Shown: in pieces, positions 1-35,643 of the stretch | Layout of the letters: each line of letters starts with the position of its first letter | How positions within the stretch are numbered: the stretch's first letter is position 1 | Program-made: the position numbers and the translations under genes | IMG/VR virus record: IMGVR_UViG_3300037847_001474 | Location: 1-35,643 of that record | Reading direction: 5' to 3' (one strand) | Length of the DNA: 35,643 bases | DNA from: a virus | Notes under the pieces: model-generated | What the model was told of the DNA's origin: nothing | The model's input: the letters and a program-made list of their open reading frames with translations, nothing else | The model's database searches: none

Positions 1-1182
1 GAAATTTGAGTAATCAGTGTGGAAAGTGCGTGTAATAGTATGACCATTGATGGTATCACCTGGTCTCAATAGGTTAAAACTAGTAGATCCTGAAGGAATT
101 GTCAAGGGACCAACGCTAGTAACCTTCACATTCATCGTTAAAGTCGATGTTGTCCCATCATTATGAGTTACTGGATACGATAATGCAAAGGTATTATTGG
201 CACTATACCCTGTTCCACCAGCAACTAGTTCAGTTACTCTCCAATTAGTGCCCTGAAACACTGGTGTAGCACCTGATTCATCATATCTTGGTGTAATTTC
301 TACCTTAATTCTAAATCCAGTGGCGGTTGGTTGATTCTCCATTGTAAAAACTTGGAAATCAAAGAAGGTTTCATCGCCTTGCACCCAAGGATTTTGAGGT
401 GATTCAAATGTAGTATTACCTTCATTAGTGTCAAATACATCTGTATAGGTAACACCATCGTATGAAAACGAGAAATCTAGTACTGTATCTGGTACTGTAG
501 TGGATAAAGCGTTATAGCGGAATACAAGTTTATCAGAACTCGTCCCAATACCAAACAATGTAGGATGTGGGCAATCGGGGTCGCCCGTCAAATCAGGTGT
601 TCCAGTATACTTTAGTTCTGTGGATGCCGCCGTGCAACTAAAATTGGTACATGGAATACATCTAGCACCAGCATCTGCAGAAGAAGATGAACTACCAGGA
701 TCATAACCAGGTTGACCCTCTGTTCCACTGGAAGGAGTTGTTACAGTCGTGGTTCGGTCTTCAGTCTCAATATAGAATGCTGCAATGCCTGAGTGCCCCG
801 CCCCCTTGCCACCACTGGTGTCATAGATGTATGCAAACCATCGCTCAGAGTCCTGTAGGTCGAACGACAATTCGTTGGGAACATAATCATAATACCGAGT
901 GCCTGTTTGAAAGAACTCATTTGTGGATGCCTCGGAATACTTCCCACACATTGCAGGTGCATCGAAATGAGTGCTGAAGAAATTTCGTGCTGGGTCTGCA
1001 ACGAATGTACTAGGATACATTACATTATCAGCATTCCTATAACTGATCTGATAATTGCCACCAGATCGAATCGGATCCTCGGGATACTCCTCGAAAATTA
1101 TACTTACACCATTGTTACCAGGTGTAGACTGCTCACATGGTGCATTACTATTATCATTATTACCTGAATGTCGGCAAGGCAT
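1..1182 (-). CDS. Large virion-type protein, 3' part outside window
   Basis: An open frame runs from ATG at 1180-1182 to the left edge with no stop, giving at least 394 residues. The product is rich in Thr, Ser, Asn, Gly and aromatics with beta-type alternation, as in phage appendage proteins. It has a Ser-rich linker (SSSSS) near residue 168 followed by a Cys cluster (CIPC...FSC). It contains no motif for an enzyme. The start lies 2 bases after the stop of the 70-aa gene, so it should be co-transcribed with the small genes to its right; no late promoter is visible before it. I infer a tail, fibre or capsid-decorating protein from composition and length only. The exact role is unknown. Confidence 0.8.
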   Translation of the reverse strand, partial: MPCRHSGNNDNSNAPCEQSTPGNNGVSIIFEEYPEDPIRSGGNYQISYRNADNVMYPSTFVADPARNFFSTHFDAPAMCGKYSEASTNEFFQTGTRYYDYVPNELSFDLQDSERWFAYIYDTSGGKGAGHSGIAAFYIETEDRTTTVTTPSSGTEGQPGYDPGSSSSSADAGARCIPCTNFSCTAASTELKYTGTPDLTGDPDCPHPTLFGIGTSSDKLVFRYNALSTTVPDTVLDFSFSYDGVTYTDVFDTNEGNTTFESPQNPWVQGDETFFDFQVFTMENQPTATGFRIKVEITPRYDESGATPVFQGTNWRVTELVAGGTGYSANNTFALSYPVTHNDGTTSTLTMNVKVTSVGPLTIPSGSTSFNLLRPGDTINGHTITRTFHTDYSNF

Positions 1183-1184
1183 TG

Positions 1185-1397
1185 TCAGTTACCCTCCAAT
1201 ATACTGATACGATTGTACAATTCATCGTAGTTTTCTTTCACATTCATGTACTTTGTATGCCCTTTTGGTTTGTAATACGTCTTATCAGGTGTTGGTAGTT
1301 CGGACACATACTTTTCAAGCGCCTCAACCCGTTCTATGAGTGCTAGAAGGACTTCATTGATCTGTACATGTTCTTCATGATTCTGGTCGTCATTCAT
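1185..1397 (-). CDS. Small coiled-coil protein, 70 aa
   Basis: Encodes 70 aa. An acidic N-terminus is followed by a heptad-like helix (INEVLLALIERVEALEKYV, residues ~13-31), then a basic Lys/Tyr segment and a second short helix ending ISILEGN. The start ATG overlaps the 3' end of the AbrB-like gene by 8 bases, and the stop is 2 bases before the large virion-type gene. That position suggests an accessory, chaperone or assembly factor for the large protein, but this is inference. I do not recognise the family. Confidence 0.75.
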   Translation of the reverse strand: MNDDQNHEEHVQINEVLLALIERVEALEKYVSELPTPDKTYYKPKGHTKYMNVKENYDELYNRISILEGN

Positions 1398-1554
1398 TTT
1401 TTGCTCTTCTTAAAATAAAACTATCACCATCTACTTCATATTCCAAATCTTGATTGATATCCCATCCCAGTTCTTCACACACTTCATAAGGAATTGTCAT
1501 GATGAGATCTCCGAAATCATCTTCTTCTAGTTGTGTTGTGAATCTATGGGACAT
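1390..1554 (-). CDS. AbrB/SpoVT-like small protein, 54 aa
   Basis: This 54-aa frame reads ATG at 1552-1554 to TGA at 1390-1392. Residues ~16-50 (IMTIPYEVCEELGWD, then LEYEVDGDSFILRR) match the layout of swapped-hairpin AbrB/MazE-type domains: a strand with a 'IP' turn, a helix ending in 'GW', then 'GD' and two short strands. Such domains usually bind DNA as dimers or act as antitoxins. No toxin gene is visible beside it. It could be a small phage transcription regulator. The family match is by eye only and the regulatory role is inferred. Confidence 0.65.
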   Translation of the reverse strand: MSHRFTTQLEEDDFGDLIMTIPYEVCEELGWDINQDLEYEVDGDSFILRRAKNE

Positions 1555-1562
1555 ACCTCTAC

Positions 1563-1781
1563 CTACATGCGATTACTTATCTGGGGGTTATCTGTTGGAT
1601 TCTTCTCTTTCCACTCAACCCATAGTGTATATAGATCTTTCTGATCTTTAACTAACCCTGCACTGGTCGCATAGTCTGCACATTCATACATTCTAGGGTC
1701 TAGACCGCCCTCTAAGCGAATTAACTGCTCTAACGCCCATACCCTCGCATCCTGTCTTTCAATTCGGGTCTTGGAGTCCAT
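1563..1781 (-). CDS. Conserved-type small phage protein, 72 aa
   Basis: Encodes 72 aa, mostly helical and charged, with Trp-rich segments (VWALEQLIRLEGG; TLWVEWKEKNP). A good ribosome-binding site (GAGG, 8 bases before ATG) supports the start at 1781. It is probably cytosolic, with no signal peptide or membrane segment. It sits in the left operon between the 67-aa gene and the AbrB-like gene. I do not recognise a function. Confidence 0.75.
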   Translation of the reverse strand: MDSKTRIERQDARVWALEQLIRLEGGLDPRMYECADYATSAGLVKDQKDLYTLWVEWKEKNPTDNPQISNRM

Positions 1782-1920
1782 TTTTTACCTCAGAAATTTT
1801 TTTATATACGCCGTTGACATTAACTCGAATAATATCTAAGGCGTCTGGGAACCTTTGTAGGTTAGGGTAGTGGCCGTTTTTTATATTTAACGGGGGCCAA
1901 TTTACTGCCCTCAGTAACAT
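1759..1920 (-). CDS. Possible small ORF, 53 aa
   Basis: An open frame of 53 codons (ATG 1918-1920, TGA 1759-1761) fills most of an otherwise empty 190-base gap and overlaps the start of the 72-aa gene by 23 bases. The middle reads like protein (RFPDALDIIRVNVNG), but the Shine-Dalgarno is weak (GAGCAG at -15). A TAA lies directly before the ATG, so the frame cannot be extended. It could be real or chance; comparison with related phages is needed. Confidence 0.35.
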   Translation of the reverse strand: MLLRAVNWPPLNIKNGHYPNLQRFPDALDIIRVNVNGVYKKISEVKNGLQDPN

Positions 1921-1969
1921 TTAATGACTGCTCAGTTAGTGTTACATAGTCCCTCCGATTACTCTCTCA

Positions 1970-2173
1970 TTATACCTTACCATGTGCATAGTTGTCAACA
2001 CATTCCCAAGACCATTTGATATGCTTGATATAATCGAAGCACGACATTCTCGGAGTATTTGGGAATGCATCTCCCATACTATTCCGAATGCCATCGATAT
2101 ACCTTTCCATGTCATAGATGCTGTTGAAAGTTCCTCTCAGGTTGTGCTGATTGTCGTAGATAAGATAATGCAT
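1970..2173 (-). CDS. Small phage protein, 67 aa
   Basis: Encodes 67 aa beginning MHYLIYDNQHNL and containing aromatic and basic residues (YDMERYIDGIRNSMG; FDYIKHIKWSWECV). It is the first gene after a textbook sigma70-type promoter (-10 at 2219-2224), 46 bases upstream of the ATG, so it is probably expressed early. No domain is recognised. Confidence 0.7.
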   Translation of the reverse strand: MHYLIYDNQHNLRGTFNSIYDMERYIDGIRNSMGDAFPNTPRMSCFDYIKHIKWSWECVDNYAHGKV

Positions 2174-2406
2174 AAGTCTTGAAAGATACTAGGTGTGTTT
2201 CTCAACCCTTACAAGGTTATTATAAAGGAAAGTGAGAAATAAGTCAAGGGGGTTTCTGACATTTATCTGCATATTCTCACAGGGGTTGACAATCGTTAGG
2301 TGACGTGCTAAGAGTACAACAAACGGAGACATTAATCGAGGAATAAAACACACTAATAGGTTTTTTAATAGTTTTCCACAATTTCCGCATATGTTGTGGA
2401 AAAGTG
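2174..2406. other. 233-base intergenic control region
   Basis: No convincing gene lies here. The region holds the minus-strand promoter at 2219-2247, a perfect 10-bp inverted repeat at 2371-2403, and two of the three TTTTCCACA boxes. It is the longest gene-free stretch in the small-gene region. A 37-codon frame at 2277-2390 is too weak to call. Confidence 0.6.
2219..2247 (-). promoter_or_regulatory. Sigma70-type early promoter
   Basis: On the minus strand TTGACT (2242-2247) is followed after 17 bases by a perfect TATAAT (2219-2224). It points at the 67-aa gene and the left-end operon. Host RNA polymerase should read it without phage factors, consistent with early expression. Confidence 0.8.
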
Positions 2407-2471
2407 TTAATCAGTGCTGTGGCGGTTGTTGTTACGTTGTTTAGAGATATACTCCCTGAAAGTTTTCCACA
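2371..2471. repeat. Cluster of three TTTTCCACA boxes, two forming an inverted repeat
   Basis: Exact copies of TTTTCCACA lie at 2372-2380 (+), 2395-2403 (-) and 2463-2471 (+). The first two form a perfect 10-bp inverted repeat with a 12-base loop. From memory, TTTTCCACA is the DnaA-box consensus reported for Synechococcus PCC 7942. The only other copy I found in the window is isolated, near 31264. There is no T-run beside the repeat, so it is not a classic terminator. It is a candidate DnaA or initiator site. Confidence 0.45.
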
Positions 2472-2613
2472 GGATGATAGTAATTTCCTTAGTTGTCAGT
2501 TTGATGTAATCGAGTTGTTCTCTGAATGTCGTCCCATCTTTGTCGGAAGATGAGAACATTGACTTGCGTTGTTGGTTGTCTGGCAGAGGCGGCACATTCT
2601 CGGGGTTTGTCAT
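2407..2613 (-). CDS. Small protein overlapping its upstream neighbour, 68 aa
   Basis: From ATG at 2611-2613 the frame encodes 68 aa (MTNPENVPPLPDNQ..., then a helical KLTTKEITIILWKTFREYI). A GTG two codons upstream is an alternative start. The first ~125 bases lie within the 77-aa gene in another frame, but the last 27 codons are unique and look protein-like. Its 3' end carries a TTTTCCACA box. No family is recognised. Confidence 0.5.
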   Translation of the reverse strand: MTNPENVPPLPDNQQRKSMFSSSDKDGTTFREQLDYIKLTTKEITIILWKTFREYISKQRNNNRHSTD

Positions 2614-2722
2614 ACTCACAAATGCAGTAAGTTATATAATCGTTTGAAATAAAAGTGATGTACCCCTCAACACCATCTAGAGAGATATATTCATTTAGTT
2701 GAAAATCATCGGTTGTTATCAT
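2489..2722 (-). CDS. Small protein, 77 aa
   Basis: Encodes 77 aa with an N-terminal beta-rich half (DDFQLNEYISLDGVEGYITF) and a Cys-containing segment (CICEYDKPRECAASARQP) ending in a basic tail. The ATG overlaps the stop of the preceding gene as ATGA, indicating translational coupling. The layout resembles small conserved proteins I associate with T4-like cyanophages (…EYI…GY…C…WDE…), but the function is unknown. It overlaps the 68-aa gene by about 125 bases. Confidence 0.7.
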   Translation of the reverse strand: MITTDDFQLNEYISLDGVEGYITFISNDYITYCICEYDKPRECAASARQPTTQVNVLIFRQRWDDIQRTTRLHQTDN

Positions 2723-2946
2723 ATAGTTAAAAACGGATGATTGTTGTCAAGAATGTCGGATGATGTAGCAAATTTAATTGTTCCTTGTGTGGGGTAATAC
2801 TCTGCTAGGTGTTCATCATAAATGGAGACATTTTGCTGGAGTTGGTTTTCATCCAGTTGTTGTAATTGTTCTAGTAATTGTTGATAAGTCATGTTCATTT
2901 TACGATAATCGGATGATTCTGACCATGGGAAGATAATCCAACTCAT
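2719..2946 (-). CDS. MTYQQLLEQL-family small protein, copy A (75 aa)
   Basis: The ATG at 2944-2946 overlaps the TGA of the 44-aa gene as ATGA, so the protein starts MSWIIFPWS. A helical Gln/Leu-rich stretch (MTYQQLLEQLQQL) follows, then an acidic beta-like half. A second copy with the same architecture lies at 8455-8673 (MSW..PWS leader, then MTYQQLLEQLQ), so the two are paralogues. It is likely a soluble small regulator or binding protein. No function is known to me. Confidence 0.75.
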   Translation of the reverse strand: MSWIIFPWSESSDYRKMNMTYQQLLEQLQQLDENQLQQNVSIYDEHLAEYYPTQGTIKFATSSDILDNNHPFLTI

Positions 2947-3077
2947 TTGCAATAAGAGGGATCAATTTGACAAATTTTATCCATCTTTTGATCGTTAATC
3001 TCTTGCATTTTATTGATAGCAGAGAGACCAACATTAACGCCGATCAGGATAACAATAGCAGCAAGAGCGATACGCAT
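2943..3077 (-). CDS. Small exported or membrane peptide, 44 aa
   Basis: The frame ATG 3075-3077 to TGA 2943-2945 gives 44 aa. Residues 3-20 (IALAAIVILIGVNVGLSA) form a membrane helix or uncleaved signal. A polar tail with two Cys (KICQIDPSYCK) follows, suggesting a periplasmic disulfide or a lipid-independent anchored peptide. It is coupled by ATGA to the MTYQQ gene. The role is unknown; modification of the host envelope is one possibility. Confidence 0.65.
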   Translation of the reverse strand: MRIALAAIVILIGVNVGLSAINKMQEINDQKMDKICQIDPSYCK

Positions 3078-3104
3078 GATGATAAAAAATAGGTGTGTAA
3101 TTAA

Positions 3105-3428
3105 TTAGGCGAAAATGTAACCATTCTCGAAATCTTTGGTTACATTGTTGTCACGAATGAACCACTCATAATTCTTCTGAAAAACACCATCAGTGACGCC
3201 ATTACAGAAACGATTGATGATAGCATTAAGGCGTGATTTAGTTGTAGTTGTTTGCCAACCACCATCAAAGATCTCAAGGAAGTCTTCACCAAGGACGGCA
3301 ATTTTGTTACCATGAAGACGAACAATAGAAGTATTATTTTCTTCGTTAAAATGAACAGAAGTGTTACCAGATTGCCAGTTCTTGCTGTTAGCGAGAGCAG
3401 TGTTCATTTGTTGTTCGATTTTACGCAT
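3105..3428 (-). CDS. Conserved-type phage protein, 107 aa
   Basis: Encodes 107 aa: an N-terminal helix (MRKIEQQMNTALAN), a beta-rich middle (VHFNEENNTSIVRLHGNKIA...DGGWQTTTTKSRLNAII) and a C-terminal 'W F I R D' segment. It looks like a compact globular domain, found (as I recall) in both cyanobacterial and cyanophage genomes as an uncharacterised protein. It is the first gene after the -10 at 3485-3490. No catalytic motif is visible. Confidence 0.8.
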   Translation of the reverse strand: MRKIEQQMNTALANSKNWQSGNTSVHFNEENNTSIVRLHGNKIAVLGEDFLEIFDGGWQTTTTKSRLNAIINRFCNGVTDGVFQKNYEWFIRDNNVTKDFENGYIFA

Positions 3429-3484
3429 TTGAGATGATTGAGTGAATGTTTGGTGGGTTTGGTTTCCCTCCCCCTGATGTCTTT

Positions 3485-3517
3485 ATTATAGAGCATTTCG
3501 GGGGTCTGTATACCCCC
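3485..3517 (-). promoter_or_regulatory. Early promoter with stem-loop in place of the -35
   Basis: A perfect TATAAT on the minus strand (3485-3490) lies 57 bases before the 107-aa gene. Where a -35 would be, there is instead a GGGGG/CCCCC stem-loop (3500-3517, minus strand GGGGGTATACAGACCCCC). The stem-loop has no T-run, so it is unlikely to be a full terminator. It resembles the terminator at 12342-12360 in sequence (CACAGGGGGT...CCCCC). Confidence 0.6.
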
Positions 3518-3544
3518 TGTGTGCCACTTTGTTAGGTGTCACAT
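3517..3544. repeat. 28-base direct repeat, copy 1 (see 7431-7458)
   Basis: This stretch matches 7431-7458 at 24 of 28 positions, and all four differences are transitions. Both copies begin inside the stop (ATG TGA) of the upstream gene and lead into an early promoter. They contain GTGCCAC and GTCAC half-sites. Likely a shared regulatory element. Confidence 0.65.
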
Positions 3545-3718
3545 ACCATTCATAAAATCATGAATTGCTTCGTTATATTCTTCTTCGGTCTGATATGTGC
3601 GACCGTGAATAGTATAAGGAAACGTTTTCTTTTGAAACATTGTCGATGCAGTTTCTACATCTTTTCGATCATAACCCATTTGAACAAGGTTTTCAACGTA
3701 AGGATTCACAATAGTCAT
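3539..3718 (-). CDS. Small protein, 59 aa
   Basis: ATG 3716-3718 to TGA 3539-3541 gives 59 aa. Residues 8-24 (VENLVQMGYDRKDVETA) resemble a UBA-like three-helix pattern. Then comes a hairpin-like KKTFPYTIHGRTYQTEEEY and a helix ending FMNGM. It lies 30 bases after the 68-aa gene and shares its promoter. The domain similarity is weak and the function unknown. Confidence 0.7.
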   Translation of the reverse strand: MTIVNPYVENLVQMGYDRKDVETASTMFQKKTFPYTIHGRTYQTEEEYNEAIHDFMNGM

Positions 3719-3748
3719 AATTTGATGTTAGTTAGGAAAAAGGGCGAT

Positions 3749-3955
3749 TCAGTCAAAGAGGGCAGTTTTTTCGTATGCATCGTAAAACATATCCCATGCT
3801 TTGTTGTTATGAACAAAGGACGAAACTTCGGCATGTTCAGCAACATAATCATATGCCATATCGATGTCGGCATTTGTGTCAACAATGAACGCGGGAAGCG
3901 TTGCGATTGCGTCGATGAACTTGGGAGAGGTGTGAATCATGTGTGTTTCTTTCAT
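3749..3955 (-). CDS. Small protein, 68 aa
   Basis: Encodes 68 aa, mainly helical and acidic (FIDAIATLPAFIVDTNADIDM; HAEVSSFVHNNKAWDMFYDA). It is the first gene after promoter 3962-3990 and starts only a few bases past the -10, so the leader is very short. No domain is recognised and it is probably cytosolic. Confidence 0.75.
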   Translation of the reverse strand: MKETHMIHTSPKFIDAIATLPAFIVDTNADIDMAYDYVAEHAEVSSFVHNNKAWDMFYDAYEKTALFD

Positions 3956-3961
3956 GCTCCT

Positions 3962-3990
3962 AATATGGCACAGATTTGGGCAAAAATCAA
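3962..3990 (-). promoter_or_regulatory. Early promoter TTGATT-N17-CATATT
   Basis: The minus strand shows TTGATT (3985-3990), a 17-base spacer and CATATT (3962-3967), close to the CATACT -10 form used elsewhere in this region. Upstream, at 3999-4020, is an imperfect dyad (GTGCTACT/AGTGGCAC with a 6-base loop). Confidence 0.65.
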
Positions 3991-3998
3991 GGGGTTTT

Positions 3999-4020
3999 GT
4001 GCTACTTTGATTAGTGGCAC
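3999..4020. repeat. GTGC(C/T)ACT dyad upstream of early promoter
   Basis: Arms GTGCTACT (3999-4006) and AGTGGCAC (4013-4020) pair except at one position, around a TTGATT loop. It sits just upstream of the -35 at 3985-3990 and shares the GTGCCA core with other promoter-proximal dyads in the window. Confidence 0.5.
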
Positions 4021-4033
4021 AAGGGGGGTTGAC

Positions 4034-4192
4034 TTACTGGGCGAGTTCCCACATATCATTAAAGTTGCGTAACCAGTTCACATGTTTCTGATCTAAATCG
4101 GTTAAATCTTGCTCATCTGCTGAAACATATGGAAGACTATGTTTAGTGCAATAGTCTTCATAAACGTCAGTTAAAAAATCAATTTTGTCCAT
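4034..4192 (-). CDS. Small acidic protein, 52 aa
   Basis: ATG 4190-4192 to TAA 4034-4036 encodes 52 aa (MDKIDFLTDVYEDYC..., ending WLRNFNDMWELAQ). It is acidic and helical, with aromatics at both ends. The start directly follows the TAA of the 72-aa gene (TAAATG), which points to coupled translation. The pattern fits small conserved early proteins of cyanophages. Function unknown. Confidence 0.75.
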   Translation of the reverse strand: MDKIDFLTDVYEDYCTKHSLPYVSADEQDLTDLDQKHVNWLRNFNDMWELAQ

Positions 4193-4411
4193 TTATACGC
4201 CCTCCCTGATGTAACCATTTTCTGACTTGATAAATGCATCGAGCATAGGAATGTTCAACTCAGGATCATCAAAGTCAATTTTTGCACATCCATCAACACC
4301 CCACTCTGCTAATTCTTGAACGAAATCTTTCCAATCAGAGCAGTAACATGCTACGTTTTGAAAGTTACCAACTTGGAGGATTCTGTTGATGATTGTTTGA
4401 GTTTTGGTCAT
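4193..4411 (-). CDS. Small protein, 72 aa
   Basis: The longer open frame to 4522 runs through the promoter, so I place the start at ATG 4409-4411 (MTKTQTIINRILQV). The 72-aa product is helix-rich, with Cys (VACYCSDW) and a C-terminal IKSENGYIREGV. The leader from the -10 at 4437 is about 20 bases. No known domain is visible. Confidence 0.75.
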   Translation of the reverse strand: MTKTQTIINRILQVGNFQNVACYCSDWKDFVQELAEWGVDGCAKIDFDDPELNIPMLDAFIKSENGYIREGV

Positions 4412-4436
4412 GGATGTCTTTTGTTTGTATACACTT

Positions 4437-4479
4437 ATTATAGTGTTATTTGTGGCACAATGGTAATACAATGTGCCAC
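4437..4479 (-). promoter_or_regulatory. Early promoter with GTGGCACA/TGTGCCAC dyad
   Basis: A perfect TATAAT (4437-4442, minus strand) has no recognisable -35. That position is occupied by a perfect 8-bp inverted repeat: GTGGCACA at 4452-4459 and TGTGCCAC at 4472-4479, with a 12-base loop. This is the layout expected for an operator or activator site, here for the 72-aa and 52-aa genes. Confidence 0.55.
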
Positions 4480-4494
4480 TTATATAATTGTCAC

Positions 4495-4863
4495 TTACAT
4501 GTAAAGATAACCGCCTGCCCAATCAGCACGGGCGAAACATTCTTCGCGGGAGTTATCATCAAGCAGATTAAATCGGATATGCTTTGCAGGTGCTTTCCAT
4601 GATGCTGGTTTATACACATTGCCAAACTTTTTCTCGATAAAAGCATGAACACTGCGCGAACCTGCTTCAGTCTCCATGATAACTTTGTGATACTTACGAC
4701 CGCTCTCAATGTAGAATTTATAGTCGCAAGATCTGCCGTTGTTTCTACCTTTGAAGTCTTGCAGCAATGCTTCACATAGCATCTCAGAATACTTCAGGAC
4801 GTTTGCAGTGGTTTCCATGCGTTGTTGTTCAGTAGCAGCGAATTCAGCGAAAGATTGTCTCAT
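4495..4863 (-). CDS. Conserved-type phage protein, 122 aa
   Basis: Encodes 122 aa. Helical N-terminus (RQSFAEFAATEQQRMETTANV), then a beta-rich domain (YKFYIESGRKYHKVIMETEA; VHAFIEKKFGNVYKPASWK) and a C-terminal 'FARADWAGGYLY'. The strong alternation and conserved-looking aromatics indicate a folded domain. I believe similar proteins occur widely in cyanophages without known function. It follows the 90-aa gene at 3 bases and shares promoter 5164-5192. Confidence 0.8.
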   Translation of the reverse strand: MRQSFAEFAATEQQRMETTANVLKYSEMLCEALLQDFKGRNNGRSCDYKFYIESGRKYHKVIMETEAGSRSVHAFIEKKFGNVYKPASWKAPAKHIRFNLLDDNSREECFARADWAGGYLYM

Positions 4864-4866
4864 AAA

Positions 4867-5139
4867 TCAACCCACACATGCCATGGGCATATACTCAGAC
4901 TGAGGCATTTTGTCGGTGTTGTAGTCAGTTACCTCAGCACCCTTAGCAATACGCGAAGCAACCTCATGTTTGAAGTCAGTTGCACTAATAACGCTGTAGG
5001 ATTTCATACCATTAGCACGAAAAGTGACACGCTTAGTGAAACGTTTGATGACAACTTTCATGCCTTTCTTCTCACATGCCTCAGCAATAAATGCCTCAGG
5101 GAAGAAATCAACAATGGTGGCGGAGTTGGTGAGTTGCAT
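4867..5139 (-). CDS. Small protein, 90 aa
   Basis: The open frame reaches 5214, but a promoter lies inside that extension, so the start is set at ATG 5137-5139 (MQLTNSATIVDFFPEAF), with a purine-rich AAAGAGAGC just before it. The 90-aa product has a basic middle (KVVIKRFTKRVTFRANGMK), suggesting nucleic-acid contact, and a polar C-terminus. No family is recognised. Confidence 0.75.
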   Translation of the reverse strand: MQLTNSATIVDFFPEAFIAEACEKKGMKVVIKRFTKRVTFRANGMKSYSVISATDFKHEVASRIAKGAEVTDYNTDKMPQSEYMPMACVG

Positions 5140-5163
5140 TTGCTCTCTTTCTTTGACTCTTAT

Positions 5164-5192
5164 AGTATGGCACCGATCAGGGTGCTTTGCAA
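5164..5192 (-). promoter_or_regulatory. Early promoter TTGCAA-N17-CATACT
   Basis: On the minus strand TTGCAA (5187-5192) and CATACT (5164-5169) are separated by 17 bases. The transcribed leader CTATAAGAGTCAAAG is identical over 15 bases to that after the -10 at 7399-7404. A GTGCCAGTTTGG motif lies upstream, starting directly at the helicase stop codon. Confidence 0.7.
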
Positions 5193-5223
5193 GCGATAGT
5201 GGACACTTTACCAAACTGGCACA

Positions 5224-6468
5224 TCAGCAGTAGGCGAGAGGGGGGATACCCTCTAGAAAGATTTGATTAACAACGTTCTGCAATCTTGCTGCGATAGCAT
5301 TACCCATCTTGTAACCTGTTGGCATAGTAACAACACCTTCCTGCTTTTTATAGAGGTGAAATGCACCAGCAGGGATGCGACCTTCAGCAACAGCAGCGCG
5401 GTCATCTTTATGCACACGGATAACACGACCGATTGTCTGTGCCATCTCAACAATAGGCAGATTTCTGAGCAGAATAGTATGAGTCAACCCAGGCACATTG
5501 ATGCCCTCACTGAGAATAGAATAGTGAAAGATCACAAACTTACGATTGTCATCAGCACCCCAAGATTGCAGAGTGGTGAAGAACTCTTCACGACCAACTT
5601 TTTTGTCGTTGATGATAGCACCGAACTTAGAGGTGATGTGCATCACGTCATAACCTTTCTTGTAGAAATACTCAAGAATGTCAGTGTGTCCGAGCATGTT
5701 ACCCAGCACTTTGCTGGATGGTGCTGCAACCAGAACTTTAGGTTTCTGGAATACATCGAGTTGCTCAAACATATCCTTCAAGTTGTCAGCGTCAACCTCA
5801 TGTGCGTTGACTTTGTTACGAGTGCGATTTGTCTCGAAAGGAACAACACGAGGGGGAACAATTGCACCTGCTTCGATGAGTTCCTTAGCAGGAACATTGC
5901 AGAGCACGCCACCATAAACATCAGTATTGTTCATGCCGCGAGCAACACTCACACCACGACCAGTTTTAGGGGTTGCAGTGAAATAGTAACGACGCTTAGC
6001 ATACTGAGCAGTAGCAAAGACGCTAATAAAGAAATGCTTTCCGCATCCATTGTGTGCTTCATCAAAATAAATGGTGTCGATATCAATACCACTCTCAACA
6101 ACGCGGTGCAAAGAATGATAAGTTGTGAATATAATGCAGTTCTCACCTGCTGTTCGCGCAGTGTTATTGAACAGGGCGATCTTGTCTGCTTTTGTTGTGC
6201 TGAAGTGGTGTGTTTCACCGCTGTGAGCATGACAAACATGCACATCACGATGATGAATATGCTCCATGAATTCTTCGCAAAGTTGATTAGCGAGGAGGAT
6301 ACGCGGAGCGACTACAACAATAGTCTGGGGACCACAATCGCGCAGATGTTTGTAAGTATCAGCGATCATGATGTATGTCTTGCCACCACCAGTGGGAACA
6401 ATAATCTGACCAGCATTGTTGTTTTGCATTGCTGCAAATGCACGTTGTTGATGGGGGCGAAGTTGCAT
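5224..6468 (-). CDS. SF2 DNA/RNA helicase, UvsW-like
   Basis: The 414-aa product is a superfamily 2 helicase. Motif I is PTGGGKT (residues 25-31), motif II is DEAH (136-139), motif III is TATPK (~164), the SEGINVP segment is motif V (~320) and motif VI is QTIGRVIR (344-351). The Q-like tip RPHQQRA lies at the N-terminus. The closest T4 analogue by architecture is UvsW, which remodels recombination and replication-fork intermediates, although UvsW is longer (about 590 aa) with an extra N-terminal domain that is absent here. It is the first gene after promoter 6491-6519, with no clear Shine-Dalgarno. The long antisense frame over it is a coding shadow. Confidence 0.9.
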   Translation of the reverse strand: MQLRPHQQRAFAAMQNNNAGQIIVPTGGGKTYIMIADTYKHLRDCGPQTIVVVAPRILLANQLCEEFMEHIHHRDVHVCHAHSGETHHFSTTKADKIALFNNTARTAGENCIIFTTYHSLHRVVESGIDIDTIYFDEAHNGCGKHFFISVFATAQYAKRRYYFTATPKTGRGVSVARGMNNTDVYGGVLCNVPAKELIEAGAIVPPRVVPFETNRTRNKVNAHEVDADNLKDMFEQLDVFQKPKVLVAAPSSKVLGNMLGHTDILEYFYKKGYDVMHITSKFGAIINDKKVGREEFFTTLQSWGADDNRKFVIFHYSILSEGINVPGLTHTILLRNLPIVEMAQTIGRVIRVHKDDRAAVAEGRIPAGAFHLYKKQEGVVTMPTGYKMGNAIAARLQNVVNQIFLEGIPPLAYC

Positions 6469-6490
6469 GAATAACCTTGACTATGACTAT

Positions 6491-6519
6491 AGTATGACAC
6501 AAAAAAGGACCTCAGTCAA
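6491..6519 (-). promoter_or_regulatory. Early promoter TTGACT-N17-CATACT for the helicase
   Basis: On the minus strand TTGACT (6514-6519) and CATACT (6491-6496) lie 17 bases apart. The -35 hexamer is exactly the loop of the terminator hairpin at 6501-6526, and the T-run lies in the spacer. The leader TCATAGTCAAG is shared with promoter 8889-8917. A CCAGT/ACTGG dyad lies upstream at 6530-6545. Confidence 0.75.
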
Positions 6520-6526
6520 GAGGTCC
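6501..6526 (-). terminator. Intrinsic terminator overlapping the helicase promoter
   Basis: The minus strand reads GGACCTC, loop TTGACT, GAGGTCC, then six T: a perfect 7-bp GC-rich stem followed by a U-tract. It should end transcripts of the 77-aa gene and its upstream neighbours. It overlaps the next promoter, whose -35 forms the loop. Confidence 0.85.
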
Positions 6527-6529
6527 AGA

Positions 6530-6545
6530 CCAGTTTATCGACTGG
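6530..6545. repeat. CCAGT/ACTGG dyad
   Basis: CCAGT (6530-6534) and ACTGG (6541-6545) form an inverted repeat with a 6-base loop, directly upstream of the terminator/promoter unit. GTGCCAGT on the minus strand is the same core seen at 5215-5222 and 8938-8946. Confidence 0.5.
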
Positions 6546-6553
6546 CACACACA

Positions 6554-6787
6554 TCAAATCTCTTCTTCTTCGCGTGTAAGATCTTCGATGAAAATAAACT
6601 CAAAATCATCATCTTCAGGGTCTTTACCATCAACAACCCACTCTTCAAATACAGAGATAGCATCCCAATTTCGACCAGTATTAGCGCACTCGTTCATAGC
6701 GTCCCAATAAGTGTCACGCATAGTGTCAACACAATGCTGTTTGTCATCGGTGTGATCACAAAAAAGATCAAGAGTGGAGTCGTTCAT
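6554..6787 (-). CDS. Small acidic protein, 77 aa
   Basis: Encodes 77 aa, strongly acidic (DGKDPEDDDFEFIFIEDL, ending EEEEI), with two Cys near the N-terminus (FCDHTDDKQHC). The start is 2 bases after the 71-aa gene. Acidic small early phage proteins often mimic DNA or bind host proteins, but nothing here proves that. The gene ends just before a terminator. Confidence 0.75.
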   Translation of the reverse strand: MNDSTLDLFCDHTDDKQHCVDTMRDTYWDAMNECANTGRNWDAISVFEEWVVDGKDPEDDDFEFIFIEDLTREEEEI

Positions 6788-6789
6788 TG

Positions 6790-7005
6790 TTATTCAGAGA
6801 GAGGTGATTCGCGTTTGCAGATGTTATTTTTACCGCTCAATACATCATCAACATATGCACTTGAGCGAGGTTTCATATATTCTTCAATTTCTTTTAGTTC
6901 ATCTGGACTCATTGAATAAGACAAACCCAGATCTTCATTGAACCAAAAGTCCTCCCAATCTTCAGGAGAGTCAGTTACATCTTCGATGTTCTTTTTATCA
7001 GTCAT
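6790..7005 (-). CDS. Small acidic protein, 71 aa
   Basis: Encodes 71 aa, acidic with aromatics (SPEDWEDFWFNEDLGLSYSM; DELKEIEEYMKPRS) and a basic C-terminus (KNNICKRESPLSE). It overlaps the 63-aa gene by 8 bases, indicating coupled translation. No domain is recognised. Two consecutive acidic proteins here may act together, which is speculation. Confidence 0.75.
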   Translation of the reverse strand: MTDKKNIEDVTDSPEDWEDFWFNEDLGLSYSMSPDELKEIEEYMKPRSSAYVDDVLSGKNNICKRESPLSE

Positions 7006-7189
7006 TCAGTGCTTCAACCTCGTAACGAATTTGGTTTGGATATGTTTTTTGTGCCCATTTTAGCACTCGATTGTTTTGTGCTTTGATGCCCTTATGTGAC
7101 GTTGGTTTGGTAGGCATTGTCCGAGAGACTTGCATCATCGTGAACTGATCATAGATCCGAACGAGATACGTTTGAGTGTTACTTTTCAT
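6998..7189 (-). CDS. Small basic protein, 63 aa
   Basis: Encodes 63 aa rich in Lys, Arg and Thr (TMPTKPTSHKGIKAQNNRVL; WAQKTYPNQIRYEVEAL). The N-terminal strand (QTYLVRIYDQFTMM) and basic middle suggest nucleic-acid or ribosome contact. It lies 6 bases after the 59-aa gene. No family assigned. Confidence 0.75.
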   Translation of the reverse strand: MKSNTQTYLVRIYDQFTMMQVSRTMPTKPTSHKGIKAQNNRVLKWAQKTYPNQIRYEVEALND

Positions 7190-7195
7190 TGTTAA

Positions 7196-7375
7196 TCAAC
7201 CTCCGAAGTTGTCATCCATGAATGCAGAATCCTGACCAAACATTTCCTCGAAGAGGTTCAGGTTGCCAGTGATTGTGGCGCACTCTTTAACATTTTCGAT
7301 GAACTCATCGGTGTTAGTTTGAGGGAGAAGATTGGTGGTGCTGTGCATTTTGCCGTTGCGATCTTTCCAGAGCAT
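7196..7375 (-). CDS. Small protein, 59 aa
   Basis: ATG 7373-7375 to TGA 7196-7198 encodes 59 aa (MLWKDRNGKMHSTTNLLP..., then an acidic helix EFIENVKECA and FEEMFGQDSAFMDDNFGG). It is the first gene after promoter 7399-7426, with a 20-base leader. It is likely cytosolic and of unknown function. Confidence 0.7.
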   Translation of the reverse strand: MLWKDRNGKMHSTTNLLPQTNTDEFIENVKECATITGNLNLFEEMFGQDSAFMDDNFGG

Positions 7376-7398
7376 GTGTGTGTTCCTTTGACTCTTAT

Positions 7399-7426
7399 AG
7401 AATACACCATTTTGAGGCGTCTACAA
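7399..7426 (-). promoter_or_regulatory. Early promoter TTGTAG-N16-TATTCT
   Basis: On the minus strand TTGTAG (7421-7426) and TATTCT (7399-7404) are separated by 16 bases. The following CTATAAGAGTCAAAG is shared exactly with promoter 5164-5192. The 28-base repeat copy 2 (7431-7458) lies directly upstream. Confidence 0.6.
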
Positions 7427-7430
7427 GCGT

Positions 7431-7458
7431 CTGTGTGCCACCTTGTCGGGCGTCACAT
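7431..7458. repeat. 28-base direct repeat, copy 2 (see 3517-3544)
   Basis: It matches 3517-3544 at 24 of 28 bases. It overlaps the TGA stop (7453-7455) of the 96-aa gene, as copy 1 overlaps the stop of the 59-aa gene. Confidence 0.65.
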
Positions 7459-7743
7459 CCAAAGTGACTCTAATCCCCTACGATTGATCTGCATCGCTGT
7501 TAGCGGGCGTGTAGAGTTGATGTCAACAACTGCACCGATTTTCTTGGCATTGATTGGTGCATAGTATTCTCGTTTTTTTGTGTTGTAAAACCCCCAGATG
7601 GTGCTAACTTGATCGCCACCATTGAAACAATAACTGTTAAGATGGTCACACCAAATGCCAATAACATTTGCTCTAAACTGGGTGGTTCTGTATCTAAATC
7701 CTGCGGGTGCTTCATGAATAAAATCAGGGGGAAGTTCAATCAT
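7453..7743 (-). CDS. Conserved-type small protein, 96 aa
   Basis: Encodes 96 aa, beta-rich with many aromatics (AGFRYRTTQFRANVIGIWCD; STIWGFYNTKKREYYAPIN) and a basic C-terminal part. It looks like a small globular domain and could bind nucleic acid. It is coupled by ATGA to the 84-aa gene. No motif is recognised. Confidence 0.75.
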   Translation of the reverse strand: MIELPPDFIHEAPAGFRYRTTQFRANVIGIWCDHLNSYCFNGGDQVSTIWGFYNTKKREYYAPINAKKIGAVVDINSTRPLTAMQINRRGLESLWM

Positions 7744-7994
7744 AGTTTACCACCAACGATGGCAGATCCTACCACACGGGTGTAATCTTCAAGTGTGCCT
7801 TCTTGTTCACACTTAAGGTGCCAATGTGTCATGGTGATAACACCCTCACGAGTGCCACCAGTTAACATGTTGCGACCTTCTTTAGTCATCGTTGAGTATA
7901 GTCCAAACCGAGTTTTCCAAACATAAAAAACATCATCAATGAGTTCAGCATTTTCAGGGATTGTGATTTCAGGATGGAGTTTAGTTTCAGTCAT
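7740..7994 (-). CDS. Small protein, 84 aa
   Basis: Encodes 84 aa with two beta-like segments (IDDVFYVWKTRFGLYSTM; REGVITMTHWHLKCEQEG). The start and stop overlap both neighbours by 4 bases (ATGA). It belongs to a tightly coupled chain of small genes from 8864 to 7453 that all read from promoter 8889-8917. Function unknown. Confidence 0.75.
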   Translation of the reverse strand: MTETKLHPEITIPENAELIDDVFYVWKTRFGLYSTMTKEGRNMLTGGTREGVITMTHWHLKCEQEGTLEDYTRVVGSAIVGGKL

Positions 7995-8146
7995 TTACGT
8001 TTCTTGATTGCTCTTACTATTTTACGTTGAATCTCTTTATGTGAGATATTGGAGAACAATAGTTGTTCACCTTGTGCCTGCGTGAAAGAATTAACGCGAC
8101 ACATAATATAGTCGAGATACCTCAACTCTTCTTGTCGTAATTTCAT
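7991..8146 (-). CDS. Small basic protein, 51 aa
   Basis: ATG 8144-8146 to TGA 7991-7993 encodes 51 aa. It is highly basic and helical (MKLRQEELRYLDYIMCR...; KEIQRKIVRAIKKRK) and likely binds nucleic acid or an acidic partner. It overlaps the 56-aa gene and the 84-aa gene by 4 bases each. Confidence 0.7.
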   Translation of the reverse strand: MKLRQEELRYLDYIMCRVNSFTQAQGEQLLFSNISHKEIQRKIVRAIKKRK

Positions 8147-8313
8147 CCGAAAATGTGTGTCCACGAGTGATGTTGTGCCTTAGTGATTCTACCATCATCA
8201 AGTAATCCATCAACAACGCGACAGAAAACCTGAAACTTTTCCTCTCGGGTGAGATTGGGATCGACACGCATTGCGGTCTCACCAATAACTTTGACGACGT
8301 TTTTCTTGAGCAT
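8143..8313 (-). CDS. Small protein, 56 aa
   Basis: The frame stays open to 8349, but ATG 8311-8313 lies one base after the TAA of the 46-aa gene and avoids a 35-base overlap, so I use that start. The product has 56 aa and is helical (KNVVKVIGETAMRVDPNLTR; FQVFCRVVDGLLDDGRI). It is coupled to the downstream 51-aa gene by overlap. No known domain. Confidence 0.7.
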   Translation of the reverse strand: MLKKNVVKVIGETAMRVDPNLTREEKFQVFCRVVDGLLDDGRITKAQHHSWTHIFG

Positions 8314-8314
8314 T

Positions 8315-8455
8315 TTACTGAGCGAGATTCCAGAAACGTTGTGAAGCAATTGTTGCCTGTTGTTCGATAGTCAAGTCAGGATATTCTTCCTGAACTTGTT
8401 CAAAGAGATTTTCCATAATCTCTGTATTTGTGTCACATGACATAAGTTTCTCCAT
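8315..8455 (-). CDS. Small protein, 46 aa
   Basis: ATG 8453-8455 to TAA 8315-8317 encodes 46 aa (MEKLMSCDTNTEIMENL..., ending ASQRFWNLAQ). The ATG overlaps the TGA of copy B of the MTYQQ family (TGATG), supporting this start over the internal ATG four codons later. It is an acidic, amphipathic helical protein of unknown function. Confidence 0.65.
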   Translation of the reverse strand: MEKLMSCDTNTEIMENLFEQVQEEYPDLTIEQQATIASQRFWNLAQ

Positions 8456-8673
8456 CAGAATGTAATAACGAAATGGTTAGAGTCTAGAACTTGATCTTCT
8501 TCATCAGTAAAATCACCGCTGTACACAGGAACAAACTCATCATCTTTGATTGAATACAAAGTTGCAGTTTGATTGAGTTGTTGAGGTGATAGTGCTTGAA
8601 GTTGTTCCAGCAGTTGTTGATAGGTCATTTTTTTATGAGTTAATTGTGACCATGGAATGAGACCCCATGACAT
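8455..8673 (-). CDS. MTYQQLLEQL-family small protein, copy B (72 aa)
   Basis: Encodes 72 aa. The start ATG overlaps the TAA of the 63-aa gene (TAATG), so the leader MSWGLIPWSQ is real protein. MTYQQLLEQLQ and an acidic beta-like half follow. It is a paralogue of 2719-2946 with the same order of parts. The C-terminal halves differ much more than the helical core. The role is unknown. Confidence 0.75.
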   Translation of the reverse strand: MSWGLIPWSQLTHKKMTYQQLLEQLQALSPQQLNQTATLYSIKDDEFVPVYSGDFTDEEDQVLDSNHFVITF

Positions 8674-8864
8674 TAGAAAGGGTTGCTCCAGTTTTCGTAC
8701 TGCTTGAGACTAATCTCACCACACTTGCAAAGCATATCAGTGAAGTCACCGAACGCAATACGCTTGGCGATCTTGTCAGTTTTGAGTGAAGGATTTTCAA
8801 GAGTTGCTACCTTCCAGTTGTAACGGAATTGCTCAACAACTTGTGCTTTGGTGTAATGACGCAT
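8673..8864 (-). CDS. Small protein, 63 aa
   Basis: The longer frame to 8948 crosses the promoter, so the start is placed at ATG 8862-8864 (MRHYTKAQVVEQFRYNW). The product has 63 aa, helical and basic, with Cys at DMLCKCGE. It is the first gene of the 8864-7453 chain, with a leader of about 25 bases from the -10. No family is recognised. Confidence 0.75.
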   Translation of the reverse strand: MRHYTKAQVVEQFRYNWKVATLENPSLKTDKIAKRIAFGDFTDMLCKCGEISLKQYENWSNPF

Positions 8865-8888
8865 GTCTGATTGCTTGACTATGAATAT

Positions 8889-8917
8889 AGTATGACAGGT
8901 TCCCAGGCAAAAGTCAA
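8889..8917 (-). promoter_or_regulatory. Early promoter TTGACT-N17-CATACT
   Basis: On the minus strand TTGACT (8912-8917), 17 bases, CATACT (8889-8894). The TGA stop of the cysteine-cluster gene (8914-8916) is inside the -35 hexamer. Upstream is a perfect GCCAGTT/AACTGGC dyad (8927-8944) that lies within the end of that gene. Confidence 0.8.
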
Positions 8918-9423
8918 GAGGTTTGCGCCAGTTCTGCAACTGGCACATTGCTCACGATCTCTCCACCATTTTTTTCTACATGATGTTTAATCCATTTTTC
9001 ATCGCCTAAGTGAAACCAACTGCCATTACATTCATATTCAATGTTCATGCCATGTTCCATACTCAAACGTAACACATAGTTCAAAATATCTGACCGAACT
9101 GGATTGTTACATTCGCGCATAGTTATGTAACCAACTAGTTCACCATCTATCTCATCTTCACCAAATGCCATAATAACATCTGATTTATTAGGTTTCATCC
9201 ACTCTGGAAGAGTTGGTGTAATTTTCCAGAGACATTGATACTCTTGACATAATGTCGGACGTTGGTCGTAGATAGTACATCCACCGCCCTCACATTCACC
9301 AAGAAAATGACAGGGACGACCCTTGAACATTTGAATTCCGTGAATGTTTGCGTTCAAATGTCCTTGACAACATGCAGTGCAATCACCACACTCACGCTTC
9401 ATTTCAATTCGGTCAAGTGTCAT
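8914..9423 (-). CDS. YkgJ-type cysteine-cluster protein
   Basis: The 169-aa product opens with CGDCTACC (Cys12, 15, 18, 19), then C38, C44, C49, C59 and C64 with the signature 'YDQRPTLCQEYQC'. This is the pattern of the YkgJ/UPF0153 zinc- or iron-chelating cluster family, found in many bacteria and phages with no firm biochemical role. The C-terminal 80 residues show no known motif. The ATG overlaps the Dam stop (ATGA), so it is the third gene of a Dam-containing operon. Its last 15 codons contain the promoter dyad and the -35 of the next operon. Confidence 0.75.
   Translation of the reverse strand: MTLDRIEMKRECGDCTACCQGHLNANIHGIQMFKGRPCHFLGECEGGGCTIYDQRPTLCQEYQCLWKITPTLPEWMKPNKSDVIMAFGEDEIDGELVGYITMRECNNPVRSDILNYVLRLSMEHGMNIEYECNGSWFHLGDEKWIKHHVEKNGGEIVSNVPVAELAQTS
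8927..8944. repeat. Perfect GCCAGTT/AACTGGC dyad
   Basis: GCCAGTT (8927-8933) and AACTGGC (8938-8944) flank a 4-base loop, 10 bases upstream of the -35 at 8912-8917. It is the best-formed member of the CCAGTT-type dyads near early promoters. It is also coding (VPVAELA). Confidence 0.55.
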
Positions 9424-10337
9424 CGCTTAATAATTAGAATTTCATGGGACTTTTTAGGGTCATTGTTCTCTTTGTTCTTGCCAACACGAGTCTCACCCAG
9501 AGAGTATGAATAGTGCCATTCAGGATATACAAACTCATACTCAGAATACCACTCACGAATAGTTTCGCAGTTGTTGTAACTGAGAACAAACGGACCCTCG
9601 TGACGTGATAACATCATCGCCATATATTCATGGTCAAAGTTGTTGTGATAGATGGGGAAGTTTGCGTTGGGATACATCCCTTTGAACATCTTGTTATCTG
9701 CATCTTTCTCCAAATAATATGGAGGGTCGAGATACAAGAAGTCTTTTTTGTGATATGGAATAGTATCAATCATATTACCAATCTGAACATTCAAATTAGG
9801 ATTGACATACTTCTCCAATCTATCAATCATACGATCCCACTTTTCACGCGATTCATAGATCTTACTCATCCAACCGAGATACATCGGACCATAAGAAAGG
9901 TTATGGTTATAGAAGAAATAAGCAGCAGCATCTTTGTGGCACAATGTGATCATCTCTTCATCTGGTACACGATAATATGCCCAGCGATCTTTCTCATCCC
10001 TATCCATTGGAGCGGGGAACATCATCTGGGTGATGCACCACTTCATCAATTCATCTTTGACTTGTTTATATTCATCTTTAGTTGGTTCCAGATACCTACA
10101 ACGTGCAACCAAATCCTCACGATAATCTAGAAGAATGTTCCAGAAAATGACAAGGGGATGAAGTACATCATACCCCTGCACAGGAATATCTAACTCAGAA
10201 CTCCAGCGAGATTCTAGACTACCACCACCAATAAATGGTGAGACAATCTTACCCGTAGGAAGATGCTCAGGTAGATATTCAGTAATGATTTTATATGCTT
10301 TGGATTTACCACCAGCATATCGCAATGGAGTTTTCAT
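9420..10337 (-). CDS. dam: DNA adenine methylase, D12 (Dam) class
   Basis: The 305-aa protein has the D12-class order. RYAGGKSK (residues 6-13) and PFIGGGSLE (33-41) form the AdoMet-binding part, a variable helical target-recognition region follows, and DPPYY (204-208) is the catalytic motif for N6-adenine methylation. The size fits family members (about 260-310 aa). The recognition site cannot be read from sequence, though GATC is usual for Dam-like phage enzymes. It overlaps both neighbours by 4 bases: a possible nuclease upstream and the cysteine-cluster gene downstream. Likely roles are protection from restriction or marking of phage DNA. Confidence 0.9.
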   Translation of the reverse strand: MKTPLRYAGGKSKAYKIITEYLPEHLPTGKIVSPFIGGGSLESRWSSELDIPVQGYDVLHPLVIFWNILLDYREDLVARCRYLEPTKDEYKQVKDELMKWCITQMMFPAPMDRDEKDRWAYYRVPDEEMITLCHKDAAAYFFYNHNLSYGPMYLGWMSKIYESREKWDRMIDRLEKYVNPNLNVQIGNMIDTIPYHKKDFLYLDPPYYLEKDADNKMFKGMYPNANFPIYHNNFDHEYMAMMLSRHEGPFVLSYNNCETIREWYSEYEFVYPEWHYSYSLGETRVGKNKENNDPKKSHEILIIKR

Positions 10338-10873
10338 TTACGGGTTGCAGATTTTGTTAGAATTATAGCATGTTGCTCCTGAATATATTGCTCCCAAGGT
10401 TTACCCGCTTCCTGATAATTCCAGGCAGGGTGATGACCTTCAGAAGCAACATAGTCAGCGAGACATTTTTCTTCCATCTCTTTGAAAGCAGAGATGGACA
10501 TAGTTTCTGCACCAAAGAGACCTTTGACGGGTGCAGAAACCTGTTCAGAAGTAATCATGTAGACAGATACTTCTTCGCCTTTCGTTGTCGCTTCGTACAC
10601 AAGTTGGTTGATACCAAACGAACGAATTGACGGGCGTCCAGTGTTAGCAGACACATAGAAAGACATGGTGGATTTGATACCACCTTTAGAGACACTGCCA
10701 CCGATCTTCATGATCTCGCCATCTTTGACGAGAAGATATACACGACCAGCATCATCTTTGAGAACATTCTTAGGAAGATTCTCATAGTTGAGTTTAAGTC
10801 GTGCCTTAGAAGTTCCATCATTCAATGCGAACTTTCCGACCAGAATAGCAGTTTTGACGTTGGAGATGTTCAT
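10334..10873 (-). CDS. Possible GIY-YIG-like nuclease
   Basis: The 179-aa product shows VYLLVKDGEIMKIGG (residues 45-59), a fair match to the 'GIY-(10-11)-YIG' core. Candidate Arg residues follow (R80, R84), with E134/E135 and a C-terminal '...ADY...P.WN' (ending N152) where GIY-YIG enzymes have their metal-binding Glu and final Asn. The match is by eye and the usual spacing is stretched, so a non-catalytic relative is possible. The gene overlaps Dam by 4 bases (ATGA). A nuclease paired with a methylase would be a phage-encoded restriction-like or self/non-self pair, which is inference. Confidence 0.45.
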   Translation of the reverse strand: MNISNVKTAILVGKFALNDGTSKARLKLNYENLPKNVLKDDAGRVYLLVKDGEIMKIGGSVSKGGIKSTMSFYVSANTGRPSIRSFGINQLVYEATTKGEEVSVYMITSEQVSAPVKGLFGAETMSISAFKEMEEKCLADYVASEGHHPAWNYQEAGKPWEQYIQEQHAIILTKSATRK

Positions 10874-10928
10874 AACAAAAATAGAGATTTGGGAGAGTCT
10901 TTGGGGCGCTGCTCATTCCCATGCCCAT

Positions 10929-10934
10929 ATTATA
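10929..10934 (-). promoter_or_regulatory. Extended -10 promoter for the nuclease/Dam operon
   Basis: The minus strand reads TGCTATAAT: a perfect -10 (10929-10934) preceded by the TGn extended element. There is no -35 match at 17 bases. It overlaps the last codons of the 54-aa gene. A GTGCCAGTTGACGCAGTGG stretch lies upstream, within coding sequence. Confidence 0.65.
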
Positions 10935-10937
10935 GCA

Positions 10938-11102
10938 TCAAAGGCAGGGGATGATGTCCACTGCGCCCACTGCGTCAACTGGCACAAGGTTGTCCATAAC
11001 AAACTTTACATTGTCTAACCCATAAACTACTACTTCTTGACGTGAATAAAATCCATTCTTTGCTTTGTTTTTCAACCAAGTGATGCGATACTTGTCAATC
11101 AT
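10938..11102 (-). CDS. Small protein, 54 aa
   Basis: ATG 11100-11102 to TGA 10938-10940 encodes 54 aa: MIDKYRITWLKNKAKNGFY, then a strand-rich VVVYGLDNVKFVMDNLVPV. It reads like a small beta-alpha domain. Its start overlaps the end of the 41-aa gene by 8 bases. As I recall, similar small proteins occur in T4-like cyanophages. Function unknown. Confidence 0.7.
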   Translation of the reverse strand: MIDKYRITWLKNKAKNGFYSRQEVVVYGLDNVKFVMDNLVPVDAVGAVDIIPCL

Positions 11103-11220
11103 AAATCAGTTCTTTGATAGTTTCATCTTCGCTGCCAAGAATAGCAGATACCCATTCATCCTCAGGTGCTTGAACGATGTCATTTTCATCCCAAGAGATG
11201 TCAAAGTCTTCATTGTACAT
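11095..11220 (-). CDS. Very small acidic protein, 41 aa
   Basis: ATG 11218-11220 to TGA 11095-11097 encodes 41 aa with a strongly acidic composition (MYNEDFDISWDENDIV; GSEDETIKELIYD). It overlaps both neighbours by about 10 bases, which supports a coupled gene rather than chance. It is short enough to be an inhibitor or mimic peptide, but nothing proves it. Confidence 0.6.
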   Translation of the reverse strand: MYNEDFDISWDENDIVQAPEDEWVSAILGSEDETIKELIYD

Positions 11221-11383
11221 ACTGACCAAATCCGTTGTTTTGAGAAATTTGTGCTGAGCGTTTCCAGTTGTTCAACTGGCGAAGTTTTTTCTTGAGACGA
11301 TGCATCTCCTCATTGGTATAAAGAAAAGGATCTTTATACCCTGCTTTGATAGCATGTTTCAGTAAGTTAATGTCTTTTTGCAT
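11210..11383 (-). CDS. Small basic protein, 57 aa
   Basis: ATG 11381-11383 to TGA 11210-11212 encodes 57 aa, helical and basic (MQKDINLLKHAIKAGYKDP; MHRLKKKLRQLNNWKRSA). Its start overlaps the TAA of the 64-aa gene (TAATG). A perfect 16-base palindrome (CCAGTTG TT CAACTGG, 11264-11279) lies inside the coding region. It possibly binds nucleic acid. Confidence 0.65.
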   Translation of the reverse strand: MQKDINLLKHAIKAGYKDPFLYTNEEMHRLKKKLRQLNNWKRSAQISQNNGFGQYVQ

Positions 11384-11577
11384 TACCTGTAGAGTTCTGT
11401 CAAATGTAATTTTTCAACGATGGTTTCTACCTCTTTCATTTTGGCGAGATAAACATCTGTTTCTACTAGTTTATCAGCATAATATCTTTTTTGCAAGTCA
11501 GAGACATACAAAAAAAGTGCGTCTTTTAGAATCATTTTTTCATCGATGTTGATGAGTTGTGAGTGGAGTCCGATCAT
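11383..11577 (-). CDS. Small coiled-coil-like protein, 64 aa
   Basis: Encodes 64 aa, nearly all helical (LKDALFLYVSDLQKRYYADK; VYLAKMKEVETIVEKLHLTE), suggesting a short coiled coil. It starts 2 bases after the TAA of the 57-aa gene upstream and overlaps the next gene (TAATG). Function unknown. Confidence 0.7.
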   Translation of the reverse strand: MIGLHSQLINIDEKMILKDALFLYVSDLQKRYYADKLVETDVYLAKMKEVETIVEKLHLTELYR

Positions 11578-11579
11578 CT

Positions 11580-11753
11580 TTAGCGGCGTAAGGTTTTGAG
11601 ATACTCAATAACATAGGAACGAATGTACATCAGTTCATGATAACACTTCTGATTGTGAGCACACTGCCGCAATTCATGATCAGGTTTGAGGACTGACTCA
11701 GTGAAGAGATCTAATCCTCTATTGAATTTTTGATCGTCGTGTTCGTTTTGCAT
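11580..11753 (-). CDS. Small protein, 57 aa
   Basis: ATG 11751-11753 to TAA 11580-11582 encodes 57 aa. It has His/Cys residues in the middle (LRQCAHNQKCYHELMYIRSY), which could bind a metal (C-x5-C with nearby His), and a basic C-terminus (KTLRR). It is part of the 12300-11210 small-gene chain. No known domain. Confidence 0.65.
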   Translation of the reverse strand: MQNEHDDQKFNRGLDLFTESVLKPDHELRQCAHNQKCYHELMYIRSYVIEYLKTLRR

Positions 11754-11765
11754 GTGCTCGTAGTC

Positions 11766-11936
11766 TTAGTATTGAACTGTGTAATCAATGTCGTAGTCTA
11801 CCTCAGAACCATCATCAAACTCTAGTTCTTCAGATTCATTTTCGATTTCAGTACCATCCGTTGTCGTTGTCAGTTTCTGGATCAAACTTTCGGCGGCGAT
11901 CTTTTTTGGTTGAATAGTCGTCATAGTTGCTGTCAT
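11766..11936 (-). CDS. Possible overlapping acidic protein, 56 aa
   Basis: The frame is open to 12020. I place the start at ATG 11934-11936, which has GGGGAG directly before it. The last 27 codons lie outside the neighbouring 65-aa gene and give a very acidic protein-like tail (ENESEELEFDDGSEVDYD...). The first half overlaps the 65-aa gene in another frame. It could be a separate gene or the shifted end of that gene. Confidence 0.35.
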   Translation of the reverse strand: MTATMTTIQPKKIAAESLIQKLTTTTDGTEIENESEELEFDDGSEVDYDIDYTVQY

Positions 11937-12045
11937 CTCCCCAATTTGTTCGATTAGTTCCACCTTTTGCTCGTTTGTCTCGAATAGATTTGCCAGGCGA
12001 GTAGTAACCTCGTTCGGCACCGCCCCGTCGAAAAGTCTTTCCCAT
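11848..12045 (-). CDS. Small Arg/Gly/Lys-rich protein, 65 aa
   Basis: ATG 12043-12045 (MGKTFRRGGAERGYYSPGKS) encodes 65 aa. It is basic and low-complexity in the first half (RDKRAKGGTNRTN) and acidic later (DPETDNDNGWY). The composition fits a disordered nucleic-acid-binding protein. I recall similar MGKTFRRG-type small proteins in cyanophages but no function. An in-frame TTG at 12064-12066 is a less likely start. Confidence 0.65.
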   Translation of the reverse strand: MGKTFRRGGAERGYYSPGKSIRDKRAKGGTNRTNWGDDSNYDDYSTKKDRRRKFDPETDNDNGWY

Positions 12046-12090
12046 TGTCTTGAAAATGTTAATCAAAAAAGAAACTACGTTAATATATAT

Positions 12091-12300
12091 TCAGTCTACA
12101 TCTCGGTAGACTGAGACATAATCGTCAGCATCGCTGTCTGGGACTGGATAAACTTGGGTGTGCAATTCTTCAAAGCAATAACCTACACCTTTCAGAAAGT
12201 CTTGGGTTTTGTCCACAACGTCGTCAAGTACTGTTGCTTCAAATTCTTTTGTTGTAACTGTTGAATCCTCATCTGTACAGATGAGAGTGAACTGAGGCAT
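12091..12300 (-). CDS. Small acidic protein, 69 aa
   Basis: The frame extends to 12375 through the terminator, so the real start is ATG 12298-12300 (MPQFTLICTDEDSTVTTKEF), with a GGAG Shine-Dalgarno 7 bases upstream. The product has 69 aa and is strand-rich and acidic (VLDDVVDKTQDFLKG; DSDADDYVSVYRDVD). It looks like a small alpha/beta domain. It is the first gene after the major terminator and opens the small-gene region. Confidence 0.75.
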   Translation of the reverse strand: MPQFTLICTDEDSTVTTKEFEATVLDDVVDKTQDFLKGVGYCFEELHTQVYPVPDSDADDYVSVYRDVD

Positions 12301-12325
12301 TTTGCTCCGTGTCGAATACTCATAA

Positions 12326-12331
12326 AGTATA
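12326..12331 (-). promoter_or_regulatory. Extended -10 promoter just after the terminator
   Basis: The minus strand reads TGCTATACT: -10 TATACT (12326-12331) with a TGn extension, 3 bases past the T-run of the terminator. It drives the 69-aa gene and the chain down to 11210. As at 6491-6526, terminator and promoter are fused in one short unit. Confidence 0.65.
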
Positions 12332-12333
12332 GC

Positions 12334-12360
12334 ACAAAAAAAGGGGGTGCGAGACCCCCT
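12334..12360 (-). terminator. Strong intrinsic terminator ending the structural module
   Basis: The minus strand reads AGGGGG, a 7-base loop, CCCCCT and a run of seven T. It lies 11 bases after the stop of the 2OG oxygenase gene at 12372. It separates late-type structural genes from the early small-gene region. Confidence 0.9.
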
Positions 12361-12371
12361 GTGACACCTCT

Positions 12372-12920
12372 TCAAGCGTACACCACGTTAAATGCTATCG
12401 AGATTCTATCTTCATCACTTTCATTTTCTCCTACAGCGTGATCTAACCAATTTGGGAAGAATAAACACAACCCAGGTTCTGGTATCAAATATTGATAATC
12501 AGCAACACCATAATAATAGTCATAGTCTTCCAATGCCATGTGCATAGATCCTCTCGGATCAAAAAATCTTATGTTTCCTGAATTTTCTGGAACTTTTACA
12601 TAATAGATACCAGACATAAAGATACCACGACCAAAGTGATTGTGCCTTACGTTATGGTTACCCTTTCGATTAATATTGACCCACTCCCATATTTTAACCT
12701 TTGGTAGTTCTTTACCTTCGATTCTTGGTATGTGTTCATATATCTTACGTCTAAACATGGGGTAGTTCAAATCATCACATTGAAATCCACCTCTGTTAGA
12801 CATATCACTAGATTCTCTAGTCTGTTCTAAGTGATAACATTTGTTTGCCAGTTTTTCATTATCAAAACACTCCAGTTGGGTAGACCAGACTGGAGTGCTA
12901 AACAAATTAATCAAATTCAT
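12372..12920 (-). CDS. 2OG-Fe(II) oxygenase-like protein, 182 aa
   Basis: The fold pattern is that of small phage 2-oxoglutarate/Fe(II) oxygenases. An HNHFGRG motif (H93, H95) precedes 'SGIYYVKVP', then 'IRFFDPR', then 'LCLFFPNWLDHAV' (H161) and R172 for 2OG binding before 'ISIAFNV'. The family hydroxylates or demethylates proteins or nucleic acids; the substrate here is unknown. It follows the glycine-rich adhesin gene by 3 bases and ends at the terminator, so it may act on fibre or adhesin proteins, which is inference. All likely iron ligands are present. Confidence 0.8.
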   Translation of the reverse strand: MNLINLFSTPVWSTQLECFDNEKLANKCYHLEQTRESSDMSNRGGFQCDDLNYPMFRRKIYEHIPRIEGKELPKVKIWEWVNINRKGNHNVRHNHFGRGIFMSGIYYVKVPENSGNIRFFDPRGSMHMALEDYDYYYGVADYQYLIPEPGLCLFFPNWLDHAVGENESDEDRISIAFNVVYA

Positions 12921-12923
12921 AAT

Positions 12924-13877
12924 TTAGGGAACTGCTTGGAATGCCTCGTATACAATAACTACTCTACCATTCTGACCACTACCTGTGCCACCATTTCCAA
13001 TTCCAGGAGTATAATGTGGCGAAGAGTTTGCCGCTGGATGAATATTATTATAGTTACCTTGGTAAGTAATTGCACTACTCACAGGGTGATTAGGATGACC
13101 ACCGATGTAACCAGATCCACCGCCACCAGGCGAACTATTGGGGTTAGATCCACCGCCACCGCCACCAAAGTAACCAGATCCACCGCCAGCACCATTGCAA
13201 CCATTACCGCCAGCAGCAGAGCACCAAGTACCGCCACCATAGATTCTACAGGGCCAATTTGTTCTGTCTCCGCTCACCGAATCCTCACCACCGCCGCAAC
13301 CTGTGCCGCCTCTCATTGATCTGCCATGACAATGACCTTGAGGTGCTGTGCAGTTACCACCTGCCTGTCCACCATAATTGTTGGTTTGTGATTGACCACC
13401 ACCGCCACCTTGACCACCGCCAGGCGTACCACCCTGACCAGAGTTACCACCACCAGCACCACCAGGACCATTAGAGTCTGATCCTCCGCCACCAGCACCC
13501 GCCATAACGATTGCAGCATTTTGGTCACTACCATAACCGCTGCCCCAAGCATTAGTGAAGACGCCAGAATATCCAGCACCAACACCATTTTGCTGACGAC
13601 CTCTAGTAGAACCCTGACCTACAACAATTTTGAATGTAGTATTATTGGCGCTGTTAATAGTTCCTACTGTATATCCACCAGCACCACCATTTTGATTACG
13701 CCCAGATGCTCCAGCACCCCAAACAAATGCTTGAATAGAATCTGTTTCGGCAGGTGCAGCAAATGTTTGAATACCACCAGTGTAGGTGTATGCTTTAGTA
13801 AATTCTGATAGTGGTGCTGCACCACCACCAGCAAATCCTGTTGGACCTCCAAGACCGAAAGAAGAAAGTAATGGCAT
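12924..13877 (-). CDS. Glycine-rich adhesin-like protein
   Basis: The 317-aa product has a short leader, a beta-type head (residues ~30-90) and then long Gly-rich tracts (for example GAGGGGSDSNGPGGAGGG near residue 126), interrupted by Cys/Trp loops, with a 'GRVVIVYEAFQ' C-terminus. This is the composition of receptor-binding tips built from polyglycine-II helices, as in gp38 of Salmonella phage S16, although homology cannot be shown here. It is the last fibre-type gene of the cluster, a usual place for a tip or adhesin. It may determine host range. Confidence 0.7.
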   Translation of the reverse strand: MPLLSSFGLGGPTGFAGGGAAPLSEFTKAYTYTGGIQTFAAPAETDSIQAFVWGAGASGRNQNGGAGGYTVGTINSANNTTFKIVVGQGSTRGRQQNGVGAGYSGVFTNAWGSGYGSDQNAAIVMAGAGGGGSDSNGPGGAGGGNSGQGGTPGGGQGGGGGQSQTNNYGGQAGGNCTAPQGHCHGRSMRGGTGCGGGEDSVSGDRTNWPCRIYGGGTWCSAAGGNGCNGAGGGSGYFGGGGGGSNPNSSPGGGGSGYIGGHPNHPVSSAITYQGNYNNIHPAANSSPHYTPGIGNGGTGSGQNGRVVIVYEAFQAVP

Positions 13878-13883
13878 GACTTA

Positions 13884-14483
13884 TCAATTATAATGTGTTT
13901 GTTGACCGAGAACTACGAATGCATTATCGCCAGTTTTCATAACAGAAAATGAATAAACATCATATCCACCAGTACCACCGCGAGCGGTAGGTGCAGAACC
14001 ACCAGACCATTCAGTTGTTCTAGAGGAACTATCAACATTAATATTTCCAGGAACATATCCAGAACCACCACCATTTTGAGAAATGATAGTAACAACAATT
14101 ACCTCACTATTCTCCATATATGCGTTCAAACTAGTAACGCTACCACCATCATTGTAGGTGATATTAGGAGTCCAGTTGTTAGTATTAGCAGTTGTGAAAA
14201 GAGTTACCGCACCATTGTAAGTGTTAATGGTTGCGTTTGCGTTTGATGCACCAGAAACATTATTAAATTTTTCGATGAGAGGAGATGTTTTAAGAATAAC
14301 ACCACCATTACCCTCGACCTCCAATACTGCGCGAGGATCATTAGTGTTGATACCAACTTTCGACGTTGCGTTATCAACAAATAATTTGTTGTCGTTGATA
14401 TTTACATCACCAGAAGCAAGCATCTGGACCTTAGCGCCAGATCCCCCCTGATTTCTGATGGTATCTACGTTAATTTGAGACAT
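13884..14483 (-). CDS. Tail-fibre-like protein, 199 aa
   Basis: The N-terminus (MSQINVDTIRNQGG) and the 'LFVDNATSKVGINTNDP' repeat-like segment (residues ~34-50) are typical of modular phage fibre proteins. The C-terminal half has Gly/Asn-rich strands (SQNGGGSGYVPGN) and ends VVLGQQTHYN. It has its own late promoter (14511-14519). It is likely a short fibre or a connector to the glycine-rich adhesin that follows by 6 bases. Assignment is by composition and context. Confidence 0.7.
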   Translation of the reverse strand: MSQINVDTIRNQGGSGAKVQMLASGDVNINDNKLFVDNATSKVGINTNDPRAVLEVEGNGGVILKTSPLIEKFNNVSGASNANATINTYNGAVTLFTTANTNNWTPNITYNDGGSVTSLNAYMENSEVIVVTIISQNGGGSGYVPGNINVDSSSRTTEWSGGSAPTARGGTGGYDVYSFSVMKTGDNAFVVLGQQTHYN

Positions 14484-14510
14484 TACTACGGTTCCTGGGG
14501 TTAATCTTAG

Positions 14511-14519
14511 TTATTTATC
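14511..14519 (-). promoter_or_regulatory. T4-type late promoter GATAAATAA
   Basis: GATAAATAA on the minus strand (14511-14519) matches the TATAAATA-class late promoter of T4-like phages. Its first bases are part of the TGA stop of the 141-aa gene. It drives the 199-aa fibre gene. Confidence 0.65.
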
Positions 14520-14943
14520 AAAATATGATATAGCGAGAGTTTGTTTCAATCGTTAAAACAACGAGTGTGTCAATAGTTATTGGACCAATGCTAAATCCAT
14601 TCGAGAACTTAGCATCATTGTTTGCTGTAGGACCAATCGTGGCAGTTTCACTTAAGTTTGTGCCATTAGTTCTAATTATAGCATCATTTCCAACAGATGG
14701 ACCACCACTACCAACAGCAATCCAACCATCAGTGCCGTTGCCATCAATGTTTGTTACATAGATTTCAGCAGCATCTTCATCTGAGTTGTACCTAATCGTA
14801 CCAATGGCAGGAGATGAAGGTCTCTGTCCAGTTGTACCACCAGGCAACACTAACTCAGAGGTGTTGTTTAAGAAACTGAGTTTAGTGATTAGTGCTTCTG
14901 TTGCTGTGGAGATCTGATCTCCATTGATTTTAGTTAGTGCCAT
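14518..14943 (-). CDS. Fibre/appendage protein, 141 aa
   Basis: MALTKINGDQISTATEALIT resembles N-termini of phage structural proteins, followed by a segment with 'GTTGQRPSSPAIGTIRYNSD' as seen in fibre-tip modules. The rest is Asn/Thr/Gly-rich and beta-type. It has a late promoter (14964-14971). It is probably a small fibre or decorating protein. Confidence 0.7.
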   Translation of the reverse strand: MALTKINGDQISTATEALITKLSFLNNTSELVLPGGTTGQRPSSPAIGTIRYNSDEDAAEIYVTNIDGNGTDGWIAVGSGGPSVGNDAIIRTNGTNLSETATIGPTANNDAKFSNGFSIGPITIDTLVVLTIETNSRYIIF

Positions 14944-14963
14944 ATTTGACTACTCTTACAATG

Positions 14964-14971
14964 TTATTTAG
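14964..14971 (-). promoter_or_regulatory. T4-type late promoter CTAAATAA
   Basis: CTAAATAA on the minus strand (14964-14971) lies 20 bases before the ATG of the 141-aa gene. It includes the TAA stop (14968-14970) of the 1381-aa gene. Confidence 0.55.
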
Positions 14972-17900
14972 ATAGGCAGTTCAATAATATGAATCTTGGT
15001 TCCCGTTGGAGGTGCATCACCAAAGACAACCTGAGCACTATTGATATAGTAGTTTGCAGTATTTGCGGTGACTTCAGAAGAAGTACCACCAATCTGAACA
15101 ACACCATTCAGTGAAACAAGAACTGAGTTTGCTTCATGATCAATGTTAGAGTTTGATGGGTTAGTGATTTGGAATGTAGTTTGTACACCATCACCATCAT
15201 ACAAGCGTCTGATATATTTACCAGATCCAACAACACCGAAACCTGTACCGACAACATCACCATCAACCTTAAAGTCACCGCTGACTTTTACTCGGAATCC
15301 ATTTTCAGGTTCAGCACCGAAACCAACACCAGTTCCTTGAGTGCCAGCACCATCAATCGTGAGTGGTGATCCACTATAAGTGTCAGAGATGTTGATAACA
15401 CCAGCATCAGTCAGACCAAATTCATACCAGTTGGTGTTAGCATTACCATCACCATTGTCATAATAGATCCAACCAAGCGATGCACCTGGGGTCCAGTTGC
15501 TGTTATAAACTAAGTCACCATCTGCCTGTGTCGGATATGTGCTACCCAGACCAGTAAGGTCAGGACGTGTAGGAACAACAGGATTATTACTGCCATCCAA
15601 TGCAGCAGGTGCCATCAATGTCTGTCTGATAACTGTACCATCAGGGTTGGAATATGTAAGTTTTCTTGCCTGAATGTTACCAGTTGATGTAACAAGTCCT
15701 TGGAATGTAACAGGACCAGCGAAGATAGATTCTAACTGGTTAGATGCACCACCGATAACCGTTAGTTTATCAGTAAGCACCAACTCAGAGAATGTTTCAA
15801 TAGTTGTATTCTCTTCACCAACAACATTAAGTTGTGCAATATCTTCGTTTGTAATCTGACCAGTAACAGGGTTGATAACTTGGTTACCAATAAACAGGTC
15901 ACCATTAGAGTTCAGACCAGAGTAGAAAGCAACACCTGCTTCTTCTTTGATTGACTGAGAGAATTTAATTTGATCTGCACTAAGTGTTTCAACCTGAGTC
16001 TGGGGGAATGCGGTTGAATAGTTACCAGGACCGAAACCAAGATATTCAAACGTATGGTTACCAGAACGCATAACTGAGTGGCGTCTGAGTTCTACTGGAA
16101 TAGGATTATTGGCGCTGTTGAGAGTTCTAATGTCAATCTTTCTTGTCTCTTCATCACCAGTGGCAGCAGTAAACTTAGTTCCTGCAAGAGAACCAGTACC
16201 ATCATTCTCACCAGCAGAGTTATTCTGACCACCAGAATATGCAGGGTTAGTTCCAGGTTCACCCCATCCAGTATCAGTCAGCAAAGTAACAATTGCTTCT
16301 TTTGTGATGGAGAGTTTAGGATCTTTATTATTGTCGTATGGAACCTGATTATTTGTAGCGTAAACTAGACCGATAGTTTGATTGTCAGCTTTGGAATAAG
16401 CACGACCAGGGTCACTAAGAGGGTTGTCTCTGTCAAACGTAGGATAGACTTCGTTGACGTTTTGACTGAACTTTCTGTCGTCAAAATTACCTGCTGTAGG
16501 TGCAACAGATGCATAAAGGACGGTAAGATAAAAGATTCCATCAGAAACTCCTCGCTCGTATGCTTGTACTCTTTCAATATCGTAGATATAGTAAGCACCA
16601 TTCAACTTATATGAGGTTGTGTCACCATTAAGAGGTTGAATAACGTAACCAGAGAGAGGATCACGAGGAACAGGACTTACCTTATCTTTATCAATAACAT
16701 AACGCAAACGATATGTTCTATCGTTCAAGTCTCTTGGGTCAGAAATTCTTCTAATGAATGTTGTTGGTGTGAATGTGACATTAGCATAGTCACTATTACT
16801 ATTCAATACACTATAGATTTGGTTAGTAGAACCAGCATTAACGTTGATGTACCAACCACCGACTGCTTCTCTACCATTTACACCAGTGTTTGCATCACCA
16901 TCTATGTTGTAAGTATTAGAGTCAAATTGCAGAGGTGAACCTACAGCACCAGCAGCAACACCAGAAACGGCAGGACCTGCGCCAGCGATTTCTGCTGATT
17001 GGATTGTTGCTTGCGTTGCGGCAGAAGTTGCATTGAGCAAGCAGAAGATTTTATCTGGTACAGCGTTAGCACCTGTGCCATCTTGACGAGCACCAACGGT
17101 GAAACCTTGGACTCTAGTTGTAGGAGGTGAACTTTGTGTCGTGTATCCATACAAGTAGAGTCTAGAACCTGGGGCAACACCCTCAGAAGAAAGTTGTGAG
17201 TTAATAAATGTTGTTCTCTTAATGTCAATGTTGATCCAGTTGACTGAGGTTTCATCACCAAAGATAATTGATGTACCACCAACAGCAGGATCACTTGCTG
17301 CATTTGTTGCAACGTTAGCAGCACTAAGAGTTACACGATTATTTGCAACATCAATAGAAGCAACAGTTGCACCAGTGCCTGTCAAAGTAGATGTTACATT
17401 CATACCTTCGATGATGCCGAGGATAGATCCATCAGCGGGCAATGTAACTACAGTTTCACCAGTTGTTCCTGAACAAGTTGTTGTTACAACAGGCAAAGTT
17501 TTAGGAGGAATGACGTGAGTGATCACACCAGACTTATCTTTAGAGAATGCTTTTGCCTTGAAACCAGCAGATCTTAAAGCAGTATTACCAAAGTTAGAGT
17601 TAGAGTTCGTAATTGACATGTCACCGCCACTCAGTGCGGTAAAGTGTGTGCCATATCCAACAGCGAACACCGAAACTGCCTGAATGAATGAGTCATTACT
17701 ACACTTAATGTGTTCGTGTGCCCATCCCTTTCTATATTCTGCAAAACCATCTAAGTGAGCACCAGATCCTGCTGTTTGAGGATCATATTCACCTGTAGAT
17801 GCGTTGTACTTAACAAATGCTCTATCATCTTTTTGTAGTGACAGACCAGTAAACTGCGCCACAACCATTGATTTGAAACCAGTTGCTTTGCTACCATCAG

Positions 17901-19113
17901 CGTGCATACCATTCATACCCCACACTGATCTTAGTGACAGGTTAAATGCATATGGAGATGCAGAGTCAACTGTATCAATCTCAGTTTTAACTGAAATGTT
18001 TGTACCAGTTGCATTACCAGATGGTTCAGAGGACATCTGATAGGTAAAGACGTTATCTCTTGCAGATGTTACTGTAAATGATCCATTATAAATTGCAACG
18101 TCAGCAGCAGATGCTGGACCTTGAGAACCCTCAACACCACTAATGTTAATGTTTACACCAACAGAGAATCCATGATTTCTATCGTTACCCAGTTCATCAA
18201 CAGTTACAGCAGTTGCAGTCTGTCCATTTGCTGTAATACTAGAGACACGATATTCATCGGAGATAGGACCAACGATTCTATTTTCTTCGACCCTTGCCTG
18301 AATTTGGTCAGTAGTAGGATCACCAGAGGTGTCAGGAATTGTAGCGAACGCTTTAGAGATCTTCTGATAGTAAATCTCTAAGTCTGTTCTTTCTTGAATG
18401 TTGGGAACAGCAGAGTAATCATCGTTAGGAACTGTTCCATTGGCAATCAGTGTTGCCAGATTATTAACACCATCAGCAAACTCAAAGCAAGTCAATCTAT
18501 GGTGAGAGAACTTAGGGGGAAGAGTTACAGTACTATCAGGTTTGAAATATACACCCTCTTCAGCACCATCAAAGAATGAGAATTGCCAGAAATATGTACC
18601 ACCAGTTACTTTGAAGATAGAACTGCGAGGAGGAATCTGTGCCTCAGTGTTAATATTATACTGAGAAAAAGTTGTAGGATAAGGAACGTACTTAGGAATA
18701 ATCTTTGTACGACGAAGATCAGTACCTACGAGAGAACAACCTCTAGGTACGATAACACCACCTTCGATAGAGTTGAACTTATGTAATACATTATTAGGTG
18801 ATGTAATATCTAAGTTCGAGTTTGCATCAATAGGTGCAGTTTGTGTATAAAGAACTTCACCAGGACGATTGTCAACGATATACTCTGCTGGATACAGCAT
18901 AATCGAGAAGGCGTCAAATTCGTCGTTTGACAGACCAACTCGATAGGAGAATCGTGCTACTTCAAGAAACGCCCTTTGAATAGTTTTGAAAGGTCTTAAT
19001 GCTGAGTTACCTCTATTATCAATCGAATCATCAGCATCAAAATCATCAGGATTGACGTAGATAATACGCCCAGTTCTGGACGTAATAATATTCTTGAGTC
19101 TAGTTAGAGTCAT
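14968..19113 (-). CDS. Large tail-fibre-like structural protein, 1381 aa
   Basis: The N-terminal ~250 residues (MTLTRLKNIITSRTGRIIYV..., then 'GNSALRPFKTIQRAFLEVAR' and 'LYPAEYIVDNRPG') have the layout of pectin-lyase-like beta-helix attachment domains and look like a conserved start of large cyanophage structural proteins. The remaining ~1100 residues are Thr/Asn/Gly-rich beta repeats ending in a fibre-type tail ('FGVVGSGKYIRRLYDGDG...LNGVVQ'). Length and composition fit a main tail fibre or whisker/baseplate appendage. It has its own late promoter (19137-19144) and an AAGGAT ribosome site. Confidence 0.8.
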   Translation of the reverse strand: MTLTRLKNIITSRTGRIIYVNPDDFDADDSIDNRGNSALRPFKTIQRAFLEVARFSYRVGLSNDEFDAFSIMLYPAEYIVDNRPGEVLYTQTAPIDANSNLDITSPNNVLHKFNSIEGGVIVPRGCSLVGTDLRRTKIIPKYVPYPTTFSQYNINTEAQIPPRSSIFKVTGGTYFWQFSFFDGAEEGVYFKPDSTVTLPPKFSHHRLTCFEFADGVNNLATLIANGTVPNDDYSAVPNIQERTDLEIYYQKISKAFATIPDTSGDPTTDQIQARVEENRIVGPISDEYRVSSITANGQTATAVTVDELGNDRNHGFSVGVNINISGVEGSQGPASAADVAIYNGSFTVTSARDNVFTYQMSSEPSGNATGTNISVKTEIDTVDSASPYAFNLSLRSVWGMNGMHADGSKATGFKSMVVAQFTGLSLQKDDRAFVKYNASTGEYDPQTAGSGAHLDGFAEYRKGWAHEHIKCSNDSFIQAVSVFAVGYGTHFTALSGGDMSITNSNSNFGNTALRSAGFKAKAFSKDKSGVITHVIPPKTLPVVTTTCSGTTGETVVTLPADGSILGIIEGMNVTSTLTGTGATVASIDVANNRVTLSAANVATNAASDPAVGGTSIIFGDETSVNWINIDIKRTTFINSQLSSEGVAPGSRLYLYGYTTQSSPPTTRVQGFTVGARQDGTGANAVPDKIFCLLNATSAATQATIQSAEIAGAGPAVSGVAAGAVGSPLQFDSNTYNIDGDANTGVNGREAVGGWYINVNAGSTNQIYSVLNSNSDYANVTFTPTTFIRRISDPRDLNDRTYRLRYVIDKDKVSPVPRDPLSGYVIQPLNGDTTSYKLNGAYYIYDIERVQAYERGVSDGIFYLTVLYASVAPTAGNFDDRKFSQNVNEVYPTFDRDNPLSDPGRAYSKADNQTIGLVYATNNQVPYDNNKDPKLSITKEAIVTLLTDTGWGEPGTNPAYSGGQNNSAGENDGTGSLAGTKFTAATGDEETRKIDIRTLNSANNPIPVELRRHSVMRSGNHTFEYLGFGPGNYSTAFPQTQVETLSADQIKFSQSIKEEAGVAFYSGLNSNGDLFIGNQVINPVTGQITNEDIAQLNVVGEENTTIETFSELVLTDKLTVIGGASNQLESIFAGPVTFQGLVTSTGNIQARKLTYSNPDGTVIRQTLMAPAALDGSNNPVVPTRPDLTGLGSTYPTQADGDLVYNSNWTPGASLGWIYYDNGDGNANTNWYEFGLTDAGVINISDTYSGSPLTIDGAGTQGTGVGFGAEPENGFRVKVSGDFKVDGDVVGTGFGVVGSGKYIRRLYDGDGVQTTFQITNPSNSNIDHEANSVLVSLNGVVQIGGTSSEVTANTANYYINSAQVVFGDAPPTGTKIHIIELPI

Positions 19114-19136
19114 CTCTTATCCTTTGGTGATAATAG

Positions 19137-19144
19137 TATTTATT
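19137..19144 (-). promoter_or_regulatory. T4-type late promoter AATAAATA
   Basis: AATAAATA on the minus strand (19137-19144) overlaps the TAA stop (19143-19145) of the 488-aa gene. It lies 23 bases before the ATG of the 1381-aa gene. Confidence 0.65.
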
Positions 19145-20609
19145 AGGAGCGTGCGTAGTTCCTTACGGTCAACTCAGTGGAGTTGTCTTCAAATCCGACC
19201 AAAGAGAACACGTTATTTTGCGTTGCAGACTCTACAATAAGACGCTGACCAGGAGCAATAACAAGAGACGTAATTCTGTCGATCTCGTTATTACCATTGG
19301 TTACATCTTTAGCAATGTAATGCTGCGCTTCAAGTGCTGTTGTTGCAGTTGCAATAGAACTAATGGTAGCAAAACTTCTAGCAGCACCTGCTTTTAGAGG
19401 AGAGTCAAGGATAACATCAGAACCAGCGAAGTCACTAGATCCAGGACCAAGAATGATTTTCAACGCGGTGCTGGTGTAATCTCTAACAACACCCCACTTT
19501 CCAGAGGTTTGACCAGTCAACTGGTAAGAGTTTTCACCAACTGTAAATGTGTCTGTGTTGGTCCAAGTACCCTCAATGTCATAAACATAAATTTGATTGT
19601 AGAAGAAACTGGTGCCGATAGAAATACCTCTGTCATCACCACCATAAGCAGCACCAGCGTTACCACCAGTAGTGCCTTCATACCAATAGAGAACGCTGGG
19701 AGGTGTACCTACAGAGAAGTCATATTGAACATATGCACCACTAGATCCTGCGGTTCCATTAGTTGTCTTGCCGTCAGTATATTCTACGCCATTGTCACCA
19801 GTGGCAGCGGCATCATTGTCAGGACCATACTCACCATTGACTGTCGATGAAAGTTTCAAAACCTTACTTGCCATCGATGAATCAGAAACATCGAAACGAT
19901 ATGCTCTGTCAGCAGTGAATGTCAAAAGGAAATCACTCAGAGTTCTGTGATAGAAACCATATGTTGATGCGTCAGTTGAGAAAACAAACTCGTTAGTTGC
20001 ACTTCCAGCAACACCACCAGTAGAAATTGTTGTAGAACCACCAGAAGAACTAGCAAGTGCATCAGCAGCAGCAAATTCAGTGCCAGTTCCATTCAAAGTT
20101 CTAGGACCAACAATCAAAATTCTGTTAGAACCACTAACGTAGGTATCATAAAGAACCGCAGTTGTAGTGTTAGGAGCACTACCTTTAGTGATAGTGTCAC
20201 CTAAGTTAAAGTCACCAGACTGACTTTCAGTCGTGATGATAGTAAGGTCAATCGCCTTTACATTGATTGTAGTAAACTCGGGAATATAAAATCCGTGAAA
20301 CTTTGCTTTCTTCTCAGCGTCTGCACTAGTAATTGTATCACCAGGAGAGATTGGAGTGCTAGTGGTAAAGTTTTGGTCAAGAGCAAATCTATGATTAGTT
20401 ACCACATCACCTTCATGGAAGAGATATGTACTAGCGTCCATTGTCAGATTCTGATCATAATCTTTCAACGCAATGTCATATGCTGCCCCAGTGCCATCAT
20501 TTGCAATAGTTAATACTGCACTGGCAGACTTGTCGATCGGTGCCTTGTACAGAATTGTATTTGTAGTAGCAGCGGGTTTTGATTGCCCTAAAATGCCTGA
20601 TTTTGCCAT
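19143..20609 (-). CDS. Virion structural protein, 488 aa
   Basis: MAKSGILGQSKPAATTNTIL starts a protein rich in Ala, Thr, Ser, Gly and Asp with an all-beta pattern and no enzymatic motifs. The segment 'TITTESQSGDFNLGDTITKG' and later 'GKWGVVRDYTSTALKIILGP' suggest repeated small beta domains. The C-terminus 'PGQRLIVESATQNNVFSLVG' is like those of tail/fibre proteins. It lies 9 bases after the 446-aa gene, probably on the same late transcript. Its exact place in the virion is unknown. Confidence 0.75.
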   Translation of the reverse strand: MAKSGILGQSKPAATTNTILYKAPIDKSASAVLTIANDGTGAAYDIALKDYDQNLTMDASTYLFHEGDVVTNHRFALDQNFTTSTPISPGDTITSADAEKKAKFHGFYIPEFTTINVKAIDLTIITTESQSGDFNLGDTITKGSAPNTTTAVLYDTYVSGSNRILIVGPRTLNGTGTEFAAADALASSSGGSTTISTGGVAGSATNEFVFSTDASTYGFYHRTLSDFLLTFTADRAYRFDVSDSSMASKVLKLSSTVNGEYGPDNDAAATGDNGVEYTDGKTTNGTAGSSGAYVQYDFSVGTPPSVLYWYEGTTGGNAGAAYGGDDRGISIGTSFFYNQIYVYDIEGTWTNTDTFTVGENSYQLTGQTSGKWGVVRDYTSTALKIILGPGSSDFAGSDVILDSPLKAGAARSFATISSIATATTALEAQHYIAKDVTNGNNEIDRITSLVIAPGQRLIVESATQNNVFSLVGFEDNSTELTVRNYARS

Positions 20610-20618
20610 TGTTATAAA

Positions 20619-21959
20619 TTAGAATCCTGCGTAGAAAAATTGTTGAAGTCTTGTGCGACCAGTTAAGTTAGCAGCACCGATACCTGCACCAAAGTTAACA
20701 TCGTCAACTGTAACGTTTTCGGTAGAAAGCAGAGTTGCGTCTGCATCTGGGAACTTAATTGTTCTTGCTGCTGTAATATTCGTAGTGTCGATAACTACAT
20801 ATCGACTTGCCGATGCTGCTTCACGAATCTGAGGGCGAATAAGAGTCTTGTTAGAAAGATCTTGAGTTGCTTTCTCAGTAACCAGGATGCTAGTAGCACC
20901 TGCATTATTTAGCGAGTCTGTAGCAGGGAATCCTACGGAGTTATTTGTCTGAGTGTTGATGTTACTCAGGTCAAACGTCATTCGCTTTGTAACGTCAATA
21001 TTATCAGAAAGAATAAGATTGACAATAGTCTTAGCAGTCAGTGTCTGGGTAGTGTTCACACCAACCAGAGTCAAGTTCAAGTCAGGAACTGTGATAATTC
21101 TATTTGTTGTAAGAGCATCAGTATTGAACTGGAAATACTCAGTACCTACAGAATCGTTTCTAGTAAACTTGGGTTGTACAAATGTCTTTGTAAGTACAGT
21201 TTGATCTGCTTTTGTATCAAGCAGAGTAGACTCTGTTGTAGTAGGTTGAGCAACACTAACTGTCGCTCCTGCGTCAGGTAAGAAGAATTTCCTGAGTTGA
21301 CCTTGCGAATCGGTATAATTAAGTTGAAAAAGTGCCCTATCCTTGTCAGCAGTGCCTGGGATAAGGTTTTCGATTTGTAGATTATCGTGATCAATGTTGA
21401 TCGTTTTGTTAGTAATGACTTGTGTAGTATCAGAACCAACTAATGTTGTTGTAGAACCCTGGGAAACAGTTGGTAAGGAAAACACACGAGTGGCACCAGT
21501 ACCAACAGCACTAACTTCAAATCTGGCAGTTGTACTTGCTGTATTATCAGTAAGTTGGAAGTTTTCGTCTTGAGTGGAGAAGATACCTGTAATTGATACT
21601 GTACCACTACCCTTTGGTGAGAGAATAATGTTAGCATTCTCTCTTACTTCGTCTCTACTACCAAGTGTGATATTACTGGTGGTATCATTTACATTACTTC
21701 TAGTAAGGTAAAGTCCACCATCACCAAAAGAAAGACCCAGTTGATCATATTCCAGTTGGTACAATCCAGTGTCTCGGTCCAAGTCAAAACAAAGTCCAGG
21801 CGCTGCCTTAGTGCCCTGTGAAACTCCCTTAAAGAGTTGATTTACTTTTGCTTTTCTGTTAGGAATCAACGGGTCAGATACGACAACAGGGAGAATTGCT
21901 TCTCCCGACAAGTTCGCATCTGCGATTGTATCTAACTGAGAAATTTTACGGGTTCCCAC
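20619..21959 (-). CDS. Tail/fibre structural protein, 446 aa
   Basis: The product starts at GTG (21957-21959); a stop lies two codons upstream and no ATG is available. MGTRKISQLDTIADANLSGE is followed by beta-rich repeats such as 'GSRDEVRENANIILSPKGSG' and several 'TLTAKTI'/'VLTKTF'-like units, a repeat layout common in fibre shafts. The late promoter TATAAATA is 28 bases upstream. It is the first of five successive fibre-type genes. Confidence 0.75.
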   Translation of the reverse strand: MGTRKISQLDTIADANLSGEAILPVVVSDPLIPNRKAKVNQLFKGVSQGTKAAPGLCFDLDRDTGLYQLEYDQLGLSFGDGGLYLTRSNVNDTTSNITLGSRDEVRENANIILSPKGSGTVSITGIFSTQDENFQLTDNTASTTARFEVSAVGTGATRVFSLPTVSQGSTTTLVGSDTTQVITNKTINIDHDNLQIENLIPGTADKDRALFQLNYTDSQGQLRKFFLPDAGATVSVAQPTTTESTLLDTKADQTVLTKTFVQPKFTRNDSVGTEYFQFNTDALTTNRIITVPDLNLTLVGVNTTQTLTAKTIVNLILSDNIDVTKRMTFDLSNINTQTNNSVGFPATDSLNNAGATSILVTEKATQDLSNKTLIRPQIREAASASRYVVIDTTNITAARTIKFPDADATLLSTENVTVDDVNFGAGIGAANLTGRTRLQQFFYAGF

Positions 21960-21985
21960 GAATAATCACACGATTTGCTACAAGT

Positions 21986-22150
21986 TTATTTATACGGATA
22001 CAATTCATTGTATCTGGTAAAGCGTCGGATGTTGGGTGGTATACCCAATGCTTCACAACATGCGTTGTAATACTCCCATTCTTCTTGCAATTCCTCAGGG
22101 ATTGAAGTCGATGGGTCTGTTTCCGAGGATAAGTTCTCTGAATTGCTCAT
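21986..22150 (-). CDS. Small protein, 54 aa
   Basis: The frame extends to 22180, but ATG 22148-22150 has a near-perfect Shine-Dalgarno (AAGGAGAAGT) and is the likely start (MSNSENLSSETDP...). The 54-aa product is acidic first, then 'EEWEYYNACCEALGIPPNIR' and an aromatic end. The ribosome site lies inside the upstream 74-aa gene, giving a 56-base overlap. Its TAA stop is part of the late promoter. Function unknown. Confidence 0.7.
   Translation of the reverse strand: MSNSENLSSETDPSTSIPEELQEEWEYYNACCEALGIPPNIRRFTRYNELYPYK
21987..21994 (-). promoter_or_regulatory. T4 late promoter, perfect TATAAATA
   Basis: TATAAATA on the minus strand (21987-21994) is identical to the T4 late -10 consensus. 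It includes the TAA stop (21986-21988) of the 54-aa gene. It drives the 446-aa and 488-aa structural genes. Confidence 0.8.
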
Positions 22151-22319
22151 ACTTCTCCTTTTTAGATTTATGATACTCAATCAGTTCAGTGGTTTCACTG
22201 ATCAATTCCTCATACAACTTTCGGGGTTTAACCTTATCGTCGTCGAGATAATCCAGCAACATGTCTGCCAAACGACAACGCCGTTGCTTGTCGTAGTCTA
22301 GTGTCTCATTAAGGTTCAT
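22095..22319 (-). CDS. Small helical protein, 74 aa
   Basis: Encodes 74 aa, strongly helical and charged (DYDKQRRCRLADMLLDYLDD; YEELISETTELIEYHKSKKE), probably a coiled coil. Its ATG overlaps the 2OG gene stop as ATGA. The 3' end doubles as ribosome site and first codons of the 54-aa gene. No function assigned. Confidence 0.75.
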   Translation of the reverse strand: MNLNETLDYDKQRRCRLADMLLDYLDDDKVKPRKLYEELISETTELIEYHKSKKEKYEQFRELILGNRPIDFNP

Positions 22320-22876
22320 ACCAGGGAATTCTCAAAAAAGTTAAAATTTAGAACAACTCTTGACTTAGAATTTGTGCAGTTAGTTGCTCTGTGTAGTTTC
22401 ATTGTTGGAAATATAGCAATGCGATTTGCTACACTTTCAACTTTAACACCATCTTCAAACTCAGTGTAACCATCATTACTATTTACATAGAAAACTGCAC
22501 TCTTACTTTTCTCTGACCAATCAGAGTAATAATCCGTATGCCAGTCATATGCTTCAATCTTGTCGGAGTTGATATTAAGGTTTGCTTTTATTCGCATAAA
22601 CATAAAAGCATTTAACCTATCTCCAAACATATCAACAATCATTCGAGTGTAATCGCTGTAGTTTTCATAACTTACTCCTAAGAGTAAGTGAACGAATTGA
22701 AAACTTCTTAGATCATTCTTTTCTTTTTCCGACCATTCATAATTGATGATATCAATAAAATACCACGGGAAGTCACGACCCATCAAGATGCTCTCTAGTT
22801 TAGAGAACTCATTTGCTGGCAAGAAATCATCAATTACCTTGATATCTTCAGGTGTTTGAATCGTGTTGAGTGGCAT
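22316..22876 (-). CDS. 2OG-Fe(II) oxygenase (prolyl-hydroxylase-like), 186 aa
   Basis: The classical facial triad is present: 'YDWHTDYYSDW' supplies H113 and D115, 'IFPTMKLHRAT' supplies H162, and R173 (SRVVLNFNF) would bind 2-oxoglutarate. The N-terminus 'IKVIDDFLPANEF' is the usual lead-in of the prolyl 4-hydroxylase-like family. Products of such enzymes are hydroxylated proteins, but the substrate here is unknown. It is coupled to the 74-aa gene downstream by ATGA and lies among structural genes. Confidence 0.85.
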   Translation of the reverse strand: MPLNTIQTPEDIKVIDDFLPANEFSKLESILMGRDFPWYFIDIINYEWSEKEKNDLRSFQFVHLLLGVSYENYSDYTRMIVDMFGDRLNAFMFMRIKANLNINSDKIEAYDWHTDYYSDWSEKSKSAVFYVNSNDGYTEFEDGVKVESVANRIAIFPTMKLHRATNCTNSKSRVVLNFNFFENSLV

Positions 22877-22879
22877 GTT

Positions 22880-23101
22880 TTACTTTCCTACACCATAGTC
22901 GCCATTCTTTTTACCTTGGTCTTTTTCCAAGTCACGAATGTTTTGATGAAGTCGCTCTACTGCTGCACGAACTTCAGGAGTTTCTTCCCACTCCCAAGTA
23001 TCACTACCAATAGTTTTTGATTTTTTAGTCATGCTTGTCTCCTTGAATTTTTGTACTTTCCACCACTCAGCATATAGTGGACCATCATAATCTTTTTTCA
23101 T
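22880..23101 (-). CDS. Small protein, 73 aa
   Basis: ATG 23099-23101 overlaps the upstream 2OG gene's TGA as ATGA, giving 73 aa (MKKDYDGPLYAEWWKVQKF...). An internal ATG at 23031-23033 (MTKKSKTIGSDTWEWEETP) has an excellent AAGGAG ribosome site 6 bases upstream, so a 50-aa product may also or instead be made. The C-terminal half is helical (VRAAVERLHQNIRDLEKDQ). Function unknown. Confidence 0.65.
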   Translation of the reverse strand: MKKDYDGPLYAEWWKVQKFKETSMTKKSKTIGSDTWEWEETPEVRAAVERLHQNIRDLEKDQGKKNGDYGVGK

Positions 23102-23697
23102 TTGAACATTGGACCTTTCATCCATGCTACCAGTGAAATACGTTGTCCGCTTCTCACAGGTCTGACTCTATGTGGAACCCAAGACGGGAACACAACAGCG
23201 GTTCCTGCTTTAGGTTTGATATTAAAGAATCGGTTCTTATAATAGCATATTTGTAACTCACCGCCTTCATATTCGTCAGGATCTGTAAGAACAAGAGAAC
23301 AAGATAGTTTTCTTTCTTCACCTAAGTGACGATCATGCTGATAAAAATTATCTACATGCCAAGTGTAGAAGTCTTCTGAATCACCATTGTAAATGGTAGA
23401 CTGAATCCTACTTTCAAAGTGTGTAAGGTCATACTTAAAGTATGAATTATTAGCACTAATCATACAATTGTGTATGATACCTGGGATCCATTCATCCCAT
23501 GGGATCCATCCAACATCATTCTTACGAATCCCTGTTGATGTTGATTCCTTTTCTTTTGGATCGGAACTATTAACCTTTGCAGTTTCGTATGTCAACCCAC
23601 GAACATACTTCCTCATTGACATAATCAATCCAGGAGGTAATTGTGTGGGACACTCCCAAACAAGTTTGTCTGTAAATGCAACTGGTTCTTGTGACAT
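23098..23697 (-). CDS. PKHD-type 2OG-Fe(II) hydroxylase, 199 aa
   Basis: The product matches the PiuC/PKHD-type hydroxylase layout. 'YTWHVDN' gives H114 and D116, 'KLSCSLVLTDPDEYEGGELQ' is the signature core, and 'AGTAVVFPSWVPHRVRPV' gives H176, with R186 for 2-oxoglutarate. All catalytic ligands are intact. Family members are dioxygenases of proteins in bacteria and many cyanophages; targets are unknown. It is encoded directly upstream of tRNA-Asn and coupled to the 73-aa gene. Confidence 0.9.
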   Translation of the reverse strand: MSQEPVAFTDKLVWECPTQLPPGLIMSMRKYVRGLTYETAKVNSSDPKEKESTSTGIRKNDVGWIPWDEWIPGIIHNCMISANNSYFKYDLTHFESRIQSTIYNGDSEDFYTWHVDNFYQHDRHLGEERKLSCSLVLTDPDEYEGGELQICYYKNRFFNIKPKAGTAVVFPSWVPHRVRPVRSGQRISLVAWMKGPMFK

Positions 23698-23714
23698 ACC
23701 GAAAATAGTGGTAA

Positions 23715-23786
23715 CTCCCCTTCTAGGATTTGAACCTAGGACCGAGCGATTAACAGTCGCTTGCTCTGCCGCTGAGCTAAAGAGGA
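23715..23786 (-). tRNA. tRNA-Asn(GTT)
   Basis: A 72-base cloverleaf: acceptor TCCTCTT/AAGGGGA, D-stem GCTC/GAGC, anticodon stem AGCGA/TCGCT with loop CTGTTAA (anticodon GTT), and T-arm CTAGG TTCAAAT CCTAG. The discriminator is G and CCA is not encoded. Confidence 0.93.
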
Positions 23787-23834
23787 ATGGGAGGGGGCGC
23801 TGTTTCTAAAATACAGATCTTTTGTACTCCCCCA

Positions 23835-23907
23835 TGGAGAATAGGAGACTCGAACTCCTGACATCCTGCTTGCAAAGCAGGCGCTCTACCAACTGAGCTA
23901 ATTCCCC
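23835..23907 (-). tRNA. tRNA-Ala(TGC)
   Basis: A 73-base cloverleaf: acceptor GGGGAAT/ATTCTCC, anticodon stem CCTGC/GCAGG with loop TTTGCAA (anticodon TGC), and T-loop TTCGAGT. The discriminator is A and CCA is not encoded. It lies 4 bases from tRNA-Thr and 48 from tRNA-Asn. Confidence 0.95.
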
Positions 23908-23911
23908 AAGG

Positions 23912-23983
23912 AGCCCCTGACAAGATTTGAACTTGCGACCTGAGCTTTACAAAAGCCCTGCTCTACCGCTGAGCTACGGGGGC
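23912..23983 (-). tRNA. tRNA-Thr(TGT)
   Basis: A 72-base cloverleaf: acceptor GCCCCCG/CAGGGGC with one C-A mismatch, anticodon stem GGGCT/AGCTC with loop TTTGTAA (anticodon TGT), and T-loop TTCAAAT. CCA is not encoded. The 73-aa gene upstream ends inside it, with the stop at bases 8-10 of the tRNA. Confidence 0.9.
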
Positions 23984-24195
23984 GGTAATTTTTCTTGTTT
24001 TTTGAGTTTGAAGTAGAGTTTGTAATACTTTTGTTTAATTTCATCGAGAGTGTCCATATCTTCTTTGAAACCCAAATACTTGAGTAGTTGATAAGAACCT
24101 TCTAATTCGCTGATCAATCTCAACACATTTACTGCTGAGAGTGGAAACCCACCAAACTTGTAGTTTGCCGTGTCTCTTATATAGTCATCATTCAT
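23974..24195 (-). CDS. Small helical protein ending inside tRNA-Thr, 73 aa
   Basis: Encodes 73 aa, helix-rich (AVNVLRLISELEGSYQLLKY; LDEIKQKYYKLYFKLKKQE) with a basic C-terminal region ending KLPPP. The last codons and the TAG stop (23974-23976) are the first 10 bases of tRNA-Thr; the stop is the tRNA's T8-A9-G10. Processing of the tRNA would remove this stop from the message. No known domain. Confidence 0.75.
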   Translation of the reverse strand: MNDDYIRDTANYKFGGFPLSAVNVLRLISELEGSYQLLKYLGFKEDMDTLDEIKQKYYKLYFKLKKQEKLPPP

Positions 24196-24236
24196 AGAAG
24201 GTCCTACGGATTATCCCGACCAGTGCGAGTTTATAG

Positions 24237-24791
24237 TCATCCCGAGACTATATTGATATTTGCTGCAATAGTTTTACGATCTACATCACTTAGATGAGGT
24301 GTAACTCCATGCAGTACATGTCCAGGAAAGAAAATTACTTCACCTTTCTGAATATTTACATCAGAAGACCGAACACAATCCATATAATTAAGTTGCTTTT
24401 TCATTCGAGCACTTAGTAATGGACTCATTCGATCTTTGATGTAGAACTCACCAAAGTTATCACCTTGATTCAAAAAGAAAACGGCAGCAATATCATTTTC
24501 TGAATGATCATGAACTTCTTGGTAGGATCCTTTTCCATAGGTGTTTACCCAAGGATCAAACATTGTAAAATTAAATGATCCGATATCTTTGGAGAGAAGA
24601 TCTAAGGATGGTTTGATAACAGGTAGTGCTTCCTCAACAGGAATATTACTTGTTTTGACATTACAATAAAAGTTCCATTCAAAATCTGTATTAGATTCTT
24701 TAGTTACATATTTTTCATGTAACTCTAAGAGTTCAACAAAGTTAGGAATTTTGTACTTTAAGAAAAATGTAGTGGGAAAGAGAACATTCAT
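24237..24791 (-). CDS. 2OG-Fe(II) oxygenase-like protein, 184 aa
   Basis: ATG 24789-24791 overlaps the preceding TGA as ATGA, so I prefer MNVLFPTTFFLKYK over the start five codons upstream. The oxygenase core is 'YQEVHDHSENDIAAVFFLN' (H94, D95, H96), 'GEVIFFPGHVLHGVTP' (H161) and R172 before 'KTIAANI'. The N-terminal 'FPTTFFLKYKIPN' is typical of the phage Oxy_5-type group. The metal ligands are intact and the substrate is unknown. Confidence 0.8.
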   Translation of the reverse strand: MNVLFPTTFFLKYKIPNFVELLELHEKYVTKESNTDFEWNFYCNVKTSNIPVEEALPVIKPSLDLLSKDIGSFNFTMFDPWVNTYGKGSYQEVHDHSENDIAAVFFLNQGDNFGEFYIKDRMSPLLSARMKKQLNYMDCVRSSDVNIQKGEVIFFPGHVLHGVTPHLSDVDRKTIAANINIVSG

Positions 24792-24967
24792 TGACGTAAG
24801 GGCCATGGACCATAATAATCTTCTTTATCAAGTTCCAGATATTGATACAATGCAATATGTAAATGCCAATAACGAAGATACCAATCGGCAATCAGACCAT
24901 ACATCGGAAGTTCGTGATAGTCATTTTCGTTTTGGTGAAGCATCTTGATCAAGGTTTCTTTGTCCAT
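24788..24967 (-). CDS. Small aromatic-rich protein, 59 aa
   Basis: ATG 24965-24967 to TGA 24788-24790 encodes 59 aa with many Tyr, Trp and His (YGLIADWYLRYWHLHIALYQ). The start is only 4 bases after the 3' end of tRNA-Leu. It is coupled to the following 2OG oxygenase by ATGA. It is possibly a partner or small subunit of that oxygenase, which is inference from position only. Confidence 0.7.
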   Translation of the reverse strand: MDKETLIKMLHQNENDYHELPMYGLIADWYLRYWHLHIALYQYLELDKEDYYGPWPLRQ

Positions 24968-24971
24968 AATA

Positions 24972-25056
24972 TAGGAGTGGGGGGACTTGAACCCCCACGA
25001 GATTAATTCTCAACAGATTTTAAGTCTGGTGCGTCTACCTATTCCGCCACACTCCC
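24972..25056 (-). tRNA. tRNA-Leu(TAA)
   Basis: An 85-base class II tRNA with a long variable arm (TGAGAATTAATCTCG region): acceptor GGGAGTG/CACTCCT, anticodon stem CCAGA/TCTGT with loop CTTAAAA (anticodon TAA), and T-arm GGGGG TTCAAGT CCCCC. The discriminator is A and CCA is not encoded. The 57-aa gene upstream ends inside its D-arm. Confidence 0.95.
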
Positions 25057-25212
25057 ATCTGGCACCTTATAAGACGGGGGATGAAAATGACAATACTCAT
25101 TGAAAGTAATTTTCATTTCCTTGTTGCTAAGATTAGCATGTTTTGCTGCTGTTGGCAAGTTCCATTTTGCTGACCAAAGCATTTCCATAGATTTACGAGT
25201 TTCAGGTCGCAT
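25039..25212 (-). CDS. Small protein ending inside tRNA-Leu, 57 aa
   Basis: ATG 25210-25212 has a strong GGAGG ribosome site 3 bases upstream, favoured over the longer open frame. The 57-aa product is basic and helical, with a possible helix-turn-helix (LPTAAKHANLSNKEMKITFN). The final codons and TAG stop (25039-25041) lie in the D-arm of tRNA-Leu, an 18-base overlap. It could be a DNA-binding regulator, on weak evidence. Confidence 0.7.
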   Translation of the reverse strand: MRPETRKSMEMLWSAKWNLPTAAKHANLSNKEMKITFNEYCHFHPPSYKVPDGSVAE

Positions 25213-25420
25213 TTTCCTCCAGGAATTTTTTTCTAAATTCTTCTGCTTGCTGTTGAATTTCATCTGCAACAGGAGGGATCTCATTTACAGGAACCATCAT
25301 TGCAGACTTTCCATCAGGACGAACAATTTTCCAACAAACATGTTGAGATTCTGTTAGATCCATGATGAAATCAAAGTGATCTTCTGCTTGACGCAGCGTA
25401 ATACCAATCGGTCCAATCAT
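25202..25420 (-). CDS. Small protein, 72 aa
   Basis: ATG 25418-25420 overlaps the 63-aa gene stop as ATGA (MIGPIGITLRQAEDHFDFIM). The product has 72 aa with a strand-helix-strand look (HVCWKIVRPDGKSAMMVPVN) and an acidic helical C-terminus (EIQQQAEEFRKKFLEENA). Its 3' end carries the ribosome site of the next gene. Function unknown. Confidence 0.75.
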   Translation of the reverse strand: MIGPIGITLRQAEDHFDFIMDLTESQHVCWKIVRPDGKSAMMVPVNEIPPVADEIQQQAEEFRKKFLEENAT

Positions 25421-25608
25421 TTTACAGCAAAGCAATAAGTGATCATGTTGTTGTCAATAATCTCTTGAACTTCCGAGATTGTTTCAGAGAATCCTTCCGC
25501 ACCCTCATCATCAAACCTCCATTGTACATCCTTTTCATAACCTTCATCATCAACCAAAGTCATTTTACGCTTCGAGAAGTTGACAAAGATGTGCGACAGG
25601 GAATCCAT
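25417..25608 (-). CDS. Small protein, 63 aa
   Basis: Encodes 63 aa: a beta hairpin (HIFVNFSKRKMTLVDDEGYE) and an acidic helix (FSETISEVQEIIDNN) ending 'MITYCFAVK'. It is the first gene of a short operon read from promoter 25632-25660, with a leader of about 20 bases. No known domain. Confidence 0.75.
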   Translation of the reverse strand: MDSLSHIFVNFSKRKMTLVDDEGYEKDVQWRFDDEGAEGFSETISEVQEIIDNNMITYCFAVK

Positions 25609-25631
25609 GGGTGTCTCTTCAGTACCTATGT

Positions 25632-25660
25632 AGTATAGCAGAGAGGGGTGCCCCTGTCAA
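25632..25660 (-). promoter_or_regulatory. Early promoter TTGACA-N17-TATACT inside the late module
   Basis: On the minus strand TTGACA (25655-25660), 17 bases, TATACT (25632-25637) with the TGn extension (TGCTATACT). This is a near-consensus sigma70 promoter. The TGA stop of the 2OG gene (25657-25659) lies inside the -35. It would express three small genes, tRNA-Leu and the following 2OG/tRNA block early. Confidence 0.85.
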
Positions 25661-26259
25661 TAGTGGTGTGCAGAATCGCCACTGCCACACGGACCCTTGG
25701 GCATCATGTTAAAAGCGATTGAATATCGAGTCTGATCAGAATTATTTGGTGTCACAAGGTGACGAACTTCACTGGGAAACATGACCATCAGACCTTTTTG
25801 TGGTGGAACCATATAAGCTCCTGCATTGAATATGTTATATTCATCATACAGAGGAAGAATGGGTGAAGGAGTTTCGACAAGTTTTAATTTTGAAGAGTCA
25901 TCATTATATTCATCAAAATACAACACCGCACTATACCATGAATTAGTATGTACATGTTCTGCAGCAAAACCACCAGGGTATGTTTTAGTAAACCAAGATG
26001 TTGTTATCTGTATAAAATTTTGATACCCAAGATAACTTCTCACACATTCATTAAAAAGATCTTCAAAGTATTTCAACACGGATCTGTCCATAGTATGCAG
26101 AACATGAGTGTCTTTACTCGCTCCACTTTTATATCCAGTCTCCCAAGTGTCTTCATTCCATTTCATCTGGGCACAGACTTTTTTTAGATCATCACAAATA
26201 CCAAGATCTACATAAGTGTTTAGTAATGGTTTGGCAAATATAGGAGTTACATTCCACAT
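25657..26259 (-). CDS. 2OG-Fe(II) oxygenase-like protein, 200 aa (intact copy of a tandem pair)
   Basis: The core reads 'AAEHVHTNSWYSAVLYF' (H102, H104), 'KGLMVMFPSEVRHLVTP' (H167) and R178 before 'YSIAFNMMPKGP'. This is the Oxy_5-like group common in cyanophages. Its start overlaps the stop of the upstream paralogue (TGATG). The C-terminal 'MPKGPCGSGDSAHHY' is shared in outline with the paralogue. Intact ligands suggest an active dioxygenase; substrate unknown. Confidence 0.8.
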   Translation of the reverse strand: MWNVTPIFAKPLLNTYVDLGICDDLKKVCAQMKWNEDTWETGYKSGASKDTHVLHTMDRSVLKYFEDLFNECVRSYLGYQNFIQITTSWFTKTYPGGFAAEHVHTNSWYSAVLYFDEYNDDSSKLKLVETPSPILPLYDEYNIFNAGAYMVPPQKGLMVMFPSEVRHLVTPNNSDQTRYSIAFNMMPKGPCGSGDSAHHY

Positions 26260-26849
26260 CAGTAAATAAACGTAGATTCGTCGCTTCCCGTCTGTCCTTT
26301 AGGCATGACGTTAAATGTAAGACACAATCTATCAGTGTCTGAAGTATTCATGTAAACCCTATGTTTTACATGACTGGGAAACATCATCATGTGATTTGCA
26401 TTAGGTGACAAACGGATGAATGGTGCTGTCCATTGAGACCACTCAGCGGGGACAACATGAATACCTTGAGGGTCAACAAAAAATTCAATATCACCAGATT
26501 TTTCTGTGTATTCATCAAAGAATATCATACCAGTATACCAAGAGTTGTAGATAGTTTTGGCACGAACCTCGTGTCCTGGTGGCAATTTATGCAACCAAGA
26601 TGTAGTGAGTTGAATATCACAATCATACCCAAGTTGAGTAACAAGATCTTCAGAAATCTCTTTGATACTAGATCGAAGGTCTTTATGTTTATCAAGAATT
26701 TGTTTATCTTTAGACGTAATATCGATTCCATCAGTGGAGAACCAATATACGTCTTCCGAAATTTCTTTTAATTGTGTACACAATGTTTCTTCAATCTCTG
26801 TTGATGCAATTGGTTGCACAAACAGAGGAGCAATAGACCAAGTTTTCAT
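26259..26849 (-). CDS. 2OG-oxygenase paralogue lacking the first iron ligands, 196 aa
   Basis: It aligns with the next gene over most of its length (W..P.F..P; 'TTSWLHKLPPG', 'NSWYTGMIFFDEY', 'MMFPSHVKHRVYMNTSDTDR', 'LTFNVMPKG'). At the HxH position it has K98 and I100 ('AKTIYNSWY'), whereas H163 and R174 are kept. Loss of the first ligands should abolish iron binding and catalysis. It may be a structural or regulatory partner of its paralogue, or have other ligands. It starts 3 bases after the gp5-like gene. Confidence 0.8.
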   Translation of the reverse strand: MKTWSIAPLFVQPIASTEIEETLCTQLKEISEDVYWFSTDGIDITSKDKQILDKHKDLRSSIKEISEDLVTQLGYDCDIQLTTSWLHKLPPGHEVRAKTIYNSWYTGMIFFDEYTEKSGDIEFFVDPQGIHVVPAEWSQWTAPFIRLSPNANHMMMFPSHVKHRVYMNTSDTDRLCLTFNVMPKGQTGSDESTFIY

Positions 26850-26852
26850 AAT

Positions 26853-29396
26853 TTAATTTAGGAAAATAGAAGCACCGACAACTGTTACGTTTGCTTCAGC
26901 AGTAATACCAATGGCAGCGGCAGCTTTGATAGTACATGCAGCACCAGCAGTAATAGCAACTAGACCAGCACCTGCTGTAAGAGTTGCAGCACCTGCTGCG
27001 GTTGTAGTAGTCCACCCAAGTCCTTGAGTGTTTGTATATGCACCAGAGGGGTTAGCAATGGTATATCTAGGAGGATTATCACTAGCACCACCACCAGCAA
27101 TCAAGAATGATTCTTCAGAACCTCTGATCTGTCTAAAGATACCAGACTTAAGAGCAGGAACAGCACTAGTCATGTTGATAGTTTCATTCAGAACTGTCGT
27201 TACAATACTAACACTATTTGTTGCAGAAAGGATGAGGTCACCACCTGCACCTAATGAAATGTTAGAACAACCATTGTCATAACTACCACCAACAATTTTA
27301 TGTGACTGAGCAGCAAGTTCCATTTCAGAACCTTGAAGTGCAAACTTTGCACCAACTACGTTAACATCAACGTCAGAACCAAAGCGAAGTGTATGCTTTT
27401 GAACATCAGTGTCTTGGTCATTACCATTTTTGTCAGCAGATTTAGGAGCACCCTCAGCACCGAAGAAGAATCCACCACCACACTCAATATGCATGTTACC
27501 AGTGACTTTCAGGAAATAATCACCTTCAACGTTTACAACATGATCGCCATCAATCTGTCTGCAATCATCACCATGTACTTCACATGTGTAATTACCTGCA
27601 TAACTAGAGTGATCAGCAACTAAGTTGCCAGTTTCTGATTGATTGTTCGCAGCTTCTCTACCCGCTTGCTCTGCTCTTTGTTGGATTTCATCCTCTGTGA
27701 GTTCGTTGTTTGTGTTACGAATCTCTTTCTCCGCAACATACTTACCATATTCGTAGTTGTTCAACTTAACGGAAGTGTGCATAGTTCCGTTAGGTGATCT
27801 AGAAAGTTTCGCTTGACGACCAGGTGTACCAACAAAATGATCGTATGCACCATTGACCCAAGTTTTTGCAACAGACATGTATGGATCTGCTTGATTGATG
27901 ATGTTATCAATCAGGTTTCCACCACTGCTATTGTTGCCGCAACTTCCTCTACCTTGCCCACGTATCCTATTAATCTCATCCAATTCCTCAGGTGTACAAT
28001 GTGTAACACCAAACATAGGATACCAACCTACTGTATCAGCACCACCATCAGCAGTTCTATTACAACCACCGCCGATGAAACCCAAGAACAACTGAATCAA
28101 ACCTGTGATACTTGTGATACCTTGCTGCATCAGGTCAGTTCCTTCTTCAAAGATTCCCGAACCTTCTTGCCATGCGTTGATGATATCCTGTGCTTGCTGT
28201 ACGCCTTGAACAATACCTTTTACTGTGTCAACCAGACTCATGATCGAGTTGATGATTTCTTGAACTTTACAGATCACAGAATCAATAACACCCTGAACAC
28301 CTTGAAGAACCATTGATGCTCTGTCAAACAAACCATCAAGGAAACCATTAACAAGATTTGTTAATGATCCAATAGGGTCAGCAATGTATCCAGCGAGGTT
28401 ACTATCAATGTTGCAGAGAGATGATAGAATTGTTTGAACCGCTTGCTGAATAACCGACATCATGGCAAGAGGGATACCAGTAGCAGAACTGATAAAGGTT
28501 GCGATGTTAAGACTTTCTGCTAAGTTGGAAACATATTGTCGAATAGCAGATACAACCTGAGCAAAGACTGAACCTAGAAAGTTCTTGACCTTTCCAGTAA
28601 GTGCCTGTGCCGTTACAAGTTTACCACTAACAACATCGAGAAAATCTCCACCTTCACCCTTTACAAGAGTTCCAGCGGTGTCAGCAATATCTTCTACCAA
28701 ATAAGACAACTTATATTCTAATGTTTTCCAAGGTCCACCAACACCATTGGCAGCAGGAATAGGTTTTTCGGGTTGTCTTGGTTTGTGAGGATTACCACTG
28801 CTACCATTAATACCAGGTTGAATACCTAAGTTATTAGGAGAACCAGAACCACCAGGAGTGGTAGTTCTCATACCAGGCATAGATACCGAGTTGTTATCAC
28901 CTTGTCTTTGATATCCCTGTTCTGATGTTCTTGCGGTAACGGAGTTAGGATTACCAGGACTCAATGCAGAAGCGTTGGGACTAACACCAGGTTCCATAAA
29001 TTCGCCTGTAAAAGCAAACACTTTATCTGTTGCTGTATCAGACGATTTTTGAACACGAAGAACACCGATAACGATAGGCATCTGTGCAGATTCTCCATCC
29101 ATGAAGAATCCCATAACAATAGCACCAGGTTGTAACTGACCAGAAGATTCACCCTGACCATCGTTACCTGCCTGACATGTATGCTGCATGACAGTTGCCC
29201 ATGGCAGTTTTTCGGTAGGAAGATCTGCCGTAGTTCCACCACGCACATTGGTATAGTAACCAAGAACTCGAACTTTTACACGTCCGAGTTCCATAGGATC
29301 TTGATTATCTTCTACCTCACCAACCCACCAGAAAAATCCGTCTTTACCGACAAAATTTACTACGGGTTCTTTAGTGATTCCCTCAATTGTTGCCAT
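26853..29396 (-). CDS. 5: gp5-like baseplate hub/spike protein without a lysozyme domain
   Basis: Of 847 aa, residues ~20-115 are an OB-fold of gp5/VgrG type ('DPMELGRVKVRVLGYYT', 'PIVIGVLRVQ'). The middle (~225-440) is hydrophobic and helical ('VIQQAVQTILSSLCNI', 'QGVIDSVICKVQEIINSIM'), quite unlike the T4 lysozyme insert. Residues ~600-847 form a beta-helix needle ('CEVHGDDCRQIDGDHVVNVE', 'HTLRFGSDVDVNVVGAKFAL', 'KIVGGSY'). It should form the trimeric central spike with the gp27-like hub. Peptidoglycan cutting is presumably supplied by the upstream tail protein. A late promoter lies 22 bases upstream. Confidence 0.85.
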   Translation of the reverse strand: MATIEGITKEPVVNFVGKDGFFWWVGEVEDNQDPMELGRVKVRVLGYYTNVRGGTTADLPTEKLPWATVMQHTCQAGNDGQGESSGQLQPGAIVMGFFMDGESAQMPIVIGVLRVQKSSDTATDKVFAFTGEFMEPGVSPNASALSPGNPNSVTARTSEQGYQRQGDNNSVSMPGMRTTTPGGSGSPNNLGIQPGINGSSGNPHKPRQPEKPIPAANGVGGPWKTLEYKLSYLVEDIADTAGTLVKGEGGDFLDVVSGKLVTAQALTGKVKNFLGSVFAQVVSAIRQYVSNLAESLNIATFISSATGIPLAMMSVIQQAVQTILSSLCNIDSNLAGYIADPIGSLTNLVNGFLDGLFDRASMVLQGVQGVIDSVICKVQEIINSIMSLVDTVKGIVQGVQQAQDIINAWQEGSGIFEEGTDLMQQGITSITGLIQLFLGFIGGGCNRTADGGADTVGWYPMFGVTHCTPEELDEINRIRGQGRGSCGNNSSGGNLIDNIINQADPYMSVAKTWVNGAYDHFVGTPGRQAKLSRSPNGTMHTSVKLNNYEYGKYVAEKEIRNTNNELTEDEIQQRAEQAGREAANNQSETGNLVADHSSYAGNYTCEVHGDDCRQIDGDHVVNVEGDYFLKVTGNMHIECGGGFFFGAEGAPKSADKNGNDQDTDVQKHTLRFGSDVDVNVVGAKFALQGSEMELAAQSHKIVGGSYDNGCSNISLGAGGDLILSATNSVSIVTTVLNETINMTSAVPALKSGIFRQIRGSEESFLIAGGGASDNPPRYTIANPSGAYTNTQGLGWTTTTAAGAATLTAGAGLVAITAGAACTIKAAAAIGITAEANVTVVGASIFLN

Positions 29397-29417
29397 ATTT
29401 TCTTAGGATCTTACAAT

Positions 29418-29425
29418 TTTATTTA
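29418..29425 (-). promoter_or_regulatory. T4-type late promoter TAAATAAA
   Basis: TAAATAAA on the minus strand (29418-29425, in the context CTAAATAAA) overlaps the TAA stop (29419-29421) of the metalloprotease gene. It lies 22 bases before the ATG of the gp5-like gene. Confidence 0.6.
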
Positions 29426-30099
29426 GTAAGGTAACCATTCTCCTCCAACCATTCACGAGTCATAGGTGTGGGATCATAATCAGTCCACATAGTGCCAGCA
29501 GCACAGGATTCTAGTGCTTTCTGTGTCATACCAGCAGTTTTACCTGCCCAAGTTGCTTCCTTCTCCCAGGGTTGTGCATGAGCAGGATATGTACGACGCA
29601 CCATCTCTTGCCAGATCTCTGGTACATCTTCCTCAGGTTTGATGATAGCAATCATGTTATTTTTGATCGTGCCTGCCATACAATCCTGTGCAGCGTGCCA
29701 TCCCTCATGACGAACAACACTCATCAAAATGTGAGGACGATATACATAACTCCTGTTGAGATAAAAGTGATTGCTTACTGTATGATATACACCACGATGT
29801 CCTACTGGGAAGTAACGTTCATCAGCAAGGTGAACATGAACACCAATCTTCTGAAAGGCAATCATAATCTGATCAAACTCATCTTTGACTACATCCCAAT
29901 TAGATTGCGGAAATGCACGTTCGAGATCAATTGATGAATTGATGCGTTCCACATCTTTTGTACATTCTTTAAGGAGCATACAACCCATGGCATCCATGGT
30001 GTAGTAACCCTTAGTAATTTTTTCTTCACCAGCATTTACTGCTAGTCCATGTGCCATGCCAAACATAAGTCCAGCAAGGATTGCATTACGGAGTTTCAT
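29419..30099 (-). CDS. Secreted HExxH zinc metalloprotease-like protein
   Basis: The 226-aa protein begins with a signal peptide (MKLRNAILAGLMFGMAHGLA, cleavage likely near residue 23, VNA|GEE). It has HEGWH at 131-135, the HExxH zinc signature, followed by 'PWEKEATWAG' with E179 or E181 as third ligand. Other Cys are paired candidates (C40/C46, C140/C199). It should act in the host periplasm. It is coupled by ATGA to a 41-aa membrane protein and next to hub genes, so a role in lysis or in entry-related processing is possible. This is inference. Confidence 0.75.
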   Translation of the reverse strand: MKLRNAILAGLMFGMAHGLAVNAGEEKITKGYYTMDAMGCMLLKECTKDVERINSSIDLERAFPQSNWDVVKDEFDQIMIAFQKIGVHVHLADERYFPVGHRGVYHTVSNHFYLNRSYVYRPHILMSVVRHEGWHAAQDCMAGTIKNNMIAIIKPEEDVPEIWQEMVRRTYPAHAQPWEKEATWAGKTAGMTQKALESCAAGTMWTDYDPTPMTREWLEENGYLTK

Positions 30100-30221
30100 G
30101 AGTAAAATTCTCTCGCGTTTTTGAGTGTTGTTAATAGATGCATATTGCCGTGAAAATAACCAGCAACGATAACCGCTAATGTAGATAGAGTGACGACTAC
30201 AAGTGCTATGATATTTTTCAT
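30096..30221 (-). CDS. 41-aa single-helix membrane protein
   Basis: ATG 30219-30221 to TGA 30096-30098 encodes 41 aa. Residues 4-22 (IIALVVVTLSTLAVIVAGY) make one transmembrane helix with a basic, polar tail. It is coupled by ATGA to both the 2OG gene upstream and the metalloprotease downstream. It could be a small holin- or spanin-like factor acting with the secreted metalloprotease. Evidence is size, topology and position only. Confidence 0.65.
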   Translation of the reverse strand: MKNIIALVVVTLSTLAVIVAGYFHGNMHLLTTLKNAREFYS

Positions 30222-30832
30222 GCCAATTCTACCATAACATTGCCAGAAATGCTAACCCTATCTTCATTACAATTATAGAAAGGATACACAGAATGACCTA
30301 ATGCAGATGGAAAAAGTAACATTGTGCCCTCTCTATTAGGATTCATATCATACGTGTGAGATATCTGTTTACCTAAAATGTCCAAATAAGAAATCTCAAA
30401 GTTTGAAATAGAGTTAGAATTTACTTCGGAAGCAATATGTAATTTTTTCTGCTCCTCAAAAATGGTAGGGATTTTCATCCAGATTACAAAACTGAATACA
30501 CCAGTGTGAGTATGAATTGGATTAAATTCTGTCTGTTTTTGAAAGTTAACCCACATGTCTTCTAAGACATACTTTAGATTTTTCTTGGTTGGGAAATCAT
30601 ACAAAGGATCTCGAAACTCCTCTGTATAGAATTTCATGGTGTCAGTTAATACGTTCTTGAAAAACCAATCATCTTTGTCTGACAACCTGTAACTATTGTG
30701 AATATTACCTGCCAGTTTTGAACGCATGGAACTACCTCCTGCTTCAATCGCATTCCACAGGAATTTCATTGCATCGGGTTTTAATTTTTGTTGTACCCAT
30801 CCTAGATTAGGTGGGTGTATGGCTTTCATCAT
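30218..30832 (-). CDS. 2OG-Fe(II) oxygenase-like protein, 204 aa
   Basis: The core is 'FNPIHTHTGVFSFVIWMKI' (H107, H109), 'GTMLLFPSALGHSVYP' (H180) and R192 before 'VSISGNVMV'. The N-terminal 140 residues differ from the other oxygenases in the window, so it is a separate subfamily. The ligands are intact. It starts 10 bases after tRNA-Val and is coupled by ATGA to the membrane peptide. Confidence 0.8.
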   Translation of the reverse strand: MMKAIHPPNLGWVQQKLKPDAMKFLWNAIEAGGSSMRSKLAGNIHNSYRLSDKDDWFFKNVLTDTMKFYTEEFRDPLYDFPTKKNLKYVLEDMWVNFQKQTEFNPIHTHTGVFSFVIWMKIPTIFEEQKKLHIASEVNSNSISNFEISYLDILGKQISHTYDMNPNREGTMLLFPSALGHSVYPFYNCNEDRVSISGNVMVELA

Positions 30833-30841
30833 AATTTTATA

Positions 30842-30913
30842 TGGGCGAAGAGGGGATCGAACCCCCGACCGACTCGGTGTAAACGAGTAGCTCTACCGCT
30901 GAGCTATTCGCCC
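30842..30913 (-). tRNA. tRNA-Val(TAC)
   Basis: A 72-base cloverleaf: acceptor GGGCGAA/TTCGCCC, D-stem GCTC/GAGC, anticodon stem ACTCG/CGAGT with loop TTTACAC (anticodon TAC), and T-loop TTCGATC. The discriminator is A and CCA is not encoded. The CpeT-like gene ends at bases 8-10 of this tRNA. Confidence 0.95.
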
Positions 30914-31365
30914 TTAATACGGATGTATCGATAACATTTTTCAGTGCCCCAAACCAAGTTACCTTGATCGTCATATCCTTGATCCATGTTATGTAGTTTG
31001 TTTCCAAAAAGTTGAATGTGTGATACAATTCGATGACCTCTATATCCTCGACAGTTGTTACCAATAAGGCGACCAGTCCAGGAGTTGCCATCGAATGTGA
31101 ACATCATATCACAATCTTCGTGAGGTGTCCAGTCCGTATAATAGTTGTGCATAATAATTTCGGTGTCGGAAACTATCTCTAGTTTATGATATTTACGTCT
31201 GTAGGGGTCATATGCACCCCGACACCTTTTATAGTTCATAGACTCATAACCATCCTCAATCTTTTTCCACACAATATTCAATGAGGCAAAATTTTGAGGA
31301 TCTGATTGTGCTTGTGCTTTATTAGACCAATGACCAAGTAGATACTTTTCAAAGTTCACTTTCAA
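30904..31365 (-). CDS. cpeT: CpeT-like phycobiliprotein lyase family protein
   Basis: The 153-aa product has the CpeT/CpcT order: 'LLGHWSNKAQAQSDPQNFA' at the start, an antiparallel beta-barrel core ('YHKLEIVSDTEIIMHNYY'), 'GNNCRGYRG' near the Gly-Cys site, and the closing 'MDQGYDDQGNLVWGTEKCYR'. CpeT enzymes attach bilins to phycobiliproteins in the thylakoid antenna. Phage copies are known auxiliary genes but often diverge, and the usual 'EQ' motif is not evident here, so lyase activity is uncertain. Its TAG stop (30904-30906) lies inside tRNA-Val. It is coupled by ATGA to CP12. Confidence 0.75.
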   Translation of the reverse strand: MKVNFEKYLLGHWSNKAQAQSDPQNFASLNIVWKKIEDGYESMNYKRCRGAYDPYRRKYHKLEIVSDTEIIMHNYYTDWTPHEDCDMMFTFDGNSWTGRLIGNNCRGYRGHRIVSHIQLFGNKLHNMDQGYDDQGNLVWGTEKCYRYIRIKGE

Positions 31366-31589
31366 TCGTCATACACAAGACATTCAGGTTCTGATGGGTT
31401 TTGATCACAATAAAGTTCAAGATACGTTGGATCGTGATGATCTCCTGCTTCAATCTCTTTCTTATGATGCTCTTTGTATTCCTCTAAGTCATGCAGTTCG
31501 CTTTCGATGTGACGACGCATTTGAGGATTTGTGTTTGGATTATCGAGAATTTGCTTATCCATCTCGATATGCTTTTCGATACTTTCCAT
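31362..31589 (-). CDS. cp12: CP12-like Calvin-cycle inhibitor
   Basis: The 75-aa product ends with the CP12 signature: 'YCDQNPSEPECLVYDD', with Cys61 and Cys70 eight residues apart, after an acidic disordered-type N-terminal part with helix ('IESELHDLEEYKEHHKKEIE'). CP12 binds GAPDH through the C-terminal pair and forms a complex with phosphoribulokinase, shutting down the Calvin cycle. The N-terminal Cys pair of plant-type CP12 is absent. Cyanophage CP12 is established as a late-infection auxiliary gene favouring the pentose phosphate pathway. A late promoter lies 28 bases upstream, agreeing with late expression. Confidence 0.85.
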   Translation of the reverse strand: MESIEKHIEMDKQILDNPNTNPQMRRHIESELHDLEEYKEHHKKEIEAGDHHDPTYLELYCDQNPSEPECLVYDD

Positions 31590-31616
31590 AGCAGTAGTAT
31601 ACTAATGATACAATAA

Positions 31617-31624
31617 TATTTATC
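31617..31624 (-). promoter_or_regulatory. T4-type late promoter GATAAATA
   Basis: GATAAATA on the minus strand (31617-31624) overlaps the TAA stop (31620-31622) of the gp27-like gene and lies 28 bases before the CP12 start. It places CP12 and the CpeT-like gene in a late transcript. Confidence 0.65.
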
Positions 31625-33002
31625 CGAGAACTGAATCCTTTACCAGGAACAGCTCTGTTGTCATTGTAGACCCTGTACCTTTATGTGTCAAGGCAGCAAT
31701 CACGTATTTACCACTATACTTTCTATCTACTCTCTTACGATCTCCACTTTTAGCAGTGGATGGAATTACAATGTTGATTCCAGCACCAACATATAAATCC
31801 AAGTTACCAGGAATTTCAATCTGAAGTTTGATTGTCTTTAGAGTTTCAAATCGCATCCATTGATATGCTTGCAGTTCAACTAACGCTTCGTAATTTCTAC
31901 CAGGTTGTTCTGTATTTCTTTGATCAAAGATCTGGTTAGGTAGAATTGTATATCGTACTCTCTTCGGATATTCAGTGTATGCTCGAACATTTTCATCTGC
32001 CTGCTCAAATGGATTAGTATGTGTTCCAGTGTCGCCTAAGTGCTCCATCTGATCCCACATTTCACTGAGACTATAGCGATAAGCATCTACCGACATATCT
32101 GTAGATGTTCCCATCTTAGATGATGTAATTGTATTAGGATCAAATCCCATACTAAATCCAGACCAAGTACCATGACGTAAACCATTCAAAAAGTTTCTTT
32201 CATTGGGAAATACTACCTTTTGAATTTTATAGGCATCTCTAGCACCTTCATCTGTTTTCATTGGAGCATAAACATATGTGTATAGTTTTGCTCTACCACT
32301 AGTTAAATCAGTTTCTTGATTCTCTGTCTGATCGTTGACATCTTCGATAAGTTTGTCAATAGATTTGAAGTGGAACCCTAAAGCATTTTCATAGAAAACA
32401 AATCCATTCTGAAGACTACCACCAGATTGTGTACGACGAATAGATCGTTGACATAACCAATAAATTGTATCAAATACTCTCCAGTTGGGAATTACAAATT
32501 GGTGTGAATTTAGTGATTCTTCTAAGAATAAAACTTTGTTAGTTCCTAAGAAAAATTGACTGGACAATAAAGTTTCTACAATTTGACTTGATTCAAATCC
32601 ACTCTGCTCAAAGATAACTTCAGAGTTACCAAATACATTGGTAATTTCATTTCTAATGTATTCGTCTGAAGCACAATTGACAATAAAGATATCATTACCT
32701 TGATTATTTCTATTTCTAGAAGAAATCTCATAACTTCTGAATTGGTAGGTTCTGTCTTGAATTGTACCTACAATATTCAGTACAAAAAGTTCTGATCCTG
32801 TCAAAGCACCAATCAAACCAGCAGCATCTTCCAATACAAGCATACACTCAAGGGTTGCCTGAGTCATACTTTCATAGATTTCAAATCCACGCAAAAATTC
32901 TTTCAAGTCATATGAACCTTGATCGTTCTCAAGTCTCTCACCATTTCTGTAAATGGTAAGAGATACTTCAACGTCACCTACTTGTTCTCTTCTAAAACTC
33001 AT
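31620..33002 (-). CDS. 27: gp27-like baseplate hub protein
   Basis: The 460-aa protein matches T4 gp27 in size class and in pattern: an N-terminal domain with 'SLTIYRNGERLE' and 'FEIYESMTQATLECMLVLED', a second domain with 'YQFRSYEISSRNRN', and a C-terminal part ending in an OB/tail-tube-like fold ('LDLYVGAGINIVIPSTA', 'YSGKYVIAALTHKGTG'). It should form the trimeric ring that holds the gp5 spike and binds the tail tube. It overlaps the upstream tail gene by 4 bases (ATGA), and gp5 follows a few genes downstream. Confidence 0.8.
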   Translation of the reverse strand: MSFRREQVGDVEVSLTIYRNGERLENDQGSYDLKEFLRGFEIYESMTQATLECMLVLEDAAGLIGALTGSELFVLNIVGTIQDRTYQFRSYEISSRNRNNQGNDIFIVNCASDEYIRNEITNVFGNSEVIFEQSGFESSQIVETLLSSQFFLGTNKVLFLEESLNSHQFVIPNWRVFDTIYWLCQRSIRRTQSGGSLQNGFVFYENALGFHFKSIDKLIEDVNDQTENQETDLTSGRAKLYTYVYAPMKTDEGARDAYKIQKVVFPNERNFLNGLRHGTWSGFSMGFDPNTITSSKMGTSTDMSVDAYRYSLSEMWDQMEHLGDTGTHTNPFEQADENVRAYTEYPKRVRYTILPNQIFDQRNTEQPGRNYEALVELQAYQWMRFETLKTIKLQIEIPGNLDLYVGAGINIVIPSTAKSGDRKRVDRKYSGKYVIAALTHKGTGSTMTTELFLVKDSVLG

Positions 33003-35643
33003 TGAAACAGACCTTTTAATGGATTGAGATTGGAATTAAGGACACTAGCAGTAGTCTTTAAGAGACCAGCACCAGAGTTTTCAGTTCCTCGACCTTGGCC
33101 ACCTGATGGGATATATTGAGATTGTCCACCAGCAGCACCAGCACCTGCTTTACCCTGAGACATCATCTGAGCAATCATAGCACTAGCTTGCTGTGCCATC
33201 TGCTGATTCATGCCATTTTGTTGGGCGACCTGCGACATAACTTGCTGAATCATTTCTTGGGTTTTTGTTTGAACCTGCTGTCTTGCGTTATTCCTATCTT
33301 TAGTTATCTTCTGAAGTTCCTTAGCAGTCATACCACCTTGATTGGGTGCTACAGGACCACCAGGACCAAAAGAGTTATTCATATTAGGCAGCATTCCTTG
33401 AAGTTGCGCTCTACGTTCCTCCTCTTTAGTAGTTGCAAGTTCAAAATTATCTTGAATGCTACGATAATTACCATATCTTTGTTCATAAGACATACCAGAA
33501 GATGCCTTAGGTAAGAAGAATGTCTTACCTGTATTTCTAGAATCGGAAGGATTTGCTGCACTATCAGCACCAGGGGCAGGAGGGGGATTAGTTGCACCAG
33601 GTGATGTAACAGCTCCTTGAATGACTCCACCACCGCCTTGAGATCCAGGTTTGAAGAGATCAGGATAAATCTGAGATGGATTTAAGTGACCACCTTTACC
33701 TCTTTTATATACCTCAAAGTGTAGGTGCGTATTGTCTTTGTCATCATATAATCTACCAATCTGTTGACCTGCTTGAACTTTTTGACCAGGTTTAACTGAT
33801 GGTTCCATATGAAGATATCTTTGATCATATCCATCATCACCTCGAATCATCATTCCAGAATAGTATGTCTGACCACTTTTATATCTTTCGTTGAGAACTG
33901 TACCAGAGATAGCAGCAACAACAGGAATCTTAGGATCAGCACCAAATGGAGGTAACTCTGTTAAGTCGATACCAGCATGACCGCCATAGTCTCTTCCAGC
34001 ACCATAGACTTGCCTTGCACCAGCAGCAAATCTACCATTTGGAAGTGGGAATACCATTCCCTGCGTCTTACTTTCACTTTCTTGTGCTTCTCTAGCGTTT
34101 GCTTCTTTTTCCCCTTTCTGATCTGGATTAGTGATATTACGCTGAGGACTTGAACCATTACCTCTACCATCAAAGTCTGTTCTACCGCCAGTTATAAAAT
34201 CAACAGCACCCAACAAATTACCCATAATTCCTGTAGGTGCTTTATTAAGTTCTGGCGTCGATCCGTCCTTGCTTTGTTCTACAAAGTTACCATCTCCTTC
34301 AGCAGCGGCACCACCCATTTGCTGCTTGATCATATTACGGATCTTAGGACCACCAGAAAATGCTGGTTCACCAGCATAAAGTTTAGACAAGTCCCAACGA
34401 TAATGACTAGAATTATTTCTATGATACCAGTTTGGATAATCTCTATATTCTTCAGCGTGTGTTCTTACTCTCTTGTCAGTGATGTCTGAAGGTTTCCATC
34501 CCCAAGCAGTAGCAATTGCTGCTGCTTCTTTTGCCATAGCTTGATATTGGTTTGGAGTAATTGCCTGAGAACCCCAGTCTTTACCATTCTCATTATTAGC
34601 AGTAGACATACCAGCAACACCGATAGCTGCTGATTGTGACTTTGGTCTACCATAAGTATGGTGAGGTCGTCCAGTGCTACCAAACTTTGCCCTACGAACA
34701 GGATTACCACTGGCAGGAATATAAGTGTGATATCCGTTACCTTTGTAAAAACTAGTATCACTTCTGTTACCAGCACTCCAGTGTAAGAAAATTTTCTTTG
34801 CTGAGTTATCACCTTGTGTAGCGTCATTTGCCTTGACTGCTTTCAGATAGTCTCCACCGATCGCCATTCCAGGAACGCTATACCCTTGACTCTTTGCTTC
34901 CTGAACTCTTTTTTGAGTTAGGTGGGGTTGTGTTTTTGTTCCAGGAGTATTAATAGGAACGACGAAAGCTCCCCCATTTGCCTTTCTAGCAACATACTCA
35001 GTTCCATGTCCGATGAACGAGGTGGATCTCCCCCCGTCCAACGATACCTTGTATCCCGATTGTGGTCCACTAATGAATCCTCCTTGTGATCTTTGTGGCA
35101 GTTTTTTGACCTTGCCACCTTGTGATTTTTGTTCTACTTCATATTCTGCAAACTTCTGATCCACCATCTTCTTCATGTCTTCAGGATCAGCATCCTTTCC
35201 ATCCTCACCATCTTGTCCATCTTGACCTGGTTGCATCATTTGGTTAACTAGCATCCCAGTGCCAAAAGCAGCAGTGAGTCCCGCAGCAGTCTTTACAAAT
35301 CCACCTCTACGTCCGCCGCCTAGTCCACCTCTCCTTCTGCGAAGTGCAGACTTAGATCTGAGTAGATTCTTTCGGAAACTATTCAGGACATTGAAGAGAT
35401 CTGTGATGATTCTAAACGGATTCTTCAACCAACGCAACCCTAAGAAGATTGCACCCAGTCCAACAAATGCCTGACCAAATCCTACTAATTTATCCCACCA
35501 ACTAGTATCATCAGACAGAAGTTTATACAGACCTTCAATAGTATTGACAACACCAAACTTTGCCCAGTCAAAAATAAACTTAGCAACCTTTGCAATACCC
35601 TCAAGGATATTAACTACTTTCTCTCTATTCTTAGGATCTCCCA
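32999..35643 (-). CDS. Large tail protein with amidase-like and M23 peptidase domains, 5' end outside window
   Basis: The open frame runs past the right edge (880 codons visible), so the TTG near 35437 is not the start. Counting from residue 1 at that TTG, a T7-lysozyme/PGRP-type amidase region spans ~215-355 ('KIFLHWSAGNRSD', 'RVRTHAEE...YPNWYHR'). An M23/LytM peptidase spans ~460-590 with zinc ligands in GHAGIDL and HLHFEV. The visible N-terminal part has hydrophobic helices ('FVGLGAIFLGL') and Arg-rich stretches, and the C-terminus is Gln/Met-rich and helical. It is likely a tape-measure or hub-associated protein that digests peptidoglycan during DNA injection. Confidence 0.85.
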   Translation of the reverse strand, partial: GDPKNREKVVNILEGIAKVAKFIFDWAKFGVVNTIEGLYKLLSDDTSWWDKLVGFGQAFVGLGAIFLGLRWLKNPFRIITDLFNVLNSFRKNLLRSKSALRRRRGGLGGGRRGGFVKTAAGLTAAFGTGMLVNQMMQPGQDGQDGEDGKDADPEDMKKMVDQKFAEYEVEQKSQGGKVKKLPQRSQGGFISGPQSGYKVSLDGGRSTSFIGHGTEYVARKANGGAFVVPINTPGTKTQPHLTQKRVQEAKSQGYSVPGMAIGGDYLKAVKANDATQGDNSAKKIFLHWSAGNRSDTSFYKGNGYHTYIPASGNPVRRAKFGSTGRPHHTYGRPKSQSAAIGVAGMSTANNENGKDWGSQAITPNQYQAMAKEAAAIATAWGWKPSDITDKRVRTHAEEYRDYPNWYHRNNSSHYRWDLSKLYAGEPAFSGGPKIRNMIKQQMGGAAAEGDGNFVEQSKDGSTPELNKAPTGIMGNLLGAVDFITGGRTDFDGRGNGSSPQRNITNPDQKGEKEANAREAQESESKTQGMVFPLPNGRFAAGARQVYGAGRDYGGHAGIDLTELPPFGADPKIPVVAAISGTVLNERYKSGQTYYSGMMIRGDDGYDQRYLHMEPSVKPGQKVQAGQQIGRLYDDKDNTHLHFEVYKRGKGGHLNPSQIYPDLFKPGSQGGGGVIQGAVTSPGATNPPPAPGADSAANPSDSRNTGKTFFLPKASSGMSYEQRYGNYRSIQDNFELATTKEEERRAQLQGMLPNMNNSFGPGGPVAPNQGGMTAKELQKITKDRNNARQQVQTKTQEMIQQVMSQVAQQNGMNQQMAQQASAMIAQMMSQGKAGAGAAGGQSQYIPSGGQGRGTENSGAGLLKTTASVLNSNLNPLKGLFQ

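Follow-up and report, generated by a model that had tools for sequence, protein, structure and literature searches.

Composite operator and terminator-promoter cassettes between small early operons of a cyanophage, and their probable use in module swapping

The viral record IMGVR_UViG_3300037847_001474 (IMG/VR), analysed over positions 1 to 35,643 (35,643 nucleotides, referred to as the window), contains nine units with a common layout, all on the minus strand and within 3.4-12.4 kb (Table 1). As read from the sequence, each unit is probably a composite early-gene control module, formed by an operator and a terminator/promoter and used for module swapping. The module measures about 85 bp and sits in the gap that separates the stop codon of a small operon from the start of the operon after it. 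Nine cassettes occur in 9 kb of the window, and 17 in 21 kb of ACG-2014f. The operator is weaker in three of the nine. About ten units had been counted in the first-pass annotation; nine of these carry the operator, and the tenth is the operator-less promoter 2219-2247. The TTGACT-N17-CATACT promoters that it described were found at 6491-6519 and 8889-8917, as were the leaders common to 5164 and 7399 and to 6491 and 8889.

Table 1. Cassettes, promoters and genes of the window discussed in the text
Feature	Position	Strand	Details
Cassette 1	12326..12383	-	degenerate operator 12360-12383; -10 TATACT 12326-12331, extended TG
Cassette 1 terminator	12342-12360	-	intrinsic hairpin with T-run; GGGGG/CCCCC
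Cassette 2	10929..10986	-	operator 10963-10986 (TGTGCCAGTTGACGCAGTGGGCGC); -10 TATAAT 10929-10934; -35 not clear
Cassette 3	8889..8947	-	operator 8924-8947 (TGTGCCAGTTGCAGAACTGGCGCA); -35 TTGACT 8912-8917; -10 CATACT 8889-8894
Cassette 4	7399..7457	-	operator 7434-7457 over upstream stop codon; -35 TTGTAG 7421-7426; -10 TATTCT 7399-7404
Cassette 5	6491..6549	-	operator 6526-6549; -10 CATACT 6491-6496; upstream of the UvsW-like helicase gene, which it is predicted to drive
Cassette 5 terminator hairpin	6507-6526	-	loop is the -35 TTGACT (6514-6519); U-tract in the 17-bp spacer
Cassette 6	5164..5223	-	operator 5200-5223; -35 TTGCAA 5187-5192; spacer hairpin 5170-5185; -10 CATACT 5164-5169
Cassette 7	4437..4495	-	operator 4472-4495 over upstream TGA stop; -10 TATAAT 4437-4442; -35 poor
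Cassette 8	3962..4021	-	operator 3998-4021; -35 TTGATT 3985-3990; -10 CATATT 3962-3967
Cassette 9	3485..3543	-	operator 3520-3543, top score; -10 TATAAT 3485-3490
Cassette 9 hairpin	3500-3517	-	GGGGG/CCCCC; -35-like TATACA (3507-3512) in loop
Operator-less sigma-70 promoter	2219..2247	-	consensus TTGACT-17-TATAAT; operator scan without match
Operator-less sigma-70 promoter	1969..1998	-	perfect TTGACA-18-TATAAT, inside 3' part of ORF 1970-2173
AbrB/MazE/SpoVT-fold protein, 54 aa	1390..1554	-	candidate operator-binding factor
UvsW-like DNA helicase	5224..6468	-	anchor gene

Related loci were gathered with the UvsW-like helicase gene as anchor. The GTGCCA motifs previously noted at preceding stop codons are present, as halves of a 24-bp palindrome (families D1 and D2; consensus TGTGcCAGTTnnnnAAGTGGCACA, from 209 non-redundant copies). 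This palindrome is most likely a DNA operator. Its weight matrix yielded 597 matches in 87 loci, against 107 in Markov controls. The palindrome begins 52-54 bp ahead of the -10 box, with its centre at about -53. For the best -10 downstream of an operator this distance is far commoner than any other, and it was kept by 238 of the 367 high-scoring unique operators. Near-perfect palindromes located by a motif-free test peaked solely at the operator offset (21 at 53 bp, 7 at 54 bp, about one elsewhere).

Most operators start between -20 and +10 of the upstream stop codon, and some copies are foldable. Both properties would suit RNA stem-loops of the upstream transcript, active in 3'-end protection or termination, in a simple promoter plus stem-loop unit with no DNA-binding factor. 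Such a reading is very unlikely: the distance is fixed to the downstream -10 and not to the upstream stop, the folding energy is low (median -4.0 kcal/mol), and no U-tract follows the palindrome. No covariation was detected between paired palindrome positions in the 209 non-redundant copies, which were selected with an additive matrix that might mask weak covariation. The lack of pair covariation and the fixed phase to the -10 thus favor a DNA operator over an RNA stem-loop. An Rfam search gave no meaningful match. A CRP-type site (TGTGA-N6-TCACA) was rejected, the operator half-sites being 14 bp apart in the consensus.

The strict form of the operator was absent from the marine Synechococcus and Prochlorococcus genomes in one scan of genome contigs; together with the missing covariation, this makes the element look like a phage-specific operator. 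A host regulon was rejected, since the 88 host-scan matches (about 60 expected) were chance-like except for two cyanophage-like contigs. The cassette architecture was found across the Kyanoviridae, the held-out Syn9 included, and the check proposed earlier, whether related phages retain the units, gave family-wide conservation.

A plain scan for the sigma-70 consensus showed no enrichment (34 sites, 34.9 in shuffles), and terminator-like sites were enriched about twofold (16 versus 8.4). The 209 non-redundant promoter copies have a strong -10 and an extended consensus, and a -35 is recognizable in only 70 of them, as expected if the promoters are activator-dependent. A terminator hairpin between operator and -10 was found in 47 of the 209, with 1.3 expected. 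In 34 promoters, representing 30 distinct stems, a -35-like hexamer occupies the terminator loop, and covariation around the -35 reaches z 2.5-5.1 at seven positions. The "GTGCCA motifs/stem-loops" of the earlier reading are thus two distinct things, an operator palindrome and terminator hairpins. The true stem-loops would be terminators that interlock with the promoter and carry the -35 in their loop. Both GGGGG/CCCCC hairpins and the GGACCTC stem-loop (GGACCTC-TTGACT-GAGGTCC-TTTTTT, 6507-6526) had been described correctly; as a property of the units in general, stem-loops hold for several, and some units have no terminator hairpin.

A hairpin with a -35 loop, followed by a U-tract in the spacer, would terminate one operon while interlocking with the promoter that serves the operon after it. 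About a quarter of the promoters would have a -35/spacer segment that also folds into an intrinsic terminator for the upstream operon, the -35 lying in the loop of the hairpin and the U-tract falling between the -35 and -10 boxes. A strong -10 (TATAnTA), an A-rich leader and a start codon about 29 nt past the -10 would then follow. Such a cassette would insulate operons and restart transcription in minimal space, and may illustrate a way of keeping many tiny operons insulated within a compact genome.

The putative operator probably serves an activator. A dimeric factor would bind the 24-bp palindrome (about -65 to -42) and most likely activate the host sigma-70 polymerase at promoters in which the -35 is usually poor. 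The dimeric palindrome would also suit a repressor that switches the early genes off later in infection, and AbrB-like proteins, which include the candidate factor discussed below, are in many cases repressors. Repression is nevertheless quite unlikely, as the operator stops about 6 bp short of the -35 and overlaps neither -35 nor -10 nor start site, and the -35 is poor in most operator promoters.

The activator itself might be the phage protein encoded at 1390-1554, expressed from strong operator-less promoters; this assignment is tentative and rather doubtful. The protein matches the PF04014 swapped-hairpin domain (27.5 bits, cutoff 24.7) and, by Foldseek, the AbrB, Abh and MazE folds (probability 0.98-1.00, with weak E-values of 0.06-0.4). 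Its gene lies downstream of the operator-less consensus promoters 1969-1998 and 2219-2247, is conserved in 350 Kyanoviridae (cyanophage) records, and is also present in two mislabelled contigs that were found through the operator pattern alone. Against this, S-SSM7 has 13 operator promoters and no detectable AbrB-like gene in the whole record, the match in P-SSM2 is weak, other uncharacterised proteins are conserved to an equal degree, and the co-occurrence is explicable by synteny alone. A MazEF toxin-antitoxin pair was rejected, as the neighbours 1185-1397 and 1563-1781 match no toxin family. The Syn9 gp230 'transcriptional regulator' (phrog_385) was set aside as a candidate factor; it has no Pfam domain. 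With a defined operator, an exact phase and few candidate factors, the proposed regulation is directly testable.

Starts of homology blocks fall inside cassettes in 25.4% of cases, 7.7-fold more than the 3.3% predicted by length. Breakpoints of the window within cassettes are at 12360, 8924, 7434, 6526 and 5200; in cassette 3 the homology with relatives begins close to the -10, and cassette 4 has near-copies in five relatives, flanked by unrelated genes. Gene order is conserved in 29% of cases across cassettes versus 69% within operons. Gene shuffling at cassettes is supported by these comparisons of sequence. Because near-identical cassettes stand before many different genes, it is proposed that recombination between them can exchange modules; homologous recombination would swap early-gene modules with expression intact, and may be the cause of the observed gene swaps. 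It is a real, if lesser, possibility that cassettes are not drivers and that breakpoints gather where selection tolerates them, at operon boundaries. Long operator-less gaps also lose gene order (0.35 conserved) and have 1.03 breakpoints per junction, and short operon-internal junctions have 11.3 breakpoints per kb, equal to the 11.7 of cassettes, so that, base for base, cassettes are not exceptional hot spots. Counted per junction, however, the breakpoints are more numerous in cassettes (1.65), and 41 cassette pairs of at least 74% identity have unrelated genes on both flanks, which pure tolerance does not predict. The earlier suggestion that cassettes drive shuffling thus agrees with the clustering of breakpoints, and is weakened by the frequent breaks in operator-less long gaps. 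Cassette likeness within genomes was barely above that between genomes (0.411 versus 0.384; 26 of 39 genomes). If recombination between cassettes is the cause, the breakpoint data would offer a concrete, countable mechanism for the trade of host-takeover genes among abundant marine viruses. The broadest reading, that Kyanoviridae early genes form one phage-specific operator regulon under a virus-encoded AbrB-like activator, with -35-loop terminator-promoters as recombination joints of a variable early repertoire, is unlikely to hold as a whole.

A 'novel regulatory element' was reportedly described by Doron et al. in 2016 upstream of early genes of Syn9 and P-TIM40, conserved in T4-like cyanophages. 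The cassette operator may be this element: eight of the 11 Syn9 matches that score above 16 and face a nearby gene lie within the 43-53 kb early cluster, and a P-TIM40-like contig carries the operator. The terminator interlock, the breakpoint analysis and the candidate factor are additions made here. The T4 middle promoters (MotA box, AsiA) are similar in being sigma-70 promoters that are factor-dependent, with a strong -10 and a poor -35, but the cyanophage element is palindromic and located at about -65 to -42 instead of a -30 box. A T4 middle promoter with a MotA box centred at -30 was rejected, as the operator begins 52-54 bp upstream of the -10. According to PMC5780444, which cites Doron, motA and asiA are reported missing from cyanophages, which makes the ordering of early transcription a question for the field.

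The first-pass annotation regarded the units as the counterpart of the early-promoter/stem-loop (PeSL) cassettes of T4-type phages (Arbiol 2010; Comeau 2014), which citing papers describe as promoter-terminator composites that lie amid the small genes of variable regions and share sequence at which genes are shuffled (PMC4503421, PMC3950731). Set against this description, the likeness stands in the stem-loop terminator joined with a promoter (47/209; in the window 6491-6549 and 12326-12383), the density in a variable region, the clustering of gene-content breakpoints and the sharing of one cassette by unrelated genes; it fails for the GTGCCA element, which is most likely a DNA operator and not an RNA stem-loop. 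Compared with T4 PeSLs as known from the citing papers, the cyanophage cassettes add a 24-bp operator at fixed phase, and their -35 is often the terminator loop. PeSL-type shuffling would thereby extend to cyanophages, in contrast to the judgement of one earlier study that PeSLs in the ORFan region of S-PM2 are too sparse to matter (PMC4503421). A repeated promoter with an inverted repeat precedes many ORFs of the haloarchaeal virus HGTV-1 and was proposed to aid shuffling, but this virus is unrelated and its promoters are archaeal TATA promoters (PMC3950731).

The 35.6-kb window is a fragment of a T4-like cyanomyovirus. Its closest named relatives are S-P4, Syn30 and S-E7 (Leucotheavirus), whose matches at approximately 90-92% identity cover 55-70% of its first 12.4 kb; Syn19 and Syn2 come next. 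All early genes of the window are located on the minus strand and surround a UvsW-like helicase gene. The promoter hexamers, leaders and hairpins of the first-pass annotation are present at the positions given there, and terminators are about twofold over shuffled sequence (16 vs 8.4); the consensus sigma-70 scan returned 34 sites vs 34.9 by chance, and thus no enrichment on its own. The GTGCCA motif noted at stop codons is also present; repeat analysis resolved it into two families of repeats, D1 and D2, both belonging to a single 24-bp palindrome.

Features of the minus-strand early region
Feature	Position	Strand	Sequence or product
AbrB/MazE-like gene	1390-1554	minus	54 aa
UvsW-like helicase	5224-6468	minus	
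Interlocked terminator-promoter example	6491-6526	minus	GGACCTC-TTGACT-GAGGTCC-TTTTTT-GTGT-CATACT

In all nine window cassettes the distance from the start of the palindrome to the start of the -10 is 52-54 bp. On the minus strand of the whole window, nine joint palindrome/-10 matches were located between 3.4 and 12.4 kb; the remaining 23 kb gave a single weak one, at 35094. A symmetric matrix built from seven window copies gave 597 matches in 87 loci vs 107 per Markov replicate, and the best -10 within the next 130 bases was found at offset 53 (174), 54 (67) or 52 (46). Refinement yielded 209 non-redundant copies with the consensus TGTGcCAGTTnaanAAGTGGCACA and a -10 of TATAaT followed by A; the best -10 was at 52-54 for 238 of 367 unique high-scoring copies. 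Without a matrix, palindromes pairing at 9 or more of 12 positions ahead of a strong -10 occurred 21 times at 53, 7 times at 54 and about once at other offsets. Syn9 was held out of refinement; joint matches that scored above 16 and faced a nearby gene were eight within 43-53 kb and three elsewhere (127.5, 130.4 and 148.8 kb), and one more match above this score was the 49130 palindrome read in reverse. No covariation of palindrome pairs was detected (e.g., for pairs 8-17, 79 were observed against 78.6 in shuffles; for pairs 5-20, 96 against 93). The fixed phase to the promoter, together with sequence conservation without structural covariation, points to a putative DNA operator. As the end of the operator is separated from the downstream -35 by about 6 bp and a -35 could be recognised in just 70 of 209 promoters, an activator is tentatively favoured as the factor that would bind the operator.

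A phage-encoded factor is preferred, because the strict operator was not found in marine Synechococcus or Prochlorococcus in a scan of one genome per bacterial or archaeal species, and 955 kb of phage loci contain 40 copies of it. Hypothetically, this factor could be the MazE/AbrB-type protein (weak fold E-values, probabilities 0.98-1.00), which has homologues in 350 cyanophage records and whose gene is preceded by two consensus promoters without an operator. Evidence against this candidate comes from S-SSM7, which carries 13 operators and no detectable homologue of it. The S-CREM1 gene annotated 'antitoxin MazE' (16064-16228) is a homologue; this label is doubtful, since no toxin partner is found beside the gene at the window locus.

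The operator-to--10 segments fold with a mean energy of -5.6 vs -2.9 kcal/mol in shuffles, and 47 of 209 contain a hairpin followed by a T-run (1.3 expected). The alignment shows pairing between the bases on either side of the -35 (z 2.5-5.1 for seven positions of the stem); a -35-like hexamer occupies the loop of 34 hairpins, which have 30 different 5' stems. The stem sequence is free, pairing is kept, and loop and spacing are fixed, so that the predicted intrinsic terminator of the upstream operon shares its bases with the next promoter. One gene 3' end also overlaps a cassette: ORF 8914-9423 spans the operator, and its stop codon is the TGA within TTGACT, the -35 of the promoter that follows.

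Homology to S-P4, Syn30 and S-E7 starts or stops within five window cassettes (named by operator coordinate). It is lost in the spacer at 12360 and 5200 and gained near the -10 at 8924 and 6526; around 7434 the cassette alone matches and both flanks differ. Gene order was compared in 62 representative loci, with both genes required to be present. The upstream gene was kept in 29% of comparisons where a cassette intervened, in 69% where the junction was <20 bp and in 35% where a long gap lacked an operator. The downstream gene retained a cassette equally often with a changed (46%) and with the same (50%) upstream neighbour (base rate 12.6%). Cassettes hold 25.4% of homology block starts (3.3% by length) and 11.3% of block ends. 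A junction with a cassette had on average 1.65 breakpoints, a long operator-less gap 1.03 and a short junction 0.53; counted per kb, cassettes did not differ from short junctions. Cassette pairs sharing at least 74% identity over 86 bp number 156, and in 41 of them the flanking genes are unrelated on both sides. The leader CTATAAGAGTCAAA stands before 12 gene families in 22 genomes. The shuffling at cassettes proposed in the first-pass annotation is thus well supported as a pattern, a statement that does not extend to cassettes as its cause. ACG-2014f (locus L184, 164-13034) has 17 operator cassettes in 21 kb; its neighbouring cassettes are near-identical, those at 8602 and 8952 sharing the whole 30-base spacer, which suggests recent duplication or conversion.

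A novel early regulatory element was reportedly found in Syn9 and P-TIM40 by Doron et al. in 2016; the operator is probably this element, which limits its novelty. As far as the PeSLs (promoter-early stem-loop cassettes) of T4-type phages (Arbiol 2010, Comeau 2014) are described in PMC4503421 and PMC3950731, the cassettes work alike and pass the PeSL sequence tests. PeSLs were judged too sparse in one region of cyanophage S-PM2 to explain shuffling there (PMC4503421), whereas cassette density in the window is much higher. Compared with PeSLs as described in citing papers and with the element reported by Doron 2016, and subject to those papers, the present analysis adds the terminator-promoter interlock, the mapping of breakpoints and a candidate for the factor.

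Two comparison contigs carry bacterial labels. NZ_RMVE01000006.1 (Nonlabens xiamenensis) represents a P-TIM40-like cyanophage (98.2% over the 8 kb that were compared) and apparently entered the bacterial assembly as contamination. NHFO01000063.1 (Flavobacteriales TMED113) resembles a cyanophage, carries the AbrB-like gene and several operator cassettes, and is probably misbinned.

The intergenic region 2174-2488 contains three copies of TTTTCCACA in 100 bp (2372-2471), a motif which resembles a cyanobacterial DnaA box and was also seen at comparison loci L001-L003, L004, L084-L088 and L021. Most related phages again have an inverted pair, its members 23-31 bp apart; such pairs were counted 127 times in 1.34 Mb against an expectation of about 10, and the cluster is possibly a conserved replication origin or DnaA site.

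Follow-up and report, generated by a model that had tools for sequence, protein, structure and literature searches.

The window analysed here comprises positions 1 to 35,643 of the IMG/VR virus record IMGVR_UViG_3300037847_001474, 35,643 nucleotides in all. At the level of sequence, the window is a fragment of a T4-like cyanophage. A blastn search with positions 5000-9500 matched 380 phage records, all of them Synechococcus, Cyanophage or Prochlorococcus phages, and the best match, S-CAM22, belongs to the Kyanoviridae. Between the gene for a 77-aa protein and the gene for a DNA helicase, the minus strand reads GGACCTC TTGACT GAGGTCC TTTTTT GTGT CATACT from 6526 to 6491, the first twenty of these bases forming a hairpin (Table 1). 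The stop codon of the 77-aa gene lies 27 nt ahead of the hairpin, as expected for that gene's terminator. No promoter or terminator feature is annotated in the GenBank helicase regions of S-CAM22 and Syn19, and a similarity search with a short non-coding stretch returned no matches.

Table 1. Features at and around the element, in window coordinates.
Feature	Position	Strand	Basis or remark
Gene for DNA helicase, 414 aa, phrog_16 (downstream)	5224..6468	-	ATG at 6468
Gene for 77-aa protein, phrog_710 (upstream)	6554..6787	-	ends at 6554
Palindrome CCAGT-N6-ACTGG, operator-like	6530..6545	-	conserved in this promoter class
Terminator stem, 5' arm GGACCTC	6520..6526	-	sequence; covariation in relatives
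Hairpin loop TTGACT, candidate -35 box of helicase promoter	6514..6519	-	TTGAC in 30/30 distinct elements, motif-selected
Terminator stem, 3' arm GAGGTCC, which also opens the 17-nt spacer of the promoter (7 nt)	6507..6513	-	sequence; covariation
T6 tract; RNA 3' end predicted at 6501 or close to it	6501..6506	-	T tract retained in relatives
Extended -10, TG-T-CATACT (CATACT 6496-6491)	6491..6499	-	A-T-A-N-T in all relatives, as a selection criterion; most also have TG
Predicted transcription start, 7 nt past the -10	6484..6484	-	inferred from spacing only
Sister promoter TTGACT-N17-CATACT, without terminator	8889..8917	-	shares the upstream palindrome (8943-8928) and the start region
Third promoter of the class, TTGCAA-N17-CATACT	5164..5192	-	GCACC/GGTGC inverted repeat in spacer, no T tract
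Second fusion: terminator AGGGGGT(ctcgc)ACCCCCT, T7, into extended -10 TGC-TATACT	12326..12360	-	no -35 match in loop

The hairpin (6526-6507) has a perfect 7-bp stem with 5 G-C pairs and a predicted energy of -12.4 kcal/mol (RNAfold), and the 71-nt region around the element has a folding z of -3.6. Intrinsic terminators have a G+C-rich stem of at least 5 pairs with an immediate T tract on one strand, and all of these are present here in the form of 7 pairs, 5 of them G-C, and T6. The loop matches the -35 consensus at 5 of 6 positions. The first-pass annotation had described the perfect GGACCTC/GAGGTCC stem and six-T tract enclosing TTGACT, which can be read directly on the minus strand, and had placed TTGACT exactly 17 bases from CATACT, which agrees with the 17-nt spacer we find at 6513-6497. 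Absent from that annotation is the TG at 6499-6498, which makes the -10 of the helicase promoter an extended one. CATACT is itself a modest -10, the promoter as a whole has 9/12 matches, and promoter-like sites across the window are no more frequent than in shuffled sequence. We defined a strict element as a stem of at least 6 bp with at least 4 G-C pairs, T[TC]GAC in the loop, at least 5 T in 8, and a -10 at 16-18 nt; the window contains one, vs none in 400 dinucleotide-preserving shuffles of the window. An Rfam search of the window returned tRNAs alone at or above the gathering score, and no family matched the element.

Our preferred reading, to which we give a probability of roughly 0.85, is that the element is a nested promoter-terminator cassette. 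In the RNA of the upstream gene, GGACCUC-UUGACU-GAGGUCC-U6 would act as an intrinsic terminator. In duplex DNA a sigma-70 promoter for the helicase would have the loop TTGACT as its -35 box and an extended -10 right behind the T tract, and its 17-nt spacer would be occupied by the 3' arm and the T tract. One early transcription unit would be ended and the next, the helicase message, begun within about 36 bp. We infer from these signals that termination and initiation both occur at the element, presumably by host RNA polymerase, in an arrangement that would give insulation and restart in minimal space. As a by-product, an elongating or terminating polymerase would occupy the promoter that it has just reached.

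Ahead of helicase homologues in viral contigs, stems as different as AGACCCC/GGGGTCT, ACCCACC/GGTGGGT, GGGATCC/GGATCCC and AACCCCC/GGGGGTT surround a TTGAC loop that stays the same. All 30 distinct elements collected from helicase and other loci of these contigs have TTGAC and a spacing of 17, both of which were selection criteria, and the T tract is close to invariant. When 25 sequences were aligned, 92% of the stem cells were paired (66.7% after shuffling) and 42 cells showed double changes (12.9 after shuffling). The covariation score was 0.676 vs 0.206 for shuffled stems, with 0/500 shuffles as high, and it dropped sharply when the 3' arm was slid by 1-3 nt. The 25 sequences were picked by promoter geometry, with good hairpins preferred, so the invariance of loop and spacing in this alignment is a result of selection; the compensatory changes are less affected, and the free-arm scan below is without that bias. 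Redundancy and pattern selection also inflate the apparent conservation of the loop, and the free-arm scan and its controls address both. By this comparison of sequences, the hairpin and the promoter geometry are shown to be both conserved. Evolution evidently preserves the two signals together, in that the stem letters change in matched pairs and the start-signal letters in the loop stay fixed.

We sorted 58 helicase loci by set criteria: in 24 the promoter is nested, in 12 a terminator leads into a -10 with no TTGAC loop in register, and 22 have no terminator. Several of the 12 out-of-register loci look nested on inspection, with TCGACA or a straddling TTGACA. Given the 22/58 helicase loci without one, the terminator is dispensable. 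The helicase tree implies about 12 switches of the nested state, and supported branches force at least 5 of these, with bootstrap values not fully settled.

Scanning viral contigs (which are fragments, with hosts inferred) with a pattern that fixed two bases of the 3' arm returned 100 stretches, and 86/104 matches had a hairpin of at least 6 bp, a count biased by the fixed GG in that arm. We therefore relied on a free-arm pattern, TTGACA-N7-T6-N4-TATAAT. Among the matches listed from viral contigs, a hairpin was present at 61/112 distinct sites vs 2.6 with the flank shuffled, and 58 of these 61 hairpins had at least 2 nt of the -35 inside the loop. Among the matches listed from bacterial genomes it was present at 7/120 (1.1 shuffled). 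The intact pattern occurred in at least 120 viral stretches, vs 20 when the spacing was altered to 21 and 17 when the -35 was reversed, and these two controls had hairpins at 0/14 and 1/14 sites, respectively. Since the association with hairpins collapses with the wrong spacing or a reversed -35, it needs a functional promoter. A further form, seen in contigs L398, L373, L383, L390, L395, L396 and L410, encloses an inner hairpin (CTGG...CCAG) in an outer stem and places TTGACA at the junction with the 3' arm; the hairpin criterion misses this form, so 61/112 is an underestimate. In contigs L091 and L160, TTGAC lies in the larger loop of a terminator-like hairpin after an apparent tRNA 3' end.

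The contigs that carry the pattern include S-CAM1- and S-SM2-type cyanophages, a relative of Pelagibacter T4-like phages, and one contig with a jumbo-phage-like ClpA. A second recurring context, at S-SM2 167141 and S-CAM1 105101, is upstream of hli, a gene annotated in both genomes. Ten distinct elements from this context, most of which entered the set through the TTGACA scan, retain TTGAC and the 17-nt spacing, and their stems covary, with 86% paired vs 55% shuffled. Nested elements upstream of hli were seen in S-SM2 and S-CAM1 themselves (L568, L569), and in contig L406 (~3484) one directly follows a pstS-like gene. All complete Synechococcus phage genomes examined (7/7) have 1-3 nested elements each. 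Pelagibacter phage HTVC008M has one pattern match and no nested element by the set criteria. From its distribution over these genomes and contigs, the nested element is a recurring cassette of marine cyanophages, found also in some other phages, and not a one-off. The proposal in the first-pass annotation that the terminator's loop is the -35 box of the next promoter is thus supported by the compensatory stems, the recurrence at unrelated loci and the collapse of the controls, all of which are comparative evidence. In vivo, RNA would end and start at these bases, and read-through and initiating polymerase may compete there, as the annotation suggested.

That annotation had also pointed to a similar fusion of a terminator with an extended -10 at 12326-12360. 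This fusion is real, with an AGGGGGT/ACCCCCT stem and TGC-TATACT, and its loop is without a -35, the -35 position reading TCTCGC. Two relatives have an apparent counterpart of this locus (homology by appearance, from the shared downstream ATGCCTCA start), with TTGCAC or TTGCGA in the -35 position. In S-CAM22 (L186, G001) at ~147538, a terminator has a T tract that leads into a late promoter of the T4 type (ATAAATA), and other genomes are alike, with 2-4 such fusions per complete genome, T4 and RB49 included.

Plain members of the helicase promoter class can have GCACC...GGTGC inside the spacer between -35 and -10 with no T tract, as at 5192-5164 of the window and ~38689 of contig L189 (G009). 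Upstream of the -35, always equally far from it, nested and plain cyanophage promoters of the class also have a palindrome of degenerate sequence, tGtGaCAgT-N5-aAcTGg; in the window it is found at 6545-6530, 8943-8928 and ~5220-5200. We rejected this palindrome as an RNA stem because relatives, by inspection, break the pairing yet retain the half-sites. Half-sites that are conserved and do not covary resemble a DNA operator, and the palindrome looks like a putative one. The inverted repeat CTTGACT/AGTCAAG (6520-6514 and 6482-6476) was likewise rejected as a paired structure, since AGTCAAG is unchanged when the -35 of relatives becomes TTGACA, and we read AGTCAAG as a conserved start region.

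The presence of that upstream palindrome in the promoter class raises the question of whether the inverted repeat around the -35 is also a DNA operator for a regulator, with its terminator-like features incidental. Operators classically sit as inverted repeats over -35 boxes. An operator would conserve its letters, whereas here the stem letters vary freely while the pairing holds, and the T tract is on one side only, with the terminator just after a stop codon. Because the stem covaries instead of conserving letters, we rejected the hairpin as an operator and consider this reading highly improbable. A terminator and a promoter might instead have collided once, by compaction or recombination, and relatives might have inherited the overlap with no selection acting on it. 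The density of phage genomes and the common ancestry of many helicase loci would both suit such an accident; set against it are the complete turnover of the stem while both functions persist, the reappearance of the arrangement at unrelated loci and in further groups of phages, where the stems differ, and the repeated gain or loss of the nested label on the helicase tree. We think a single collision improbable, less so than an operator.

The nested cassette could also work as a relay, in which the polymerase, after RNA release at the T tract, remains bound to the DNA with sigma kept or regained and re-initiates there, so that one polymerase is handed between early units. This would extend the nested-cassette explanation and does not contradict it. 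The polymerase of E. coli usually remains on DNA after intrinsic termination and can re-initiate nearby, and single-molecule work leads to the expectation that the efficiency of re-initiation depends on the distance between terminator and promoter (PMC6978380, PMC11347151). That distance is zero here, and nesting is frequent in these phages and seldom seen at the bacterial sites that match the pattern. Against it, such a relay is not known from living cells in any system, sigma may be lost during elongation, and compact packing explains the geometry without recycling; PMC11347151 also argues that lytic phages would gain little, though the argument concerns phages with their own polymerase. Recycling of polymerase at the element is possible, and we regard the relay as unlikely, if less so than either a collision or an operator. 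We are just as doubtful of its evolutionary counterpart, that phages repeatedly evolved a nested terminate-and-restart element that passes on the same RNA polymerase at zero distance, with the loop as the next -35.

If the nested cassette is correct, the same bases would carry one signal as RNA structure and another as duplex DNA, both kept by selection during sequence turnover. The element would be a compact natural insulator-promoter part, and a natural test case for whether recycling of polymerase after intrinsic termination matters in living cells. In addition, separate promoter and terminator callers can miss or misplace cyanophage start sites, also at photosynthesis genes like hli.

Sigma-70 promoters of cyanophage early genes have been predicted in S-PM2 and Syn9 (PMC2984593) and by BPROM (PMC3037559), and the available portions of these two sources do not describe an overlap of promoter and terminator. 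The element resembles cyanophage early promoters in having TTGAC-N17-nATACT/TATAAT, often with TG before the -10, and differs in that its spacer is the 3' arm and T tract of a terminator. It shares with ordinary intrinsic terminators a G+C-rich perfect stem, a short loop, a one-sided T run and a position directly after a stop codon. Unlike them, it has a fixed TTGAC loop instead of a stabilising tetraloop (TTCG, GAAA), and both of these tetraloops are present among the other terminators of these genomes. A limited literature search found no description of the nested geometry.

The closest known systems are the PeSLs (promoter-early stem-loops), which were reportedly described by Arbiol et al. 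2010 and Comeau et al. in the T4-like phages RB49, phi1, PST and nt-1. A PeSL is said to combine a sigma-70 promoter with a stem-loop terminator in a short cassette that lies between early genes, to differ in state between close relatives, and to be a place where related phages shuffle modules. Our element has a sigma-70-like promoter, TTGACT-N17 (ending TGT)-CATACT with a geometry shared by relatives, and a predicted terminator stem-loop, whose sequence and covariation fit an intrinsic terminator. Its state too varies between close relatives, with the roughly 12 switches on the helicase tree. S-PM2 is without the PeSL density of other T4-like phages (PMC4503421). The difference lies in the order of the parts. 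Of the RB49 and T4 terminators that have a strong sigma-70 promoter no more than 110 nt further on, 18/19 are followed by a -35 that begins 12-32 nt past the stem, a tandem order, and in the sole exception (RB49 53609) the -35 is in the 3' arm; about 139 terminators of RB49, T4 and KVP40 included no nested element. Here the -35 is in the loop, and the distance from stem end to -35 start is -13 to -15 nt. Given that the order is tandem in RB49 and T4 and nested in Synechococcus phages, the nested geometry is a variant of a known cassette, a compact form of the composite promoter-terminator cassettes of T4-like phages.
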